A stretch of DNA of 64,000 nucleotides from Bimastos eiseni (taxonomy: Eukaryota > Annelida > Clitellata > Crassiclitellata > Lumbricidae), in assembly GCA_959347315.1 (NCBI GenBank), contig OY365810.1, positions 18,302,358-18,366,357 of the forward strand, given 5' to 3'. Position numbers and translations under genes: made by a program. The notes beneath the pieces are model-generated. The model saw nothing but the letters and a program-made list of their open reading frames with translations. It was not told the DNA's origin and did not search any database. Shown here in pieces: positions 1 through 64,000 of the stretch. Position 1 is the stretch's first letter. The number at the start of each line of letters is the position of its first letter.

Positions 1-229
1 TTTGCGCATATCTTTACTCACTCTGAGCAACTTGAGGTTGTTCCGATCATTTCGGTTATGCTGGCTTACATCACTGTTTGTCAATAACTTCAAATTGTGT
101 AAACGCAAACTTCACACTTTCAGGTTCTCTCTGACATTTTTCCACTTTAAGATAATTGAACTGATTTTAGTATCATGTGACTTGCGAGTTAACCAGAATT
201 ACCGTTTCTCTTAGATTCCAGTTTCTAGC

Positions 230-428
230 ACAAAATTCTAAGACAGTTAACGCTAAACTTATCGAGACCACTTGTTCGGGACAAAACAAGACTTTTACTT
301 CGAGACAGTTTCTAAAAATTCGAGGCACCACCGCGAAATCGAAACAACAGGCTTCCGAGACCGAGGCACTAAAAAATATCTCGAGACGTCTCGAGACCGA
401 GACACTGTCTCGAGACCATACAACTCTG
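230..428 (-). mobile_element. Fragment of GTCTCGAGAC-rich hAT-like element
   Basis: This stretch is dense in GAGACC/GTCTCGAGAC motifs. It is the reverse complement, with some divergence, of the first ~200 bp of the element at 5786-6234 (shared end CAGAGTTGTATGGTCTCGAG). Only that end is present here. Positions 430-704 hold no further feature that I can see. Confidence 0.5.
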
Positions 429-704
429 CTCCGAAGTCAAGACCTAAGTATTGATGCCTTGGAAATCTGAAAGTGGCAGTTTCTGTTAATAAGAATCAAT
501 TATTTATTGGGTTCTTAAAATGTGCTTTATAAAAGTCAAGATACATCAGCATTTGCAGTTTAATGTAAACTATAGATTCTACATGAAGCAATTATCAATC
601 TTAAAGCTCCGAGCACAGTCACAGTAATCACTTATTGACCCCTAATACTAAAAGCATAAATTTATAACTTAAGTCAATCTAAAAGTGAAAGATATTCATC
701 ATAC

Positions 705-758
705 CAGTGGTACATCGTCATCATCGTCACTTGCCGCTCTGCTTTTCACATTTTTCAG
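705..758 (-). CDS. Left gene, 18-codon mini-exon (SDDDDDVPL)
   Basis: A 54-nt exon lies between acceptor TTTTCTCAG and donor GTATGA, phase 0 on both sides. It encodes a peptide ending AASDDDDDVPL. It is a second symmetric cassette of the same type as the exon at 1296-1358. Confidence 0.5.
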
Positions 759-3700
759 CTGAGAAAACTGTAAAGGTAAAATAAATAAAATTTAAACGAA
801 ATTTAATAACTAAGAAATTCAATCACCTTTCAAGTACTCTCAGGCTCATTAGTGTGTAAGAGCAATGTTAAACTAGTAATGATCTTACACCGACAGCTAG
901 ACTTTAAAATATCCTCTTCTCTTCAAGTCCCAGGACCATTTACAGTCCACATCAATACATGCTATGCAATCCTTGTTTTTTAGACTATTTGAGATGTTGG
1001 AAGTTCTATCAGTCGAATTATGTACACCTGGCATCCATCCATCCATTCTGCTCAGTTGCTTGTCATTTCGTGCTCAACTTACCTTTTTCCAATTACTAAT
1101 CCTTCTGTTCTTACAGGCTGATCTTCTCGATAATGACCTACCGGTTTGTTATTGGGTGATCCCTTGTGTGTCAGACTTTGGTGCAATAGAAGTTATAAAA
1201 CAAATTACATTACAGTACTAAATAGCAAAGCAGACTTATTACATGCTGACATTTGGGGAAAAGGTTGACAATAAATTGAATAAATGCATTTATACCAGTG
1301 CTGCATCATCTTCATCTTTTGGCTCAACTTTCACTTCTTTACCAATGTTGTCTGCCTTCTGCAACCTAGAAAACTGAATGAAAATCGTGCATTTAAGTTG
1401 AAAAACGTACATCTGATTCATAAATAAATACAATAAAAAACATAAAAGTAGAAGCAACAAAGACTTAATAACTAGATCATAGATTACTTTTAGTCTTACA
1501 CACAGCTAAGTGACCATGTGACTATTCCTTTAACCTGAAATTGTCATAAATGCAGGACAGCTATATAGCTGGTCAAACTGCACCATACAAATGGGGCAAC
1601 AGTCCAATGGGCATTAGATGAAACCCAAATGGGCTCTATGCATGCTAAACGCGAAAATATTGGTCTCACATAAGGTACATGTGGGCTCAGGCATAGGGCT
1701 GTCAACAAACACCCAAAGGCCGGGCACCTGTTAACCCGGCCAAAGACGCACGATACCTTAAACATAATGCACATAGCTTAATTACTGCTTTAATAACTGG
1801 CAATTGGCTGTCTCTTGACAAGCTAAAGTGTGTCTGATGGAAGCAGTTGCAGATCTCCGATGGTTTGCACTGAAGCAAGGTAATTTGAAGATTAGTCCAT
1901 CATACCACCAGCTTAAGACCAAGCAAACCCTGTCTCTGAGCAGGAGGTATTTGAGCCAAAGTGGCAGATTTAGCCATAGGTGTGGGGTGATTGGCTACTG
2001 CATCCCAGCACCTTTCAAATCAGGCCCATACATGATGCGCTGCTAGGTCACTCTGCCCCTTTGAAAATCAGTTTCTCCATCCAGCACTGGCAATCGACAG
2101 TTATCAATCAGTAGGGCCCATGGTTTATGCAATCTCTCATTTTTTCGCATAAATTAGCGGTTTTTGCATAAATTCCTAAATGGAAAGTTTTCGCAAATTA
2201 TTGTGTAAAGTTCGGAAATTTCTGTCAGTGTCAATTATAATTGGTTTGCCCATTATTAGCCTATAGGGCAGACTGGGCAGTGGTCACCAACCTTTTCTTT
2301 GTGAGGAGCCTAATTGCTAAGTTTAGCAACTTATGGGAGCCGCCATGACTTTCTGAGCACAACAAACGCAGTTTTTCAGCTACTGGTGCTATTTATAGCC
2401 AGAGTGACTAGCAGCATAAGCCTCTAGTTTTAATCATAATAGGCTAATATTATATCTAAGGAAATAGACTAACCAGCGATCATCAATATGTTTATCTAGT
2501 AAAATGAACAATTCATGAACTTATCCATTTATTCGTCTTTATGTAATGGTTATGAACCAGTCAGAAACTATAAATGCATTTTAAATTATGGTATATAAAC
2601 ATTTTCTCAAGAAATCCAACCGAGCCATATCCAACTCTGCACCATGCTTCTGTAGCGATCTCTCCTCTGAATTCAGCAACTTCTTCCTTAACCTGCATCA
2701 GGCTCCGCTATCTATCACCCCATGGACTCTCCAATCAAAATTGAAGCATCATCTCTTCACGAACTCAGACCCTGACTCATCCGATCATCCGGCGCCTAAA
2801 ACTCTCACCACTAACGACACCCACCTTAGCAGCTATTCCTATTACACATGTTGTGACATTAACAAAGATATTTATGGCACAGCTTTGCTTACCAATGGTG
2901 CGTCATCTTCATCATCACTTTTTGCAACCGGTTTTGATTCCAACTGAGCCTTTGAAGATAAAACTGTCTCTGTCTTCACTTGTACTGGACTTGAAAGGTC
3001 ACTTGACCTGTCTGCCAAGTCACTAGCTATATGTCTGTCAGACCTATGATGATGTTTTTCAGCAGATCTGCCATAATCACCTCTTGACATCTTCTCACTG
3101 CTGCTGCTTTGATGCTTATCCTTGAACTCTTTGTGTGAAGAAGAGGATTTTGAAGAACTCAAATGTACCTTTGAGGCCCCTGAAGAGCTCCGGGCTTTTT
3201 CTCCCTCGTTAGTCCTCGAACTGAAGTCCTCCTTGCTAGAGCTACCCTCTCTCTTCTTTGAACTAGATCCCTCTTTTGAACTTCCACCTGATTCATCACG
3301 GTTCTTCAGACTTGACTCAGATTTGGAACTCAACAAGGAATTTTCCTTAGACTTGGAATGATTATCTTTGTGTGGTGATGACGAACTGGAGCTGTGCCGC
3401 TTGTCCTTGTCTCTTGATGAACTTGAGTGATCCCTTGGCTTGCTTGATGAAGAAGACGATGAATGGCGATGGTCCTTCGGTTTTGAAAAGCCATTTTGGT
3501 TTTCAATACCCGTTGGATCTTTGTGCCGAGAGACATCCTTGGAGCAGGAAGAGGGACTAGACTTATGACTGCTGCTGCTTGTCTTATACTTTTGTTTATC
3601 ATCAGAGCCACTCCTCCCATGACCTTGCTGCAGGGTGTTGCTGCTACTGCTGCTCTGACTTCCATTGGTCAGACTTTGTTTGGCATCAGCTCCATTGTCA

Positions 3701-3780
3701 GTCATTGAAATCAATGGTTCTAAAACAGAGACTGGGTTTTCCATCATGTAATCAAACACATTGAAATGTACCGATGGCAT
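705..3780 (-). CDS. Ser/Lys/acidic-rich nuclear protein, topoisomerase I N-terminus-like (5' part of gene)
   Basis: Three minus-strand exons join in phase 0: 3780-2893, 1358-1296 and 758-705. The gene then continues off the left edge. The first exon encodes about 296 residues very rich in Ser, Lys, Asp, Glu and His (SSSS, KDKH and SSKSSSS-type runs), typical of a disordered, basic-acidic nuclear domain. Each exon ends in an acidic motif: DDEDDAPL, DEDDAALV-type and DDDDDVPL. The donors are GTAAGC, GTATAA and GTATGA. Low-complexity S/K/H tracts with repeated DDDxPL motifs are known in the N-terminal region of invertebrate DNA topoisomerase I, which is the best guess; the catalytic core would lie outside the window. 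The start is uncertain: Met codons at 3780, 3744 or 3705 are possible, an in-frame TGA lies nine codons upstream of 3780, and an untranslated first exon is likely. Another SR-like nuclear protein is not excluded. Confidence 0.5.
759..1295. other. Intron of left gene, nothing further recognised
   Basis: AT-rich sequence between the two mini-exons. No repeat termini, conserved frame or RNA gene is visible. Confidence 0.45.
1296..1358 (-). CDS. Left gene, 21-codon mini-exon (KVEPKDEDDAAL)
   Basis: A 63-nt exon sits between an acceptor ending GTTGCAG and a donor GTATAA, phase 0 on both sides. It encodes a Lys/Glu/Asp-rich peptide ending KVEPKDEDDAAL. Its length, phase and final motif match the neighbouring mini-exon and the end of the long exon. 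Confidence 0.5.
1359..2892. other. Intron of left gene with repeat debris
   Basis: AT-rich intron. At 2278 a hAT-like terminus CAGTGGTCACCAACC is followed by about 100 bp of typical flanking wording (GTGAGGAGCC). No matching second terminus is visible, so this is a truncated element. The remainder holds no feature that I can support. Confidence 0.4.
2893..3780 (-). CDS. Left gene, long low-complexity exon
   Basis: The open frame runs from a Met at 3780 to the donor GTAAGC directly after 2893 and ends in phase 0. A Met at 3705 begins MTDNGADAKQ, a better match in style to topoisomerase I N-termini. That start would fit a leader exon spliced at the TTTTAG just upstream. No membrane segment or catalytic motif is visible. 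Confidence 0.55.
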
Positions 3781-4192
3781 TAAATGACCACAGGTGTAGT
3801 GATGATGAATTCACACATGATATAATGCAAATTGCATAGCAAGCAATAGCAGAAACTGACAAGTTCTAGGATTCTATGCAGTGAAGCAATTGAGCCATAC
3901 TATGGCAAAAAATTTCTGCTGCAGCTGATAATTGGCAGTCTTTCATCCTCACAAAATGTTATATTATTGGATTTTCTCATGTCCAAAGATAAGGGTCACT
4001 GAACTTTAAACGAGACACCGCAACATGCTCAAGTCAAACTGCGCCATCTCTATAGGACTTAAAAAATATTTAAACAAAAATTTTAAGTAATTTAAAGCTC
4101 TATCTTAGACTGGTAACTTGGATGCTTAAAATATATTTTTCTTCAATGCCCAGCAATTTTTGCCTATTTGCCATGACTCTGAATGTGGCTGT

Positions 4193-5175
4193 CATATTCA
4201 AAATTTAGACAGATTGGACATTTATGTGTTTGCATAAACCTGAATAGTTGTTCCACCTATGGCAAATTTTCAACCAATGATCAGCAGTGGATCACTGCCA
4301 TTATTGTAAGTTATACAGAGGGATTTCTCATAATTTAAGACTTTTCAAACACAGCTTGTGGTTTGTGAAAAACATCAAAATCAAGAGATATTCAGCAAAC
4401 TTGTTTTACAAACATGAACTAACTGCATAACTGCAATGAAGTTTCAAGTTGTACCAAAAGACTCGGTTGCAAACTCTACATCTAAAGGGCCGTCCACATA
4501 TTAAGTACGCAGCGAGGGGAGGGGCTACGAATTTCGGCGATTTTGCACAAGGTGCGTACGGTGGGGGAGGGGGTCCAGAACATATTTGATGTATGCAAAT
4601 ATAATTTTCTAATTATGATGCACACAATACGAAATATTAAAATCAGAACTGTAAACCCAATCACAAACAACATTCCTGCTTAATCAATTTTATGTAACAT
4701 TAAAACTTTAAAATGCAAGTATTGTTAGTGTTTTATTTCTTCATAACAGTTAACAAATTTAAGCTGTTAAATATGATGCTTAACAGAAATAAATAGCCTG
4801 TGGTTAAATCAATGTCTTATAAAAGTCTTTAGCTATTTAACCTCTGCAATGGGGGGTAGAGCTCAAATGTACGTACGCATGGGGGCAGGGGTCCACGAAA
4901 CGTACACAGTGCAACAGGGGGTCCGGAAATCCGATTTGTTTGCGTACATAATATATGGATGGGCCCTAAGGCATTTTATTCAGTGCATGAAAGCTATATT
5001 TACCCTTGATATGTCATGTTTTACTTCCTTCCTAGTGTCACAGTAGCTAATGTATGTTTTTCCACTGCTGGTCATTCATTGGTTGAAAATTTCTCAATTT
5101 GCCATAGGTGGAAAAACTATTAAGGTCTATGCAAACACATAAATGTCTGTTCAATCTGTCTCAATTTAGAATATG
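4193..5175. repeat. Long inverted repeat (possible foldback element) with a nested MITE
   Basis: About 100 bp at 4193-4290 recur as the reverse complement at 5062-5175, sharing for example GCAAATTTTCAACCAATGA and CATTTATGTGTTTGC. The arms flank a PIF-like MITE at 4496-4966. This looks like the terminal arms of a foldback-type non-autonomous DNA element. It lies upstream of, or in a leader intron of, the left gene. Confidence 0.5.
4496..4966. mobile_element. PIF/Harbinger-like MITE, 471 bp
   Basis: The termini AGGGCCGTCCACATATTAAG and, reversed, GGGCCCATCCATATATTATG are flanked by TAA on both sides (4493-4495 and 4967-4969). A second copy of the left part lies at 10457-10634. There is no coding capacity. 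The class is inferred from the 3-bp duplication and the terminal repeats. Confidence 0.5.
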
Positions 5176-5785
5176 TTTGCAGAATAAACCAGTCATCAGG
5201 TGTTCTGTCAAGAGCCAAGAGGATGAATGGCTATCTGCCGAGAACGATGCCTGGTCTGACTGAGATGGTCAAGGCAGCAGTGGGCCATTGACTGGAACAC
5301 CTCCCACATGCTATGTAGAATATTTCCCCCAAAGGCTCCGCGTCAATACAATCTCTCGACCTTACGAGTCCGAAAATCTTGTGACTTAAGGATGCCAAGA
5401 ATAGGAAGAATATACCTCATACTCTATATAGATATCAGATCAGCAATCCCTTAGATGCAACTGTCTTGACCCATAAAACAATTAACATAAAGTCCCTGAT
5501 TCTTCTTATTATTATGATTACTCATACCTGGCTGCAGTTTGACAACTGGATTAATAATAAACGAATAAATGTGACTATCACTTTCCTGTAACATAGTCCT
5601 TTGTGTCTTTTAACATAATGCTAAAATTTTCAGTACAATACTCCATAGTTATCTTTAACCTCAATATTTAATTTATGTTTCAAAAGCTGCATATGTCCAG
5701 TAGTTTCTACTTTAGTCAAATCATTTCTCAAAAGCAAGGTGAGTCCAGTAGTCTCTGTAGTCCTTCAGTTAACATACATTAAAAG

Positions 5786-6234
5786 CAGAGTTGTATGGTC
5801 TCGAGACAGTGTCTCGGTCTCGAAACAGATTTTTAGTGACTCGGTCTTGGAAGCCTGCTGTCTCGGTCTCGAAGTAGTGTCTCGAATTTTTAGAAACTGC
5901 CTTGACGTGAATGTCTTGTTCTGTCTCGAACAAGCGGTCTCGATAAGTTTTGCGTGAACTGTCTTAAAATCTTGCGCGGCAATATAAAAACTGTTCTCAG
6001 GAATTTGTACTATATATATTATAAGTTTCAAATTGAAATTACAAATAAATATTATTCCCGAAAACTGATACATTAGTATTTTACAGCATTTTATATAGGA
6101 TCACTTGTCTTTTACTGTCTCGTACTGCCTTGAACGTAGTGTCTCGGTCTCGGTACCTCACTGTCTCGGTCTCGTCACCTCACTGTCTTGGTCTCGTCTT
6201 GGTCTTGAAGTTTCAAGTCTTGCATACACCACTG
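5786..6234. mobile_element. hAT-like non-autonomous element of GTCTCGAGAC type
   Basis: The ends CAGAGTTGTATG and CAGTGGTGTATG (reversed) are inverted repeats. The flanks ATTAAAAG (5778-5785) and ACTGAAAG (6235-6242) match at 6 of 8 positions, consistent with an aged 8-bp duplication. Both ends are packed with GTCTCGGTCTCG repeats. Confidence 0.5.
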
Positions 6235-6242
6235 ACTGAAAG

Positions 6243-6765
6243 TAGTGCACATGTCAAAATGGATATAACATAGTGTGCGATCACATTTTTAAATATTTAA
6301 CAGTATCCGAGACATAGTATTTAAACTATAGTGTATTAAAACAAGAACTAATATTGTGTAAATGATGACTTAAGACTGTTAAAAAGAACTACTTGTTTTA
6401 CTTTAAATACCAGACATGTCCTAAGAAGTTGGGTAATTATCTAGATCTCTATATACAATCTTCGTTTTTGAGGTATGCAAGCTGTTTACATTGACATTCA
6501 GTAATACATTAATTAAAAACATACAAATAAATCACAATCTGTAACTGTGTGCATTCTATAACATGGAAAAACCAGTTAACATGCAAGGATTAAATACACA
6601 TCTAAGGCTGCTACATTTTATACAAATACTTTTAATTGTCTACTCGAGCAGAATTTACAAACATGCATAAAAACTTCAAACAATAATCGCTAATTCAAAA
6701 AAATTGTGTTAATCTCTAAATAACTAAATCAGGTAAAAATTACAAATTGTACGTTTAGCAATTTT
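6243..6765. other. AT-rich interval, nothing recognised
   Basis: No open frame with coding character, no repeat termini and no RNA gene can be seen in this roughly 0.5 kb. Confidence 0.4.
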
Positions 6766-7203
6766 TTAGTTCTCATTTGCTACACAAGTGCCCTTTCTGG
6801 ACTTAGCCATTTTTTCCGCAATTGGAATTGTATTTTTTTTACCAGAGCTTGAAGCATGCGTGATCGTCATCTTCAGATGCTAAAAACAAAATATTTACAA
6901 ATGTTACGAGTCAAATCAACAAGCTAATGGCTTTTACTTAACAAGACACCGCATTCCATAAATCGACCACGTAATATCTTTCTAAAATCGCTTTTATGCA
7001 AAACGACACACGCTTGTGAAGCATAAAGACTTAGAAAATTTCGGCCATGTTTCAGACCAGCTAGACAAAAGCGTACCAAATAACATCAATTAAAATTAGC
7101 ACCATTGGTATAAATAAAATTCTAGCGGTAAAAACATCAGCTCAAAAGTCAATCTCCGTACCGCCGGCATTTGAAAGTTCTGGTCGGCTTGAATTCCGTC
7201 CAT
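6766..7203 (-). CDS. Candidate two-exon gene for a 51-residue basic protein
   Basis: Exon 1 (7203-7162) encodes 14 residues, MDGIQADQNFQMPA, and ends at donor GTACGG. Exon 2 (6879-6766) follows acceptor GTTTTTAG in phase 0, encodes 37 residues and ends in TAA. The C-terminal half is basic (for example AEKMAKSRKGT). No family is recognised. The sequence before exon 1 is locally richer in CpG and contains a CRE-like TGACGTC near 7302, as a promoter might. Alternatively, these are the leader exons of the gene at 705-3780, since exon 1 ends in phase 0. Splice sites are plausible but unproven. Confidence 0.3.
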
Positions 7204-7295
7204 TTTAATGAAGAAACTGACTAAAAACTCCTTCTGATAACAATGACGCAGAATTGTAAGTCCACAATGTACGCTACTTGACATGCGCAAAGAAC

Positions 7296-7308
7296 CCGGA
7301 TGACGTCC
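7296..7308. promoter_or_regulatory. CRE-like motif upstream of candidate exon
   Basis: GGATGACGTCCAT contains the half-palindrome TGACGTC, about 95 bp upstream of the ATG at 7203 on the minus strand. Such motifs bind CREB/ATF factors in animals. A promoter role here is inference from position only. Confidence 0.25.
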
Positions 7309-7319
7309 ATCGCCCTCTG

Positions 7320-8100
7320 GCTAAAGGAGCTCGGGAGCTGTATTCTTTATAGTGTAGATATAATAGTAATATACATCGACGTCGATGGTAATATATATAT
7401 GTCTATGATTTAAGTGTATAATTTTTATGTATTTATAGAGCACCTCCAGTAGGGTTATTATTAATTTTTTCCCGATCCCTCGGGATAAAATAATTTTGGG
7501 GGTATTGGTCTGGCATGGTTCTTTGCAGATCGTTTTATTGGTAAGAAAAGTGCTAAAAAAGCGACAAGCGCTGGTAGTGACTGTCCAGCGCTGGTAGAGG
7601 AAGATCGTCTGTTTAACTGATTAATTAACTAATGCGCCTTCGGATGATGCGATTGGAAATAGCGGTTGTTTTAATATCAAATCTAAAAATGTTCAAATTT
7701 CTGAAGCTAAATGTAGACGATCATAATAATATTATTGACGCATATCAAACGGACTAGATTTGCATATTGAATTTCGCCCCACTTTCGCATGACGCTTTAA
7801 ATTAACCCCCACCTCTGATTATTTCACATTAGCTGAGAAATTGGGAGAATGTTTTGTATAAGTTTCATTTCGCCAGAGCGTTCCGTTCCTACATGAGCCT
7901 TCGCGACTCAAAGAAATCTTGATCTTTGGTTTATAGTTTAGATTGAGTATTTTTAATCAAATCGGTTACTAATTAGTTTAAAAACAAAAAGCGTTATGTA
8001 AAGTTCAGTTAACCCCCACCCACCCCGTATTGCTTCGTAACGCTTGTAGCACCCCACCCAACCCCCTTCGAGCGTTACGTAATTATGCAATGACCCCATG
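7320..8100. other. Intergenic interval, nothing recognised
   Basis: AT-rich sequence with small palindromic patches such as CCCGATCCCTCGGG. I see no gene, RNA or element boundary in it. Confidence 0.35.
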
Positions 8101-8263
8101 TGTAATCAAAAATCTCCTTAAGACACGCCTGGCCGGAAAACTGGCCAACCACACAGGCATATATAAACGACTGGCCGGTATACCGGCCACACAATCTATA
8201 CGGTCTGAGTGTCCCCGGACAATTTCCCCTCCCCTCATTTTAGGTAGGACATTGTCAAGGCAG

Positions 8264-8295
8264 ATTGTCCGAGAGGCAAATGCCTCCCGGACAAT
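8264..8295. repeat. Strong hairpin, 15-bp arms with 2-nt loop
   Basis: Arm ATTGTCCGAGAGGCA (8264-8278), loop AA, arm TGCCTCCCGGACAAT (8281-8295). There is one mismatch in 15. It is followed by a run of ten C and then the GTATGCAT array. Confidence 0.7.
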
Positions 8296-8329
8296 TGCCC
8301 CCCCCCCCCTATATAAAGGTTGAATAATT

Positions 8330-9050
8330 ATGTGTATGTATGCATGCATGCATGCGTACATGTGTTGTACATGTATGTAAGTATGTATGTAAGTATGCAT
8401 GTAAGTTTGAATACAAGTATGCAACTAAGTATGCATGCAGGTATGCATGTAAGATTCATCTAAGTATGCATGTGTGGATGCGAGTAAGCATGTAAGTATG
8501 CATGTAAGTACACATTTAATAATGCATGTAAGTACGCAAGTATGCGTGTAAGTATGCATGTATGTATGCATGTGAGTAAGCATGTCAAGAATGCAAATAT
8601 GCATGCCAGTAAGCATGTAAGTACGCAAGTAAATATGCATTTGAGTATGCATGTAGGTATGCAAGGATGCATTTGAGTATGCATGTAAGTATGCAACTAT
8701 GCATGTAAACATGCACGCAAGTATGCACGTAAGTATGCATGAGTTTCTGCATATATGTGTGCATGTAAGTATGCACGTAAGTATGCAGGTATGCGCATAA
8801 GTATGCATGTTTGCATGCGAGTATGCATGAGTGTATGCATATGTTTGCAAGTATGCATGTAATTATGCTTGTATGCATGAAAGTATGCATGTGAGTAAGC
8901 ATGTATGTATTCATGGCAGCATGTACATAAGTATGTATGTAAGTATGCGTATATGTGTGTGTAAGTATGCACACAAGTATGCATGTAATTATGCATATAT
9001 GCATATGTGTATCCATGTAAGTATGCAAGCAAGTATGCAAGTACACACAG
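8330..9050. repeat. Minisatellite of about 12 bp, consensus AAGTATGCATGT
   Basis: More than 50 imperfect copies of a 12-bp unit centred on the palindrome ATGCAT fill about 0.7 kb. Copies vary by substitutions and by 4-bp (GTAT) slippage. The long frames across it (HTYMHTYLHA-type peptides) are artefacts of the repeat. Confidence 0.85.
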
Positions 9051-10088
9051 GCATATATATACCTGACTGGCTGGTATCCAATTGAGTACAAACAGGATTA
9101 CAAATGACTAGATTGTATTATGGAACTGTGCGATGAACATTTTTATGTCTTGTTTTGTAGTAAATTTTACGAAAAACTTGAAACTAAATAAAGAACATAG
9201 TTTTTCATAGAATACACTGTCATTTTATCTTATGTTTCATCACTTTATTGCTGAAAAACATCACTTCAAACAGAAAATGAGATGTTTCCAAATTTGTCAA
9301 AAATTGCCTGGGGAGCTCAGGGTATATGTGCCAAATCACTGGGGAGCGCAGGGTTCTAAGAGTTAAGGAAATGGAATGAGTGCACCACCTACCAGATTAC
9401 CAACAGTAAATAAAAGAGGGTCCCGAAAAATCCATGTTTTTACTTTAACTTGTTTTATTTCTTGTATCAACAAGTTGAACAGATTCCTGGAAATACGTAA
9501 ATGACTGATTTATGCTCAGTGAGCACAACCTCTAAGGACTTCTGAACAATGGCATGCATGGCTTACATCAGAAAAATTTCTGTTGAACAATGCTCTATCA
9601 TTTTTTTGGCCTTTTGGCATCACCAAGTTGTTCATTAAAAAAATTTTCATTACAAGAAGCTACTTTTGTCATAACTTAAGCAAAATGAACAGGTCCATGA
9701 TTGGTTGTCTGCTCTACCGCTTTATAACGTACAACAACAGCTGAAATAAGTCCATAACTATTCAAATTAATAATTGAAGAAGCATTCTTCACAAATCACT
9801 CTATTAGTAAACCATTACAGCATAGCATAGTTCAAGCATTAACTGCAAATAAAATTTATTTTAAAAAAATGCTAAAAGCAAACTGTTAACAGTTGAACAG
9901 AACTGAACAAACAGATAAATCACAAAAGAAGATACTAGAACAAAAACAATTCTTTGCTGCTTCTTGTTACTAGTCCCAATGATAATGATACGATAAGTCC
10001 ATTATCAAATAATGTGTATTGAACTTAGTCCAACAATGTTGATTTTAAGTTTTGCTAAGTTTTCATCATGAATTCTTTACAATTCTAT

Positions 10089-10094
10089 TTTATT
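10089..10094 (-). terminator. Candidate poly(A) signal of PITHD1
   Basis: AATAAA on the minus strand about 120 bp after the PITHD1 stop codon. Position fits a short 3' UTR; no transcript evidence is available here. The interval 9086-10088 shows no other feature that I can support. Confidence 0.35.
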
Positions 10095-10213
10095 GTCTTT
10101 GAAACATTACTTTCTAGACTTCACAGGGTTCACACGATTTCTGTGTTCTTCCGTAATCCATACAGAGTATTTATTTTAGATGTGTATCTTCAGAACTTCA
10201 CGTCTTGTCGATG

Positions 10214-10315
10214 TCAGTGTATAGCATGTGAAACGGAGTCAAAAAGGTTGATCTTGTGATCAGCAGGATTGGCTCTTGCCTCATAGGTTGTTACTGTCAC
10301 TTCATGACGACGTGC
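10214..10315 (-). CDS. PITHD1: PITHD1 coding exon 6 with stop
   Basis: Encodes ARRHEVTVTTYEARANPADH and a 13-residue tail, ending in TGA at 10216-10214. The acceptor is TTTTTTAG. Confidence 0.9.
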   Translation of the reverse strand, partial: ARRHEVTVTTYEARANPADHKINLFDSVSHAIH

Positions 10316-13300
10316 CTAAAAAATCATATTATCTTTGCATTGGTTCTTAATGAAGACTTTCTTGGTTAAGTAAATGTTCAGACTTACCACAAGTAGTAGT
10401 AAAACCCCATGGTCTTTGTTTTCTTAGCTTATGCTGCCCTGTAATGTTCTCATTAGGGGCCATCCACATAATTATTACGTATGCAGCAAGGGGATTACAA
10501 CGATTTTGTGCATGGGTGCGTATGGCGGGGAAGGGTCAAGAAAAATATGTACTTATGCAAATATAACTGTTTAATTATGGAATATTAAAATCAGAACTGC
10601 TCACCCAATCACGGACTATATTCCTGCTTTACCAAACCCGCACCTCAGGCATTTCTCTCTCATCTTAAGACTGTTTTCTTTGGCCACGCTGGGGTTGGGA
10701 GCGCCTCTGAGTAGTCACCTTGAAGAGACGCTATCTACAAATTCTCGTAATGAATGAATGAATGCACATGATTTGCACATTAAGATTAGCACAGCCTTCT
10801 GAACCGGGTAAAGTTCGCAATGTTGGTCCGCGACTGTTTATTTGTCGAGGACAATCCCAGCTTATTTTGCAGCTACCCTTCATGGTGCACATCCATGCAC
10901 CTAAAACTTAATGCCCCTACGACAGAACTTATCAGGTTCAACCGCCGTTTTACGACGTGCTCCACACTGTCCTCAACCTTCATTGAGACTGCTCCATTAA
11001 ACCGTTCGATGTCGTCCGAGAACTTGGTATTCTCCTCAATAATACTCTCTTTATGAAAAAGTCAAATATCATCCATTAACTAGTTCCTGTTTCTTACATC
11101 TTAGATGCATATGGCAAACAACAAAAATCTAAGCAACAAATATCAGCACAAACTAGTACAGGACTTGGTCATCTCTAGAATTGATCATCGCAACTCAGTC
11201 CACTATTTTCGCTGCGTTTACCCACTGGTTATACGAACCACACACCCAGCAATCAAAATTATTAACAGATCTTAATTGACATGCATAATTTGCTTATTGT
11301 TTATGGCCTCCCTGCATCCACCCTCTCTTACTACTGTTCTTCATTATTCAGCAAAGCTTACAAAAAATTTTAACTCCTGGTGATCAAGTCACCCCACCCT
11401 TGGTGAACTACACTGGCTTCCCATATAAATTTCAAAATTTGTCTTCTAATGTACTAAGTCCACACAAATTCATCTCGCTCTCTTATGTTCTCTCACTTGT
11501 TACACCTCGTTCATCTCTTCAATCCAGATGAGGAGTCATTGAGGACAAAGATCTTCATCTCAAGTTGACTGTTGTCACCCAACTATGTACAAAATGTGGA
11601 AACTATGTATTTCCACTGCCACTGGTGATAAGAATAAACTGCCAGACATCATTTACAAATCTTCATAGCATCATCGCTCTTCAAAATACGCCTCAACACT
11701 TATTTATTCAAGATTTATCATAAATAGACCTTCCTGTAATGTGCTTTTGTATAAGATTCATTTTGTTCATGTACGTTATAAGTGACAATTTATAAACTAA
11801 TATTTGGTGAATGCCAGGGTCACAGAAGTTACTTCAGAAGTTACAACTTACTTCAGAAAAGTCTCCCTTCAGCCCGACGTAATAAATTCTAGTAGTCTCA
11901 GCACCAAAGTTCTTTGGAAAGTGAATTGACAGGTAGGTCACAGAATTGAACCTAGTAACCCTGTAAAAATAAATCAGCAAGAGCAAGAAATAAGAAAGCC
12001 ATAGAAATAATCTCAACAAAGTTCATAATTAATTTACAGCAGGGTTTTTAGTACCCCGATACAGTACTACAATAATTTGATATCGCCAATACATTCTTAA
12101 GTATCACAGCAAGTATCATGACAGTATAATTTTCTTGGTATTGCATGTGCATTGTCGATGCCCTTTAGCGGATACTTAATACAATACTTTTTCCACTTTA
12201 AGCCTATGTAATTTCTCATCCAATTTAATAAGTTGTCGTTAAAAAAAACTGATTCATAAATCATTACACTATGAAAATTTCCTCTTCATGCAATCCATGG
12301 CCTGCAAGGAAACTACAAAGATTTAACATTTTTAGAATGTGCAAGAAATTTATCAGAGGCATCATAACCCTGATTTCGAGATTTCTACAGCACCCGCAAA
12401 AGCAGTCGTGGGTACCAGCTTATTCACAGGTGCGTCCAAAGCCAGAACAAACCCATAGACAGGTATGATTAAACTCATAAATTTAGATAAAAAGAGGCAG
12501 GCAGACAAGCATGTCCTCTAGTGATCGGCGATAAAAATGGGTAGGTTATTTAAATTTAAGTGCATTCGCTCTATGCAACTTTGTTTACAAAGTTGTTTGA
12601 TATTGAAAACGAGTGGGCTGCATAAACAAATAATGTTAATGCCCAGTGCTGAGTGGTCATATAACTTTACCCAAAGAATTCTTAAAATACATTGGCTCAA
12701 GCGACTCAATGGCAGATTCCCTACATAAGAGCATTGCAACTGCTTGATACTGTTTACACGTTTTATGACAACACATGCAAACCTTCTTATTGAAAAGTAT
12801 TGGTGCTGCCATACTTTAAAGCATAGTATTGTTACTGCCATACTTTAAAGCATAGCATCGGCATTGCCAATACTTTTATTATGAATTATTGGTATTATCA
12901 AAACAATTATCAAGTATTATTAATAGCCCTGATTCACAGTGTTCAGCATTTTATTTACTCAATTTTGACGACCATAACTCTTGGCATGACACATGTGCCA
13001 AACTGAACACCACAACTTTCCTCTCAGACATATGTACAGAATTGTGATATCATAAGTATATAAAGCAGATGGAAATTAGAAAACCAGAATTCTTTCGATG
13101 TGTATAGATTAACCAGTAATTAGAGTGACCAACAGGCTTTAATTTTCTCATAGGTTACTGATACATACAAGGGGTAGTAGTGGATATAGCAGACCTGAAA
13201 GTTGGTGATCTGTCTAGTTTGACAATCGCATTTAATGGGCCGTACAAAAACCATTATTACTAAATGCACCATTGCTTATTTCAACACTCCAAAAATCTGC

Positions 13301-16300
13301 GTGGAAATTAATTTTAAAAGTCACTGATTCGGTAGGAATGGTCGATCTTTGACTATGGTTCACCTTGTCACCTTGTGCTGTCAGTTCTTGGAACTCTAGC
13401 AATCGCAACTTCTCCATTGCTTTCTTCTTGAAGTCGCATCTCACAATTCCTCCAGGTTCATTCCTGTTCTTTCGTGTATCTCGTCCATCCATTTTTTTCC
13501 TTGGTCGCCCGTTTTCTCCTTCCCTCTCCGCACGCCAACATCATTTCCTTTTCTAATCCATCTGCTCGCATGACATGTCCGAAGAAACCCAGCTTCCTTC
13601 TCAGCGCTGTTTGTTGTAATGTCTCATCATTCTCAACTCCAATCTCCATGCGCACCCTTTCATTCGTCTTTTTCTCTGCATCTTCCTCCATATCCACATT
13701 TCACAAGAGTTTTCTCCATTATCCAATGTTCTTTGTCATTGTCCACGTCTCACAGCCATATAGTACTGTAGGGAAGATCATTGCCCTCACTAGCCGTTTT
13801 TGTTTCTATGCTCACGTGTTTATCCTTCCATATCTTTTCTAGTCCATTCATTGCAGCTTTTCCTATTGCCACCTTTCTTTTTATTTCCAAATCACACTTT
13901 TTCCCTCTTTTTCTATTAACGCTCCCAAGAATGAGAAACTTGTTACCACCTCTATTTCCTCTCTGTCTATCTCAAAACTGTCCCAATCGGCTGTTGTCAT
14001 GATCTACGTCTTCTTTATGTTGAAATATAAACCTGCCTTCTCACTTTCTCTCTTCAACTTTCTTATCAGGTTTAACAGATCTACTTTCTTCCCTGCCAGT
14101 AGTGCTGTGTCATCCGCATATCTTAGACCGTTCAGCGTTCTTCCGGCTATCTTTACTCCCTCATTTGTCTCTTCCATTTCCGCCCTTCTCATTATCCTTT
14201 CGGCATACAGATTAAATAGAAATGGGGATAGAATGCACCTCTGCCTGACCCCTTTCTTAATTTTAATTTTTTCTGTGTCTCCAAATTCTGTTCTTATCAC
14301 CGCCACCTGGTCTTCGTACAATCCTTTGAGTAGCTGTATCAAGTGTTTTGGTATTCCCATTTCAATTAGGGTTTTCCACATCAGTTCGTGATTGATGCAG
14401 TCGAAAGCCTTGCTGCAGTCAATGAAACAAATGTGTACTTTTTGTCCATACTCCCTTTGTCTCTCCATTATCCCCCTCATGTTGGCAATATGGTCTCGAA
14501 TTCCTCAGGATTTCATAAATCCTGCCTGGTTGTACGGAAGCTCTCTCTTAATTGTGCTCTCCATTCTTTTGTGAATTATTATGAGTAGTATTTTACTTGT
14601 GTGCGATATCATCGCTATTGTCCTATAGTTCTCACATTCCCTCGCATCTCCTTTCTTAAATATAGGGATAAATATTGATCTCTTCCAGTCCTCTGGCCAT
14701 TCTCTGGTTGTCCATATGTTGTTGCATATTTTTATATATTGTCTTTATCATTGCATCATCTCCAGCTTTTATCAGTTCTATTGGTATTCCATCCTGTCCT
14801 GACGCTTTGTTTTCCTTCCGTTGTTTGATTGCCCATTATTCCAATTTTCTCAGCTTCCATAACCTCCAATTTTCTCAACTTCCATAACCTCCGGTTCCTT
14901 TTCGTGTTCTGTTATGTCGATTTGCTCTTTCCTTACTCTCTTATCTTTGCTGTATAATTCCTCCGTATATTCTCTCCATCTTTTCTTCATTCCCTCTTCA
15001 TCCCCAATTACTTTTCCATCTCCTGACTTCAATGTGCCCATTTTAGGTGAAAATTTTCTCGTTATTGCCTTCACTTTTGAGAACATTTCTTTAGTTCTCC
15101 CTTTCTTTCCCTCTTCCTCCATTTCTCAGCACATGTCATTTAGATGTTTTACTTTATCTCTCCGTGCTTGCTTTAGGAAGGTGCTGTTCATTGCTCTTAC
15201 CTTATTTTTGTCTCCAACCTTTTTTTGCAGCTTTTCTTTCTACTGCTATACAAACAGCTTCTAGCAATAGCCCTGGGGATGTTATGAGTTTCTTCTTCAG
15301 AATGTGTTTCTCTGCAGTTTCCAATATCATGCTCTTCATTTTCTCCCATAGGTTGTTTGTGTTCTCCTCTGCCTCCATTTCATCCCTCTCCAGTACTTCG
15401 AACCTATTCTTTACTTCCATCCTATATTCCTGTGTAATGCCTTTGCAGTCGTATATGGACAATCTTTCTCCTTTTTTCAGTTTATTCAATTTCGTTTGCA
15501 ATGTTGCCACTAGTAGCTCATGGTCAGTTCTATCAACCAGTAGGATCTCCGCCATATATCAACCCGTAGGTTCTTTCCACGATATAATATATAACATGTC
15601 ACTTATCTGAGTACCTAGCCAATCTATAAGTACAAGGAATTACCTTACAGACAATTAGCTAAACCACGATATCAACCAGACGAAGTATCTACCAACAGGA
15701 AATTATGGGTGAACTTAGCAACTCGCACAAGAGGTTTAAAATATAACGAAATAAATTGTTTTATTAACACGTAAACGATAACTCTAATAATAATCAAAAG
15801 ACTTTAGAAATGAACATTAAACTTAATCTGCACAGCGTGTTTAGACGACCTAGTATACAAGCTTTAAGAGTTCTTTCACTTATACACGATCACGCTGATA
15901 ATGAGTTTGTATATATAAAGTTGATAATCAATTACTCAGTTTGAGATTTCAGAATAATAATAATAAATATATGAATAATTTTATCTAGATAATGACACAG
16001 TTACCGTCTACGTTCAATAGCGGAGTTCACCAATGCATCACTAGCGGCAGTCTTCCCAAGATCTTAATCTACTTGACTATACCTTAACGAACCCACGGAC
16101 AACGAGCGATTCCAACCAGACAGGCCCTTTGTCTTTAGTGCGCGGCTATTTTATACCGAATCTCGTAGTCAGACAGAGCGGCAGTGCGGTCAGACCGAGC
16201 AGCGGGGTCAGCCGAATCTGAGGGACCTGATCCAAGAATACTGTTCCTCTAGTAAGCCTGACCTGTGAAACAGACTGCCAGGTCACCCAGTTCTGACCAA

Positions 16301-19300
16301 CCAGATATAAGAACACCACCGACAATGTATCCAACGAGCCACTGGTTCTGACCTCTGAAGCCGGCCGAATACCTTTACTAAAAATACAGGCCGTCAGACC
16401 AACTAATATCATCACTAGTGCACAAGCAATGACTACCTATAGTGACCCAGATCTAGCCTTAAGCAATGCCTCCCTGGAGTGGTCTGTCTAACTATAACGT
16501 AGCATTATATTGACCCTATGATAGTTCTGCAATCCGCTCCTGGTTTCGTTCTTACATCTCTTATTGTACTTTTCCATCTTTTATTTATCAGTATGCTGTC
16601 GATCTGATTTCTATACTTTCCATCTGGTGACGTCCATGTATACAGTCTTCATTTAGGCTGTTCAAACCATGTGTTCATGATTCCCATGCTGTTACCATCA
16701 CAGAACTCTATCAGTCTTTCTCCTGCCTCATTTTGCTCACCCAGACCATGTATGCCCATCGTGTCCCCTTCCCATCCCATACTCTTTCCCACCTTTGCAT
16801 TAAAATCTCCAATAATCATTAGTACATCCCCCTTTTAGGTTCTGTCGATTGTGCTCTGTAGCTCAGTATAGAATCTATCATACTCCTTCTCTGGCGCTGT
16901 CGATGTTGGGACATACACTTGTACAATCGTTGTGTTGACCTGTCACTGACTGTATCATATCCCATTATTGCATTTGCACTCATCCCATTCACATGATTGC
17001 CACTCCATTTCTTCCTCTCTCCTTTTGGCCTGACATTATTATTTTGTATCCATTCCAGTTGAAGTGTCCTTGTCCTTTCCATCTCGTTTCGCTTGATCCC
17101 ATTATTACTATGTCTAGTTGTTTCATTTCTCTTTGTAACACATCCAACTTTCTGCTCTCCATGCTTCTCACATTCCATGTGTCTATTTTCATCCTCATTT
17201 TTCTAGTGAGCAATATTCCAATACTTTCTTTTTGAAGTCGCATCTCTTAATTCCTCCAGGTTCATTCCGGTTCATTCATGTATCTCGTCTATCCATTTTT
17301 CCCTTGGTCGCCCCTGTCGTTCATGGTTAGGCAGAGGCAAATAAAGGGCAGTGGCCATTTTTGTGAAAATTATATCCAACATTTTGCATACATACAGTTA
17401 TTAGGCATCATGTCATGTGATTCAATTGTGACTCCAAACTGAATCCAGACTGTCGATTCAAGAGCACTCATCTAATACAAGAAAATTGGTAAAGCAAAAA
17501 TCCCTTTATATCGATCACATCTGTATCTTGTAAACACCATGTATTTCAAAAATGAACTGATCAAATTCTATCAATGAAAAAACTGTGCAGACATCGATTG
17601 CTTAAATAACCACCATACATCACGAAAGCGAATTAAATGAACTCACTTAGTAACATATTCGATTTCGCCAGTGTAGTCATGTGACAACTGAAACTCCTGG
17701 TCAGCTTCAGATCCCGCATCATCAAATGTCATAGTTGGACGATTTTTGTACCTAGAAATGTAAGGCAGCAACAAAGAGTATTTGCAACTATTTCCAAATA
17801 TGATGGAATTTATATAATTAAGGCTAAGGAAATAACGTAAGCTGATAACCCATTCCGTCTCAAGTAATGCAGACACTATTCTTATTCCATGTATTTTGTA
17901 TTAACTTTGCATGGGTTTCATGAGTAAGCTTTATAGCTGGAAACTGAACCTAAACATGACTTCTTGTCAACACTACTGAACAGAAATTGTGCCTGTCAAG
18001 ATATATGTTGCCATGCCACACCAATATTTTCAGAGGTGAATACTTCCAAATAGTCCAATATTCGGTCGAGGCGAATGTCCGAGGCGATTTCCGGTTATGC
18101 CCTAGACGTAACTACCATTTAGGTCGAAATATTCCAAAATAATTTATTTAAAACATTTTGCATGGCACGATAGATCTAATGCTAAGCATAGCTAGGTAAA
18201 GTTATGTTGTTCAGTAACTGTTGCAATTAACTACAGCAGAAGTAAAGTGACACATCTGCATATGTCCGCTTTGTTTACATTTGGGTTTCGTGCGCTTTGC
18301 ACTCGTTGCCAGGGAAATATTATCCTGATGATGCTAAGAACTTGGTAATCTTGTAAAAAAAAACTACTCATATAAAACTAGAAGCTTACAAATTCTTTTG
18401 TATTGGTAAACACATTGACCTTTTTGTAAAATATTTTAGCACACATTTATTGGAGATGGCAAAAAACTTGGTACGGTTGACCAACTGCTGCCTGACATCA
18501 CTGTATGAAAAATTCTATAAATGAATAAAATTACGGCACTGCTAATTGAAGTAGTGTTGGACCGCTAAAAAAAGCATGAAATCCTTCAATATTAATAATT
18601 TAACTGATTCCAAAGCACTAAAAATCTCCCCAATTTTTTTCTGTTGTGGCCATAACAAGCGCTTTCAAATGAAACATGTTGCTGAATCTGAGGTCTAATA
18701 TCTAGGTAAATATTCCATGCATGAATATATAACCATTGGGAAAATTGTAGCCTACAACTCTAATCAGCATTCAATTTGCTTACACATGATGAATGCCGGT
18801 TTAGAAACTTACAAGGTTCCACTGTAGTAAGCACATCTGCAATGCTGCAGCTACTTATGTGCCCACAAGCTGGGTTAAAAGTTGCAGAATCTTACACTTT
18901 TGCACCTGTGGCACGCTAATGGTTAATAAAAGGCAAATCATTGAGAAGTGAAAGAATCGAGGAACTCACAGTTTCATGACAGAAGGATGCAAGTCATCTT
19001 CTCCACCAATAATTATCACACCCTTCAACTTGACACTACCTAAAAACCTTTTCAAAAAAAGTAAGTTACACAGACTTACTCAATTTAAAAACACTACAAG
19101 CAACTGCTCATTAGTAATTCAAGTGCATGAAATGCTAAGGGGCCATCCATAAATGACATCATGCAATTTTGGACGTCTTTTGACCCCTCTCCTTCATCAC
19201 ACATCGTCACAAATGTCATGACCCCTCAAATATGTCACAAAGCTCTGACTCCCCACAGAAAAACCCTATGTCCAGAATGTAATGCAAATTTTCTTATAAT

Positions 19301-22300
19301 TATCCGAAAAATAATTATGACTATAAAAATACTTGAAACTATGTAGTAGAAGGAAGTAAAATGGAGAAAGTATAATTATTACAATTTTATGCATTCCTAA
19401 AGATGAAAGGCTCTGGCAGTATAATAACAATTACTCAAAACACTCAAAACTTAATGCCTCTCCTTTCTCCCGTGGTGAAGCAAAATGCTCCTTCTTGAAT
19501 TAAATAATAACCAATCCGCACACTCTCCATTTTCTTCGTTTGCAATTACAACCAACGTGCAGCGACTGTGGCCAGTGCGCATGGGCGAGATAAATTGTTC
19601 CTGCTTGTGTGTTACAGAATGTCTGCCTCACTTCCAAATCCCCAAACTTGACACAGAGTGCAAAACAAACAATAAAAAAATTAGGAATGCAATAATTAGT
19701 GTTGTTAAATTGCGGTAACAATTACTATTAGTTATGTGAAACTTATTTTATTGAGTATGACACATTTTTAATAAAGTTACACATTTTGATGTTTGATGCG
19801 ATGATATGACATCACATTTCGTCGACTTCCCTCCACCCAGGCTCGTGACGTCATTTTTGGACTGCTCCTAATACAGAGCTGGGCACAACTTCTTAATAAA
19901 ATCACATCTAAAAAATTAATTTTACATTAGCATATCCTAATTTTATACCAACCAAATAGTAGGGCATAACCGGAAATCGCCTTGGACATTCACCTTGGCC
20001 GAATATTGGACTATTCGGGAGTATTCACCTCGGCAAATACTACACCCGCAAATAGCTAAAAATAACTTTTTTTATAAAATAATTTTTTTTAATAAAATAA
20101 TATTTTTTCATCAAATAAATTTAGGACTTACAGACTTACTTATAAGTTATTTATTAATTAAACAAGAACTTAACATTCCAAGAAATTTTCTTTAAAACAA
20201 TTATGTTAATTTATATTTTTTAATTTCTTTTGGTTGCATTCCCCAGGCGGTAACCAAATCAGTAATTTACCCTCTTGAATTGGCTTCACCAACTTTCCGA
20301 TAAACATTAGAGAGTAAAGACATCATTGATAACATCATATTTCTAATTTTATGACAAGGTTCAACATTTTTTCACAAATAAAGTTATTAAATAATAAATA
20401 TATTGTCATAGCCTAGAGTGTAACGATACGCTATATGAAGGATATTGGTATAGACTCTGCATTGACTATAGGTAGTTCTCCGTAGTGTGTACGTGGCAGG
20501 TTAACTACGCTTTGCCTACGGATGGTCAGATTTCCTGCTACTATTCGGTTGGTACCCGGATCCGGCAAATAGTCCATCCAAATACTCAGATTCGGTACTC
20601 GGTGGAAATTGTCTACTCGGTTATGCCCTACCAAATAGCATGTCCAATGAGTCACATTTGGCAACACAGTAGTACAATGCAGTACTGCTACCAATACTCA
20701 TGATCGGATTTCACCATGCAGTACAAAATGAAATTCCAAACAGCTCTATTTAATCTCTAAGGAGTGTTAGATAAACTTACGGAATATTGAGCAAAAGTTC
20801 TTCATCGACATCACTCTGCACATACTGGAAACCAAAATAATCAAAATCAATTCAAATTTAAGAATGCAGGCAAGAAATTTTACCCTATTACAGATTTCCA
20901 GAAAAAGTATAACTAAAGACTTGGAAACAATCTAGACAATGTTGTTTAACCCGTTCGCTGCCATATTGATGAGTGGCGCTCGTCATTTTTTTATATTTAT
21001 TCTGGAATTTGATATTGCCCTTCTTTGAATATTTTTTTTTCAGAAATGCACACACCTCAACAGCCCACTTGCAGTTGTACTGCAGAGCAATTCTGCGAGA
21101 AGGACTTGCTCAGGGTCCCTACACAGTGACTCCCCGGACGAGGGTCGAACCCGTTCGCTCAGCGCACGCTGTACCTCTGTGTTTAGTGTGGCACTGCAGG
21201 CACTGGCTATTATTTGTAGTCTAGGCATATGAAAATCAGTACTATTTTTTAAATATCTGGGATAGCAAATAAATTCATAATTTGAACAATAACAAGTAGC
21301 ATTCATTGCAGCACACTGCTGGACAGTAGGATAAATTAAAAAAATATGTTATATAAATTTATACCCATACAATCGCAAACTCAAAACTGTCTGTTGAACA
21401 CTTTCTATCAGGAAACACATGATGCATGGCACGTGTAGCATTAGAAGGGAACTTTTGAAATGCCAGATATCACCTGATAGTCCAAAACACCTTGGCTATT
21501 AAAACTACAAAATATGAACAATGTTGAACATATATCTTCAATACTTATATCATGGCCATAAAAAACAAATAACTTTCAAGACTTGGTTAACTGTACATAT
21601 TCAAGACTAAATTTCGATCAAACTTATTATTTTTCCGAGTCCAAAGGGCAAAGACCTCTCTGTGTCCAACTAAGCCCTTGACTTTCTAATTCATTCATTC
21701 ATTCGTTACGCAGAATCATATAGCACCTCTTCACGGTTATGACTCAAGAGCGCTCCTGATCGCGGCAGAAAATAAGTTTTAAGGCGAGTAGAAAGAGTCT
21801 GAGAGGACCCTGGGTGACAAGCGCAACGCCAATGGAGATCGCAAATACAGGCGGGGCGAGACCAAGCAAGGACCACTAGACCAAAACAATGATATGGTAC
21901 AAGATTCGCTGCTGAAGAGGGAGCTATTGGAGCCAATCCAGCACAGAGACATGGCCAAATTTCAGAATGAACCTGACTAGATGTGTGGCAGTAACAGGAC
22001 CCGGTCTAGGCACTGCAACTGCCCAGCTGAAAGGCCTACATAGAGTGAGCAACCGTAATCTAGTTTGGCTGTGATGAAGGAGTGGACAAGGGTAGCGGTG
22101 GCCAGTGGCAAATGCCATCCTTGTCCTAGGGATGGCATTTGCTGTTACTAACTGTAGGCCCTACGATGATTTGAATACTGAATAGAATAATCGTAATGTA
22201 TATAAGAGCTTAATGAAGGCACTCAAAACAGGCCTATCTCCTTGTGCATATAGGCCTATATATGCAAGAACGAAGTGATAGAAAATTAGGCAGGGGCGCC

Positions 22301-23487
22301 ATTTTGTACCTTCGCCCCAGGCGGTGCTTTGCCTCGCCACGCCACTGGCATCTCGTGTTAGCAAGCGAGCAACAGCGCGTAGCTGACACAACTGGTAGTA
22401 TGAGTCACAGCAGAAACAGGGAATATGAGAAGCAAGGGTAAGCTCTTGGTGCAACGTGACTTCAAGGTCCTGGACAACAAAGGTTAATATAAAGAAGGGG
22501 AGTCTGCAGTAATGGCAGCTAAGTCAAGCTTCATAAGCTGGTGAGTGCCCAGTCAGATAAATTAACTGTCCAGACTAGGGTTGTCAACTCTGAACAACTT
22601 CATTCTGGGACACTTCGTAGTTCCCACTATGACGAATGACTAACCGAAAAAAAGCCAAACCCACAAAGTTTTTCGCATTCCTATAGGGTTATGAGGTTTC
22701 GAATTTCGAATGATGTTCAAGACTTTTTAGTCTTTAGTGGCCTACCCAAAAGTCGCTATTAGTTGAAGCCCTTATAATTACGATTAGGCCTATGAACATT
22801 GAGAATTAAGATGTTGTATTACAGTATTGCTCAAACCATGTTCCTTCGATTTGGACAATGTCATTGAATTGCATAACCTGCTGCAATTACTTGGGCCTAC
22901 CTTTTCCTGGATTCCGGGACAAATTGGGCATTACCCCGGACGGCTTGGGTCCATTCCAGGACTGTCCCGGCCATTCCGGGACGGTTGGCAACCTTAGTCC
23001 AGACAAGATCTGTTCCCGGTTCTCCCATTTCTGTTATTAGCTCTAGACTCTGAAAATCTAACCCGCAACTGTCCTGGAAGTCACATCTAAACCACAAGCT
23101 GGTCTTTTTCTGAAGTTTTAATTCTTGCTCTTTCTTGGTTGGCGATTTCGCGACTTCTGTAACTGCTTTATGTTTCTGTCGACAGGTGTTCACCCTGGCA
23201 TAACGATTTTCATTAATAGCAACAAGTAACTGATCCCTCCTTTAGCATTAATTGTGCTAAATAAGTTAATAGATTACCTTGGTTCTATCGAGTCTTTCGT
23301 GCCACGGTTTGAATATCTTCTGACACGATCCATCAATGGTTTCGTTTAAGCAATGCACCTTATCTATGTCGATTTTTTGATAAAGGCTGTACAAATTCCC
23401 TCGTTCTGATTCAGAAGAGTTGTGGTCGTGTTGGTGTTCGCTCGAACAGCATCCATGCCTATGATCGTGTCCACCGTTACCCGCCAT
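10214..23487 (-). CDS. PITHD1: PITH domain-containing protein 1, six coding exons, 215 aa
   Basis: The coding exons are 23487-23278, 20824-20781, 19047-18970, 17751-17647, 11960-11852 and 10315-10214. They sum to 648 nt in one uninterrupted frame with GT/AG boundaries. The protein is 215 residues; human PITHD1 is 211. The first ~25 residues are His/Cys/Gly-rich (GHDHRHGCCSSEHQHDH), as in the vertebrate protein. The PITH (DUF1000) domain follows, with recognisable blocks: LYQKIDIDKVHCLNE, FKPWHER, SDVDEELLLNIPF, SVKLKGVIIIGGEDD, YKNRPTMTFDD, LSIHFPKNFGAETT and RRHEVTVTTYEARANPADH. PITH domains are also found in TXNL1, where they bind the proteasome; human PITHD1 has been linked to RUNX1 up-regulation. 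Cytosolic or nuclear location is expected, as no signal peptide or membrane segment is seen. Introns carry an RTE LINE, hAT elements and a SINE. Confidence 0.93.
10457..10634. mobile_element. PIF/Harbinger-like MITE, left fragment
   Basis: The start GGGGCCATCCACATAATTA and the inner part, including TATGCAAATATAACTGTTTAA, match the element at 4496-4966. The copy stops where a LINE tail begins. Confidence 0.45.
10635..10765 (+). mobile_element. CR1/L2-type LINE 3' tail
   Basis: A short remnant of the LINE C-terminus is followed by GCCTCTGAGTAGTCACCTTGAAGAG and ATGAATGAATGAATG, the tail type seen at the other CR1/L2 fragments in this window. Confidence 0.45.
10780..11800 (+). mobile_element. 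Degenerate CR1/L2-type LINE reverse-transcriptase C-terminus
   Basis: Broken frames carry blocks such as LKLNAPTTELIRF and LVISRIDHRNSVH, typical of the thumb and C-terminal region of CR1/L2 reverse transcriptases. Many stops and frameshifts mean it is inactive. It lies at the 3' end of PITHD1 intron 5. Confidence 0.55.
11852..11960 (-). CDS. PITHD1: PITHD1 coding exon 5
   Basis: Encodes VTRFNSVTYLSIHFPKNFGA through LKGDFSE, the most conserved part of the PITH fold. Acceptor TTTTTACAG, donor GTAAGT. Confidence 0.9.
12040..12931. mobile_element. hAT-like non-autonomous element, 892 bp
   Basis: It starts CAGGGTTTTTAGTACC and ends TTAATAGCCCTG. The flanks ATTTACAG (12032-12039) and ATTCACAG (12932-12939) match at 7 of 8. 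The interior is made of AGTATTG/CAATACT repeats. It is the same family as 38338-39994. Confidence 0.65.
13400..17310 (-). mobile_element. RTE-clade LINE, endonuclease plus reverse transcriptase, decayed
   Basis: On the minus strand the element begins with an APE-type endonuclease (KIDTWNVRSMESRKL near 17180, GDFNAKVGK near 16800, then a GADCR-TDHELL join). The linker follows, then the reverse transcriptase at 15122-14004 with SKAFDCINH, KKGVRQRCILSPFLFN and the catalytic RYADDTALLA. The C-terminus (FFGHVMRADG) is at 13697-13400. Several frameshifts and stops break it. A 991-bp insertion splits the endonuclease-RT junction at 15532-16522. It sits antisense to nothing: PITHD1 is on the same strand and the LINE lies in its intron 4. 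RTE assignment rests on the endonuclease start and RT wording. Confidence 0.8.
15532..16522 (-). mobile_element. Insertion inside the RTE, probable solo LTR, 991 bp
   Basis: The host LINE sequence reads straight through if this block and one AGTTCT copy are removed. AGTTCT is present on both sides (15526-15531 and 16523-16528). On the minus strand the block contains GGTATAAAATAG (near 16158) followed downstream by AATAAA (near 15755), as in an LTR with TATA box and poly(A) signal. The ends are ATCA...TGAT rather than TG...CA, so the class is uncertain. Confidence 0.5.
17220..17320 (-). mobile_element. RTE 3' terminus abutting RTE 5' end
   Basis: About 95 bp encode a broken KWIDEIHE, NLEELRDATS block. 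The same block closes the element near 13420-13510. Here it lies directly before the endonuclease start, as in a head-to-tail junction of two copies. Confidence 0.5.
17647..17751 (-). CDS. PITHD1: PITHD1 coding exon 4
   Basis: Encodes YKNRPTMTFDDAGSEADQEF to the EYVTK block. Acceptor ACATTTCTAG, donor GTGAGT, and the codon for the final Lys is split. Confidence 0.9.
18970..19047 (-). CDS. PITHD1: PITHD1 coding exon 3
   Basis: Encodes FLGSVKLKGVIIIGGEDD and the residues up to Met-Lys-Leu. The acceptor is TTGAAAAG; the nearer TTTTTAG would create a stop. Donor GTGAGT. The exon is bracketed by a 72-bp inverted repeat. Confidence 0.88.
19139..19868. mobile_element. PIF/Harbinger-like MITE, 730 bp
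   Basis: The termini GGGGCCATCCATAAATGAC and, reversed, GGAGCAGTCCAAAAATGAC are flanked by TAA at 19136-19138 and 19869-19871. The ends carry TGACATCATG and CGTGACGTCA. Related copies lie at 24724-25237, 24010-24100 and 39590-39710. Confidence 0.6.
20781..20824 (-). CDS. PITHD1: PITHD1 coding exon 2 (44 nt)
   Basis: Encodes YVQSDVDEELLLNIP, matching the human ESDADEELLFNIP block. Acceptor GGTTTCCAG, donor GTAAGT. It is too short to stand out as an open frame and was found by homology and phase. Confidence 0.88.
20985..21225 (-). mobile_element. tRNA-derived SINE, older copy
   Basis: On the minus strand it reads GGGTTCGACCCTCG (B-box-like), then GTCACTGTGTAGGGACCCTG, then AGCAAGTCCTTC, and ends at an AT-rich tail. 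It aligns over about 200 bp with the copy at 45768-45977. The A-box region is damaged. Confidence 0.55.
21690..22105 (-). mobile_element. CR1/L2-type LINE 3' fragment
   Basis: The minus strand ends with GTGAAGAGGTGCTATATGATT and then ATGAATGAATGAA, the 3' tail of the window's CR1/L2 family. Upstream frames are heavily broken. Confidence 0.45.
22108..22142. repeat. 13-bp hairpin
   Basis: Arms GCAAATGCCATCC (22108-22120) and GGATGGCATTTGC (22130-22142) are perfect complements around a 9-nt loop. It lies just past the LINE fragment; its origin is unknown. Confidence 0.6.
22576..22996. mobile_element. hAT-like MITE, 421 bp, perfect 8-bp duplication
   Basis: It begins TAGGGTTGTCAACTCTG and ends, reversed, TAAGGTTGCCAACCGTCCC. 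The flanks are identical: GTCCAGAC at 22568-22575 and 22997-23004. It lies in PITHD1 intron 1. Confidence 0.75.
23278..23487 (-). CDS. PITHD1: PITHD1 coding exon 1
   Basis: Encodes Met1 to Lys70 with the His/Cys-rich start and the first PITH strand. The ATG at 23487 was chosen because the His-rich N-terminus matches vertebrate PITHD1. Donor GTAATC, phase 0. Confidence 0.9.
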
Positions 23488-24522
23488 TTTAAAAGCCAAA
23501 AAACTAATAATTATAACGTTATAATATAAGAGGTCGTTGCTAATATCTACATCTATTCTTATAAAACTATCTTTAAATATAGCCACAGTTTCTGTCCAAT
23601 AAACTGTTTAAACAAAAGAAATCGCATCAGGTTGAGACTGATTTTGAATTTTTGATTGACGTTCAACTACATTAACTCTCATCCGTGCTTTCATATCGTC
23701 CTATTCTTAGATTCTGGTCGGCCGGTCTTGAAGAGTATAGATTGCGGCGCCTACACCCGTGCTCGTGTTTACAAAACTCTTACGCAATGTTGTCCAATTT
23801 AGTTTTATCTAAATAATTTGATCACTTACTTTAGTGTTAATCACTCAGTTCTCTGTTTTTTTGCTTTCTTTTGCTACGTTTTGATAAATTAAATTATTTC
23901 ACTTGTAAAAACTAAAAATATTATCGCCCATGCCGCATTACCTCGGTGGACAATGCAATCAACACGAAACAACACTACTTTATACTATTAAATGAAAAAT
24001 ACATAACTTTTTAGACCCCTCACATTCATCACAAATCGTCACATATGTGTGACCCGTTTTCACTAGGTGTGTGACGTCATTTATGACGGCCTTCAAAATA
24101 AGGCTCCAATGATGAATGGTGGGAGTAGTCCAGCTCACGAGTTGAAGCGTAAGCACTTAATCAGAAGTTCTAACTTCCTATTTCGTAATTTTTCCGTACT
24201 TTTTGCCATCCTATTCTAAAACTTGCTCATGGGACAGGATAACTGTTTTCATGGGCCCACCATGATCTTAGGTCATAAGTTGAATTGATTATAATAGGAA
24301 CTTCTGCAACAAAATGGCCATGGACATAGATCAAAAAATAAATTACCATTGGCATTTTGACACAACAGCACCATAAGGCAGTTCCAAAACATACCGTTTC
24401 CATCATCTATACCTATATATAAAGAAGTAAAGTATGTAACTTACTATATCATATTATGTATCTTCCACAAAAACTTTATCGGCTAAACCGAATTACGCCT
24501 TTTTGCTAAACGCATTCATTCT
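23488..24522. other. PITHD1 upstream region
   Basis: Presumed promoter side of PITHD1. No clear core element is visible beyond a GC patch near 23720-23765 (GGTCGGCCGG, GCGGCGCC). A PIF-like remnant with TCACATATGTGTGACC and GTGTGTGACGTCATTTATGAC lies at 24010-24100. Confidence 0.4.
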
Positions 24523-24530
24523 AACTATAG

Positions 24531-26122
24531 CAGTGGTTCCCAACCTTTTTCGACTTAGGGCCACTTTTACTTAGTTGGAGGATGTGATGGGTCACAAGGT
24601 TAAACATAAATATTTTAAATTTTAAAAGATTTTTATTTTAAAAAAGAATCAAATTACAAATGATTAAATACATCTGACGTTCGGCAGTGCTTAAAGTGTA
24701 AAAAAGAAGTGCCTGGACGCTAGGGGAGCCTTCCATAAATGAGGTCACGCAGTTTTGGACGATTTTTGACCCCTCCCCCTTCGTCACACGTCGTCACAAA
24801 TGCCATGACCCTCTCAAATATGACGCCACGTCACAAGGCCCTGACCTCCCCCCAAAATCAAACCAGATGTCCAGAATGTTATGCAAATTTTCTTATAATT
24901 ATCAAAAAATTTAAATATAACTATAAAATATTTCAAATTATAGTAGCATAACGAAGAAAAAGGGAGAAATTAAGTAGCCTATAACGATTAAAATCATATG
25001 CATTCCTCAGGATGAAAGACTATCATGATCATAATTAGTGTTGTTTAATTGTGGTAATAACTGCTGCTAATTAAGTGGAACTTGTTTAAATGAGTGTAAG
25101 TTTTTAATTAAATTGCATATTTTGACGTGATGATGTGACGTCACATTTCGTAGACCCCTCTCCTCTTAATTGTCACACATCGTCACAAATTTGTGACCCC
25201 TCCCCGAAGACGCGTGGCGTAATTTATCGACGTCCCCTAGTGTCAAAAAGTTAAGAACTAAAGATTGCAAAGGCAGAGCACCAACATAATTAAGTTGAGG
25301 ACAAATGGTTCGTGCAGTGTGGTCCACTGTGCTCGTTACAATCGAAGTTGGATTGGTGATATTAATGATGCTGGAATAGAAGTTGGACGTGTGTACGAAA
25401 TTCTGCAAAAACAGATGCTATGTAGATGAACATAATGCCTACTGAAATAAAAGTTGGATCATTGAAAAGAATATTTGCCTAAATAGAAGTTGAATTAAAA
25501 AAATGGTTCTTGCTGAACCAGAAGCTGTATTGCAGACATTATTATTATTATCAATCCAACTTCGATTTAGCCAAATACAATGGGTGAAAAATAGATATTT
25601 TTATCATTCGTTAGGCTTTTTGTCCATCAGTCATTATTTAGTCGTCAATTATTTGTTGGCGAAATATTTGTTGTAATTTAAAGCGTAGGCCTACGAAGAA
25701 TTGCTTTCCTTTGTGAAATTGTCGACATGAGGCCAGTGGCGCCGGCATCATTTTGAAAGTTGTAAAAATAAAGTTTTAAAACGCGCGAAGTGCAAAAATT
25801 TTTCCTCTTTTTCCTGTTGATAATAACGAACGCATATAGAGGAATTGCACTGTTGCATGGACAGCGTCCAGGCTCTGCTGGCCAAATAAGTGGCAGGACG
25901 GCGTCCAGCCTCGAAAATAAGTGCCTGGACGCCGTCCATGACCGCCCAGGCACACCTTAAGCCCTGATGTTCGGCCTACTTATAAACATCAAAGAAATAT
26001 AATAATTTATAATAGAAAATGATTATTTTCTCAATGAATTTTTTTGTACTTATATATATTTTTATGTCTTTGATAGGTTGAGGGCCACTTTTGGCCCGCG
26101 GGCAACAGGTTGGGAATCGCTG
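24531..26122. mobile_element. hAT (Charlie-type ends) element, 1592 bp, perfect duplication
   Basis: Termini CAGTGGTTCCCAACC and, reversed, CAGCGATTCCCAACC. The 8-bp flanks AACTATAG (24523-24530 and 26123-26130) are identical. The interior has GGGCCACTTTT near both ends, a nested PIF-like MITE at 24724-25237, and scattered GAAGTTGGATT repeats in both orientations. No transposase frame survives. Confidence 0.85.
24724..25237. mobile_element. PIF/Harbinger-like MITE nested in hAT element
   Basis: It starts GGGAGCCTTCCATAAATGAG and ends TTTATCGACGTCCCC. TAG flanks both sides (24721-24723, 25238-25240). The inner TTGACCCCTCC and TCACACGTCGTCACAAATG motifs match the copy at 19139. Confidence 0.55.
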
Positions 26123-26399
26123 AACTATAGCAATGCCGACCTAGCCAATGGTGTAGATATAAAATTGGTGTCTATTCAAACTCAGCCAATAGCCTGGCTT
26201 AAATGCAGGTACCACGCACGAATAAAACTAAACCAGGTCATCATCTTGACTTGACTTAAGTCCTTCCTCATTACTGTGGATCGGAGACCAGAGCCAAAGA
26301 TGTCATTTTCCTCAATCTCACTCTGTTGCACGCACTCCTGATGCAATCCGCTTTCGACAGTCTCATCCACTACTCGATGTCATACATCCACCGTCTTCT

Positions 26400-28500
26400 A
26401 TGGGTCTACTCTATGCTGTTTTACCATCCACGTGGCCCTGTAGTATGAAGGCCGGCAAACCGTCCGCTCTGGCAATGTGTCCGAAAAAGATCAACTTCCT
26501 TCCCTTCACCACCTCCAATAATCTATGGTCTGGTTGTATTTCCTGCAGTATGGACTCATTTGTTCTGTGCTCTCTCCAGTTGACTTTCAGCATCCTTCTG
26601 CATGTCATCATTTCGAAAGCTGATATTCTTCTTTTGTCCTGTGCTTTCAGTGTCCAAGTCTCGCACCCATACATCGCCACCGACCACATCATCGTCCTCA
26701 TAACTCTTGCCTTCAACCAAGTACCAATTGATCTATCCCTCCATACAACAGCAAGCGATCCCACAGCCGCACTCGCCATTCCTAGTCTGGCTCTTATCTC
26801 TCCACTTCCATCCCCTGTTTCCTCAAGCAAGGCTCCCAAGTACCGGAAAGATTCCACCTGCTCCAAGAGTTTGCCGTTACATGTGATCTCCCTATTCTCA
26901 TGAGCTCTACTCGCTCTCATTACCTTCGTTTTTTAGGTGTTTATTTCCAGTCCGTATGACTTGGATTTCTCGTTTATCCTGTCCAGCAGCTGCTGGAGCG
27001 CCTCCGCCAATGTGGCGACGAGTACGATATCATCTGCGTATCAGGTGCGGATCCAGACCATCTAGTAAGGGAGGGGGGGGCGATTTTTAGGTTTTAGTGG
27101 CAACCGCAGGCAAGCCCACAAATCGTAAAACTTGTTTACTTTTTTTTCTTTGAGTATCATTCTTCTACTGTCTTAATCTATGTAATGTAACTATGAAATG
27201 ACGTTATATATTGGTATCCCAATAGTCCGATTTAAAATACGCACCGCACAACTTTATTAAAATTCATATTACTTTTAAACAGTCTGCTCAATAGACCTAA
27301 TTTACTTCCGTTTTCAAACACCATGCTGTGTTAGTTAAAAATATAATAAATAGTAATAATTTACAACAGTGTATATCTACATTAAAATTTGAACATTTTT
27401 GTTGACATTGCATACTTTCTTTATAAAGGGCTGCAAAAGCCAAGTAAAAATCGCTAAAGAAATTTCTTTCCAAATAATATAAGGGGGGGCGATCGCCCCC
27501 ATCGCCCCCCCCCCATGGATCCGCCACTGCTGCGTAGGTTGTTTATCACTCGTCCGCTTATTGATATGCCGATCCATTTGTGTTCATCTGCAGATTCCCT
27601 CATCACCTCCTCTGAGTAGCAGTCGAACGACAGTGGTGACACCAAGCATCCCTGTCTTACCCCTTCCCTATCCTGAACCATTCTGTTGTTTCTTTTTCTA
27701 TTTGAACTGCAGCCTGCTGTTTCTTGTACAGGCTCTTGAGTACTTTCACTGCCTGTTTGTCCATCCCCATTTCTTCCATCACTCTCCAGAGCTTCCCATG
27801 TTTGACTGAGTCAAAAGCCTTTTTATAGTCTATGAAAGCTACGTATAGGGGTACTTGGAATTCTGATGCCTTCTCAATGATTATACATAGATTGAATATC
27901 TGATCTCTTGTCCCCACTCCTCTTCTGAAACTCATTTGTACATCTGCCAGCTCCTCTTCTGCATCCTGCCAAGTAATATCCTCAACAATATCTTACTTGC
28001 ATGCCTGATCAATGCAATGGTTCTATGTTCTTCACACTTTTTCGTGCCTTTGACTTTTGGTAGCACGACAAAAATCGATCTTGTCCAATCTTTTGGCCAC
28101 TCTTTCGTTTCCAATATCTTATTGCATAGCATACAAAAGACTGCTGCAATTGCCTCGCTATCCAATTTCCATATCTCCGCTGGTAGTTAATCATTTCCCG
28201 TGGCTTTACCTTTTGGAAGTCTTTTGATTGCATCTCTAACCTCATCTAAAAGTATTGGTGTTGGTATTTTCATCCCTCCTCTGCCTTCATCTTCACTGTT
28301 ATCTCTGCCATCCTCTACATCACCCTCTACATTCCCCTCTCCATCTGCGTCCTCATCTCTGTACAGCTCTTCTGTATACCGTTTCCATCTCGCCTTTATG
28401 CTTTCCATGTCCGACAATGGCCTTCCTTCTTCATCCTCTATATTCCTCTGTTTAGGTATCGTATTTTGCCGAAATTTCTTTATCACATCATCACGCGTGA
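26400..28500 (-). mobile_element. RTE-like LINE, 5'-truncated (reverse transcriptase part)
   Basis: Minus-strand frames give RWKRYTEELYRDED, IKRLPKGKATGND, then RT blocks FIDYKKAFDSVKHGKLW and GVRQGCLVSPLSF. The ADDIVLVATLAEAL block lies on the far side of a 488-bp insertion, and the C-terminus has VESFRYLGALL, MYGCETWTLK and IFFGHIARADG. The endonuclease is missing. Stops and frameshifts make it inactive. It fills much of the gap between PITHD1 and HCP. Confidence 0.75.
27042..27529. mobile_element. hAT-like MITE inside the RTE, 488 bp
   Basis: Ends CAGGTGCGGATCC and, reversed, CAGTGGCGGATCC. Flanks CTGCGTAT (27034-27041) and CTGCGTAG (27530-27537) match at 7 of 8. It interrupts the RT just before its catalytic ADD block. 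The ends carry runs of G/C with GGGGGGGCGAT. Confidence 0.75.
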
Positions 28501-28753
28501 CATTGGGGAACTATCAAATTAGTTGGCAATTTAGGTTGAGATCAACGCGCATCAATGTTGCGTTAAACTCGCTTGCGCAGCGACCTTATTAATTTCGTCT
28601 AGCCCCGTTGTTTAGATGTTGTCAACAAGAAACACCATTCTGGTTGTTGCTTAAAATAAATAATTATTTTCAATCAACAATTAGATTATGGCTGACTATA
28701 TCGCAAAGCTTCTGAATTAGAGGAAGTCAGATACGGAAAAGTTAAACGCAGTC

Positions 28754-29541
28754 CAGGGCAGTGTTGGGCACGAGACCAAAACCTCGAGACCAAGAGGTCC
28801 AAGACCAACACCATGTGGTCAGAGACCAAGACTGAGACTGGGTGGTCTGAGACCAAGACCAAGGGTCCGAGACCAAGATCAAGACCGATACTCTTTTTAT
28901 AAACAATCCAATTATTAAGATGCTAAAACGGAATAACGCACTTAAAACATTAATTTTATTGCTGAAGAATACTAATCATAATAATGGTCCAGAAAACAAC
29001 AGTTTTATTGGCCAGTCTGAAATTTTTCAGTTTCAGCCCTTGGTTTCGGCCTGAGAACATTACACTATAAATTACTTAAAGTATACGATAGGTAAATATT
29101 TCAAAACAAATAAGACATCTGAACAAGTAGATTAACGTTCCATTTGAACGGTGTAGACCTACTTGTACTCGGAATTGTAGGTTAACAGTGACTATACGTG
29201 GCCGACCACATAATTATTAGATTGTTCCAAAACCTTGAAATTTGTGAAAACAAATTTTGAAATGGCTGGTTTCGTTGCAAATGCATTTTTTGCCCATAGT
29301 AACATGTATATATAGATGATCAACACGTCATAAATCGATAACAATTGCGTAGGGCACAAACATCCAGTGCTTTTAATAATCGAAAATAACCGACAAATAT
29401 CAAAGAAATTGCTCTGATACTGCAAATGACCAATCACAAGACCGTTTCTTTAGGACCAAGACCAAGACCAATGGTCCAAGACCAAGACCGATGCATTCAA
29501 GACCACGACCGGAGTTTTCCGGTCTCAAGACCACATCCCTG
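28754..29541. mobile_element. hAT-like element (GAGACCAAG type) inserted in Helitron copy A
   Basis: It starts CAGGGCAGTGTTGGGCACG and ends CACATCCCTG. Both ends are packed with AAGACCAAGACC/GAGACC repeats. Copy B of the host Helitron runs GTTAAACGCAGTTGTTCAAG without it, which proves insertion. The target duplication is eroded. Confidence 0.65.
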
Positions 29542-29584
29542 GCATCGCAGTTCTTCAAGATTATCTACGGGCAATCGATAACTA

Positions 29585-30057
29585 CCGTATATAACTCGAC
29601 TATAAGTCTAGAAATTTAAGACTATTTCAGGACAGCAAAACAGGTCTTCGACTTATAATCGAGAGACAAAATAATTGGAGATTTTCAGACCAAATATAGA
29701 AAATTGTGAAACATTGTTTGATTTCACGTGGCATGACTCTTCTAACTGGCACTAAATTTCTCGGAGAAATCCGCCAAATTTCTCCGCCGAAAGACAGCAT
29801 ATATCAGGCAAAACTGATTTATGATGGCCGCATGCAATAATATTGATCTGCTCATGTAGAATATATATTTCGCAGAGAAATCCGCCGAACTTCTCCGCCG
29901 AAAGACAGCAGATATCAAGATATACCTATCGATTTATTGCTCGTTTTTAATTTTACGGGTTCAACTTATATTTGAGCCGTCAATTTTGGACGTTATTTTT
30001 GTAAAAAAATTGCACTACGACTTATACTTGAATCGACTTATAGATGAGTATATACGG
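29585..30057. mobile_element. Tc1/mariner-like MITE, 473 bp, TA target
   Basis: The termini CCGTATATAACTCGACTATA and, reversed, CCGTATATACTCATCTATA are inverted repeats of about 25 bp. TA flanks both sides (29583-29584 and 30058-30059), and Helitron copy B shows a single TA at the empty site. Inside, an AGAAATCCGCC...TTCTCCGCCGAAAGACAGCA unit occurs twice. Confidence 0.7.
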
Positions 30058-30486
30058 TATATGGAAAATGCCATAATTGTAGTGGGTCAACTCTGGACAC
30101 ATTTTTTCTTGAATAAATAGTTTCCGCAGTGCATAGAGTTTTTTTATCCATAACTTCGATCAGAACTAAGATACAATGATAATTTAATTGTACGGTAAGG
30201 ACTACCCGGCAAAGCCTGGTAATTCTTCTAGTACAAGTATAATTTTAGGACAACAAGATCCACTGAGCGTTGAAATCTTGCAGTTAGTAGATTGAGAAGC
30301 TACAGACAATCAAAAATGATTCAACACCAATTTCTACAGCTACTACTAACACAGTTATCAACACAGAGTTCACTACCAGATGTTTAAATGTTCCCAGCAT
30401 ATACAATAGATGTTTTTGGGCATATTCCATCATACTAAGTTTGAACATGGTGGGTTTGATGTAATGCTCCAGAAGCCACCTCAACT

Positions 30487-30990
30487 CTATCCCATCATTG
30501 ACTTAAGGTCATCAATCGGATGGCGCACATCAGTTGACATGAGGTTGTACTTCTGCACGAGAATGTCCAAGACGTTAGGCGTGATGAATGCCGGCAGCAC
30601 TGGTCCCAGGCGGATGTTCTTTATACCAAGGTGAAGCATTGTCAGCAACACGGCCACTGCCTTCTGCTCAAACCAGGATATAGCATACGAAATTGGCAGA
30701 GAGTTGACGTCCGTCTTCAGTGCATCTGCCAGGGCCATGGCAATAACAACTGCACCATACGAATCGTTACACTGACCAACGTCCAGAAGGCGAGGAATTC
30801 CGGTTGAGCCAAGCATACCAAAATCATGACGATTGAAGCGGTACTTAGCACATCCCATGGTTAAGATGAGTGTCTCAGGTGGTAATGCATCTGCTAGATT
30901 GGTAAAGTAACTTCGCTTGTTCTCTGATCCATCACATCCACCAATGACAAAGACACGCTTCAACTCACCCGATGACATTGCCTCCAGCAT
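30487..30990 (-). CDS. HCP: HCP coding exon 8: C-terminal ligand domain and stop
   Basis: 167 codons with [34 protein letters not shown] and [11 protein letters not shown], giving the last three cysteines and the final Glu ligand, then [10 protein letters not shown]. It ends in TAG at 30489-30487. Spacing between these ligands is close to that of Desulfovibrio Hcp. An 11.4 kb intron precedes it. Confidence 0.95.
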
Positions 30991-33900
30991 CTAAAAATAC
31001 CATATAATTATGAGTTCATTCATGTCAATGGCTAGGACAAAGATTAACGGCAAAACTTGTCTATACACCTCTGCATAGTAAATGGTTCACAAGCCAGGAT
31101 CTGAGGTCAACCCAGGTGCAAACATGACTACATGCTACAGCAACCTAATGCTAAAACATCTGTTTACAATTACAAACTCATGTTGATGCCCATTTACTGA
31201 CCCAGAAATATTCATTCATTCATTTCGATAATTTATATAGCGCCTCTTCAAGGGAAACTACTCAAAGGTGCTCCAAGCCCAGCCACAGCCAAAAAGAAAT
31301 GACTTTATCAGCTTACAAAAGGTAGGTAGATCATTGTAAGGGGGAAGACGAAGGGCAACCGGGAGCCCATTACAGGTGGACGGACCAACCACTGAGAAAG
31401 CTCGACGCAGCATTAGCGACGAGCGGGCCCTGGACACCAGAAGCTCACCTTTAGCAGAAGAGCGCAGAGTTCTACGCGAAAGGAGTTCAGACACCGGATG
31501 ATACAGTTCAGTTAAGTAGGATGGCACACAACCAGAGAGACACCGCCAAACTAGTGTCGCATTGCGGAAAGTAATTAGCTGTTGAACCAGTAGCCACTAG
31601 CCAGTGAAGGACATCGCGCATATAAGCTGAAACCGGTGAAAATTTAGGTATATGACCAACAAGCCTGGCCACAGAACGAAGAACGCGATCTAAACTCACC
31701 ACCACGGCACAGAGAAGACCACCCAGAACAGTGCTGCAGTGATCAATTCTGCTGGTTACAAAGGCATGAACAAGGACTACTGAACTCTCAAATGTAAGAG
31801 AGTGAATAACTGCATGAAGCTGACGCAGCTGATAGTAGCAGTTATGAGTAAATATGGATGGTTAAGTGTAAAACAGGTGGTGTAGTATTCCATATTCCTT
31901 TTTTTTTGAATAATGGCGGCGGCGGGATAGATCGCAGTTGAAGTCAGCGCAAATTTAATGTAATTTCATGGATAACTGCCGCATGGAATTGAGTCGGATT
32001 GCACCTATCTTTCAATAAGACCGCCTGCGTTCGGATATTCGTAGATGTCTTAAAAATAAACGATACGTAAACTTTATAAATTAGAAAATAAATTCGTCGT
32101 TGGTTTTGCCTATGAAGCTATTTATAGACTTGCTAATACACGACAGGCAGGGCCAGTACACACTGCATTTTGGGACATACGTACACGCGTGTACACTCTG
32201 GAGAGTGGCAAGGGTTATAAGGACTTCGGTCTTGTAACGTCTGTTTTCGACACGACAGTGTAAGTCAAACTTCGAAACTGATTAATTTCACGTCGAGAGT
32301 CACGCATAGTCCTGGCTTGTTGACTTCACCTACCGATCATCTCGCCTTCCTGTGTTATAACGAAGCCAGGCTTCTCAATCACTGTAAAAATGTCTAAAAA
32401 GGGGATCAAACAAGAAGACTTGATAGAATGCATACAGGACGAAAAAGTTACCGAAGTATTAATAACACGTCTTGAGGATCGACTCATGCCAATGATTAAA
32501 CGAATGTTTCAGTCATTGGCCAGCTCCTTCACTGCTTCACTGAAAACCATAGTAACAGAAATGGCCGAGACTTCGATGAAGACCTTCAGGCAAGAACAAG
32601 ACGCAAGAAATCAGAAAGCGGAGAAGGAAATTGTTCTGTTAAAAGCTACAGTCGATGAACTTGAAAACCACTCGAGATTAAACAATCTGATAATTTTTGG
32701 AAACAACGAGAGTTCAACCAGCAAAGAGCAACCTTCAACTCACCATGACTGGACAGCAACTAACAATAACATCATTCAATCAATAATCAAGATATTCAAC
32801 GAACGACTTGGCCTGTCGATTACTGAATCCGACATTACTTCCGCCTGTAGATTGACTGGAGGCTCAAAGGGTCAGAACGGACCTATACTGGTATCCTTTG
32901 CCAGCAGAAGCACTCGCAATTCGATCTACTTTGCTCGTGGGCGTCTGAAGGGATCGACTGACGGCAATCGGATATACATCAATGAGCACCTAACGCACTT
33001 CAATGCTGCGATTTTCGCCGAGGCAAGGAAGATGGTCAAACAGCACACGCTCACCTCTGCCTGGACCCGAGAAGGCTTGGTGTATGTTCGTCGCTCCACT
33101 GAGGTCAATGAGAAACCGAGAACACTATTGTCACCAATGGACCTGGAGAAGGTTAATGCCTCGTAAATCATGCCTTAATACTCTACTTTCTGCAAACCGC
33201 TTAACCTCGACTCCAGAATCAACTGCAGTGAAATCGAAGTTTCTCTTTTCCGTGCCACGCTCGGGTCTAGATGCTGATCATGTATGTACTTGCTATTTCT
33301 TGCCGATGTACATTAGATTTTCTCTTAGAGTCTCACCTCTCCTTTACTTCCGATTCTTCTGGTGGATAGCATTGACCGGATGTCGTTATACTACGTGAAC
33401 ATTCCTCACTGTTAATCTTCTCCATTTTGGGTCACCAGACGTTGATAGACTCTTTTTTCTTCTTTTTTCTATTTTTTCTCTAGTTTATTTATGCATTGGT
33501 TTATAATGGCTTATGTTTTGTTTCATGCAAGCTTGTACTAGTTTTATTCTAATTGACGTTGATCTATTTTTGTTGGTAGTCCAAAGCTAGATGTCACTAC
33601 CCCGATGAACAAATCGTTATGTCGTTTTTTCTCACGTATAAAGGCATTATCCTGTTGTTCATATATTGTAGCTGACATTGCTCGCTTAGAGCTGTGCTGA
33701 TCTCCATTTAGTCTCGTGGTAGATCGTGACAATTATAGTTCGTGCTTGCGACATATAAGTGACGCTGTTATCATATTCATTTAATTGTCATTTGTGTAAA
33801 TGTACACTGACTGGCGCTGTTGATATCATAAAATGTTCGCTTTGCACCAATCAATACCACTCCTCGCACTTTGTTCCTATCTCCTGCAGTAACTCATGGT

Positions 33901-36900
33901 ATTGCGCTGAATGCATGTTACATCTGTTTCCTTTTAACCACATGTCTAATTAAACCGAATTTAGGGATTGTATCAATTCATGCAGTGATGTAATAAACTC
34001 CAATGTGACTATATTAAATGAGGGACCGCGCCTGGAAATCTTCTCTGAACTTGATGATGATGATAAACCCTTATTAAATAATCTGGACTTAGACCCAGAT
34101 AATAATTACTACTTAGAAAGGCCTGAACCAAGTATGTATAGCACCTCTGCCTCGCTATTGACTACATGCCAAAGGAATAAAGATCTGACTTCTCTAATAC
34201 ACGTCAATTGTCGCAGTATACTCTCTAAATTAACTGCGCTTGAGAATTTATTAGCTGCCTTATCAATCGACATACTTGCAGTAACTGAAACATGGCTCGA
34301 TGTCGATTCCGCTAACCAAATTTTTATACCTGGGTATAACTTTGAACACCGATGTAGAACTACGGGAAGGGGAGGTGGGGTTGGTTTTTTTCATCAGGAA
34401 TACATTAACTTACCAATTGCATAACCTACCATCATGCACTGATCACACAACATATGAATCATTGTTTTTACGATTCCCAAAGCCAGGAGGATCATACTTT
34501 CTGGCTGGATCAGTATACCGGCCACCCGGCCCCGACTTAGAGACATTTAATAGGGAATGGGACTTGCTATTATCAGCCATTCAATCCAAAGATAAAGATA
34601 TGTATATATTGGGAGATTATAATATTGATTTATTAAAAACTGATAATCATGGACCTACCAATAATTTCTTAAACGCCATGTCGTCACATCACTTCTTACC
34701 AATCGTTACCCAACCGACAAGAATTACTTTAACATCTGCAACACTAATTGATAATATATTCACCAATCGCATATCTAAAACCACCGAACCCACTATACTG
34801 GTTGAAGACCTGTCCGACCATCTCCCAGTCCTAACTTGGATTGATAATAAGCCCATAGTATGGAAATCCCCAATTGATAACCTCACTCGCTGCTTTGATC
34901 ACAAGTCCAAAGCTTATTTTGAAGAGCTCCTATCTAGATGCGATTGGTCGGCTATTACTGATTTTTGTAGCAATGAGGAACCCTCTGCAGCATATGAATC
35001 ATTTAGTGTTAAATTTAAAGAAATGCCTTGCCTTTCCACTTATGCCCAGTAAGATGAAATCAAAACCAACATTCAAGCAACCATGGATGTCGCCAGCTCT
35101 CTATAAATCTTCGAAAACCAAAAGCAAACTTTATTTAGCCTTTATTAAGCATCCGTCATTGGCCAACAAAAATAAGTTTACAGTATACAGAAATAAATTC
35201 AAAGCACTATGTAGGATAACTGAAAAGGATTTCTACATGTTAGAATTTGCCAAGTACAAGAACGATTTAAAACAAACTTGGTCTACTATTAAATCATTGC
35301 TAAAAGTAAAAACTACTGATTCATTAATTAAATGCTTAATACTTAATGGGATCATGATCACTGATGGAAAACTAATCGCTAAGAAATTTAATGCCTATTT
35401 TACAAATATAGCGCAGGACCTGGTGACTAAAATTCCACCTCCTATTAACTCGGTAACTTCGTATTTACCCTCTCCCAGCTCATCATCGTTTGCAGTTTAC
35501 CCAACGTCTATGGAAGAAGTACTCGCTCTAGGTCATTCACTGAAAACCACCAACAGCTCGGGTCCAGATGACATAAATCCCAGCCTTATCAAACCATTAC
35601 TGTCTCTTATTGCAAAACCACTAGCCGATATCATTAATTGTTCCTTGAGAACTGGCATAGTACCTAGTTTATTAAAGATTGCTAAAGTTACACCTATTTT
35701 TAAACAAGGAAATAAAGATCATGTCGCTAACTATATGCCAATTTCTATTTTACCCTACTTCTCTAAATTATTTGAAAAAGTTATGTATGTGCGCCTCTAT
35801 GACTACATCAATAAAAAAGGTATTCTTCACCCATTACAACATGGTTTTCAACTGGGCCATTCCACTTTAATGTCACTCCTTAACGTGCAGGATAGTATAT
35901 CGGCCTCAATAGATCGTAATGAATATTCTCTAGGCATATTCATTGATATTGCGAAAGCTTTTGACACCGTAAGTCACGATATATTACTCATTAAGTTAGA
36001 AAACCTTGGTATCCGTGGCATAGCTCTTAATTGGTTCAAAAGTTACCTTACCCATCAGTACCAACAGGTAAAATGTAATGGTTTTATATCTTCTCTCAGT
36101 CTACTAAAATACGGAGTTCCACAAGGCTCGATCTTGGGGCCAATACTTTTTTAACTTTCATTAATGATCTGCCTAATGTCTCTTCCGTGCTCCAGTTCTT
36201 GCTTTTTGCTGACGACACAAATATCTTTGCTTCCCATAAATCATACAAAAAATTATTTGAAATAGTTAACCGGGAGCTGGAGCATGTTGGTGACTGGTTC
36301 AGGTCAAATAAGCTGTCCTTGAATGTCACTAAGACAACCTGCATTTTATTTAGCTCCCATCGCAAACAGATGCCTAAAATCCAAGGAAAGCTATACTTAA
36401 ATAATATACCAATACCGAAAGTAATAACAACCAAGTTTCTGGGTGTTCATATTGATCAACATCTCACATGGAATGATCATATACGACATATATCAATTAA
36501 AATGGCCAAAAATTTAGGAATAATGGCTAGAGTTGTGCACCTATTGCCACCTAGTATACGAATTAGCTTATACTACACTATGATCCACCCTTATTTATCG
36601 TACTGCAACATCATCTGGGCTTCAAATTATCCCTCAAGATTAAAACACCTTGGTATTTTGCAGAATAGAGCTCTCCGCATGATAAATGGCAGTCACTTTC
36701 TCGCCTCATCCCAACCCATCTACAAAGAACTTGGGATTTTGACTATTGAACAGCTGACCAAGTACCATACTCTTCAATTCATGTATAAATATACACACAG
36801 TCAACTACCCCCTATGTTCAGTAACTACTTCTCCTCCCTATCTGTTTTAAACCCATACAATGTACGAACCTCCGCCAACTACAGACCTGTATTTTGTAGA

Positions 36901-39900
36901 ATCAATACACGAATGTTTTCAATCAGATACTTTGGCCCAAAAGCTTGGAACAGCCTACCAGAGGAGATACGCTCCCAAAAAAGTCTCTATACACTTAAAA
37001 AAAGAATATGCGAATATTTGGTTATCTGATAATTTCCGGTCATGTGTACACTTATATGCACAAACTTATCGTCATTATTGTCATTAAGCACTTAGTTAAC
37101 TAGTTAAGAATTTTCTTCTTCTTCATGTTTCATCTACATACCAGCTGCCATGATTACTAATAACATTAGGGTGACCCGACTACGGGACTTGTGTCCTTTT
37201 TGGGTTTTTTCCTTATTGGCTCCGTTCCTGAATAATTTGATTTGAATTATGTTTGTTTTGTTTTACTTGTTGGATCAATAAAAAAAAAACAGTTAAAAAA
37301 AATGGTCAGTTATTTATTCTAGTACTAAGCATCTAGGGCAGGGGTCCCCAAAGTTTTTGATAACGAGGGCCACGTTTGTGACACAGTGAGAGCTTGCAGG
37401 CCACAAGGAAACCATGCGGGTGCCGAAGTCGCAAAGCCCTTTCAGGCTTAGCTTTTAAATATAAGGCTTATAGGTATGAGCAAATAATAATGTTATATAA
37501 CAGCAATGAAGTGCTTTAATTTTAAATTGAAATTGTATAAGAATTTTGTAACTCATAATATTTATTTATTTTTTTAAAATTTTATTCAAACCTAAAATGC
37601 TATTTATCAATCCATTGGTAATAAAGTTAAAAGTGGAAGTTTTTTTAAGAATTTAACTTAGAATTTGTAAAAATTAAATTCACTTCTTAGGATGAACGTC
37701 ATGCGATTTGGGATGTTGAGGATGTTTCAGCAATAAAATATTACCAAATCGAGATTCAAAGCTTGTTGTTGTGATGTTCCAAAAGTGATACGACATGCTT
37801 AGCATGTTGTCAAACTATCGGATAAGCCAAAACTGATAGGCTTTCAATAAAATTCCATCAAGCTTAGTGCATGAAATGAAGCGAACTTATCTTCGCTTAA
37901 CTTTCCTGCAAGTCGATCAGTTCTAATTGCAAATCAATTGACACAATCCTTGGCTTATAAGTAAACGGATTAAGGCTTGCAATAAGGCTAGCTTCTCTTA
38001 TAAACGATTTAACATTGTCCAATAAAGTTGTAGGCCTAAGAAACTTTCCACAACGTTTAATGTTGCTAAAATGAATATTAAAATAATGATGTGTTTGTCA
38101 AATTGGACACAAGAATGATTTTTCAAAATTCGACTGGGGGCCGCATTAGGTCTGCTTTGAGGGCCGCATGCCGCCCATGGGCCTCACTTTGGGGACCCCT
38201 CATCTAGAGTTTGCAACAGTGCCAAGTGACCAAATGAGCAAGCAAGATTTGTGGTGTATATAAATATACACTAAATATATACTTTGCTGCCCATAAAGAG
38301 ATGCAGATGCTGTACTAATTGAATTACAGATGATGAGCAGGACTGTTAACAATACTGGGAAAAGTATTGCAATAGCAATACCAATACTTTCTAATTAAAA
38401 GTATCGTGATACCAATACTTTTTCTGAAAGTATTGTAATACCAATACTTTAACCAATACCTTTCAATATGCTTGCTTAGTTCGAGCTTAGCATAAATTAT
38501 AATTCATGCGCTGATATTTATAGAAAATTTCCCAAAGAATCGCTTGGGCCAATCACAAGGAATCTAGATAGGAGGAATGGTTACTCGTTAAATTTCCGTG
38601 TGCATGCTTTTCTCTTACACATAGATGTCGCCCCAATCTAAATTTTTCTTCTATTTAAAAATATGGTGTTTTAAACCTCTAATGGCATTTTTTTATTTTG
38701 ACGACGGCATGTTCGAACATAATGCTCTGATATCGCACTCGCAATCTTAATTTCCTCAGTCCTATTCATTTTCAAGATCAACTAAATTCACAAGCACTCT
38801 AAAATTAATTGGACAAGCATGTACTACCAAGGTTCTACTACTCAAGGTTCTAGCATGTACTACTAAGGTTCTACCAGTGAACGCAAAAGAACATAGGCCT
38901 ACTTCGGTCATTTCATTATTTAAGCCTGTAAAATATTCCATCTGTTCGCACCAAGATTTCTATGGTCGAAAGGGGCTATAAATAGGCCTAAACTTACAGA
39001 GGGGTAGCTAGGGGGGGCAGAGGGGGACACGTGTCTCCAGGTGCCAAGTTGGAGGGGGCGCCAAAATGAGGAATAAAACTATTTTTTTTATTTCGAAACA
39101 AACTAATTCATCCCAAAAAAGTTATTAAGATTACATTTTGGTGCCCCCAAAATCCTCATTACAAAAAGGTTGTCACATATGATTTTGGTGCCCCCGGGCC
39201 CCACTGATCTGTCATCACTAATATGTCGTATTTCCAAATCAATTGCAAGCTGTAATCTGTCCTACCGCAAATTGAAGCTAATTTTATCGTATTTGCAGCT
39301 TTAATGGGACAAGATCGTCTCAGCGATCCTGTTCTTCTAAGCATCGAACGAGAAACATGGGATAAAACAAATTTTGATAATGTCATTGACCAATTTGCGA
39401 CAGTTAAATCAAGAAAAATCATTTTTTACACACTGTCTATGACAGTCACGTATAAATGGCCCGAGCATAAAAGTAAACAGTTCGAAAATTAAGAATACAG
39501 TAGGCTAATCATAATTATTTTTGCTAAAATTGTGGTCAACAACTACTTTTAAATAAGTGGAACTTGTTTAATTGAGCAAATGTTTAAAAATAAAATTATG
39601 AATTTTGATGTGATGATGTGATACCACATTTCTTTGGACACCTTTCCCTCGTTACACATCGTCACAATTGAACCCCTCCCCATAGGCGTCATGTAAGGAT
39701 GGCCCCCAAAGGGGAGCCAATTCTGTAGTTTGTCCCCGGGCGCAAAATACCCTAGCTACGCCTCTGTAAACTTACCAAAGCGCACTGATAAACTTCGCAT
39801 ATTGCTTGAGAAACCATGTAAATTTCAGTGAGAAAAAATATTGGTATAGAGTATCGCTGACAGGCTAAAAATAGGTATTGCGATACATATGCGATACCAA

Positions 39901-42900
39901 CAAAATAAAACTATCGCGATACTCGCTGCAATATAGACAAAAGTATTGGCAATACAAAGTATTGCGATACTTTATCCCGATATTAACAGCCCTGATGATG
40001 AGTATGTTGTATAGCATGGCTACTCAAATGGTTCAAGAAAATAAAAATGTAAAGAATTTATAGTTAAATTACATAAAATTGAAGTTGAAACATATGCACG
40101 AAATCTACACTGTGACAATGTGTTCGATGTTGTATAAAATGGCTATTTTACTCCGCGCCGCTGGTCACTGAGATTACGTTCAGAGGATGGAAGTCTATAG
40201 ACAGAGAAGCATTCCGCCGGCATCTTGTCGACAGCCGACTCTGCCTTGATCCAGTTGGAACTGATTGCATAGCAGCAGAGATGTTCGATCTCTATGAAAC
40301 AACTCTCCGCTCCATAATCGACGAGTTGATCCCAATGCGGACAATGCGTATTTTGATGTAATGCTCTCACTCCTTGGTTTGATGCTGAGTGTAGAGCGAT
40401 GCGCCAAACAGCGTCGATGCAGAAGGAGTGGTCTGGATGAGTATCGGGCTGAGTGGAAGAAGTTGGGAGTCTTTTAAGAGTAAGGAGCAGGAGTACTGGG
40501 AAGGCCTAATCTCCCATGATTCAGAGGATAGTAGGCGGCTCTGGCATGACCTGTCAACTATCCTAGGCAGATCACGTGGCTTGCAGGTGTCAACGTTTTC
40601 GTCTGAAGATTTTCGTCAACATCTGCTACAGAAGGTTTCAGACGTTCATCTAGATACCGAGGCCAGAGTACTCTGAAACTCAATGCCGCTTTGAAAAGCT
40701 CGAAAAGGTGAGCTTAAGTCGCATCTTCTGTCCTCACCATCAAAGACATGCAAGCTTGACCTTATTCCAACTTTCCTCCTGAAGGAATTTGTTGATGAGC
40801 TGCTCCATTCTTGGTTCAGCTCTGCAACTGCAATGTCTCATTAATGGAGGATGCCTACCAGAGAGCCAGAAGTGTGCCATCATACGGCCAGAAATCAAGA
40901 AGCCTGGAATTGATCCGGATAACATCAAGAACTATCGCCCTATCTCTAATCTTACGTTCATCTCTAAGGTTATCGAGAAGCTAGTGGTACGGCAATTGCT
41001 GCGATAGTTGGCATCCTGTGACCTAATGCCGAAGCTACAATCCAGCTTCAAGAAGGGCCATTCGACTGAAACCGTTAGTCTGAGGATCATCTCTGATGTT
41101 TGTGATGCCATCAACGCTGGACAGATCACGCTGCTCACGCTTCTGGATGTTAGTGCAGCGTTTGACATTGTAGATCACAGCATCCTGCTGACCAGACTAC
41201 GCATCTTGTTAGGAGTTGTGGGCCAGGCGTTTGAGTGGATCTGCTCTTCCTTAGTGAACGTAAAATGATGTGGCCATTGGCTCGGGCAATTCAGCGTGGG
41301 CGCCTGTGACATTCGGTGTCCCACAGGGCTCAGTCCTCTGCCCACTGCTGTACATGCTATATAGAACTACAGCTGATTTAACAAAGATCTTATGTGCTCT
41401 TGGAGCCCGAGTTCATCAATATGCTGACAACTCCCAACTGTACTTGACATGCCGCCCATCTGAGGCAATGGAGTACGTGTAAAAAATCTTAGCAATTCTG
41501 GATGAAGACCTGTCCTTGAAGGAACATGTCAGTTCCCTGTGCAGGTTTTGCTTTTATCAACTGCGCCAGATTAGTCATTCGGCGAAATCTGTCAATTAAC
41601 GCCACTATTACTCTTGTCCACTCCTTCTTGCTGACTCGTCTGGACTACTGCAATGGTGTCCTTGCAGGTCTGCCAAAGTTCTGGATAAGACAGCTTTAAT
41701 CCATTCTCAACTGCACTGCCTGAGTCGTTGCCAAGCTGCCAAAATACTCACATATTTCAAGCTGTATGTGTGACACATTGCATTGGCTCCCGGTTGAGGA
41801 CAGGATCACATTCAAGATCACCTTTATAAGACAGACATCGGTGGTCGGCACGGCTCCAGAATACATCAGAGAGCTCTGTCTCCAGCCAGGTCATCGATCC
41901 TTGCATGCTGCAGCCCGTGGGACTTGATGGTCCCGCGCTCCCGTACATCGATACGGACAAACCGTGCCTTCTCAAGCATTTGGGCCATCATACTGGAACG
42001 CTCTTCCGTTACAACTTCACAACATTGCACTGCTTGTACCTAACTTTTCTAAATTACTCAAATTGTATTTGTTTAGATCTGTTGGGTTCAACGTTTAGCA
42101 CCTTCTAGAGGTTTTTATAAGGTGCTACATAAATAGCCTAATACATACATACAAATAAAGTATGTAAATAATTATGTCCTAAAAATTTACCGTTGCATCT
42201 GGACCCCAAACTTAAGATGTTCAAAAATTATGGACCTCCATCAAAAGTATTTGAGTAGTCCTGTTGTTTAGTCTCAGACATGACAATGATGACAATTGAC
42301 TTATACAATAGCAAAAACAACAACAACAAATGAATTAATGAACAAAAAAGAATGACTAACGAACCTTGCCAGCATTAGCGATAACTGTGCCATGACCAAA
42401 CCCCACAGTCAAGCTTCTGTCCTTCTGTTTGCATTCTTCCTCCTTGTAGCCTGGTTCCTTCTTAGCTGCCTCAATCAGTTTGTCCATCTCATCCGGAAGA
42501 TGGATGTGCTTGCATCCAGGCCACCCTGTCTCATTCAGAGTGTAAAGGCGTTCTTTATAAGACTTCAGTGGCTCAATAACACAGTTAGTGGTCACTACAA
42601 CTGGACCTGGAAAACGTGGAAATTCAAACTTCTGCATCTGCCAAGCGCCACCATAATGCCCTGCCAGGTTCTGTTACAGAAATATAAGCAATTGTTCAGC
42701 AAAACTCAGCCAATAAATTTTTCATCTGTGCCACTACAGTAAGGCAAATGGTAAATGTTGATTAAAATTTTAAAATGACAAACCTGAAACTGAATCTCGA
42801 GGTCAGTCTAGAGCAGCGTTTCCCAAACTGTGTTCCGCAGAACCCTAGGGTTACGTGAGGCGAAGACAAGGGTTCACGGAAAACTTTCAGCGTGAACAGA

Positions 42901-45900
42901 TTTTCTCTTTGAAGTTTCTATATTGGTCATTTTAGAAAATTTATAATGTGTCCTATTACTTTCTAGCTTGCAAACTGGCGATGTCAATACAAATAATCAG
43001 ATTAATGTTTTGAGGCATGAAAGCAGGGAAACAGATTGCCTATTTTGCATTGTGGTTTACTTCATAAGTTTGTTTACAAAAAAGCTTCAGACAATTTAAC
43101 ATAAATTACATGAATTTTCCTTAGGTGACTTTTTGCTTAACATCTGCGTATAAAAGAGAGGTAAATCATTTTTAACGTCATAAATTACCTATGTTAATAA
43201 AAAAGCATCGTAAATTATTTTCCATGGCAAATCAGGCAATGCCTCGTTAGCGTCTGTAGTAGAAGCAGAATTGGTGAAAAGATGTCCGTTTAACTGAGCT
43301 GGGTTGTTGAATAAATTTCTGTTTAACTGGGAGCTGGGTTGATGGAAAGAATCATGCTTAAATGGAAGATGGATTGATGAAAAGTTGTCCTCTTTATGCA
43401 ATGATAAAAGATGCAATGAAGAAAGAATCATGCATAAATAGAAGCTGGATAAAAATGAGAATTCTACTTGACGTGGAACTTTTTTCATCATTCCCGCTTC
43501 CATTTCGGTGGAAATCCATTCATCATTTTCGCTTTCATTTAAGCAGAAATCTCATCGTCCATTGCAAGTTCTTATTAGGAGGCTTAGACCCCTATACAGA
43601 ATTCTATCCATCGATCTAGCTCCCAGTCCCAGTTAAACATAAATCTTTATCAATCCAGCTCCCAGTTAAATATAAATCTCATCATCAATCCAGCTTCCAC
43701 TTAGGCATGATTCTTTGTCAAATACATGTTCCAAACAACGGCAATAATTTACAACGCTAAAACACGATAGCTAAAACACGTAAGCAATAATAAATTTACG
43801 ATGCTAAAATAAGATTTTACCGAAAGAGAATTCATATGATATCGTCATTGATATTTGTGTTATTATTAATCTAGCTGATTCTGGCCTAATCTAGGCCTAA
43901 ACCTATGATTATCTGCATACTCAAGCATTGTACCTACAACAGAATATAATAGTTTTGTACGGGATTCAGCAAAACATTTTTTAGGTCAAAAGGGTTCTAC
44001 AACTAAAAACGATTGGGAAACGCTGGTCTAAAGAGACAAATACAGTTCAAATAACAGTGAATTCTAAGTTTAATAGTTAAAAGTTTAAAATTATGTATTT
44101 TTAGTACTACATGGGATTTGCATTATATAGCTACCAAGAAATTGTGCCAAGCCACTCTCATTTTCCAATATTCTTTAATTAAATTGATATTCTTCTAAGG
44201 AATAAGTGTAACCTCTGATGGTAGTATCATTAATTAATATTTGATATCGAGTGGTTCCATTACATTGTCTATTCATCTATTGCTGCAATGAATAAAGGCT
44301 GTAAAATTGCGATTGGTAAATTTTAGACTTCTGCTACTGCAAAACTAATTCACTTAACCTACTACAGTTTATAAATAACCAAACTTATTGGTAGTTGTAA
44401 TAGCAGCAAATAACTTGAACACACACTTTCAGTTATCAAATTAAGAAAAAGAGTAGAAAATGTGTTCATGATTAGCAACATTTTGTGATTTTGTTATTAC
44501 AAGTGCACATAAATTTTCTTTAGTTGTAGCCCAAATTTTTTTAATTGAGACTACGTGAGATAGAATCGAGCAACTCTACAAACCAGTCTTTCCTACTGTA
44601 AGACTATAAAGCTGAAATTGACTTTGGTCCAATAAACAATGTTATCATCTCCTTAGGCTTAGACAGCTGAAAAGAAGGCCATGATTTAAATTTTAAAAGG
44701 AAATAAGCGACAACCAAATTAAAGACCTTGTACTTTCTAAGTTCTGGGTATCCATGGGCAGGTAACATTTCACCATGAGTGTATATGTTGATCCCTTTAT
44801 CGACAGTTGCTTTCAGGATCATCTCAAGGTCATTCATATCATGTCCTGTCACAAGAAGTGCCTGTAAACACCACCAACATAAAAAAATGGCTGAAATCAG
44901 CATTCTAACCAAAGAGGAAGCTAGCTAGCTAGCTAGCCCGTATACATGAAATGTTAGCGACTTCATTGTAGAGCTGTACTGATTAATTGGTCGGCCGATT
45001 AATCGGGCCGATTATCAGACATATCGACGGTATCAGGTTTCGGCAATGATAATCGGCACCGATATTAAAAATTACATTTTTTTATTTTATATTACTAGTT
45101 TCAGTCTTTAACCCCTTAAGTGTGTAGCCCGAGTTGCATTATCCGTTCCTATAACATGTAACACGCCCAAAGAGAGTGTTTGTATGGCTACTTCAAACCC
45201 CCCATTAGTGTTGCTTTAATAATGCTTTAAATTTAGTTTTAGTTATGATTGTTAGTCTTCATTTTTAGTTTTAGTTATGATTGTTGCTCAATGTTAGTTT
45301 TCATTGTAGTTTCTATGTCTCAAATATAGTTTTAGTTAGTTTTAGTTTTGTCAATTAAAGTTTTGGTCTAAGTAGCTGATTTTTAGTGTAAGTAAGCTAA
45401 CTATAGTTTACAAGTAATTATAATTATAGTTTAGCTGAAATATGCTAATTACAGCTTTAGTAATTTAATATCGATTTAAGCTATAGCAATAATATTTTAA
45501 TTCTAATTTAATTCTAATCAAATGTCAATGGTAGACCATAATTATTATGGTCTACCATTGACATTTGTCACACGTGAGGCCAAAGACGAGAGAAATTTCA
45601 ACATTTCTGAATTAATTAAGTGAACTTTTCGCAGTAAGTACTATACATTTTTCCTAAATAAAAAACATAGGATTCGAATTCATGGTAAACGGTAACCGGA
45701 GGCAGATACATATCATTCTCCTCGTGTGTCTTAACATAGATGAACAATTACTAGAAAAGGTAATGTATTTTATTATTATTATTATTACCGAAATTTGATA
45801 TCGCCCTTCTTCCAACATCTTTTGCTCAGAAGTGCATACACACGCCACTACGGCGCAATTGCATTTGTACTACAGAGCAATGGTGCGCGAAGGACTTGCT

Positions 45901-48900
45901 CAAGGTCCCTACACAGTGACGCCCTGGACAAGGCTCGAACACACTGAACGCTCTAACCAATCGGCCACTGTGCCACATCATATAATGTATGGTATAACGT
46001 CACATCATTTGCAGAATTATGTACAAATCATGCAACCAACGAATAGGCGCCTAAGTTAGGAACATTTTCAAGCAGAAATATTTGTTTTATTCCGTCTAAA
46101 TATCGTTTTAGCTTTCGTTGCATCTACTTTCGTTTCGTTTTAGTGTTAATTGCCACAAATTTAGTTTTAGTTTTAGTTGTTCCTGTGATTTAGCATTAGT
46201 TTACGAAAACGTTTTAATTTCGTTAATTGACATTTTCGTTTTAGTTTTCGTTAACGAAAACAACACTACCCCCCCATTAGGCATTGAGACTCTTTTCAGG
46301 GTGTGCCCATACCATTATAGTTGGTTCACCTGGGCATAAGGTTTACCTGACTGATACTAGATGCTGTTATACCCACAGCTTCTGCTTACAGCTGTTGTGC
46401 AGAGTGAGTCACAGTACATCTTTGGAAAACACAATGAAATAATCGATTATCATATCGGCTATTATGATCGGTATCAGCAATTTCAATAATCGGCAATACT
46501 CTGTAATGGCAAAATTGGCAAAAAGTGATATCGGTACACCTCTACTTCACTGTTTTAGGTAGGTGGCCAATGACTGTATTTAACACATCCCGTCGACTCA
46601 TAAACATGTCAGCCGTATATGGGATAAACAAGAGATGACCAAGAACAGAACCCTGAGGAACACCCAGTTTAACGTGAACCAAATGAGTTCTGGAGTCACC
46701 AGTAACAATCATTTGGGTTCATTCAGAAAGGTATGAGTGGAACCCCCAGAGGAGAATGCCTTTGAGGTCATAAAAAGTCTCAAGACGCTAGAGAAGAATA
46801 TCATGATTGACCATGTCAAATGCTCAAACGCTGCTGAGACATATAGAGAACCAGAGGAGTGACTTCACACAGCAGAATAGATCTCAGAAAGTAGTGAAAG
46901 GAGGGCTGTATTTCGTTTTCCTCTTTGAAAAGTTCCCACTCTTTTCTTCCTTGTCAAGTGTTCGTGATCTTGGTTGGTGTCACCCTTGATAACTCACTTA
47001 CTTTGTTGAACACGTCTCTCATCTCACAAGATATTTTGAAGATACTATCGTACTTATGGTTTCATAAGGTTCTTTGATTTTTATCCACTTTCTTCTTTTG
47101 TTAGAATTGAATTCCTACAACTTTCTGTAACCAACTTAATTCTAGATCTGGTCTTGTTTTATTTGTTCCACATTATGAATTATCCTCTAGACAGAAAGGT
47201 GGATTATATCATCATGTTATAAAACATATTCTTGCATTCTCCAACGAGTAGAGGTATGCTGATACTGATACATTTACTAGAATAATCAACTATAATCGAT
47301 AGCAACAATACGTGGTGATGCAAAATTTTAAAATATTATTTCGTTGGTTCGCCACATGGCAAATAAATTTAGCAATACCACGTACTGGCTTGTCTGAATA
47401 GTAGCATCCCGCTCGGGTCAGCAAAAATGCTGAAATAAGTTTATTTGTTTTTGCACAATAATCTTTAAAAAAAGAGAGAAAATACCATTTCTTATAATCG
47501 GTCTCATAATCATACTCGGTATCAGCATAATCGGCAAAAAAGTGATATCAATACCATGAGCTGATTTTTATTGACATGCACTGCTTTTTTAATAACAAAT
47601 GACAACTGTTCTGTCTTAAATGCAAAATGTTTTCAATTATCAAAATCCTTTAAAGGTCATGACCACCACCAACACACCACCACTGTCACCATGATCATGG
47701 TGATACTGCCACTAATATCCTATTCAGTTCCTAAGTTTTTTGCTTTAGGATCTCACCTTTCCTGGGATTGGAGTTGTTCTCACTTGGGTTGGTGTTGGTT
47801 CTCCAAACCTCTTGCAATGACCTGAATCAAGAAGTGCCATGCCTTTGAGATTGTTCTCTCCAACCTTTAGAGCCCACGATAAGTTTGTAGCAAGGTCATG
47901 GCATTGCTTTGAATCTCCATTAATTAGGAATTCCAATACCTAAAAACACCTAACATGATTAAAGCATAAAATGAGCAGCTGACCTAACAAAATCAATATA
48001 GACACAAAGTAAATGACTTTGGAAACATCAAGCTGTGCAGTATGCATTATAATCCTATGAATATGATGCATGCTGCAAGTGGATCATCAGAATTGCAGGA
48101 AATATTTGTCAGGAATCAACGTAAGATCGTATGGATCAGCTGGTTTCCAAGACACATAAATGACCCAGATTTTGAGTCAAATTGTATAAATGATATTCAA
48201 ATTCATTCTCACGCATTAAAGCTAATATTTGGCTAAATTCAAAACCTTATTGCTGCATGTTTTGTGATAGCAACAGTTCAGTTTACTGGTTTATAATTGA
48301 GAATCTCTAAGGCACTAATAATTGATGTGGGATAAAATACTTCAGTCAGTTAGTTAAGTCAAGAGGTGGCGACATTGTTGTCTATTATTGCTCAGCTAGA
48401 CGTGCTTCATTCATTCAGTTAGAAATGAAAGTTACCTCATTCGACAAGGCACTTTGCCTCCGTTTTTCCTCATCTCAAGGTCCAACAACTGTACTCACCA
48501 TATACTGTCCAGGATCCTTGCCTATTACTGCTAATATATTCTCTGAAAAATTTGCTTCTGTTGTGGAGAGTACAGTTACTCACAACAGTCAGCTTGTCAT
48601 GCTCAGTGACTTCAATATCCATCTCAAAGAGAGCACCGAGTCATCTGCCAGACCTTCATATGCAACCTCTGACCAGTTCTGATCACTCGCTAATTAAACT
48701 CATCCTGCCGCCACTCCTCTATCAGCTCACATTCAGTTCAAAATTCTTGTCCTGGTCATTAAGTCCAAAGTGGGTATTGCTCCATAACGCTAGCCAAACC
48801 ATGTGCGATGAACAAACTATATGCTGTATTATCTGGATATGGACTGGGAATTGCTATAGTTTCGGAGACGCACCTCAAGGCACACCACCTTCCGGATGCC

Positions 48901-51900
48901 TTTCGTGTTGATGGTCACCGCATCTTTCCGTGCGATCGGCTGAAGCTGACAGTCTGGCGGCGGTGATCAACGAACAGCACAGAGCAGAGGAGGTGATATT
49001 GCAGGGAGACGATCAAGTGCTTGAGCTCTTATGAGTCAAGGTTGTGCTTAACAACAGGGCACTATACGTTGGGGCAGTATACCATCCACCTAAGCCAGTA
49101 TACGAGGTGACCACATTGCTGGACAGGCTCGAGGTCACAGTTGAGGTGATTTCTGCACACGACCCTGGATCCCTCATAGTCATGGGAGGAGATTTCAACA
49201 TGCTCCCAATCAATGACGTGACAAAGCGAACTGGTCTGACCCCACTGGTCACTTCGCCCACAAGGGGAAACAATACGCTGGATTTACTTTTTGTGTCTAA
49301 GCCGTGCTATCCATTTGTAAAAGTTGTGCCATCTGCTCTAAAGACCAACCACCGGGCGTTGGTAGTCGCTGATGGAGGACGGGTAACGAGTAGATCCAAA
49401 GCGCCAAAACGTGTGAGGTTCCGAAGGAGAACCCCAAACCAGCATGCCCTCCTCCTCGAGAGTCTCTCTGCGACCACCTTCGAGAACATCGAGGCCTGCC
49501 AGGAACCCCGCATCGCATGGGACATGTTTTACAATGAAGCACTTGCGCGCCTTGAGGAGCTCTACTCGCTCCGCTCTGTCGCCATTACCGCAGCCGACCC
49601 CTGCATTCGTCACGCCGGAGATCAAGTTTCTTCTTCGGAAGAAGAAAAAGCTGATGAGGGCTGGTCGTGTGGACGAAGCTGCCGTATGCGCCCAGAGAGT
49701 CGGTAAATGCGTTGAAAGGGCGACACGAGCAAGTCTAAGAGAAGTCGATCCACGTGGGAGTCTGAAAGAACTGTAGCAGAACGTTAATCGCATTGTCGGA
49801 AAGCGATCTGTAGTCGAAGTCGATGGCGCTCCTATGGTTGACGACTTCAAGAGACTATCGACCGATGTGAAATACGAACCGCCACCCAAGCACTCAACAG
49901 CTGAGCTTTACCAGAACCATCTTTCTGAAATTCGAGTCTTCAACCTGCTCGACGGCCTAAAGCACACTGCGGATGGCGCCGATGGCCTTCCGACCTGGTT
50001 ACTAGGCCTGTCGGCCCCTGCTTACTCTCGGCTTCTTACAAGACTTATCAACCTTTCCATCATGCACGGATATGTACCGCCACATTGGAAGACGGCAATT
50101 ATTCACCCAATCCTGAAAGTTGAGTTTCCGAAGCATCCCGTCGACTATCGTCCGATTTTTATTGTCCCAGTGCTGTCACGGATGTTCGAGCGCGAACTGG
50201 TGCGGAAGTATATATATCCAGCCTTTACAAAACCAAAAATGTCAGACCTCTTGGCAGACCAGTTTGCGTTCCGACCAACCGGCTCTACAACTGCGGCATT
50301 GATAGCGATTCAACATCTGGTGTCTGACCTTCTCGAAGATAAGGCCTACGTGGCCATCGTCTCCTTAGACATCTCAACGGCTTTCGACATCATCCGGCAC
50401 TCGGAGCTGACGCGCAAGCTCTCTCTGCTTTGCCTGCCAGACGGGGTGCACAACTCGCTGGTCAATTACTTGTTGGACAGAAGCCACTACTGTACTCGCT
50501 TTGGAGGGCAGTTGTCGGCTGTGGTGAGGATCAACGCCAGTGTGATTCAAGGCTCGGGGTTGGGACCACCTGAATACATCATCGACGCTTCGGACCTGCA
50601 TCCTCCACATGAGAAAAACAAAATGGTCAAATTTGCCGATGACACCTACCTCCTTGTGGCGGGTTCAATGAGAGACACTATCAGGGAGGAACTCGCGACA
50701 GTGCAGATGTGGGCGGAGGCAAACAATCTTCGCCTCAATTCCTCAAAGACTAGAGAGATGCTGGTCACAAGAAGATGGGCCGCCATGTCCGATCCCCCTT
50801 TCCTGGAGTGGTGGAGCGAGTGCAGCAGATGAACATCCTTCGAGTCATCATCACGGGGAACCTGCGAGCAACGCCTCACGTCGACCGACTGCTGGGCATC
50901 TGCGCAGTATCTCTGCATGCTCTCCGGGTCCTTAGGTGGCATGGGCTCTCACTCGAGGGCCTTCACACTGTCACCAAGGCCACCACAATCTCCGGACTCA
51001 TCTATGCCTCACCAGCATGGTGGGGCTTAACATCTGCTGAGGACCGGGGTCGATTCGAGACATTCCTGGAGAGAATGCGGAGAATGTGTTTCTTCCCTCC
51101 GGATGCTGTTTCTATGTCTTTATTAGCCGAGATGGCTGACCAGTGCCTCCTATGAGCTGTAATGGTGACTGAGGCGCATGTCCTCAGACGCCTTTTCCGC
51201 CGGTCGTCGACAGAAGCCATAAACTATGCCCTATGCCGATTTACTCTCCCAGTAAAAGATGACAGAAATTTTATCTCCAGGATTCTTTATAAATTCAAAT
51301 TTGTAGCTTGTAATAAATAGTAGGCTTAATTGTACCTGTCATGACCCTCTCTGCTGATCTGGTCGCGAACTACGAACATTCACCTTTTGTAACTTACTGT
51401 GGTTTGTCAGTTTATTTCTCATTAAACGAAGATATACACTTAACCTCCGATTGTTTTATCACTTTAAGAATAGCTGCCATTACAACACAAATGTGCTAGC
51501 TTAAATCTGACTCCCTCAAACGCGCCACCCTCAAACGCGCCACCCTCGAACGCGCTTGTCTCGTGTCCAGCCATATAAATTCAGTTTTATCCGGGTTCAA
51601 TCTTAGGCGATTGGAGGACATCCAGATATGCACATTTTTGACATGCACTCCAGTGCCTCAGATGGGCCACATGTCAAGTACAGTTGGGAGTCGTCGGCAT
51701 ATGCCGTATTGATGAACATGGGCTCCAAGAGCACATATGATCTTTGTTAAATCAGTAAGTCACGCATCAGTGCATTCTACGACTAGCCATGATAGCGTAT
51801 AACAAAACTATAAATAAATCATAATAAAATTACATAATGCCAGTAAAAAATTATTTTAAAAAAAACTTTTATGTCTGACTCACATTGAGACATAAAAACT

Positions 51901-54900
51901 GTTAATGAGATGGCGGGACGTGCATTCTGGTCAGAAGTAAGTCGAAGTCAATACGTGGGCTGATGTTGGTTAGACAAAATCGTAAGTTATTATTTACACA
52001 GAGCCTAGTCTATAATTATATATCTTAGTCTTGATGGTTATCATAGCTGAACATAGCTGAACAGAGGTAGGTAGTTTAAAATAGCAGCAACACTGACAAG
52101 GTCTCGATTTATAGAAAATAAAGCGCATTACAATCACGTGACAATATTTTCCAGTGGAAAAAATGCGATTTTGAAGAAAAGTTGGTGATCCACTTTGATA
52201 TCCTTCGCGACTCACAGGTTGAGAATCATTGCTCTAGAGATTCATACGATACTTAAAAAGACAAGTCTCAAACTGTAACCTGACTGTATCCATTCTTCAC
52301 AGACTGTTGCACCATGCCATGGGTCCAGCAACAATTAAATGACAGTAAAAAAGAAGAGTCCACTAAGACACAAAGGCAGCCCTTAAGGTGGACATGTGTT
52401 CTGAAAAAGCTAAGTCTCAAATTGATAATTAAATGACATTAGTGACTGAACAGAATGAACCAAATCAACGTCCAACTGAGATGATTGACATCTCTGCTTA
52501 CGTCACACAGGGAAAGAGTTCCAAATCCTAGGTTTACCAACCCAAAAATATCATTCACCAAAAACAGTTCATATTTTAGGTAGTTTTTATAAGTTACAAT
52601 AAGGTCCTGAAAAGGGAATAATACAGATGAATTCCTGCTGTGAAGGCAGAGGCAAATACTTAGCAGCAGACATCAGGCAATCACTTGGAAAACAGTTAGA
52701 AACATGGCAGGCAAATGGCAACAGAAGAACAAATGTCATGCAGCAAACTTAATAAATGAAACTAAATAAATAAAACCCACGTTTTACAATTCAAATACCA
52801 ATTACAAATACAACTATTAGTGAATTTGCCATTTTCAAACCTCATGAGTAAATTCTCCAATTGAATCATTCCATTCTCCAAGAAGTCTTGCATGTCTAGC
52901 ATAAGTTGACATTCCTTTGAGACCATAGATGATCATCTGGCGAACTCCATTCACATCTGCTCCATACTCAGGAAGGTCATGCTTCACACCAAACTTTTTC
53001 CCTACAAAATATACCAGTCCAGATTTCCAACCATTCACCTTTGTTATAGAATGCTCCAATATAAAACAAATGCATTTATAAAATGGTTGCTGTTATAACC
53101 TCCAAATTAATCTGATGAGTTAATTTCTACCACAGTATGTGCCAACATTCAATTGTTCTTACTTTTATAGCACAGTATTAGATGATGACTTGCGAGTTAC
53201 CATGCATCATAGTGCATTCTTATCAAACAGCATTTGGCTGCAATTTCAGACAGCAGAATAAACGTTAAAAAATAATAAGAGTTGGGCAATTTGTTACCTG
53301 AGGATGTGCAACTCAATGCAATCAAAATCAAAGCAAAATGTAGCAGAGAGTCAGATTTAAGCTAGCACATTTCTGTTGTAATGGCAGCTATTCTTAAAGT
53401 GATAAAACAATCGGAGCGCAAAATTTTGATCTCAAATATAATTTTTGGAGCTCTGTTGTAATGTAAGCGAATATCTGTATAGTGTCACTCAAAATCAGCA
53501 GCGCTCATAACAGGCATATGTGCATGGGCAAGAGTTTAAAATGTCTTAACCCTCTTGCTCCACAAGGCCGAAATATCGGCTTTTTCCATTATTAATCATA
53601 ATTCCAGCAGGGCCAATAATCAACTACGCGAAACTTGTCAAATATCCGTAAGGACGATATTTCAGCCTCGTGTCTATACTTTATCTTCATATGGTCAGTA
53701 TATCGGTTATGGTAATTAGGTTTCTTTATTTAATTCCCCGTATTGACTCAGACAGGAAGTGATGAAGATGTTCCTATGGTGATCATGGACACGCAATGCG
53801 AATGTGAGAGATACGTGATGTTTCTATCATCATGTTCAAGTAACTGATTCAACTTTCCAACCTGACCAACCAACTGGACCATGTGCTAGCACATGTTCTC
53901 CAGAAAGTAATGCTCTTAATTTTCTGCCACTGTTTTGGGGAGATAATATTTGGCAACAGTTTGTTGATAGTACAAACTTAGTTGCTTCTCGTTGTGAAGG
54001 CTCAAAAACCTAATGATTATTATGGATTAAAGTGAATGACCAGGACCTCCTGGTCGTTCACTTTCTTCCATAATAATCTTTAGTCAATGCCACTGCAACA
54101 ACAAATATGTGGATTGTCGAGGAAAGACCGGTTTGTGAGGTCCAATCCAGCCACAGCAAAGATGGACAATCCAAACAAGGACATCAGGACTGTGTTTCGC
54201 TGGTCATTGTGTGGCACATTCATGATGGTAGCATGTTTTCGGCTGACTACCACAGTAAAGTGGAATTCTGGCACTAAAACATTTGTCAGGTATCAGTAAC
54301 TTTCAATTATATATCAGACTTCTTATCACAAACAGTAAAATTTAAGTCTACAAGCGTTTTGAAGTTTTTGATTTTGCTCAGAAGCTCAGGTCTAGGGGCG
54401 TTTTTGCCTAGGTGTGTAGGGTTAGCTCACTTTCACTATGGGAGCTCAGGAGCAAAAGGGTTAAGGTGTTGTGGCGGTTTTCGCCGGTGCCACCAAGGGG
54501 GAGCATTTTTCGCTCCCTATGGGAGCAATTTGAGCTCCCATGGAAGGGCTAGTAATTCCATGAACAATGACTGTGGAAGACAGTTGCAAGCCAAGGAGTC
54601 AACTAGGCCAAGTGGCCAACATATTTCTACCTTTATGACTGAGTACTTACACTGGCTTCCTCCCATAGCCCACAGCAACGTTTTATGAATATGGTTAAAC
54701 TACAATGTTGTTACAAGAGTGAACTCAAAATTATTAGTGTTTTCCCTACTGGTAAAAATATCCCAAATGCAGACCACAATTGGGAGTATTGGGTCATTTT
54801 TTACATTTTAATGCAAACAATTGGTGCTAGTTGTAGTACTTGTATTTTGTTTTAATTATCAGAAGCAGAAACGTTTATGGATCGAATATGGCTTACTACA

Positions 54901-57900
54901 ATATTGTTCCAAGAGTAAACTCAAAAATATTAGTATTTTCCATTAAGCTACTGGTACAAAATGTCCCAATGCAGACCACCATGAGGAGCATCGGGACAGA
55001 GCATGGGGAGCATTGGGTCAATTTTTACATTTTAATGCACACAATCGGTGTTAGTTGTAGTATATGTATTTTGTTTTAATTATTAGAAACACCAACATTT
55101 TATTTATCGAATATGGTTATACTAGAAAATTGTTCCAAATGTAAACTAAATTATTTTAATATTTTCCTTATTGGTTAAAAAAAGTCCCAATGCAAGTCAT
55201 GAGTGTTGTCCCAATGCAGGCCATCAATGGTCAGTGACCTACTTTTTTGATAGTTTACAGAAATGTTAGCCAAAATTAATACCAAGCATCTAATGCGTTG
55301 ACTGACATTAAATGAGTCCAATTTACTTTTCTTATCTAAAAATAAAGATATGCCATTCTCTGTTAAGTGCTATCTGCTTGTCTACCTAAGACATGATATT
55401 ATTTTGCGACATTAAACACGTTCGCTAAGTGATGCCACACTTGATACAATAATAGCCAATAATGGCCTTGATACTGCCACTGACACAATGTAGGACATGT
55501 GACCCAATGCAGGACACTCTCCCTAGATGCTTTCAACAACAAACATGCTCAGTAATTAGATTATGGCTGACTATTTCCCAAAGCCTGTCAATTCAAGGTG
55601 GTCCGATACGAAGAAGTTAAACGCAGTTGTTCAAGATTATGTACGAGCAACCGATAACTATACGGAAAATTCCATAAATGTAGTGGACCAACTGTAGACG
55701 AATTTTTCTTGGGCAAATAGTTTCCGCAATGCGTATCGTCTTTTATCTGTAGCTTGAATCACAACTAAAATAGAATGATAATTTAATTGTAAGGACTACC
55801 TGGGCAAAGTCAGGTAATTCAGCTAGTTTGATATACACTTTGCAATTTCAATTTTTTTACATAATAAAAAATATATAAGTAAGTGTATAGATTGTGTTGT
55901 ATAAAATTTGATTTGCTAACCAATTTTAGCATAATTTCTTTTGACAATACAAAAAGCACTGTGTATATACTATAATACTATACTATAGGCAAAGCCCCTA
56001 GATTGACCCGTTGCAGAATGCATACGGGGAACAAACATAAGGCCGTGAGAGGAAGAACACATGGAGCAAGTAAATAGCCTTGCAGAGACTGTATGGGATG
56101 TTGACCCAGAGATATAGCACATCATATAAAGAAGTATAGGGTGGTCAACAGTGTCAAATGCCACACTGATATTGTACAGTGCGAGTAGAGTAACATGGCC
56201 ATGGTCAAATGCTTGCAAAACTTAGTCAGAAGCCTAACCAGAGGAATTTTTGAAGAATGGAACTTCCTGAACCTGGATTGAACCTAAGGCATGAGGGAAT
56301 TAGAGTCAAGGTAGTGAAATGATTGGAAAGTGCCACATTTTTCCAGGAGCTTGGAAAAGAAATGAAGGTTAGAAATAGGCCTGAAGCTAGAGGAAGCAGC
56401 TCTCCGTTTGGAAAGCAGGTTCTTGGGGACATGGAGTGCTTCAGAGTGTGGACTTCTCGGTGAAGGAGCATGTTGATTCTCTCTGCAGGTGCTACTGTAT
56501 CAACTCCATCAGATATGAGTCACACGACAAAGTCTTCATTCAATGCTTCTGTACATTGTACTCTGTTGTACTTGCTGCACTTAGCTGCAGTGCTATTTGT
56601 CCACTCTCTTATTCTGATACACCTAGAAAAGTGATTCTCAACCAAAGACTGGTGTGCTGTGAGGCACCGCCAAGTGTGCCGCAAGTCTGCGACTCTACTA
56701 ACAAATCAAATTAAAAATCAATAATGATGCTGAAATATAATACTGTCATTTTAATGAAAAATAGAAAAGTTTCTGTTTATCAGTCTGTTAATATTATTTC
56801 TTCTAATGATCAAAAGTTCTAAAAATTGTAATCAAAGCTTTCGCTTAGTTTAGCACTTTAGCTGTAGCCGCTGCTAACAAAATGTATGTCTGTCAGGTCG
56901 TAAACTTTAACTAATCTTTAACTATTACTTTCTATTTCAAGATTCATTAACAATGTAAGCTTATAGCATAGCATAGTAGATCAAATTATCAAAACATTTA
57001 TATAAATTATAAATTATTTTGTGTAGCTTATTATTAAAGCATTATATTAACACTAAAAGAGAAACAGGAACTTGTTGAATTGAGCTCTGATCGAACTGTA
57101 AAAGTTGAACATGCGGAAATGTTCTTAGATGTGTTCTGGATAATCGCAGAAAAGGAAATCCAAATATTTCAAAGAGGGCTTGGCATATTCTTTTTGCAGT
57201 TCTCCACATTCTACTTGTGTGAGCTCGGATTTTCAACTCATACAAATATCAAATACAAAGAGAGAAAAGTTGAAGTGTTGAAGAAGAAATGAGAGTTTGT
57301 TTATCGGAAATTCATCCAAGAATTAAAGAATTTTGCAAAGGACATCAAGCCCAGATATCACAAAGACATTGATTGACATTTAAACAGGTCTTGCAAATTA
57401 CAAAAGTCTTCTTAACACTGATAATTCGCACAGTTTACAGTCAGTTTATGTTAAACATTGTAAATTTAAAATGATAAAATTGTAAAAGTTGCATTTCAAT
57501 AGGTCTATGTTCAAGTTAAACTGTTAAACAACAAATTTGTCTACCCTACTCTCATTTTTTTGAAAACTACATGAATGTACAACTTTAAACTATGCCTTTT
57601 TTCAGATGGAAAATGCTTAAAAGCAAGATTTGAAAACAGCAGCCATAAAATTGCTCAAAAGTAAACATAAACAAAATTAGTTTTAGTTCGTTGGTGTACC
57701 TTGTGAATTTCCAAAGATTTTAAATGTGCCTTAGTGCCAAAAAGGTTGAGAACCATTGACCTAATTGAACCATTCAAATCAGCCCCGTCCAAAATTCTCA
57801 GATATTTTGAGCCATGTGCAGGAAATGCTTCAAGCAAAACTACTCAGAAGTGCTTCCACCCCAAAGGTAGAAAGGTCATTGTAAGGGGGAAGACGGAAGG

Positions 57901-60900
57901 CAACCGGGAGCCCATTCCAGATGGATGGACTGACCACTGAGAAAGCTTGATGCAGCGACAAGCATGCTCAAGAGACCAGTAATTCACCAATAGCAGTGGG
58001 GGGCAGAGCTCTACGAATAGGGAGATCAGAGACCGGACGACACAGTTCAGCCAAGCACAGCGGCACACAACCAGAGAGACTCCGCCAAACTAGTATCACG
58101 TTCCAGAAATATATGCTGTTCAACCAGCAGCCAGTGCAGAACATTGCGCATATAAGCTGAAACGGGTGTAAATTTTGGTATATGCCCAATAAGCCTGGCT
58201 GCAGAGCGAAGAACGCGATCTACACGCACAATTAGGGACCAGTTAGAACAGCGCTGCACTGATCAATTTTCTCCCAGTTAAACACTTTTATATAATTCAT
58301 CAGAGAAGACATTTTTGTAACTGGTCAGACATCTATGGACTATAATTATAATACCTTTTTTCCTTCTTCACTTTTCCTTGTTGAAATTTCCAATAGGAAA
58401 GACATTCCATTCCTGTGTAAAAATCATGAGCACAAAACCTGGCCCAAGATTTCTGCAATACACTGTCAAATGGAAACGCTAGCTTAACAAAAGAAAACAT
58501 TCTCTAATATTTTGATTAGACGTTATCAAGGTTGCCTTGAATGACACTATGATAACATTATCAATATCCAGTAAAGTATTTTAAAGGTGTTCAATTGAAT
58601 GTTTTGGAAATGAATCAACTGTTTTCCATGGTTAGAGCTTGTGATGCATTGGAGTGCACTTTCAACGCAACCTTGATAACATCCAATCAAGATATTACAG
58701 AATGTTTTCAGACCAAGTTTTTAATTGCAAAATACCAATTGACCACACATCAAAGCTTTAAAAATCCATGAAAACTCACCCTCTGCCTCAAGAAGATCAG
58801 TTGTCATACCAGTAACTGGTGTCCATATCGCCTCAGATTGTGTGAATTTATGTATTGCCACTCCCTTTTTACAACACTCCTCCTCATAGGCTTTCTTTAG
58901 ATGATCACGATATTTCAGTGCTTGTTCAATGTAGCCCATAAATCGCTCAGGGTCAAAGTTCACATTTGTCAGTGTGCTGCATGTAAGAAAACCAATCAGT
59001 AACAACATTGATCTTAAACAACCATATTACACAACTTTGTGTGTTTACTATGCAGAAAATGGACCCTCCTCTCACAACATTTATAAGCTCCAGTTCATCC
59101 TAAATGCGGCTGTCTGACTAATCGGTGGAATTCCAAAATATGCTCTTCCTTAATTTGTGAATCCCTTCACTGGCTCCCAGCACCTCAACGCATTCGTTTC
59201 AAGACCCTTGCGTTGATGCATAACTGTCCCCTTAGGTCAGTACCCGCCTACCTTCTGGCCCTCTGCACTTGGGTCTCCTCTATTCTGCACTGGGCTTCTC
59301 TTCGTTGCTCTGCCTGTGGACTTCTGGAGGTTCCCCGCATGCACTCTGTCACGGCGGCCCAATCCTGGAGCTTTGCCTACGTGGGTCCCACCAGCTCGAA
59401 CAGCCTCCCCTTCCTCTTCGGGAGGAGCTGCATTCTCTTCCCCCTGCTGCCTTCCGGATGCGCCTGCAGACATTCCTGTTCTCAATTTAGCTATGAGTTG
59501 AGTCATGAGCGCCTCTGATATCGAGAGAGCCTCTGAGTAGGTTTCTTGAGGGGCGCTATATAAATTTTTGAAATAAATGAATGAATGGCGCTATATAAGT
59601 TTTCCATTACATTACATATGTGTCCATGATGACTTTCTAAACATCTCAAAGACACTTCACAAGACAGATCATTAACAATGCAATGAAAAGCCTTAATAAA
59701 TTGCACTTGATTACTCAATATTACAATATAATTGCACAAAATTCAAATCTCTAGGGTCATTGTTTGGCTGTTATGGAGGGGCATAGAACCTTTTGGCTGC
59801 CACTCCTTGTGTCATTGTAATCATTCCTGCCAAGTGTCAATTTCATCCGACCAGAAGTTCAACATATAGAATAGATAGCTAGAGTAATTGATGGGGCATG
59901 TCTGTCGCATGGAGGAGGAGAGAAGAGCTAAACAGGTGATGTCCTGTGTGCAGGAGAGTGACGGAGGAAAGGAAGACTGAGAAAAAACTGTCCAGAGACC
60001 ATAAGAGACAATCTAAAATGTTTGGAGATATCGTGGGAGGAGGCTGAGACACTGGCTTTGGATAGAGATGAATGGAGGAAGTGCGTTGCCCGATGTGTAG
60101 ACCTACACAGGAGGGACTAAGTAAGTAAGCTAGAGTAATGCCAGGTACTGGAATATCTCATTATTAACATTCAGGCTGTATTTTCCTAACAGGTTGTACA
60201 ATGTGGTCAGGTCAAGTGACTAGGGTGCAGGACTGTCGATCAAAAGGTTGGGCTTCAAATATATGCACATTGAGCATCACTTTTATTCTGCACCTGAAAA
60301 GAGAGCTGAAAGTGAAGTCATAGATTTCGAAGGGTACTTTATATCCCATCAGCTTTGCTTGATGTCCGTACAAACCGATTCCCTTGACAACGTGAACTAG
60401 CAGATCCTGGAGTCCAGCCACTTGGTGTGTCTTGCCACAAACGCCGATTGTAGTGCAGCCCTTACGAAGACGCGTCTGTTCGCATTGGAAACAGAACATT
60501 TGCTCATCTGAAAGAAGTATGAAAAGCAACCGACATATAAATAATATCTCACTCGGTTCAACTTCAGGTGCCTCTACAACATAAAGTAACATGATATCTT
60601 AGTCAATCAAATAATCACTTCAGTTTGAGCTGTAGTCAAAACTCACAACCCAGTATGGCACAGCATAAAAGAGGCCACATAACAGGATCTGTAAGCTTAT
60701 TATCTACACAAGAAATTTTTTTTACATTTCCAGCATGGTTGACAAGCTTCTGTTGGCTGATCGATAAAGCATTGGGACATAAAAAGAATTTTTAGGTAAA
60801 ATACTCTGTAGTAGAGCTGTACCGATATCACTTTTTGCTGATTATTCATTTGCCAATACCCGATTATTTAGCCGATTATTTAGCTGATTATTTAGCCGAT

Positions 60901-62383
60901 TATTTCATTGTGTTTCCCAAAATATCCGGTTCCAAAAGATAGACCTTCTGCTACTGCCTTATTGTTGTGATACAAGCAAAACACTTGTTCCGTAGGAGAC
61001 GTATGCGTGTAGTTGGGGACTAATCCTAGGCAGGCAATACAGATTAGACACACCGCCTACCGCCAAACTGTGCCCAGGGTAATTAAAGGCCATGGAACGG
61101 CTGCCCAATTCACAGCCATCCATCTAGTCTCAGGCAACTGAAATGTTTTGGGGAGATCTGATTAGCAGCTAGCGTTAGGCATGCCTCCACAATGTATATT
61201 AATCGGTTTCTCTGTTGAATTGGCCAGCCGTTCCTTGGTCTTTAAGCAGGCACTATGACTCGCTCTGCATGTGCTGTGTGTTGACACGTTCCCACGGTCT
61301 ATACTAACACACTGGGCAGTCTCACCACTGGTCTGAAGAAGCCATTGGCTCGACGACATGATATGGAAACGGAACGAAATGCCGTCCTTCACAGACCCAG
61401 TGATGTTGCTGTCGTCATTTTGATTTTATAGACTGAAATAATACTAGAAAGTAAAAAAAGATTTTTAATATCGACACCGATTATCTTGCTGATATCCGAT
61501 ATTGCCGATATCTCTGTAACCGATTAATCGGTACAGCTCTACTCTTTAGATCTCAATTCATCTATATTGAACAGTTATACAGCGCATTTTTAAAAACTAC
61601 TAGTTTTTCCATACTAGTTTTTCACCGTTCCTACTCAGTTGTTAATCTTCCAACTGTAACACACTCTGCTCATAGATGCCACTGCTGCCAAGGAGTAAAC
61701 ACCATAGTTACCTGGGAGCACCTCCACATCGATTTCATGAGGGGTGAACTAATGCTTTACTTTGGCACTTAGTCTCATTGGGCATACTACCAAAATATGA
61801 TCGTAATAATATATTCCATGTTGCGACTTCTTGAAGGAAATATGTAGGCCTACTGAGCAAAGTTTTGGATATATGGTGCAAGGCCAATGAGAGGTGGGGT
61901 CAGATGGGGTTGCTGACCCGAGGCCCGGCTCTATGGCGGGGGCCCGTAAGTGTCTAGAAATTTTTCCACTAACTGTGAGGCTGTGCAAAAACTTAAGTGA
62001 CTTGACTTACCAATGTTTTTCAATCTATGGAAAATCTTTCATTTTCATCTATTTAGGCCCTATTCTACTTTCCGGTTCATAACAAGCATGGTTGAAAATC
62101 GGCAAATAACCATAGGTCCTGATAAGGAGCTATATAAACCGCCATGATGTATATCTACACATGAACAAACAAACAAGTACAAGCCCATTAGAAGATATGA
62201 TGGTGTCTCACCTTCTGCTGCTGGTGCTGGGGCATAACAACGCCGGTCAACTGTCATGGCACATGACTTTGGAACCATGCGCATGCAGAGGTAGCTACGA
62301 GAGCTACGGGCACTGCTTCGGTGGAGGGCAATACAGGCCCTGATCATGTGAGGCCTTAGAATCATTCGTGCTAAAGACGTCAT
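30487..62383 (-). CDS. HCP: Hybrid cluster protein (hydroxylamine reductase), mitochondrial, eight coding exons, 623 aa
   Basis: The coding exons are 62383-62212, 60507-60294, 58976-58780, 53001-52841, 47939-47757, 44861-44727, 42670-42365 and 30990-30487. They total 1872 nt in one unbroken frame with GT/AG borders. Residues 1-57 form an Arg-rich leader with no acidic residue before Asp46, typical of mitochondrial import. Cys63, 66, 75 and 81 (CX2CX8CX5C) should bind the N-terminal [4Fe-4S] cluster, as in Desulfovibrio Hcp. The hybrid Fe-S-O cluster ligands are all present: His316 (TGHD), Glu340 (HGEML), Cys384 (TTNC), Cys475 (GGCDG), Cys503 (GCAKYR), Cys530 (GQCND) and Glu564 (WFEQK). Prokaryotic Hcp reduces hydroxylamine in vitro and acts on nitric oxide or in protein S-nitrosylation. 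The electron donor here is unknown; no Hcr-like reductase is in the window. Introns are stuffed with transposons, but no exon is broken. Confidence 0.93.
31212..31880 (-). mobile_element. CR1/L2-type LINE 3' fragment
   Basis: Minus-strand frames read [38 protein letters not shown] and [17 protein letters not shown], the C-terminal end of CR1/L2 reverse transcriptases. The tail GAGGCGCTATATAAATTATC plus ATGAATGAATG closes it near 31212. The 5' end is truncated. Confidence 0.75.
32390..33166 (+). CDS. LINE ORF1 protein, 258 aa, coiled coil plus RRM-like domain
   Basis: Intact frame in the LINE. Residues ~55-100 form a charged heptad-type helix ([20 protein letters not shown]). The segment [32 protein letters not shown] and IYINEHLT matches the RNA-binding fold of L1/CR1 ORF1 proteins. 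It would act as the RNA chaperone of the LINE particle. The start at 32390 has a good context (AAAATGT). Confidence 0.75.
   Translation: MSKKGIKQEDLIECIQDEKVTEVLITRLEDRLMPMIKRMFQSLASSFTASLKTIVTEMAETSMKTFRQEQDARNQKAEKEIVLLKATVDELENHSRLNNLIIFGNNESSTSKEQPSTHHDWTATNNNIIQSIIKIFNERLGLSITESDITSACRLTGGSKGQNGPILVSFASRSTRNSIYFARGRLKGSTDGNRIYINEHLTHFNAAIFAEARKMVKQHTLTSAWTREGLVYVRRSTEVNEKPRTLLSPMDLEKVNAS
33759..33953 (+). CDS. LINE-encoded PHD-like zinc finger fragment
   Basis: 64 residues with the pattern [17 protein letters not shown] and WYCAEC, i.e. Cys pairs and a His spaced as in a PHD-type finger. Several CR1-group LINEs carry such fingers in ORF1. Here it lies between ORF1 and the endonuclease in a separate frame. 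Confidence 0.5.
   Translation: MTLLSYSFNCHLCKCTLTGAVDIIKCSLCTNQYHSSHFVPISCSNSWYCAECMLHLFPFNHMSN
34194..36154 (+). pseudogene. LINE ORF2 endonuclease and RT fingers/palm (frameshifted)
   Basis: Three overlapping frames together read as one ORF2. The endonuclease has [22 protein letters not shown] and SDHLP. The RT starts with PHSS-like [42 protein letters not shown] and [13 protein letters not shown]. Shifts occur in a G/T run at ~34385, near 35025 and in a T run at ~36150. Confidence 0.8.
36187..37029 (+). pseudogene. LINE ORF2 C-terminal part with catalytic FADDTN
   Basis: 280 residues open with the palm motif [13 protein letters not shown]. They continue with [39 protein letters not shown] and [12 protein letters not shown] to a stop at 37029. 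It is open but separated from the upstream RT by a single-base frameshift. Confidence 0.8.
37339..38201. mobile_element. hAT (Charlie-type) MITE, 863 bp
   Basis: Ends CAGGGGTCCCCAAAG and, reversed, GAGGGGTCCCCAAAG. Flanks ATCTAGGG (37331-37338) and ATCTAGAG (38202-38209) match at 7 of 8. GAGGGCCAC and GGGGGCCGC occur near the ends, as in other Charlie-type elements. No transposase remains. Confidence 0.8.
38338..39994. mobile_element. hAT-like element of AGTATTG-repeat family, with nested hAT
   Basis: It starts CAGGACTGTTAACAATAC and ends ATATTAACAGCCCTG. Flanks are identical, ATGATGAG (38330-38337, 39995-40002). It is the same family as 12040-12931 and contains a second complete hAT element at 38997-39766. 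Confidence 0.8.
38997..39766. mobile_element. hAT MITE (CAGAGGCGTAGCTAGG type) nested in another hAT
   Basis: Ends CAGAGGGGTAGCTAGG and, reversed, CAGAGGCGTAGCTAGGG. Flanks are identical, TAAACTTA (38989-38996, 39767-39774). GGTGCCCCC words lie inside. A PIF-like remnant with TGATGATGTGATACCACATT occupies 39590-39710. Confidence 0.8.
40143..42155 (+). mobile_element. Degenerate CR1/L2-type LINE (RT region)
   Basis: Fragments in changing frames: [65 protein letters not shown] and [13 protein letters not shown]. All are RT blocks of the CR1/L2 group. It ends with GGTGCTACATAAATAGCC and a CATACATAC tail. Many stops. Confidence 0.8.
42365..42670 (-). CDS. HCP: HCP coding exon 7
   Basis: Encodes [29 protein letters not shown] with ligand Cys384, and [16 protein letters not shown]. 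Acceptor CTGTAACAG, donor GTTCGT, phase 0. Confidence 0.93.
42814..44025. mobile_element. hAT element with internal foldback repeats, 1212 bp
   Basis: Ends CAGCGTTTCCCAAAC and, reversed, CAGCGTTTCCCAATCG. Flanks GTCTAGAG (42806-42813) and GTCTAAAG (44026-44033) match at 7 of 8. The interior (43270-43720) has repeated GAAGCTGGATTGATGA and AATCATGC units, direct on the left half and inverted on the right half. Confidence 0.8.
44727..44861 (-). CDS. HCP: HCP coding exon 6: His and Glu ligands
   Basis: Encodes [13 protein letters not shown] and [19 protein letters not shown], carrying the His316 and Glu340 hybrid-cluster ligands. Acceptor GTTTACAG. The donor GTCTTT is weak apart from GT, but the next exon joins in phase with [10 protein letters not shown]. 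Confidence 0.92.
45519..45567. repeat. Perfect 24-bp palindrome with 1-nt centre
   Basis: The left arm 45519-45542 and right arm 45544-45567 are exact complements around a single T at 45543. Each arm contains TGTCAATGGTAGACCATAAT or its complement. It would extrude as a hairpin or cruciform. Confidence 0.9.
45768..45977 (-). mobile_element. tRNA-derived SINE with A box, B box and ATT tail
   Basis: Minus-strand reading: GTGGCACAGTGGCCGATTGG, TTAGAGCG (A-box side), GTTCGAGCC (B box), GTCACTGTGTAGGGACCTTG, then AGCAAGTCCTTC and an (ATA/ATT)n tail at 45768-45795. The second copy at 20985-21225 shares about 150 bp of the non-tRNA body. Confidence 0.7.
46553..46850 (-). mobile_element. CR1/L2-type reverse-transcriptase fragment
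   Basis: The minus strand reads [25 protein letters not shown] and HLVHVK blocks, i.e. the RT palm around the [10 protein letters not shown] motif. It is truncated at both ends. Confidence 0.7.
47249..47560. mobile_element. Remnant related to TAGAGCTGTAC hAT family
   Basis: AGAGGTATGCTGATACTG at the left and AAAAAGTGATATCAATACC at the right, with ATAATCGG words inside, resemble the 44969 family. No clear target duplication is seen. Positions 46860-47248 show nothing recognisable. Confidence 0.4.
47757..47939 (-). CDS. HCP: HCP coding exon 5
   Basis: Encodes [11 protein letters not shown] to [20 protein letters not shown], matching the conserved LLD...YG.PTPTQV block before the hybrid-cluster domain. 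Acceptor TTTTTAG, donor GTGAGA, phase 0 at both ends. Confidence 0.92.
48400..48690 (+). mobile_element. CR1/L2-type LINE endonuclease fragment
   Basis: The frame reads [12 protein letters not shown], then [13 protein letters not shown], matching the GDFNIHV block of APE endonucleases. Truncated at both sides. Confidence 0.55.
48760..51325 (+). mobile_element. Jockey/I-group LINE, nearly complete ORF2, decayed
   Basis: Endonuclease blocks: [18 protein letters not shown] (48850-48910), [27 protein letters not shown] and [10 protein letters not shown] at 49834-50832: [66 protein letters not shown] and the catalytic [12 protein letters not shown]. The C-terminal region continues in another frame to 51155, then the [11 protein letters not shown] end near 51300. 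The SGLGPPEY wording differs from the PQGSVLGP of the other LINEs, so it is a separate lineage. Frameshifts near 49030, 49640, 49776 and 50790 inactivate it. It lies in HCP intron 4. Confidence 0.82.
49834..50832 (+). pseudogene. LINE reverse transcriptase, 332-codon open frame
   Basis: Longest intact stretch of this LINE. It holds fingers and palm with [23 protein letters not shown] and [10 protein letters not shown], then thumb [12 protein letters not shown]. It ends at a frameshift, after which 50775-51155 continues the C-terminal domain. Confidence 0.8.
51540..51735 (-). mobile_element. CR1/L2-type RT fragment around YADDSQLYL
   Basis: The minus strand reads [19 protein letters not shown] and then [12 protein letters not shown], palm to thumb of a CR1/L2 RT. 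Both ends are lost. Confidence 0.7.
51740..52840. other. HCP intron 4, nothing recognised
   Basis: About 1.1 kb of AT-rich intron. I see no element termini, RNA gene or coding frame. Confidence 0.4.
52841..53001 (-). CDS. HCP: HCP coding exon 4
   Basis: Encodes [20 protein letters not shown], then [15 protein letters not shown]. The bacterial LYGLKGAAAYMEHA block aligns here. Acceptor TATTTTGTAG, donor GTTTGA. Confidence 0.9.
53550..54460. mobile_element. piggyBac-like element, 911 bp, TTAA target
   Basis: TTAA flanks both ends (53546-53549 and 54461-54464). Terminal repeats CCCTCTTGCTCC and, reversed, CCCTTTTGCTCC. A plus-strand frame with [20 protein letters not shown] near 53937 resembles the N-terminal part of piggyBac transposases but is broken soon after. 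The rest of the transposase is unrecognisable. Confidence 0.7.
54690..55260. repeat. Tandem repeat of ~200 bp, about 2.5 copies
   Basis: The unit runs from TTGTTCCAAGAGTAAACTC through CCCAATGCAGACCACCA and GGTCAATTTTTACATTTTAA to TTGTTTTAATTATTAGAA. Copies start near 54700, 54900 and 55120 and diverge by small indels. Confidence 0.65.
55555..55834 (+). mobile_element. Helitron-like element, copy B (3' part)
   Basis: It aligns with 28681-30234 without the two insertions carried there. It ends CTGGGCAAAGTCAGGTAATT, CAGCTAG, with a T next. The hairpin near the CTAG end fits Helitron termini. Its 5' end is not visible; the tandem repeat at 54690-55260 may belong to it. Confidence 0.6.
55960..56470 (-). 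mobile_element. CR1/L2-type RT fragment
   Basis: The minus strand reads [20 protein letters not shown] (RT palm) near 56160-56210, preceded by broken fingers. Heavily decayed. Confidence 0.6.
56440..56628 (+). mobile_element. CR1/L2-type RT thumb fragment, opposite orientation
   Basis: The plus strand reads [19 protein letters not shown], the thumb/connection block of CR1/L2 elements. It abuts the minus-strand fragment and is cut by the hAT element at 56629. Confidence 0.5.
56629..57758 (+). mobile_element. hAT element with transposase remnant, 1130 bp
   Basis: Ends AAGTGATTCTCAACC and, reversed, CAATGGTTCTCAACC. Flanks ACCTAGAA (56621-56628) and ACCTAATT (57759-57766) match at 6 of 8. TGGTGTGCTGTGAGGCACC follows the left end. 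The interior near 57185-57340 encodes [20 protein letters not shown], the C-terminal dimerisation block of hAT transposases, followed by a stop. Confidence 0.75.
57840..58270 (-). mobile_element. CR1/L2-type LINE C-terminal fragment
   Basis: The minus strand reads [20 protein letters not shown] and [12 protein letters not shown], then the PTAIGELLV region. It is close to the fragment at 31212-31880 and is the same family. Positions 58271-58779 show nothing recognisable. Confidence 0.7.
58780..58976 (-). CDS. HCP: HCP coding exon 3
   Basis: Starts at [12 protein letters not shown], the [10 protein letters not shown] block of Hcp helical domain 1, and ends in LLEAEG. Acceptor TTACATGCAG, donor GTGAGT. 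Confidence 0.9.
59050..59590 (+). mobile_element. CR1/L2-type LINE 3' fragment with tail
   Basis: Broken frames of the C-terminus ([19 protein letters not shown] wording near 59165, then [16 protein letters not shown]) run into GGGGCGCTATATAAATTTTTG and AATGAATGAATGG. It lies in HCP intron 2. Confidence 0.65.
59890..60125 (+). mobile_element. LINE C-terminal fragment (GHVCRM type)
   Basis: Fragments GHVCRMEEE, then [18 protein letters not shown] and [15 protein letters not shown], typical of the C-terminal end of endonuclease-reverse transcriptases of LINEs. Frame breaks are present. Confidence 0.6.
60294..60507 (-). CDS. HCP: HCP coding exon 2: N-terminal [4Fe-4S] domain
   Basis: Begins after acceptor TTCTTTCAG with [12 protein letters not shown] and contains all four cluster cysteines, then [20 protein letters not shown]. 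Donor GTGCAG splits a Ser codon. Confidence 0.92.
60812..61541. mobile_element. hAT-like element (TAGAGCTGTAC type), 730 bp
   Basis: It starts TAGAGCTGTACCGATATC and ends CGATTAATCGGTACAGCTCTA. Flanks CTCTGTAG (60804-60811) and CTCTTTAG (61542-61549) match at 7 of 8. GCCGATTATTTA repeats at the left. It lies in HCP intron 1. Confidence 0.78.
62212..62383 (-). CDS. HCP: HCP coding exon 1: mitochondrial-type presequence
   Basis: It encodes residues 1-57, starting [20 protein letters not shown] and rich in Arg and Ser. The donor GTGAGA leaves one base of the next codon. Exon 2 begins exactly at the bacterial start region, so the leader is a separate exon. The ATG at 62383 opens the frame; untranslated exons further upstream are possible. 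Confidence 0.75.
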
Positions 62384-63160
62384 CTTGGAACTGCAGATAG
62401 CAATAAAACAGTATCTCTAACAACTGTTGAACAGCAATAAGTGCAACAACAGCTGTCATTTTAAATGGATTTCCTATATTTCACCATGATCTGTGTCTGG
62501 AAATCTTTGAATAAATTTTTTTTCATGATATCATGATATATAGAGGAACTTTAAAGTCTAGGAGATGGTACATCTGTTATTCACCCTCATTACCCATTCT
62601 CTTCACAAAGGATACAGTGCAAAATGAAGAACCTCTGAATCCAATTCAAACATGACAGCCAAACATAAACACCAGGGCATACAAAAGCATTCGAACGTTG
62701 AAGCTTTGACACAAGCGAGCAAAGTTAAAAATGACCAAAGTGTCGTGGCTGTACAAGTGTAACGACAAAGCCTCTAGAGTCTAGACCACCTACGTGTTGT
62801 GGTCACATTTATAAAAGCTTTGTAGTTTTATACAATGATGCAAATAATAAATGTGTTGCACAGATGATGGGAGGAATTATAACACATTTAACATAAACTA
62901 TTCTTTCAATAATTATAAACTTTACTTTTTCAGCAACCCATCCAATCGCATCCATGCACAATTCATGCCCGTCCAAAATAATTTCCTACCATTCTGCCAG
63001 CTAAGGACAAACATTTAATATTATGGTATTGCTAATTCTAATTTATTTATTATGGCTTTATTTATTATGGCTTTATATATTATGGCATATTGTTTAATAA
63101 ATATCACAGTTAGAATTTTTTTTACTGCTCAATCGGTTGCATTCGTGAGTCCAGTTCAAA
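62384..63160. other. HCP upstream region
   Basis: Presumed promoter or leader of HCP. AT-rich, with no recognisable core element, CpG cluster or untranslated exon. A short ATTTATTATGGCTTTAT direct duplication lies near 63045-63080. Confidence 0.35.
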
Positions 63161-63570
63161 TGCTCAATGAGACTAAGTGCCAAAGTAGAGCATAAGTTCA
63201 CCCCTCATGAACTCAATGTGGAGGCGCTCCCAGGTAACTATGGTGTTTACTCCTTGGCAGCAGTTGCATCTCTAAGCAGAGTGTGTTACAGTTGGAAGAT
63301 TAACAACTGAGTAGAAACGGTGGTGCTCGCTACCAGAGCAAGTACAGTGGGCTCGACCGCCAGCTAAAAACTGAAACGGCAGTAGAGCTCCGGCCTGCAC
63401 ATTGGCAGAGGCGAATTGACTGACCAGTGCAAAGAATCATGCATGTTGTCCGTTAAAGGAGTGCATTTAGATAAGCGCCTAATGAGACGGGCAGCAGAGC
63501 GAAGAACCCTGTCCATACTGGCTTTCAGGGCTCGGGAATGGCCAACCAGGACCAAGCAGAAAAATTAAAG
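63150..63570 (-). mobile_element. CR1/L2-type LINE C-terminal fragment
   Basis: The minus strand reads [20 protein letters not shown] and DSLHWSVNSPLP, then the decayed tail shared with 61622-61780. Truncated. Confidence 0.65.
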
Positions 63571-63695
63571 GACTATAACGGCGCATAACACTTGTACCTC
63601 TTACCAGTTCACGACGAGATTCGGCAAACAAAAGTGGCGTTGAAGATTGAGTGGCGCTGACAAACTAACTTCCATATCAACGTATCAACGTGTGT

Positions 63696-63735
63696 ATATA
63701 TATATACATATATATATGTACATATACATATGCCA

Positions 63736-63793
<58 letters not shown>
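63696..63793. repeat. AT/TA microsatellite
   Basis: About 98 bp of mainly TATATA, with ACATATAC interruptions in the first third and a pure run at the end. Confidence 0.95.
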
Positions 63794-63795
<2 letters not shown>

Positions 63796-64000
63796 AAAGC
63801 ACCGCCTAGGCCAAAGATCTTACCAAAGATATGAAAGCTTTGGTCCAGGCCGATTTGATCACGTGTTTTGATGAGGCTCTTAAATATTTGGCTAATTGAT
63901 ATCAGACGCGGAAGTAGGCGTACTTCTCGTTCGTCAAATTACCATACGTATTCGTGTAACATCATAATGGCATTGTGAGTCCCAACTAACGCGTATGCTT

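Follow-up and report, generated by a model that had tools for sequence, protein, structure and literature searches.

The window analysed here is a 64-kb stretch of the genome of the annelid Bimastos eiseni, corresponding to bases 18,302,358-18,366,357 of a 46-Mb contig (C5) in an assembly of 660 Mb and 118 contigs, and it is gap-free (zero N). Its minus strand carries a gene for a hybrid cluster protein (Hcp) that spans 31.9 kb. A sequence-only reading of this DNA had proposed eight exons with a stop-free frame of 623 residues; splicing reproduces that frame, which runs unbroken from 62383 to 30487 on the minus strand and ends in a stop codon, and all seven introns are bounded by GT-AG with consistent phases. 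When the 660-Mb assembly was searched for the Prismane family, the four matches obtained were all exons of this gene, and a single locus was found.

Exon 1 (62212..62383) holds the start codon and a leader of mitochondrial type that takes up residues 1-57 plus the first base of codon 58; the sequence R48-C49-Y50|A51 lies near the leader's end. Upstream of the start codon, the frame stays open for 11 codons only and then meets an in-frame stop, with no further Met (ORF 62060-62416). Exon 2 (60294..60507), which has a Prismane match at the level of the single exon, encodes the N-terminal cluster cysteines C63, C66, C75, and C81. An alternative acceptor (exon start 60573) is also in frame and would add 22 residues; the start at 60507 is preferred for its better pyrimidine tract and for the agreement in length with the relatives. 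Exon 3 (58780..58976), defined by the spliced model, joins exon 2 at a phase-2 junction, and exons 4 (52841..53001) and 5 (47757..47939), likewise defined by the spliced model, are contiguous in relatives. The Pfam Prismane match of exon 4 (0.00088, 18.5 bits, obtained with a longer ORF piece) lies below the 27-bit cut-off. The hybrid-cluster ligands are distributed over exons 6 (44727..44861; H316 and E340), 7 (42365..42670; C384), and 8 (30487..30990; C475, C503, C530, and E564), the last of which also contains the stop codon. A chance match to the family is excluded by the values for Pfam Prismane with exon 8 alone (1.8e-59) and for NCBIfam with the whole protein (1.8e-204).

The introns had been described as full of the same repeats as the rest of the window, which proved to be overstated. 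By blastn within the window (E<=1e-8, aligned length >=60), 3,245 of the 30,025 intron bases recur at some other place in the window, and 822 of the 30,025 have a copy that lies outside the gene; the latter are found in four of the seven introns, and intron 2 has none in the window searched. What stands is that introns 4 and 7 carry LINEs. Three overlapping frames of the element in intron 7 (34285..37029, plus strand) encode endonuclease and reverse transcriptase domains, and a second LINE-type reverse transcriptase lies in intron 4 (49777..50832, plus strand). The same kind of LINE reverse transcriptase is also present beyond the gene, at 14.0 and 27.7 kb, and the argument for a real nuclear gene therefore holds.

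An open frame preceding the intron 7 element (32324-33166) has no Pfam match, and scanning the window for tRNAs and with Rfam gave no matches. Elsewhere in the window, a 12-base tandem array at 8371-9043 consists of 58.8 copies of ATGCATGTAAGT; its long minus-strand open frames, rich in H, T, Y, C, and A, probably represent no gene. Two repeat copies with similar translations, at about 20973-21224 and 45799-46059, are possibly a short interspersed element.

A PITH-domain (PITHD1-like) gene is located about 7 kb past exon 8, in the same orientation. Its N-terminal part is an open frame at 23266..23607 (minus strand), and more pieces follow on that strand at about 19.0, 17.6-17.9, and 11.9 kb. 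The joined pieces match proteins of Capitella (56%), Ridgeia (55%), Lingula (60%), and Helobdella (56%), and the named relatives among 89 matches are animal, save a few fungi that rank lowest. A second PITH-domain match in the assembly (G000:C15:2029147-2029275), with one internal stop, is another PITH gene or a fragment. The other flank of the Hcp gene has, about 14 kb off, a poorly scoring HECT-domain fragment (18.9 bits, where the cut-off is 23.9). A Ser/Lys-rich frame of 312 residues at 2872-3810 on the minus strand has no Pfam match; it appears similar to the N-terminal part of animal DNA topoisomerase I.

That the gene is a product of bacterial contamination or an assembly chimera has a vanishingly small probability. 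Such an explanation has a precedent in a Riftia pachyptila plume library (2007), in which one ‘hydroxylamine reductase’ EST (EF648468) was suspected by its authors of being bacterial contamination (PMC2175520). Here, the seven GT-AG introns, the position of a gap-free window within a 46-Mb contig, the animal neighbour, and 66% identity to a leech protein all speak against it, and the first three of these uphold the earlier claim that contamination is excluded. The Riftia EST may itself be the worm's own gene.

The mitochondrial genome was recovered as contig C118 (15,339 bases). Its assignable protein genes are all encoded on one strand and follow the order cox1, cox2, cox3, nad6, cob, atp6, nad5, nad4L, nad4, nad1, nad3, nad2 (assigned by reading frames), which we take to be the common annelid order. 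Together with the protein tree, this identifies the host as an annelid. A long simple tandem array at about 12850-13300, between atp6 and nad5, occupies what is presumably the annelid control region position. A search of the assembly for COX1 gave 35 matches, on C4, C5, C6 (two), C15, C16, and other contigs; they include six full-length copies outside C118 in which TGA codons are kept; the extra copies point to many large, apparently recent nuclear mitochondrial insertions.

Protein family, cluster ligands, and leader

The spliced protein scores 680 bits against the NCBIfam hydroxylamine reductase model NF003658 (cut-off 367; residues 61-622) and 648 bits against TIGR01703 (cut-off 361; residues 61-621). 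Among proteins of solved structure, the best-scoring relative is Escherichia coli Hcp (PDB 7de4; 1.2e-141, 476 bits), and Desulfovibrio vulgaris Hcp is matched at 2.1e-133. The N-terminal region is present, with residue 61 onward aligning in a single stretch from D. vulgaris residue 1. In this alignment, C63, C66, C75, and C81 correspond to D. vulgaris C3, C6, C15, and C21, and H316, E340, C384, C475, C503, C530, and E564 correspond to H244, E268, C312, C406, C434, C459, and E494. The choice of these D. vulgaris residues as the cluster ligands is our assumption, as are the names of classes I, II, and III, and C475 is presumably the equivalent of the persulfide cysteine in Desulfovibrio. Across an alignment of 260 rows, the window protein included, each of the 11 ligand positions is occupied by just one type of residue, and no more than three rows have gaps there; at eight of the 11, 25 proteins counted separately (P0001-P0025) all agree. 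Judged from these sequence comparisons, the protein is almost certainly an Hcp, of the Desulfovibrio type (class I), and it is full length.

Codon 58, in which exon 1 ends, lies three residues ahead of the catalytic-domain Met61, and the exon carries nearly the whole leader. Residues 1-57 had been noted as Arg-rich with no acid before residue 46, and the leader as mitochondrial-looking and encoded by its own exon. Both observations were borne out: the first acid is D46, with others at 57-59; ten R/K fall within residues 1-60, and residues 1-40 contain eight R/K and zero D/E; and R-C-Y|A near the end of exon 1 is what we take to be a textbook R-3 site of the mitochondrial processing peptidase. 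The motif R-x-[YFL]-[ASG] was then scored in the last 30 residues of 71 leaders from a 97-row set of eukaryotic-type proteins, after 26 rows had been dropped in which there is no leader of at least 20 residues starting with Met. It is found in 29 of the 71 leaders (shuffled mean 7.8, maximum 17; 500 trials) and, among the animal-clade leaders with the window included, in 11 of 23 (shuffled mean 2.1, maximum 8; 500 trials), counts that reflect a motif chosen after inspecting the leaders and rows that are related by descent. The best helical moment of the leader is 0.56, a value reached by 46% of shuffles, and three of the 23 animal leaders beat 95% of their own shuffles.

The leader diverges fast, being identical to P0001 at 15 of 53 residues versus 472 of 562 aligned residues in the body. 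A pseudogene is rejected on this contrast, together with the intact frame and the retention of every ligand. It is likely that the annelid Hcp is mitochondrial: the leader encoded by exon 1 would be cut at R-C-Y|A, giving an imported mature protein of about 573 residues.

Relatives and origin of the gene

The protein search listed the best 120 of 7,999 scored proteins, and a profile built from 17 animal-clade rows yielded a further list of the best 120, 57 of them new, giving 177 relatives in all. The closest of the matches listed is P0001, which carries no name (82%). At least ten named animals are among the matches listed, namely Helobdella robusta (66%), Owenia (61%), Lingula (60%), and seven bivalves (Sinanodonta, Dreissena, Mytilus, Mya, Mactra, Solemya, and Mercenaria; 52-57%). 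The bivalve, Lingula, Owenia, and Helobdella proteins, automatically annotated as ‘hydroxylamine reductase-like’ or hypothetical, form one clade with the window protein at 52-66% identity, and Hcp is very probably orthologous across lophotrochozoans. The sequence-only reading had described Hcp as mostly prokaryotic, with occurrences in some anaerobic protists; the orthologues in annelids, a brachiopod, and bivalves extend that range, and beyond a single animal. Most of the 177 relatives listed are without a name, and among those with one no arthropod, vertebrate, nematode, cnidarian, or echinoderm was seen.

Besides the window protein, the animal clade contains 26 proteins (P0001-P0025 and P0071), ten of them named and 16 counted as animal by tree position alone. 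For these 16, the longest contig of the cluster measures only 1.9-6.1 kb, which fits spliced cDNA because the annelid gene spans 31.9 kb; this suggests that Hcp is spliced and transcribed in relatives. The Helobdella gene model has an 11-residue insert exactly at the site of window intron 2 (phase 2, between LF and TLTNVNF), which is most simply explained as a mis-annotated intron at the same place and hence as a shared intron position.

A FastTree phylogeny of 260 rows (the window protein, the 177 relatives, the best 80 of at least 589 confirmed bacterial loci, and two PDB sequences) recovers the animals as one clade of 27 inside 97 eukaryotic-type rows, among whose named members are Stygamoeba, Tetradesmus, Volvox, and Closterium, plus EukProt entries. 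With IQ-TREE, applied to 87 chosen rows of which 30 are bacteria, SH-aLRT support is 99 for the 18 animals and 97 for the 57 eukaryotic-type rows, all 30 bacteria falling outside; the split between eukaryotic-type rows and bacteria is partly circular because the ‘other eukaryote’ rows, many of them nameless, were picked from the first tree. A set of 51 rows gives support of 99 for the animals with the other eukaryotic-type rows. For these 51 rows, a grouping of animals and bacteria against other eukaryotes was not rejected by the AU test (p-AU 0.44); placing the animals with Pseudomonadota rows is 37 log units worse (p-AU 0.055), which is disfavoured and not rejected at 0.05.

On these trees, descent of the animal Hcp from an early eukaryotic Hcp is supported, not proven, for the sampled set, which is one without Trichomonas/Entamoeba-type protist rows. 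An independent acquisition from a bacterium by an early lophotrochozoan, as opposed to inheritance from early eukaryotes, seems to us unlikely. It draws on the fact that the grouping with Pseudomonadota is not quite rejected and on the absence, among the 177 mostly nameless relatives, of the five named animal groups given above, so that losses must be assumed under inheritance; against it stand the support of 97 with every bacterium outside, the support of 99 in the smaller set, and a leader cleavage motif common to the animals and the other eukaryotic-type rows. The earlier suggestion of long residence is backed by the animal clade (99), the orthologues in other animals, and the grouping with eukaryotic-type Hcps, and the phylogeny did not show the gene inside one recent bacterial clade devoid of animal relatives.

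A 2006 study (PMC1484493) describes two or more separate transfers of Hcp from prokaryotes to protists, Trichomonas and Entamoeba being among the recipients, and the eukaryotic Hcps as a whole are therefore without a single origin. Algal Hcp has been proposed, in two further papers (PMC7412212, PMC8003979), to descend from one alphaproteobacterial gene via mitochondria. Our trees are compatible with alphaproteobacterial-mitochondrial descent.

Proposed function

Our overall reading, towards which we lean slightly, is that of an old mitochondrial Hcp retained by lophotrochozoans and probably reducing NO at low oxygen; the chances that NO is the main substrate of the annelid protein appear evenly balanced. 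The mechanism is modelled on bacterial and algal Hcp. In the matrix, the N-terminal [4Fe-4S] cluster would take electrons from a ferredoxin- or flavoprotein-type donor and pass them to the hybrid [4Fe-2S-2O] cluster, which would reduce NO as oxygen falls (2 NO + 2 e- + 2 H+ -> N2O + H2O); the removal of NO would protect the Fe-S and haem enzymes of respiration against nitrosative damage. The role in nitrosative stress suggested by the earlier reading is thus far plausible. The conserved ligands fit NO reduction and other Hcp chemistry alike. Profile searches of the genome in which exons were matched singly gave no match to NO synthase (PF02898; the control matched in two bacterial genomes) and none to alternative oxidase (PF01786; the control matched nowhere), and the same kind of single-exon search did recover PITH and Prismane exons; with exons matched one at a time, the two negative results are weak tests and are not taken as absences.

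The retention of every cluster cysteine would also suit a mitochondrial NO sensor and protein S-nitrosylase, not a detoxifier, a reading to which we give little credence; we know of no partner in animals. Such a role has been proposed for E. coli Hcp, and the review reporting it also describes the redox potentials as unsuited to an oxidase (PMC7412212). Alternatively, the same protein in the same place might have the physiological job of reducing hydroxylamine to ammonia, thereby removing a toxic nitrogen intermediate, which we consider rather improbable. The family name and the NCBIfam equivalog point in this direction, and Hcp does carry out the reaction in vitro, but the same review attributes to it a low affinity for hydroxylamine that makes a physiological role doubtful (PMC7412212). 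There is a slim chance that the protein serves as an electron sink, re-oxidising reduced ferredoxin in anoxia as has been proposed for Chlamydomonas HCP4 (PMC8003979).

Within the literature searched, outside which most subscription papers lie, no functional study of an animal Hcp was found. Hcp performs oxygen-sensitive chemistry and is usually regarded as an enzyme of bacteria, archaea, anaerobic protists, and algae; many lophotrochozoans inhabit oxygen-poor sediment, and the N2O from benthic worms and bivalves is usually attributed to their microbes. The inclusion of algae among the usual holders follows PMC8003979. An intact, apparently mitochondrial Hcp across annelids, a brachiopod, and bivalves would mean that a nitrogen enzyme for low-oxygen conditions has gone unstudied in a large group of animals, and it makes testable the question of NO detoxification or N2O production by the animals' own mitochondria. 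We suggest tentatively, and as a possibility on the unlikely side, that lophotrochozoans make N2O themselves, a host mitochondrial Hcp kept since early eukaryotes reducing NO in hypoxic tissue. If this were true, part of the N2O of benthic worms and bivalves would be animal metabolism, and the Riftia EST set aside as possible contamination would belong to the worm. The annelid Hcp gene is a real and intact animal gene, probably mitochondrial and probably old, that has hardly been studied.

Comparison with known systems

The class I Hcp of D. vulgaris (PDB 1e2u and others) shares with the annelid protein the same full-length alignment, the spacing C-x2-C-x8-C-x5-C, and the seven hybrid-cluster ligands; the annelid gene differs in being nuclear, in having seven introns, and in encoding a leader of about 60 residues at the N-terminus. 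E. coli Hcp (7de4), which we take to be a class II protein with a [2Fe-2S] cluster, has the same hybrid-cluster motifs, whereas its N-terminus reads C-x2-C-x11-C-x6-C in the alignment, unlike the annelid spacing, and it works with a partner, the NADH reductase Hcr. The 506-residue chains 7e0l and 7wsx, presumably shortened class III proteins, align in two stretches, unlike the one stretch of the annelid protein. The catalytic subunit of anaerobic CO dehydrogenase has a Pfam family name in common with it (Prismane/CO dehydrogenase); membership in that group was rejected, TIGR01702 giving 40.4 bits against a cut-off of 478.

In the tree, green-algal Hcps (of Chlamydomonas incerta, Volvox, and others) belong to the eukaryotic set that contains the annelid Hcp. 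In Chlamydomonas reinhardtii, HCP2 has been detected in the mitochondrial proteome and the other three copies are predicted to be plastidial (PMC7412212). The duplicated genes of C. reinhardtii contrast with the one copy found in the annelid.
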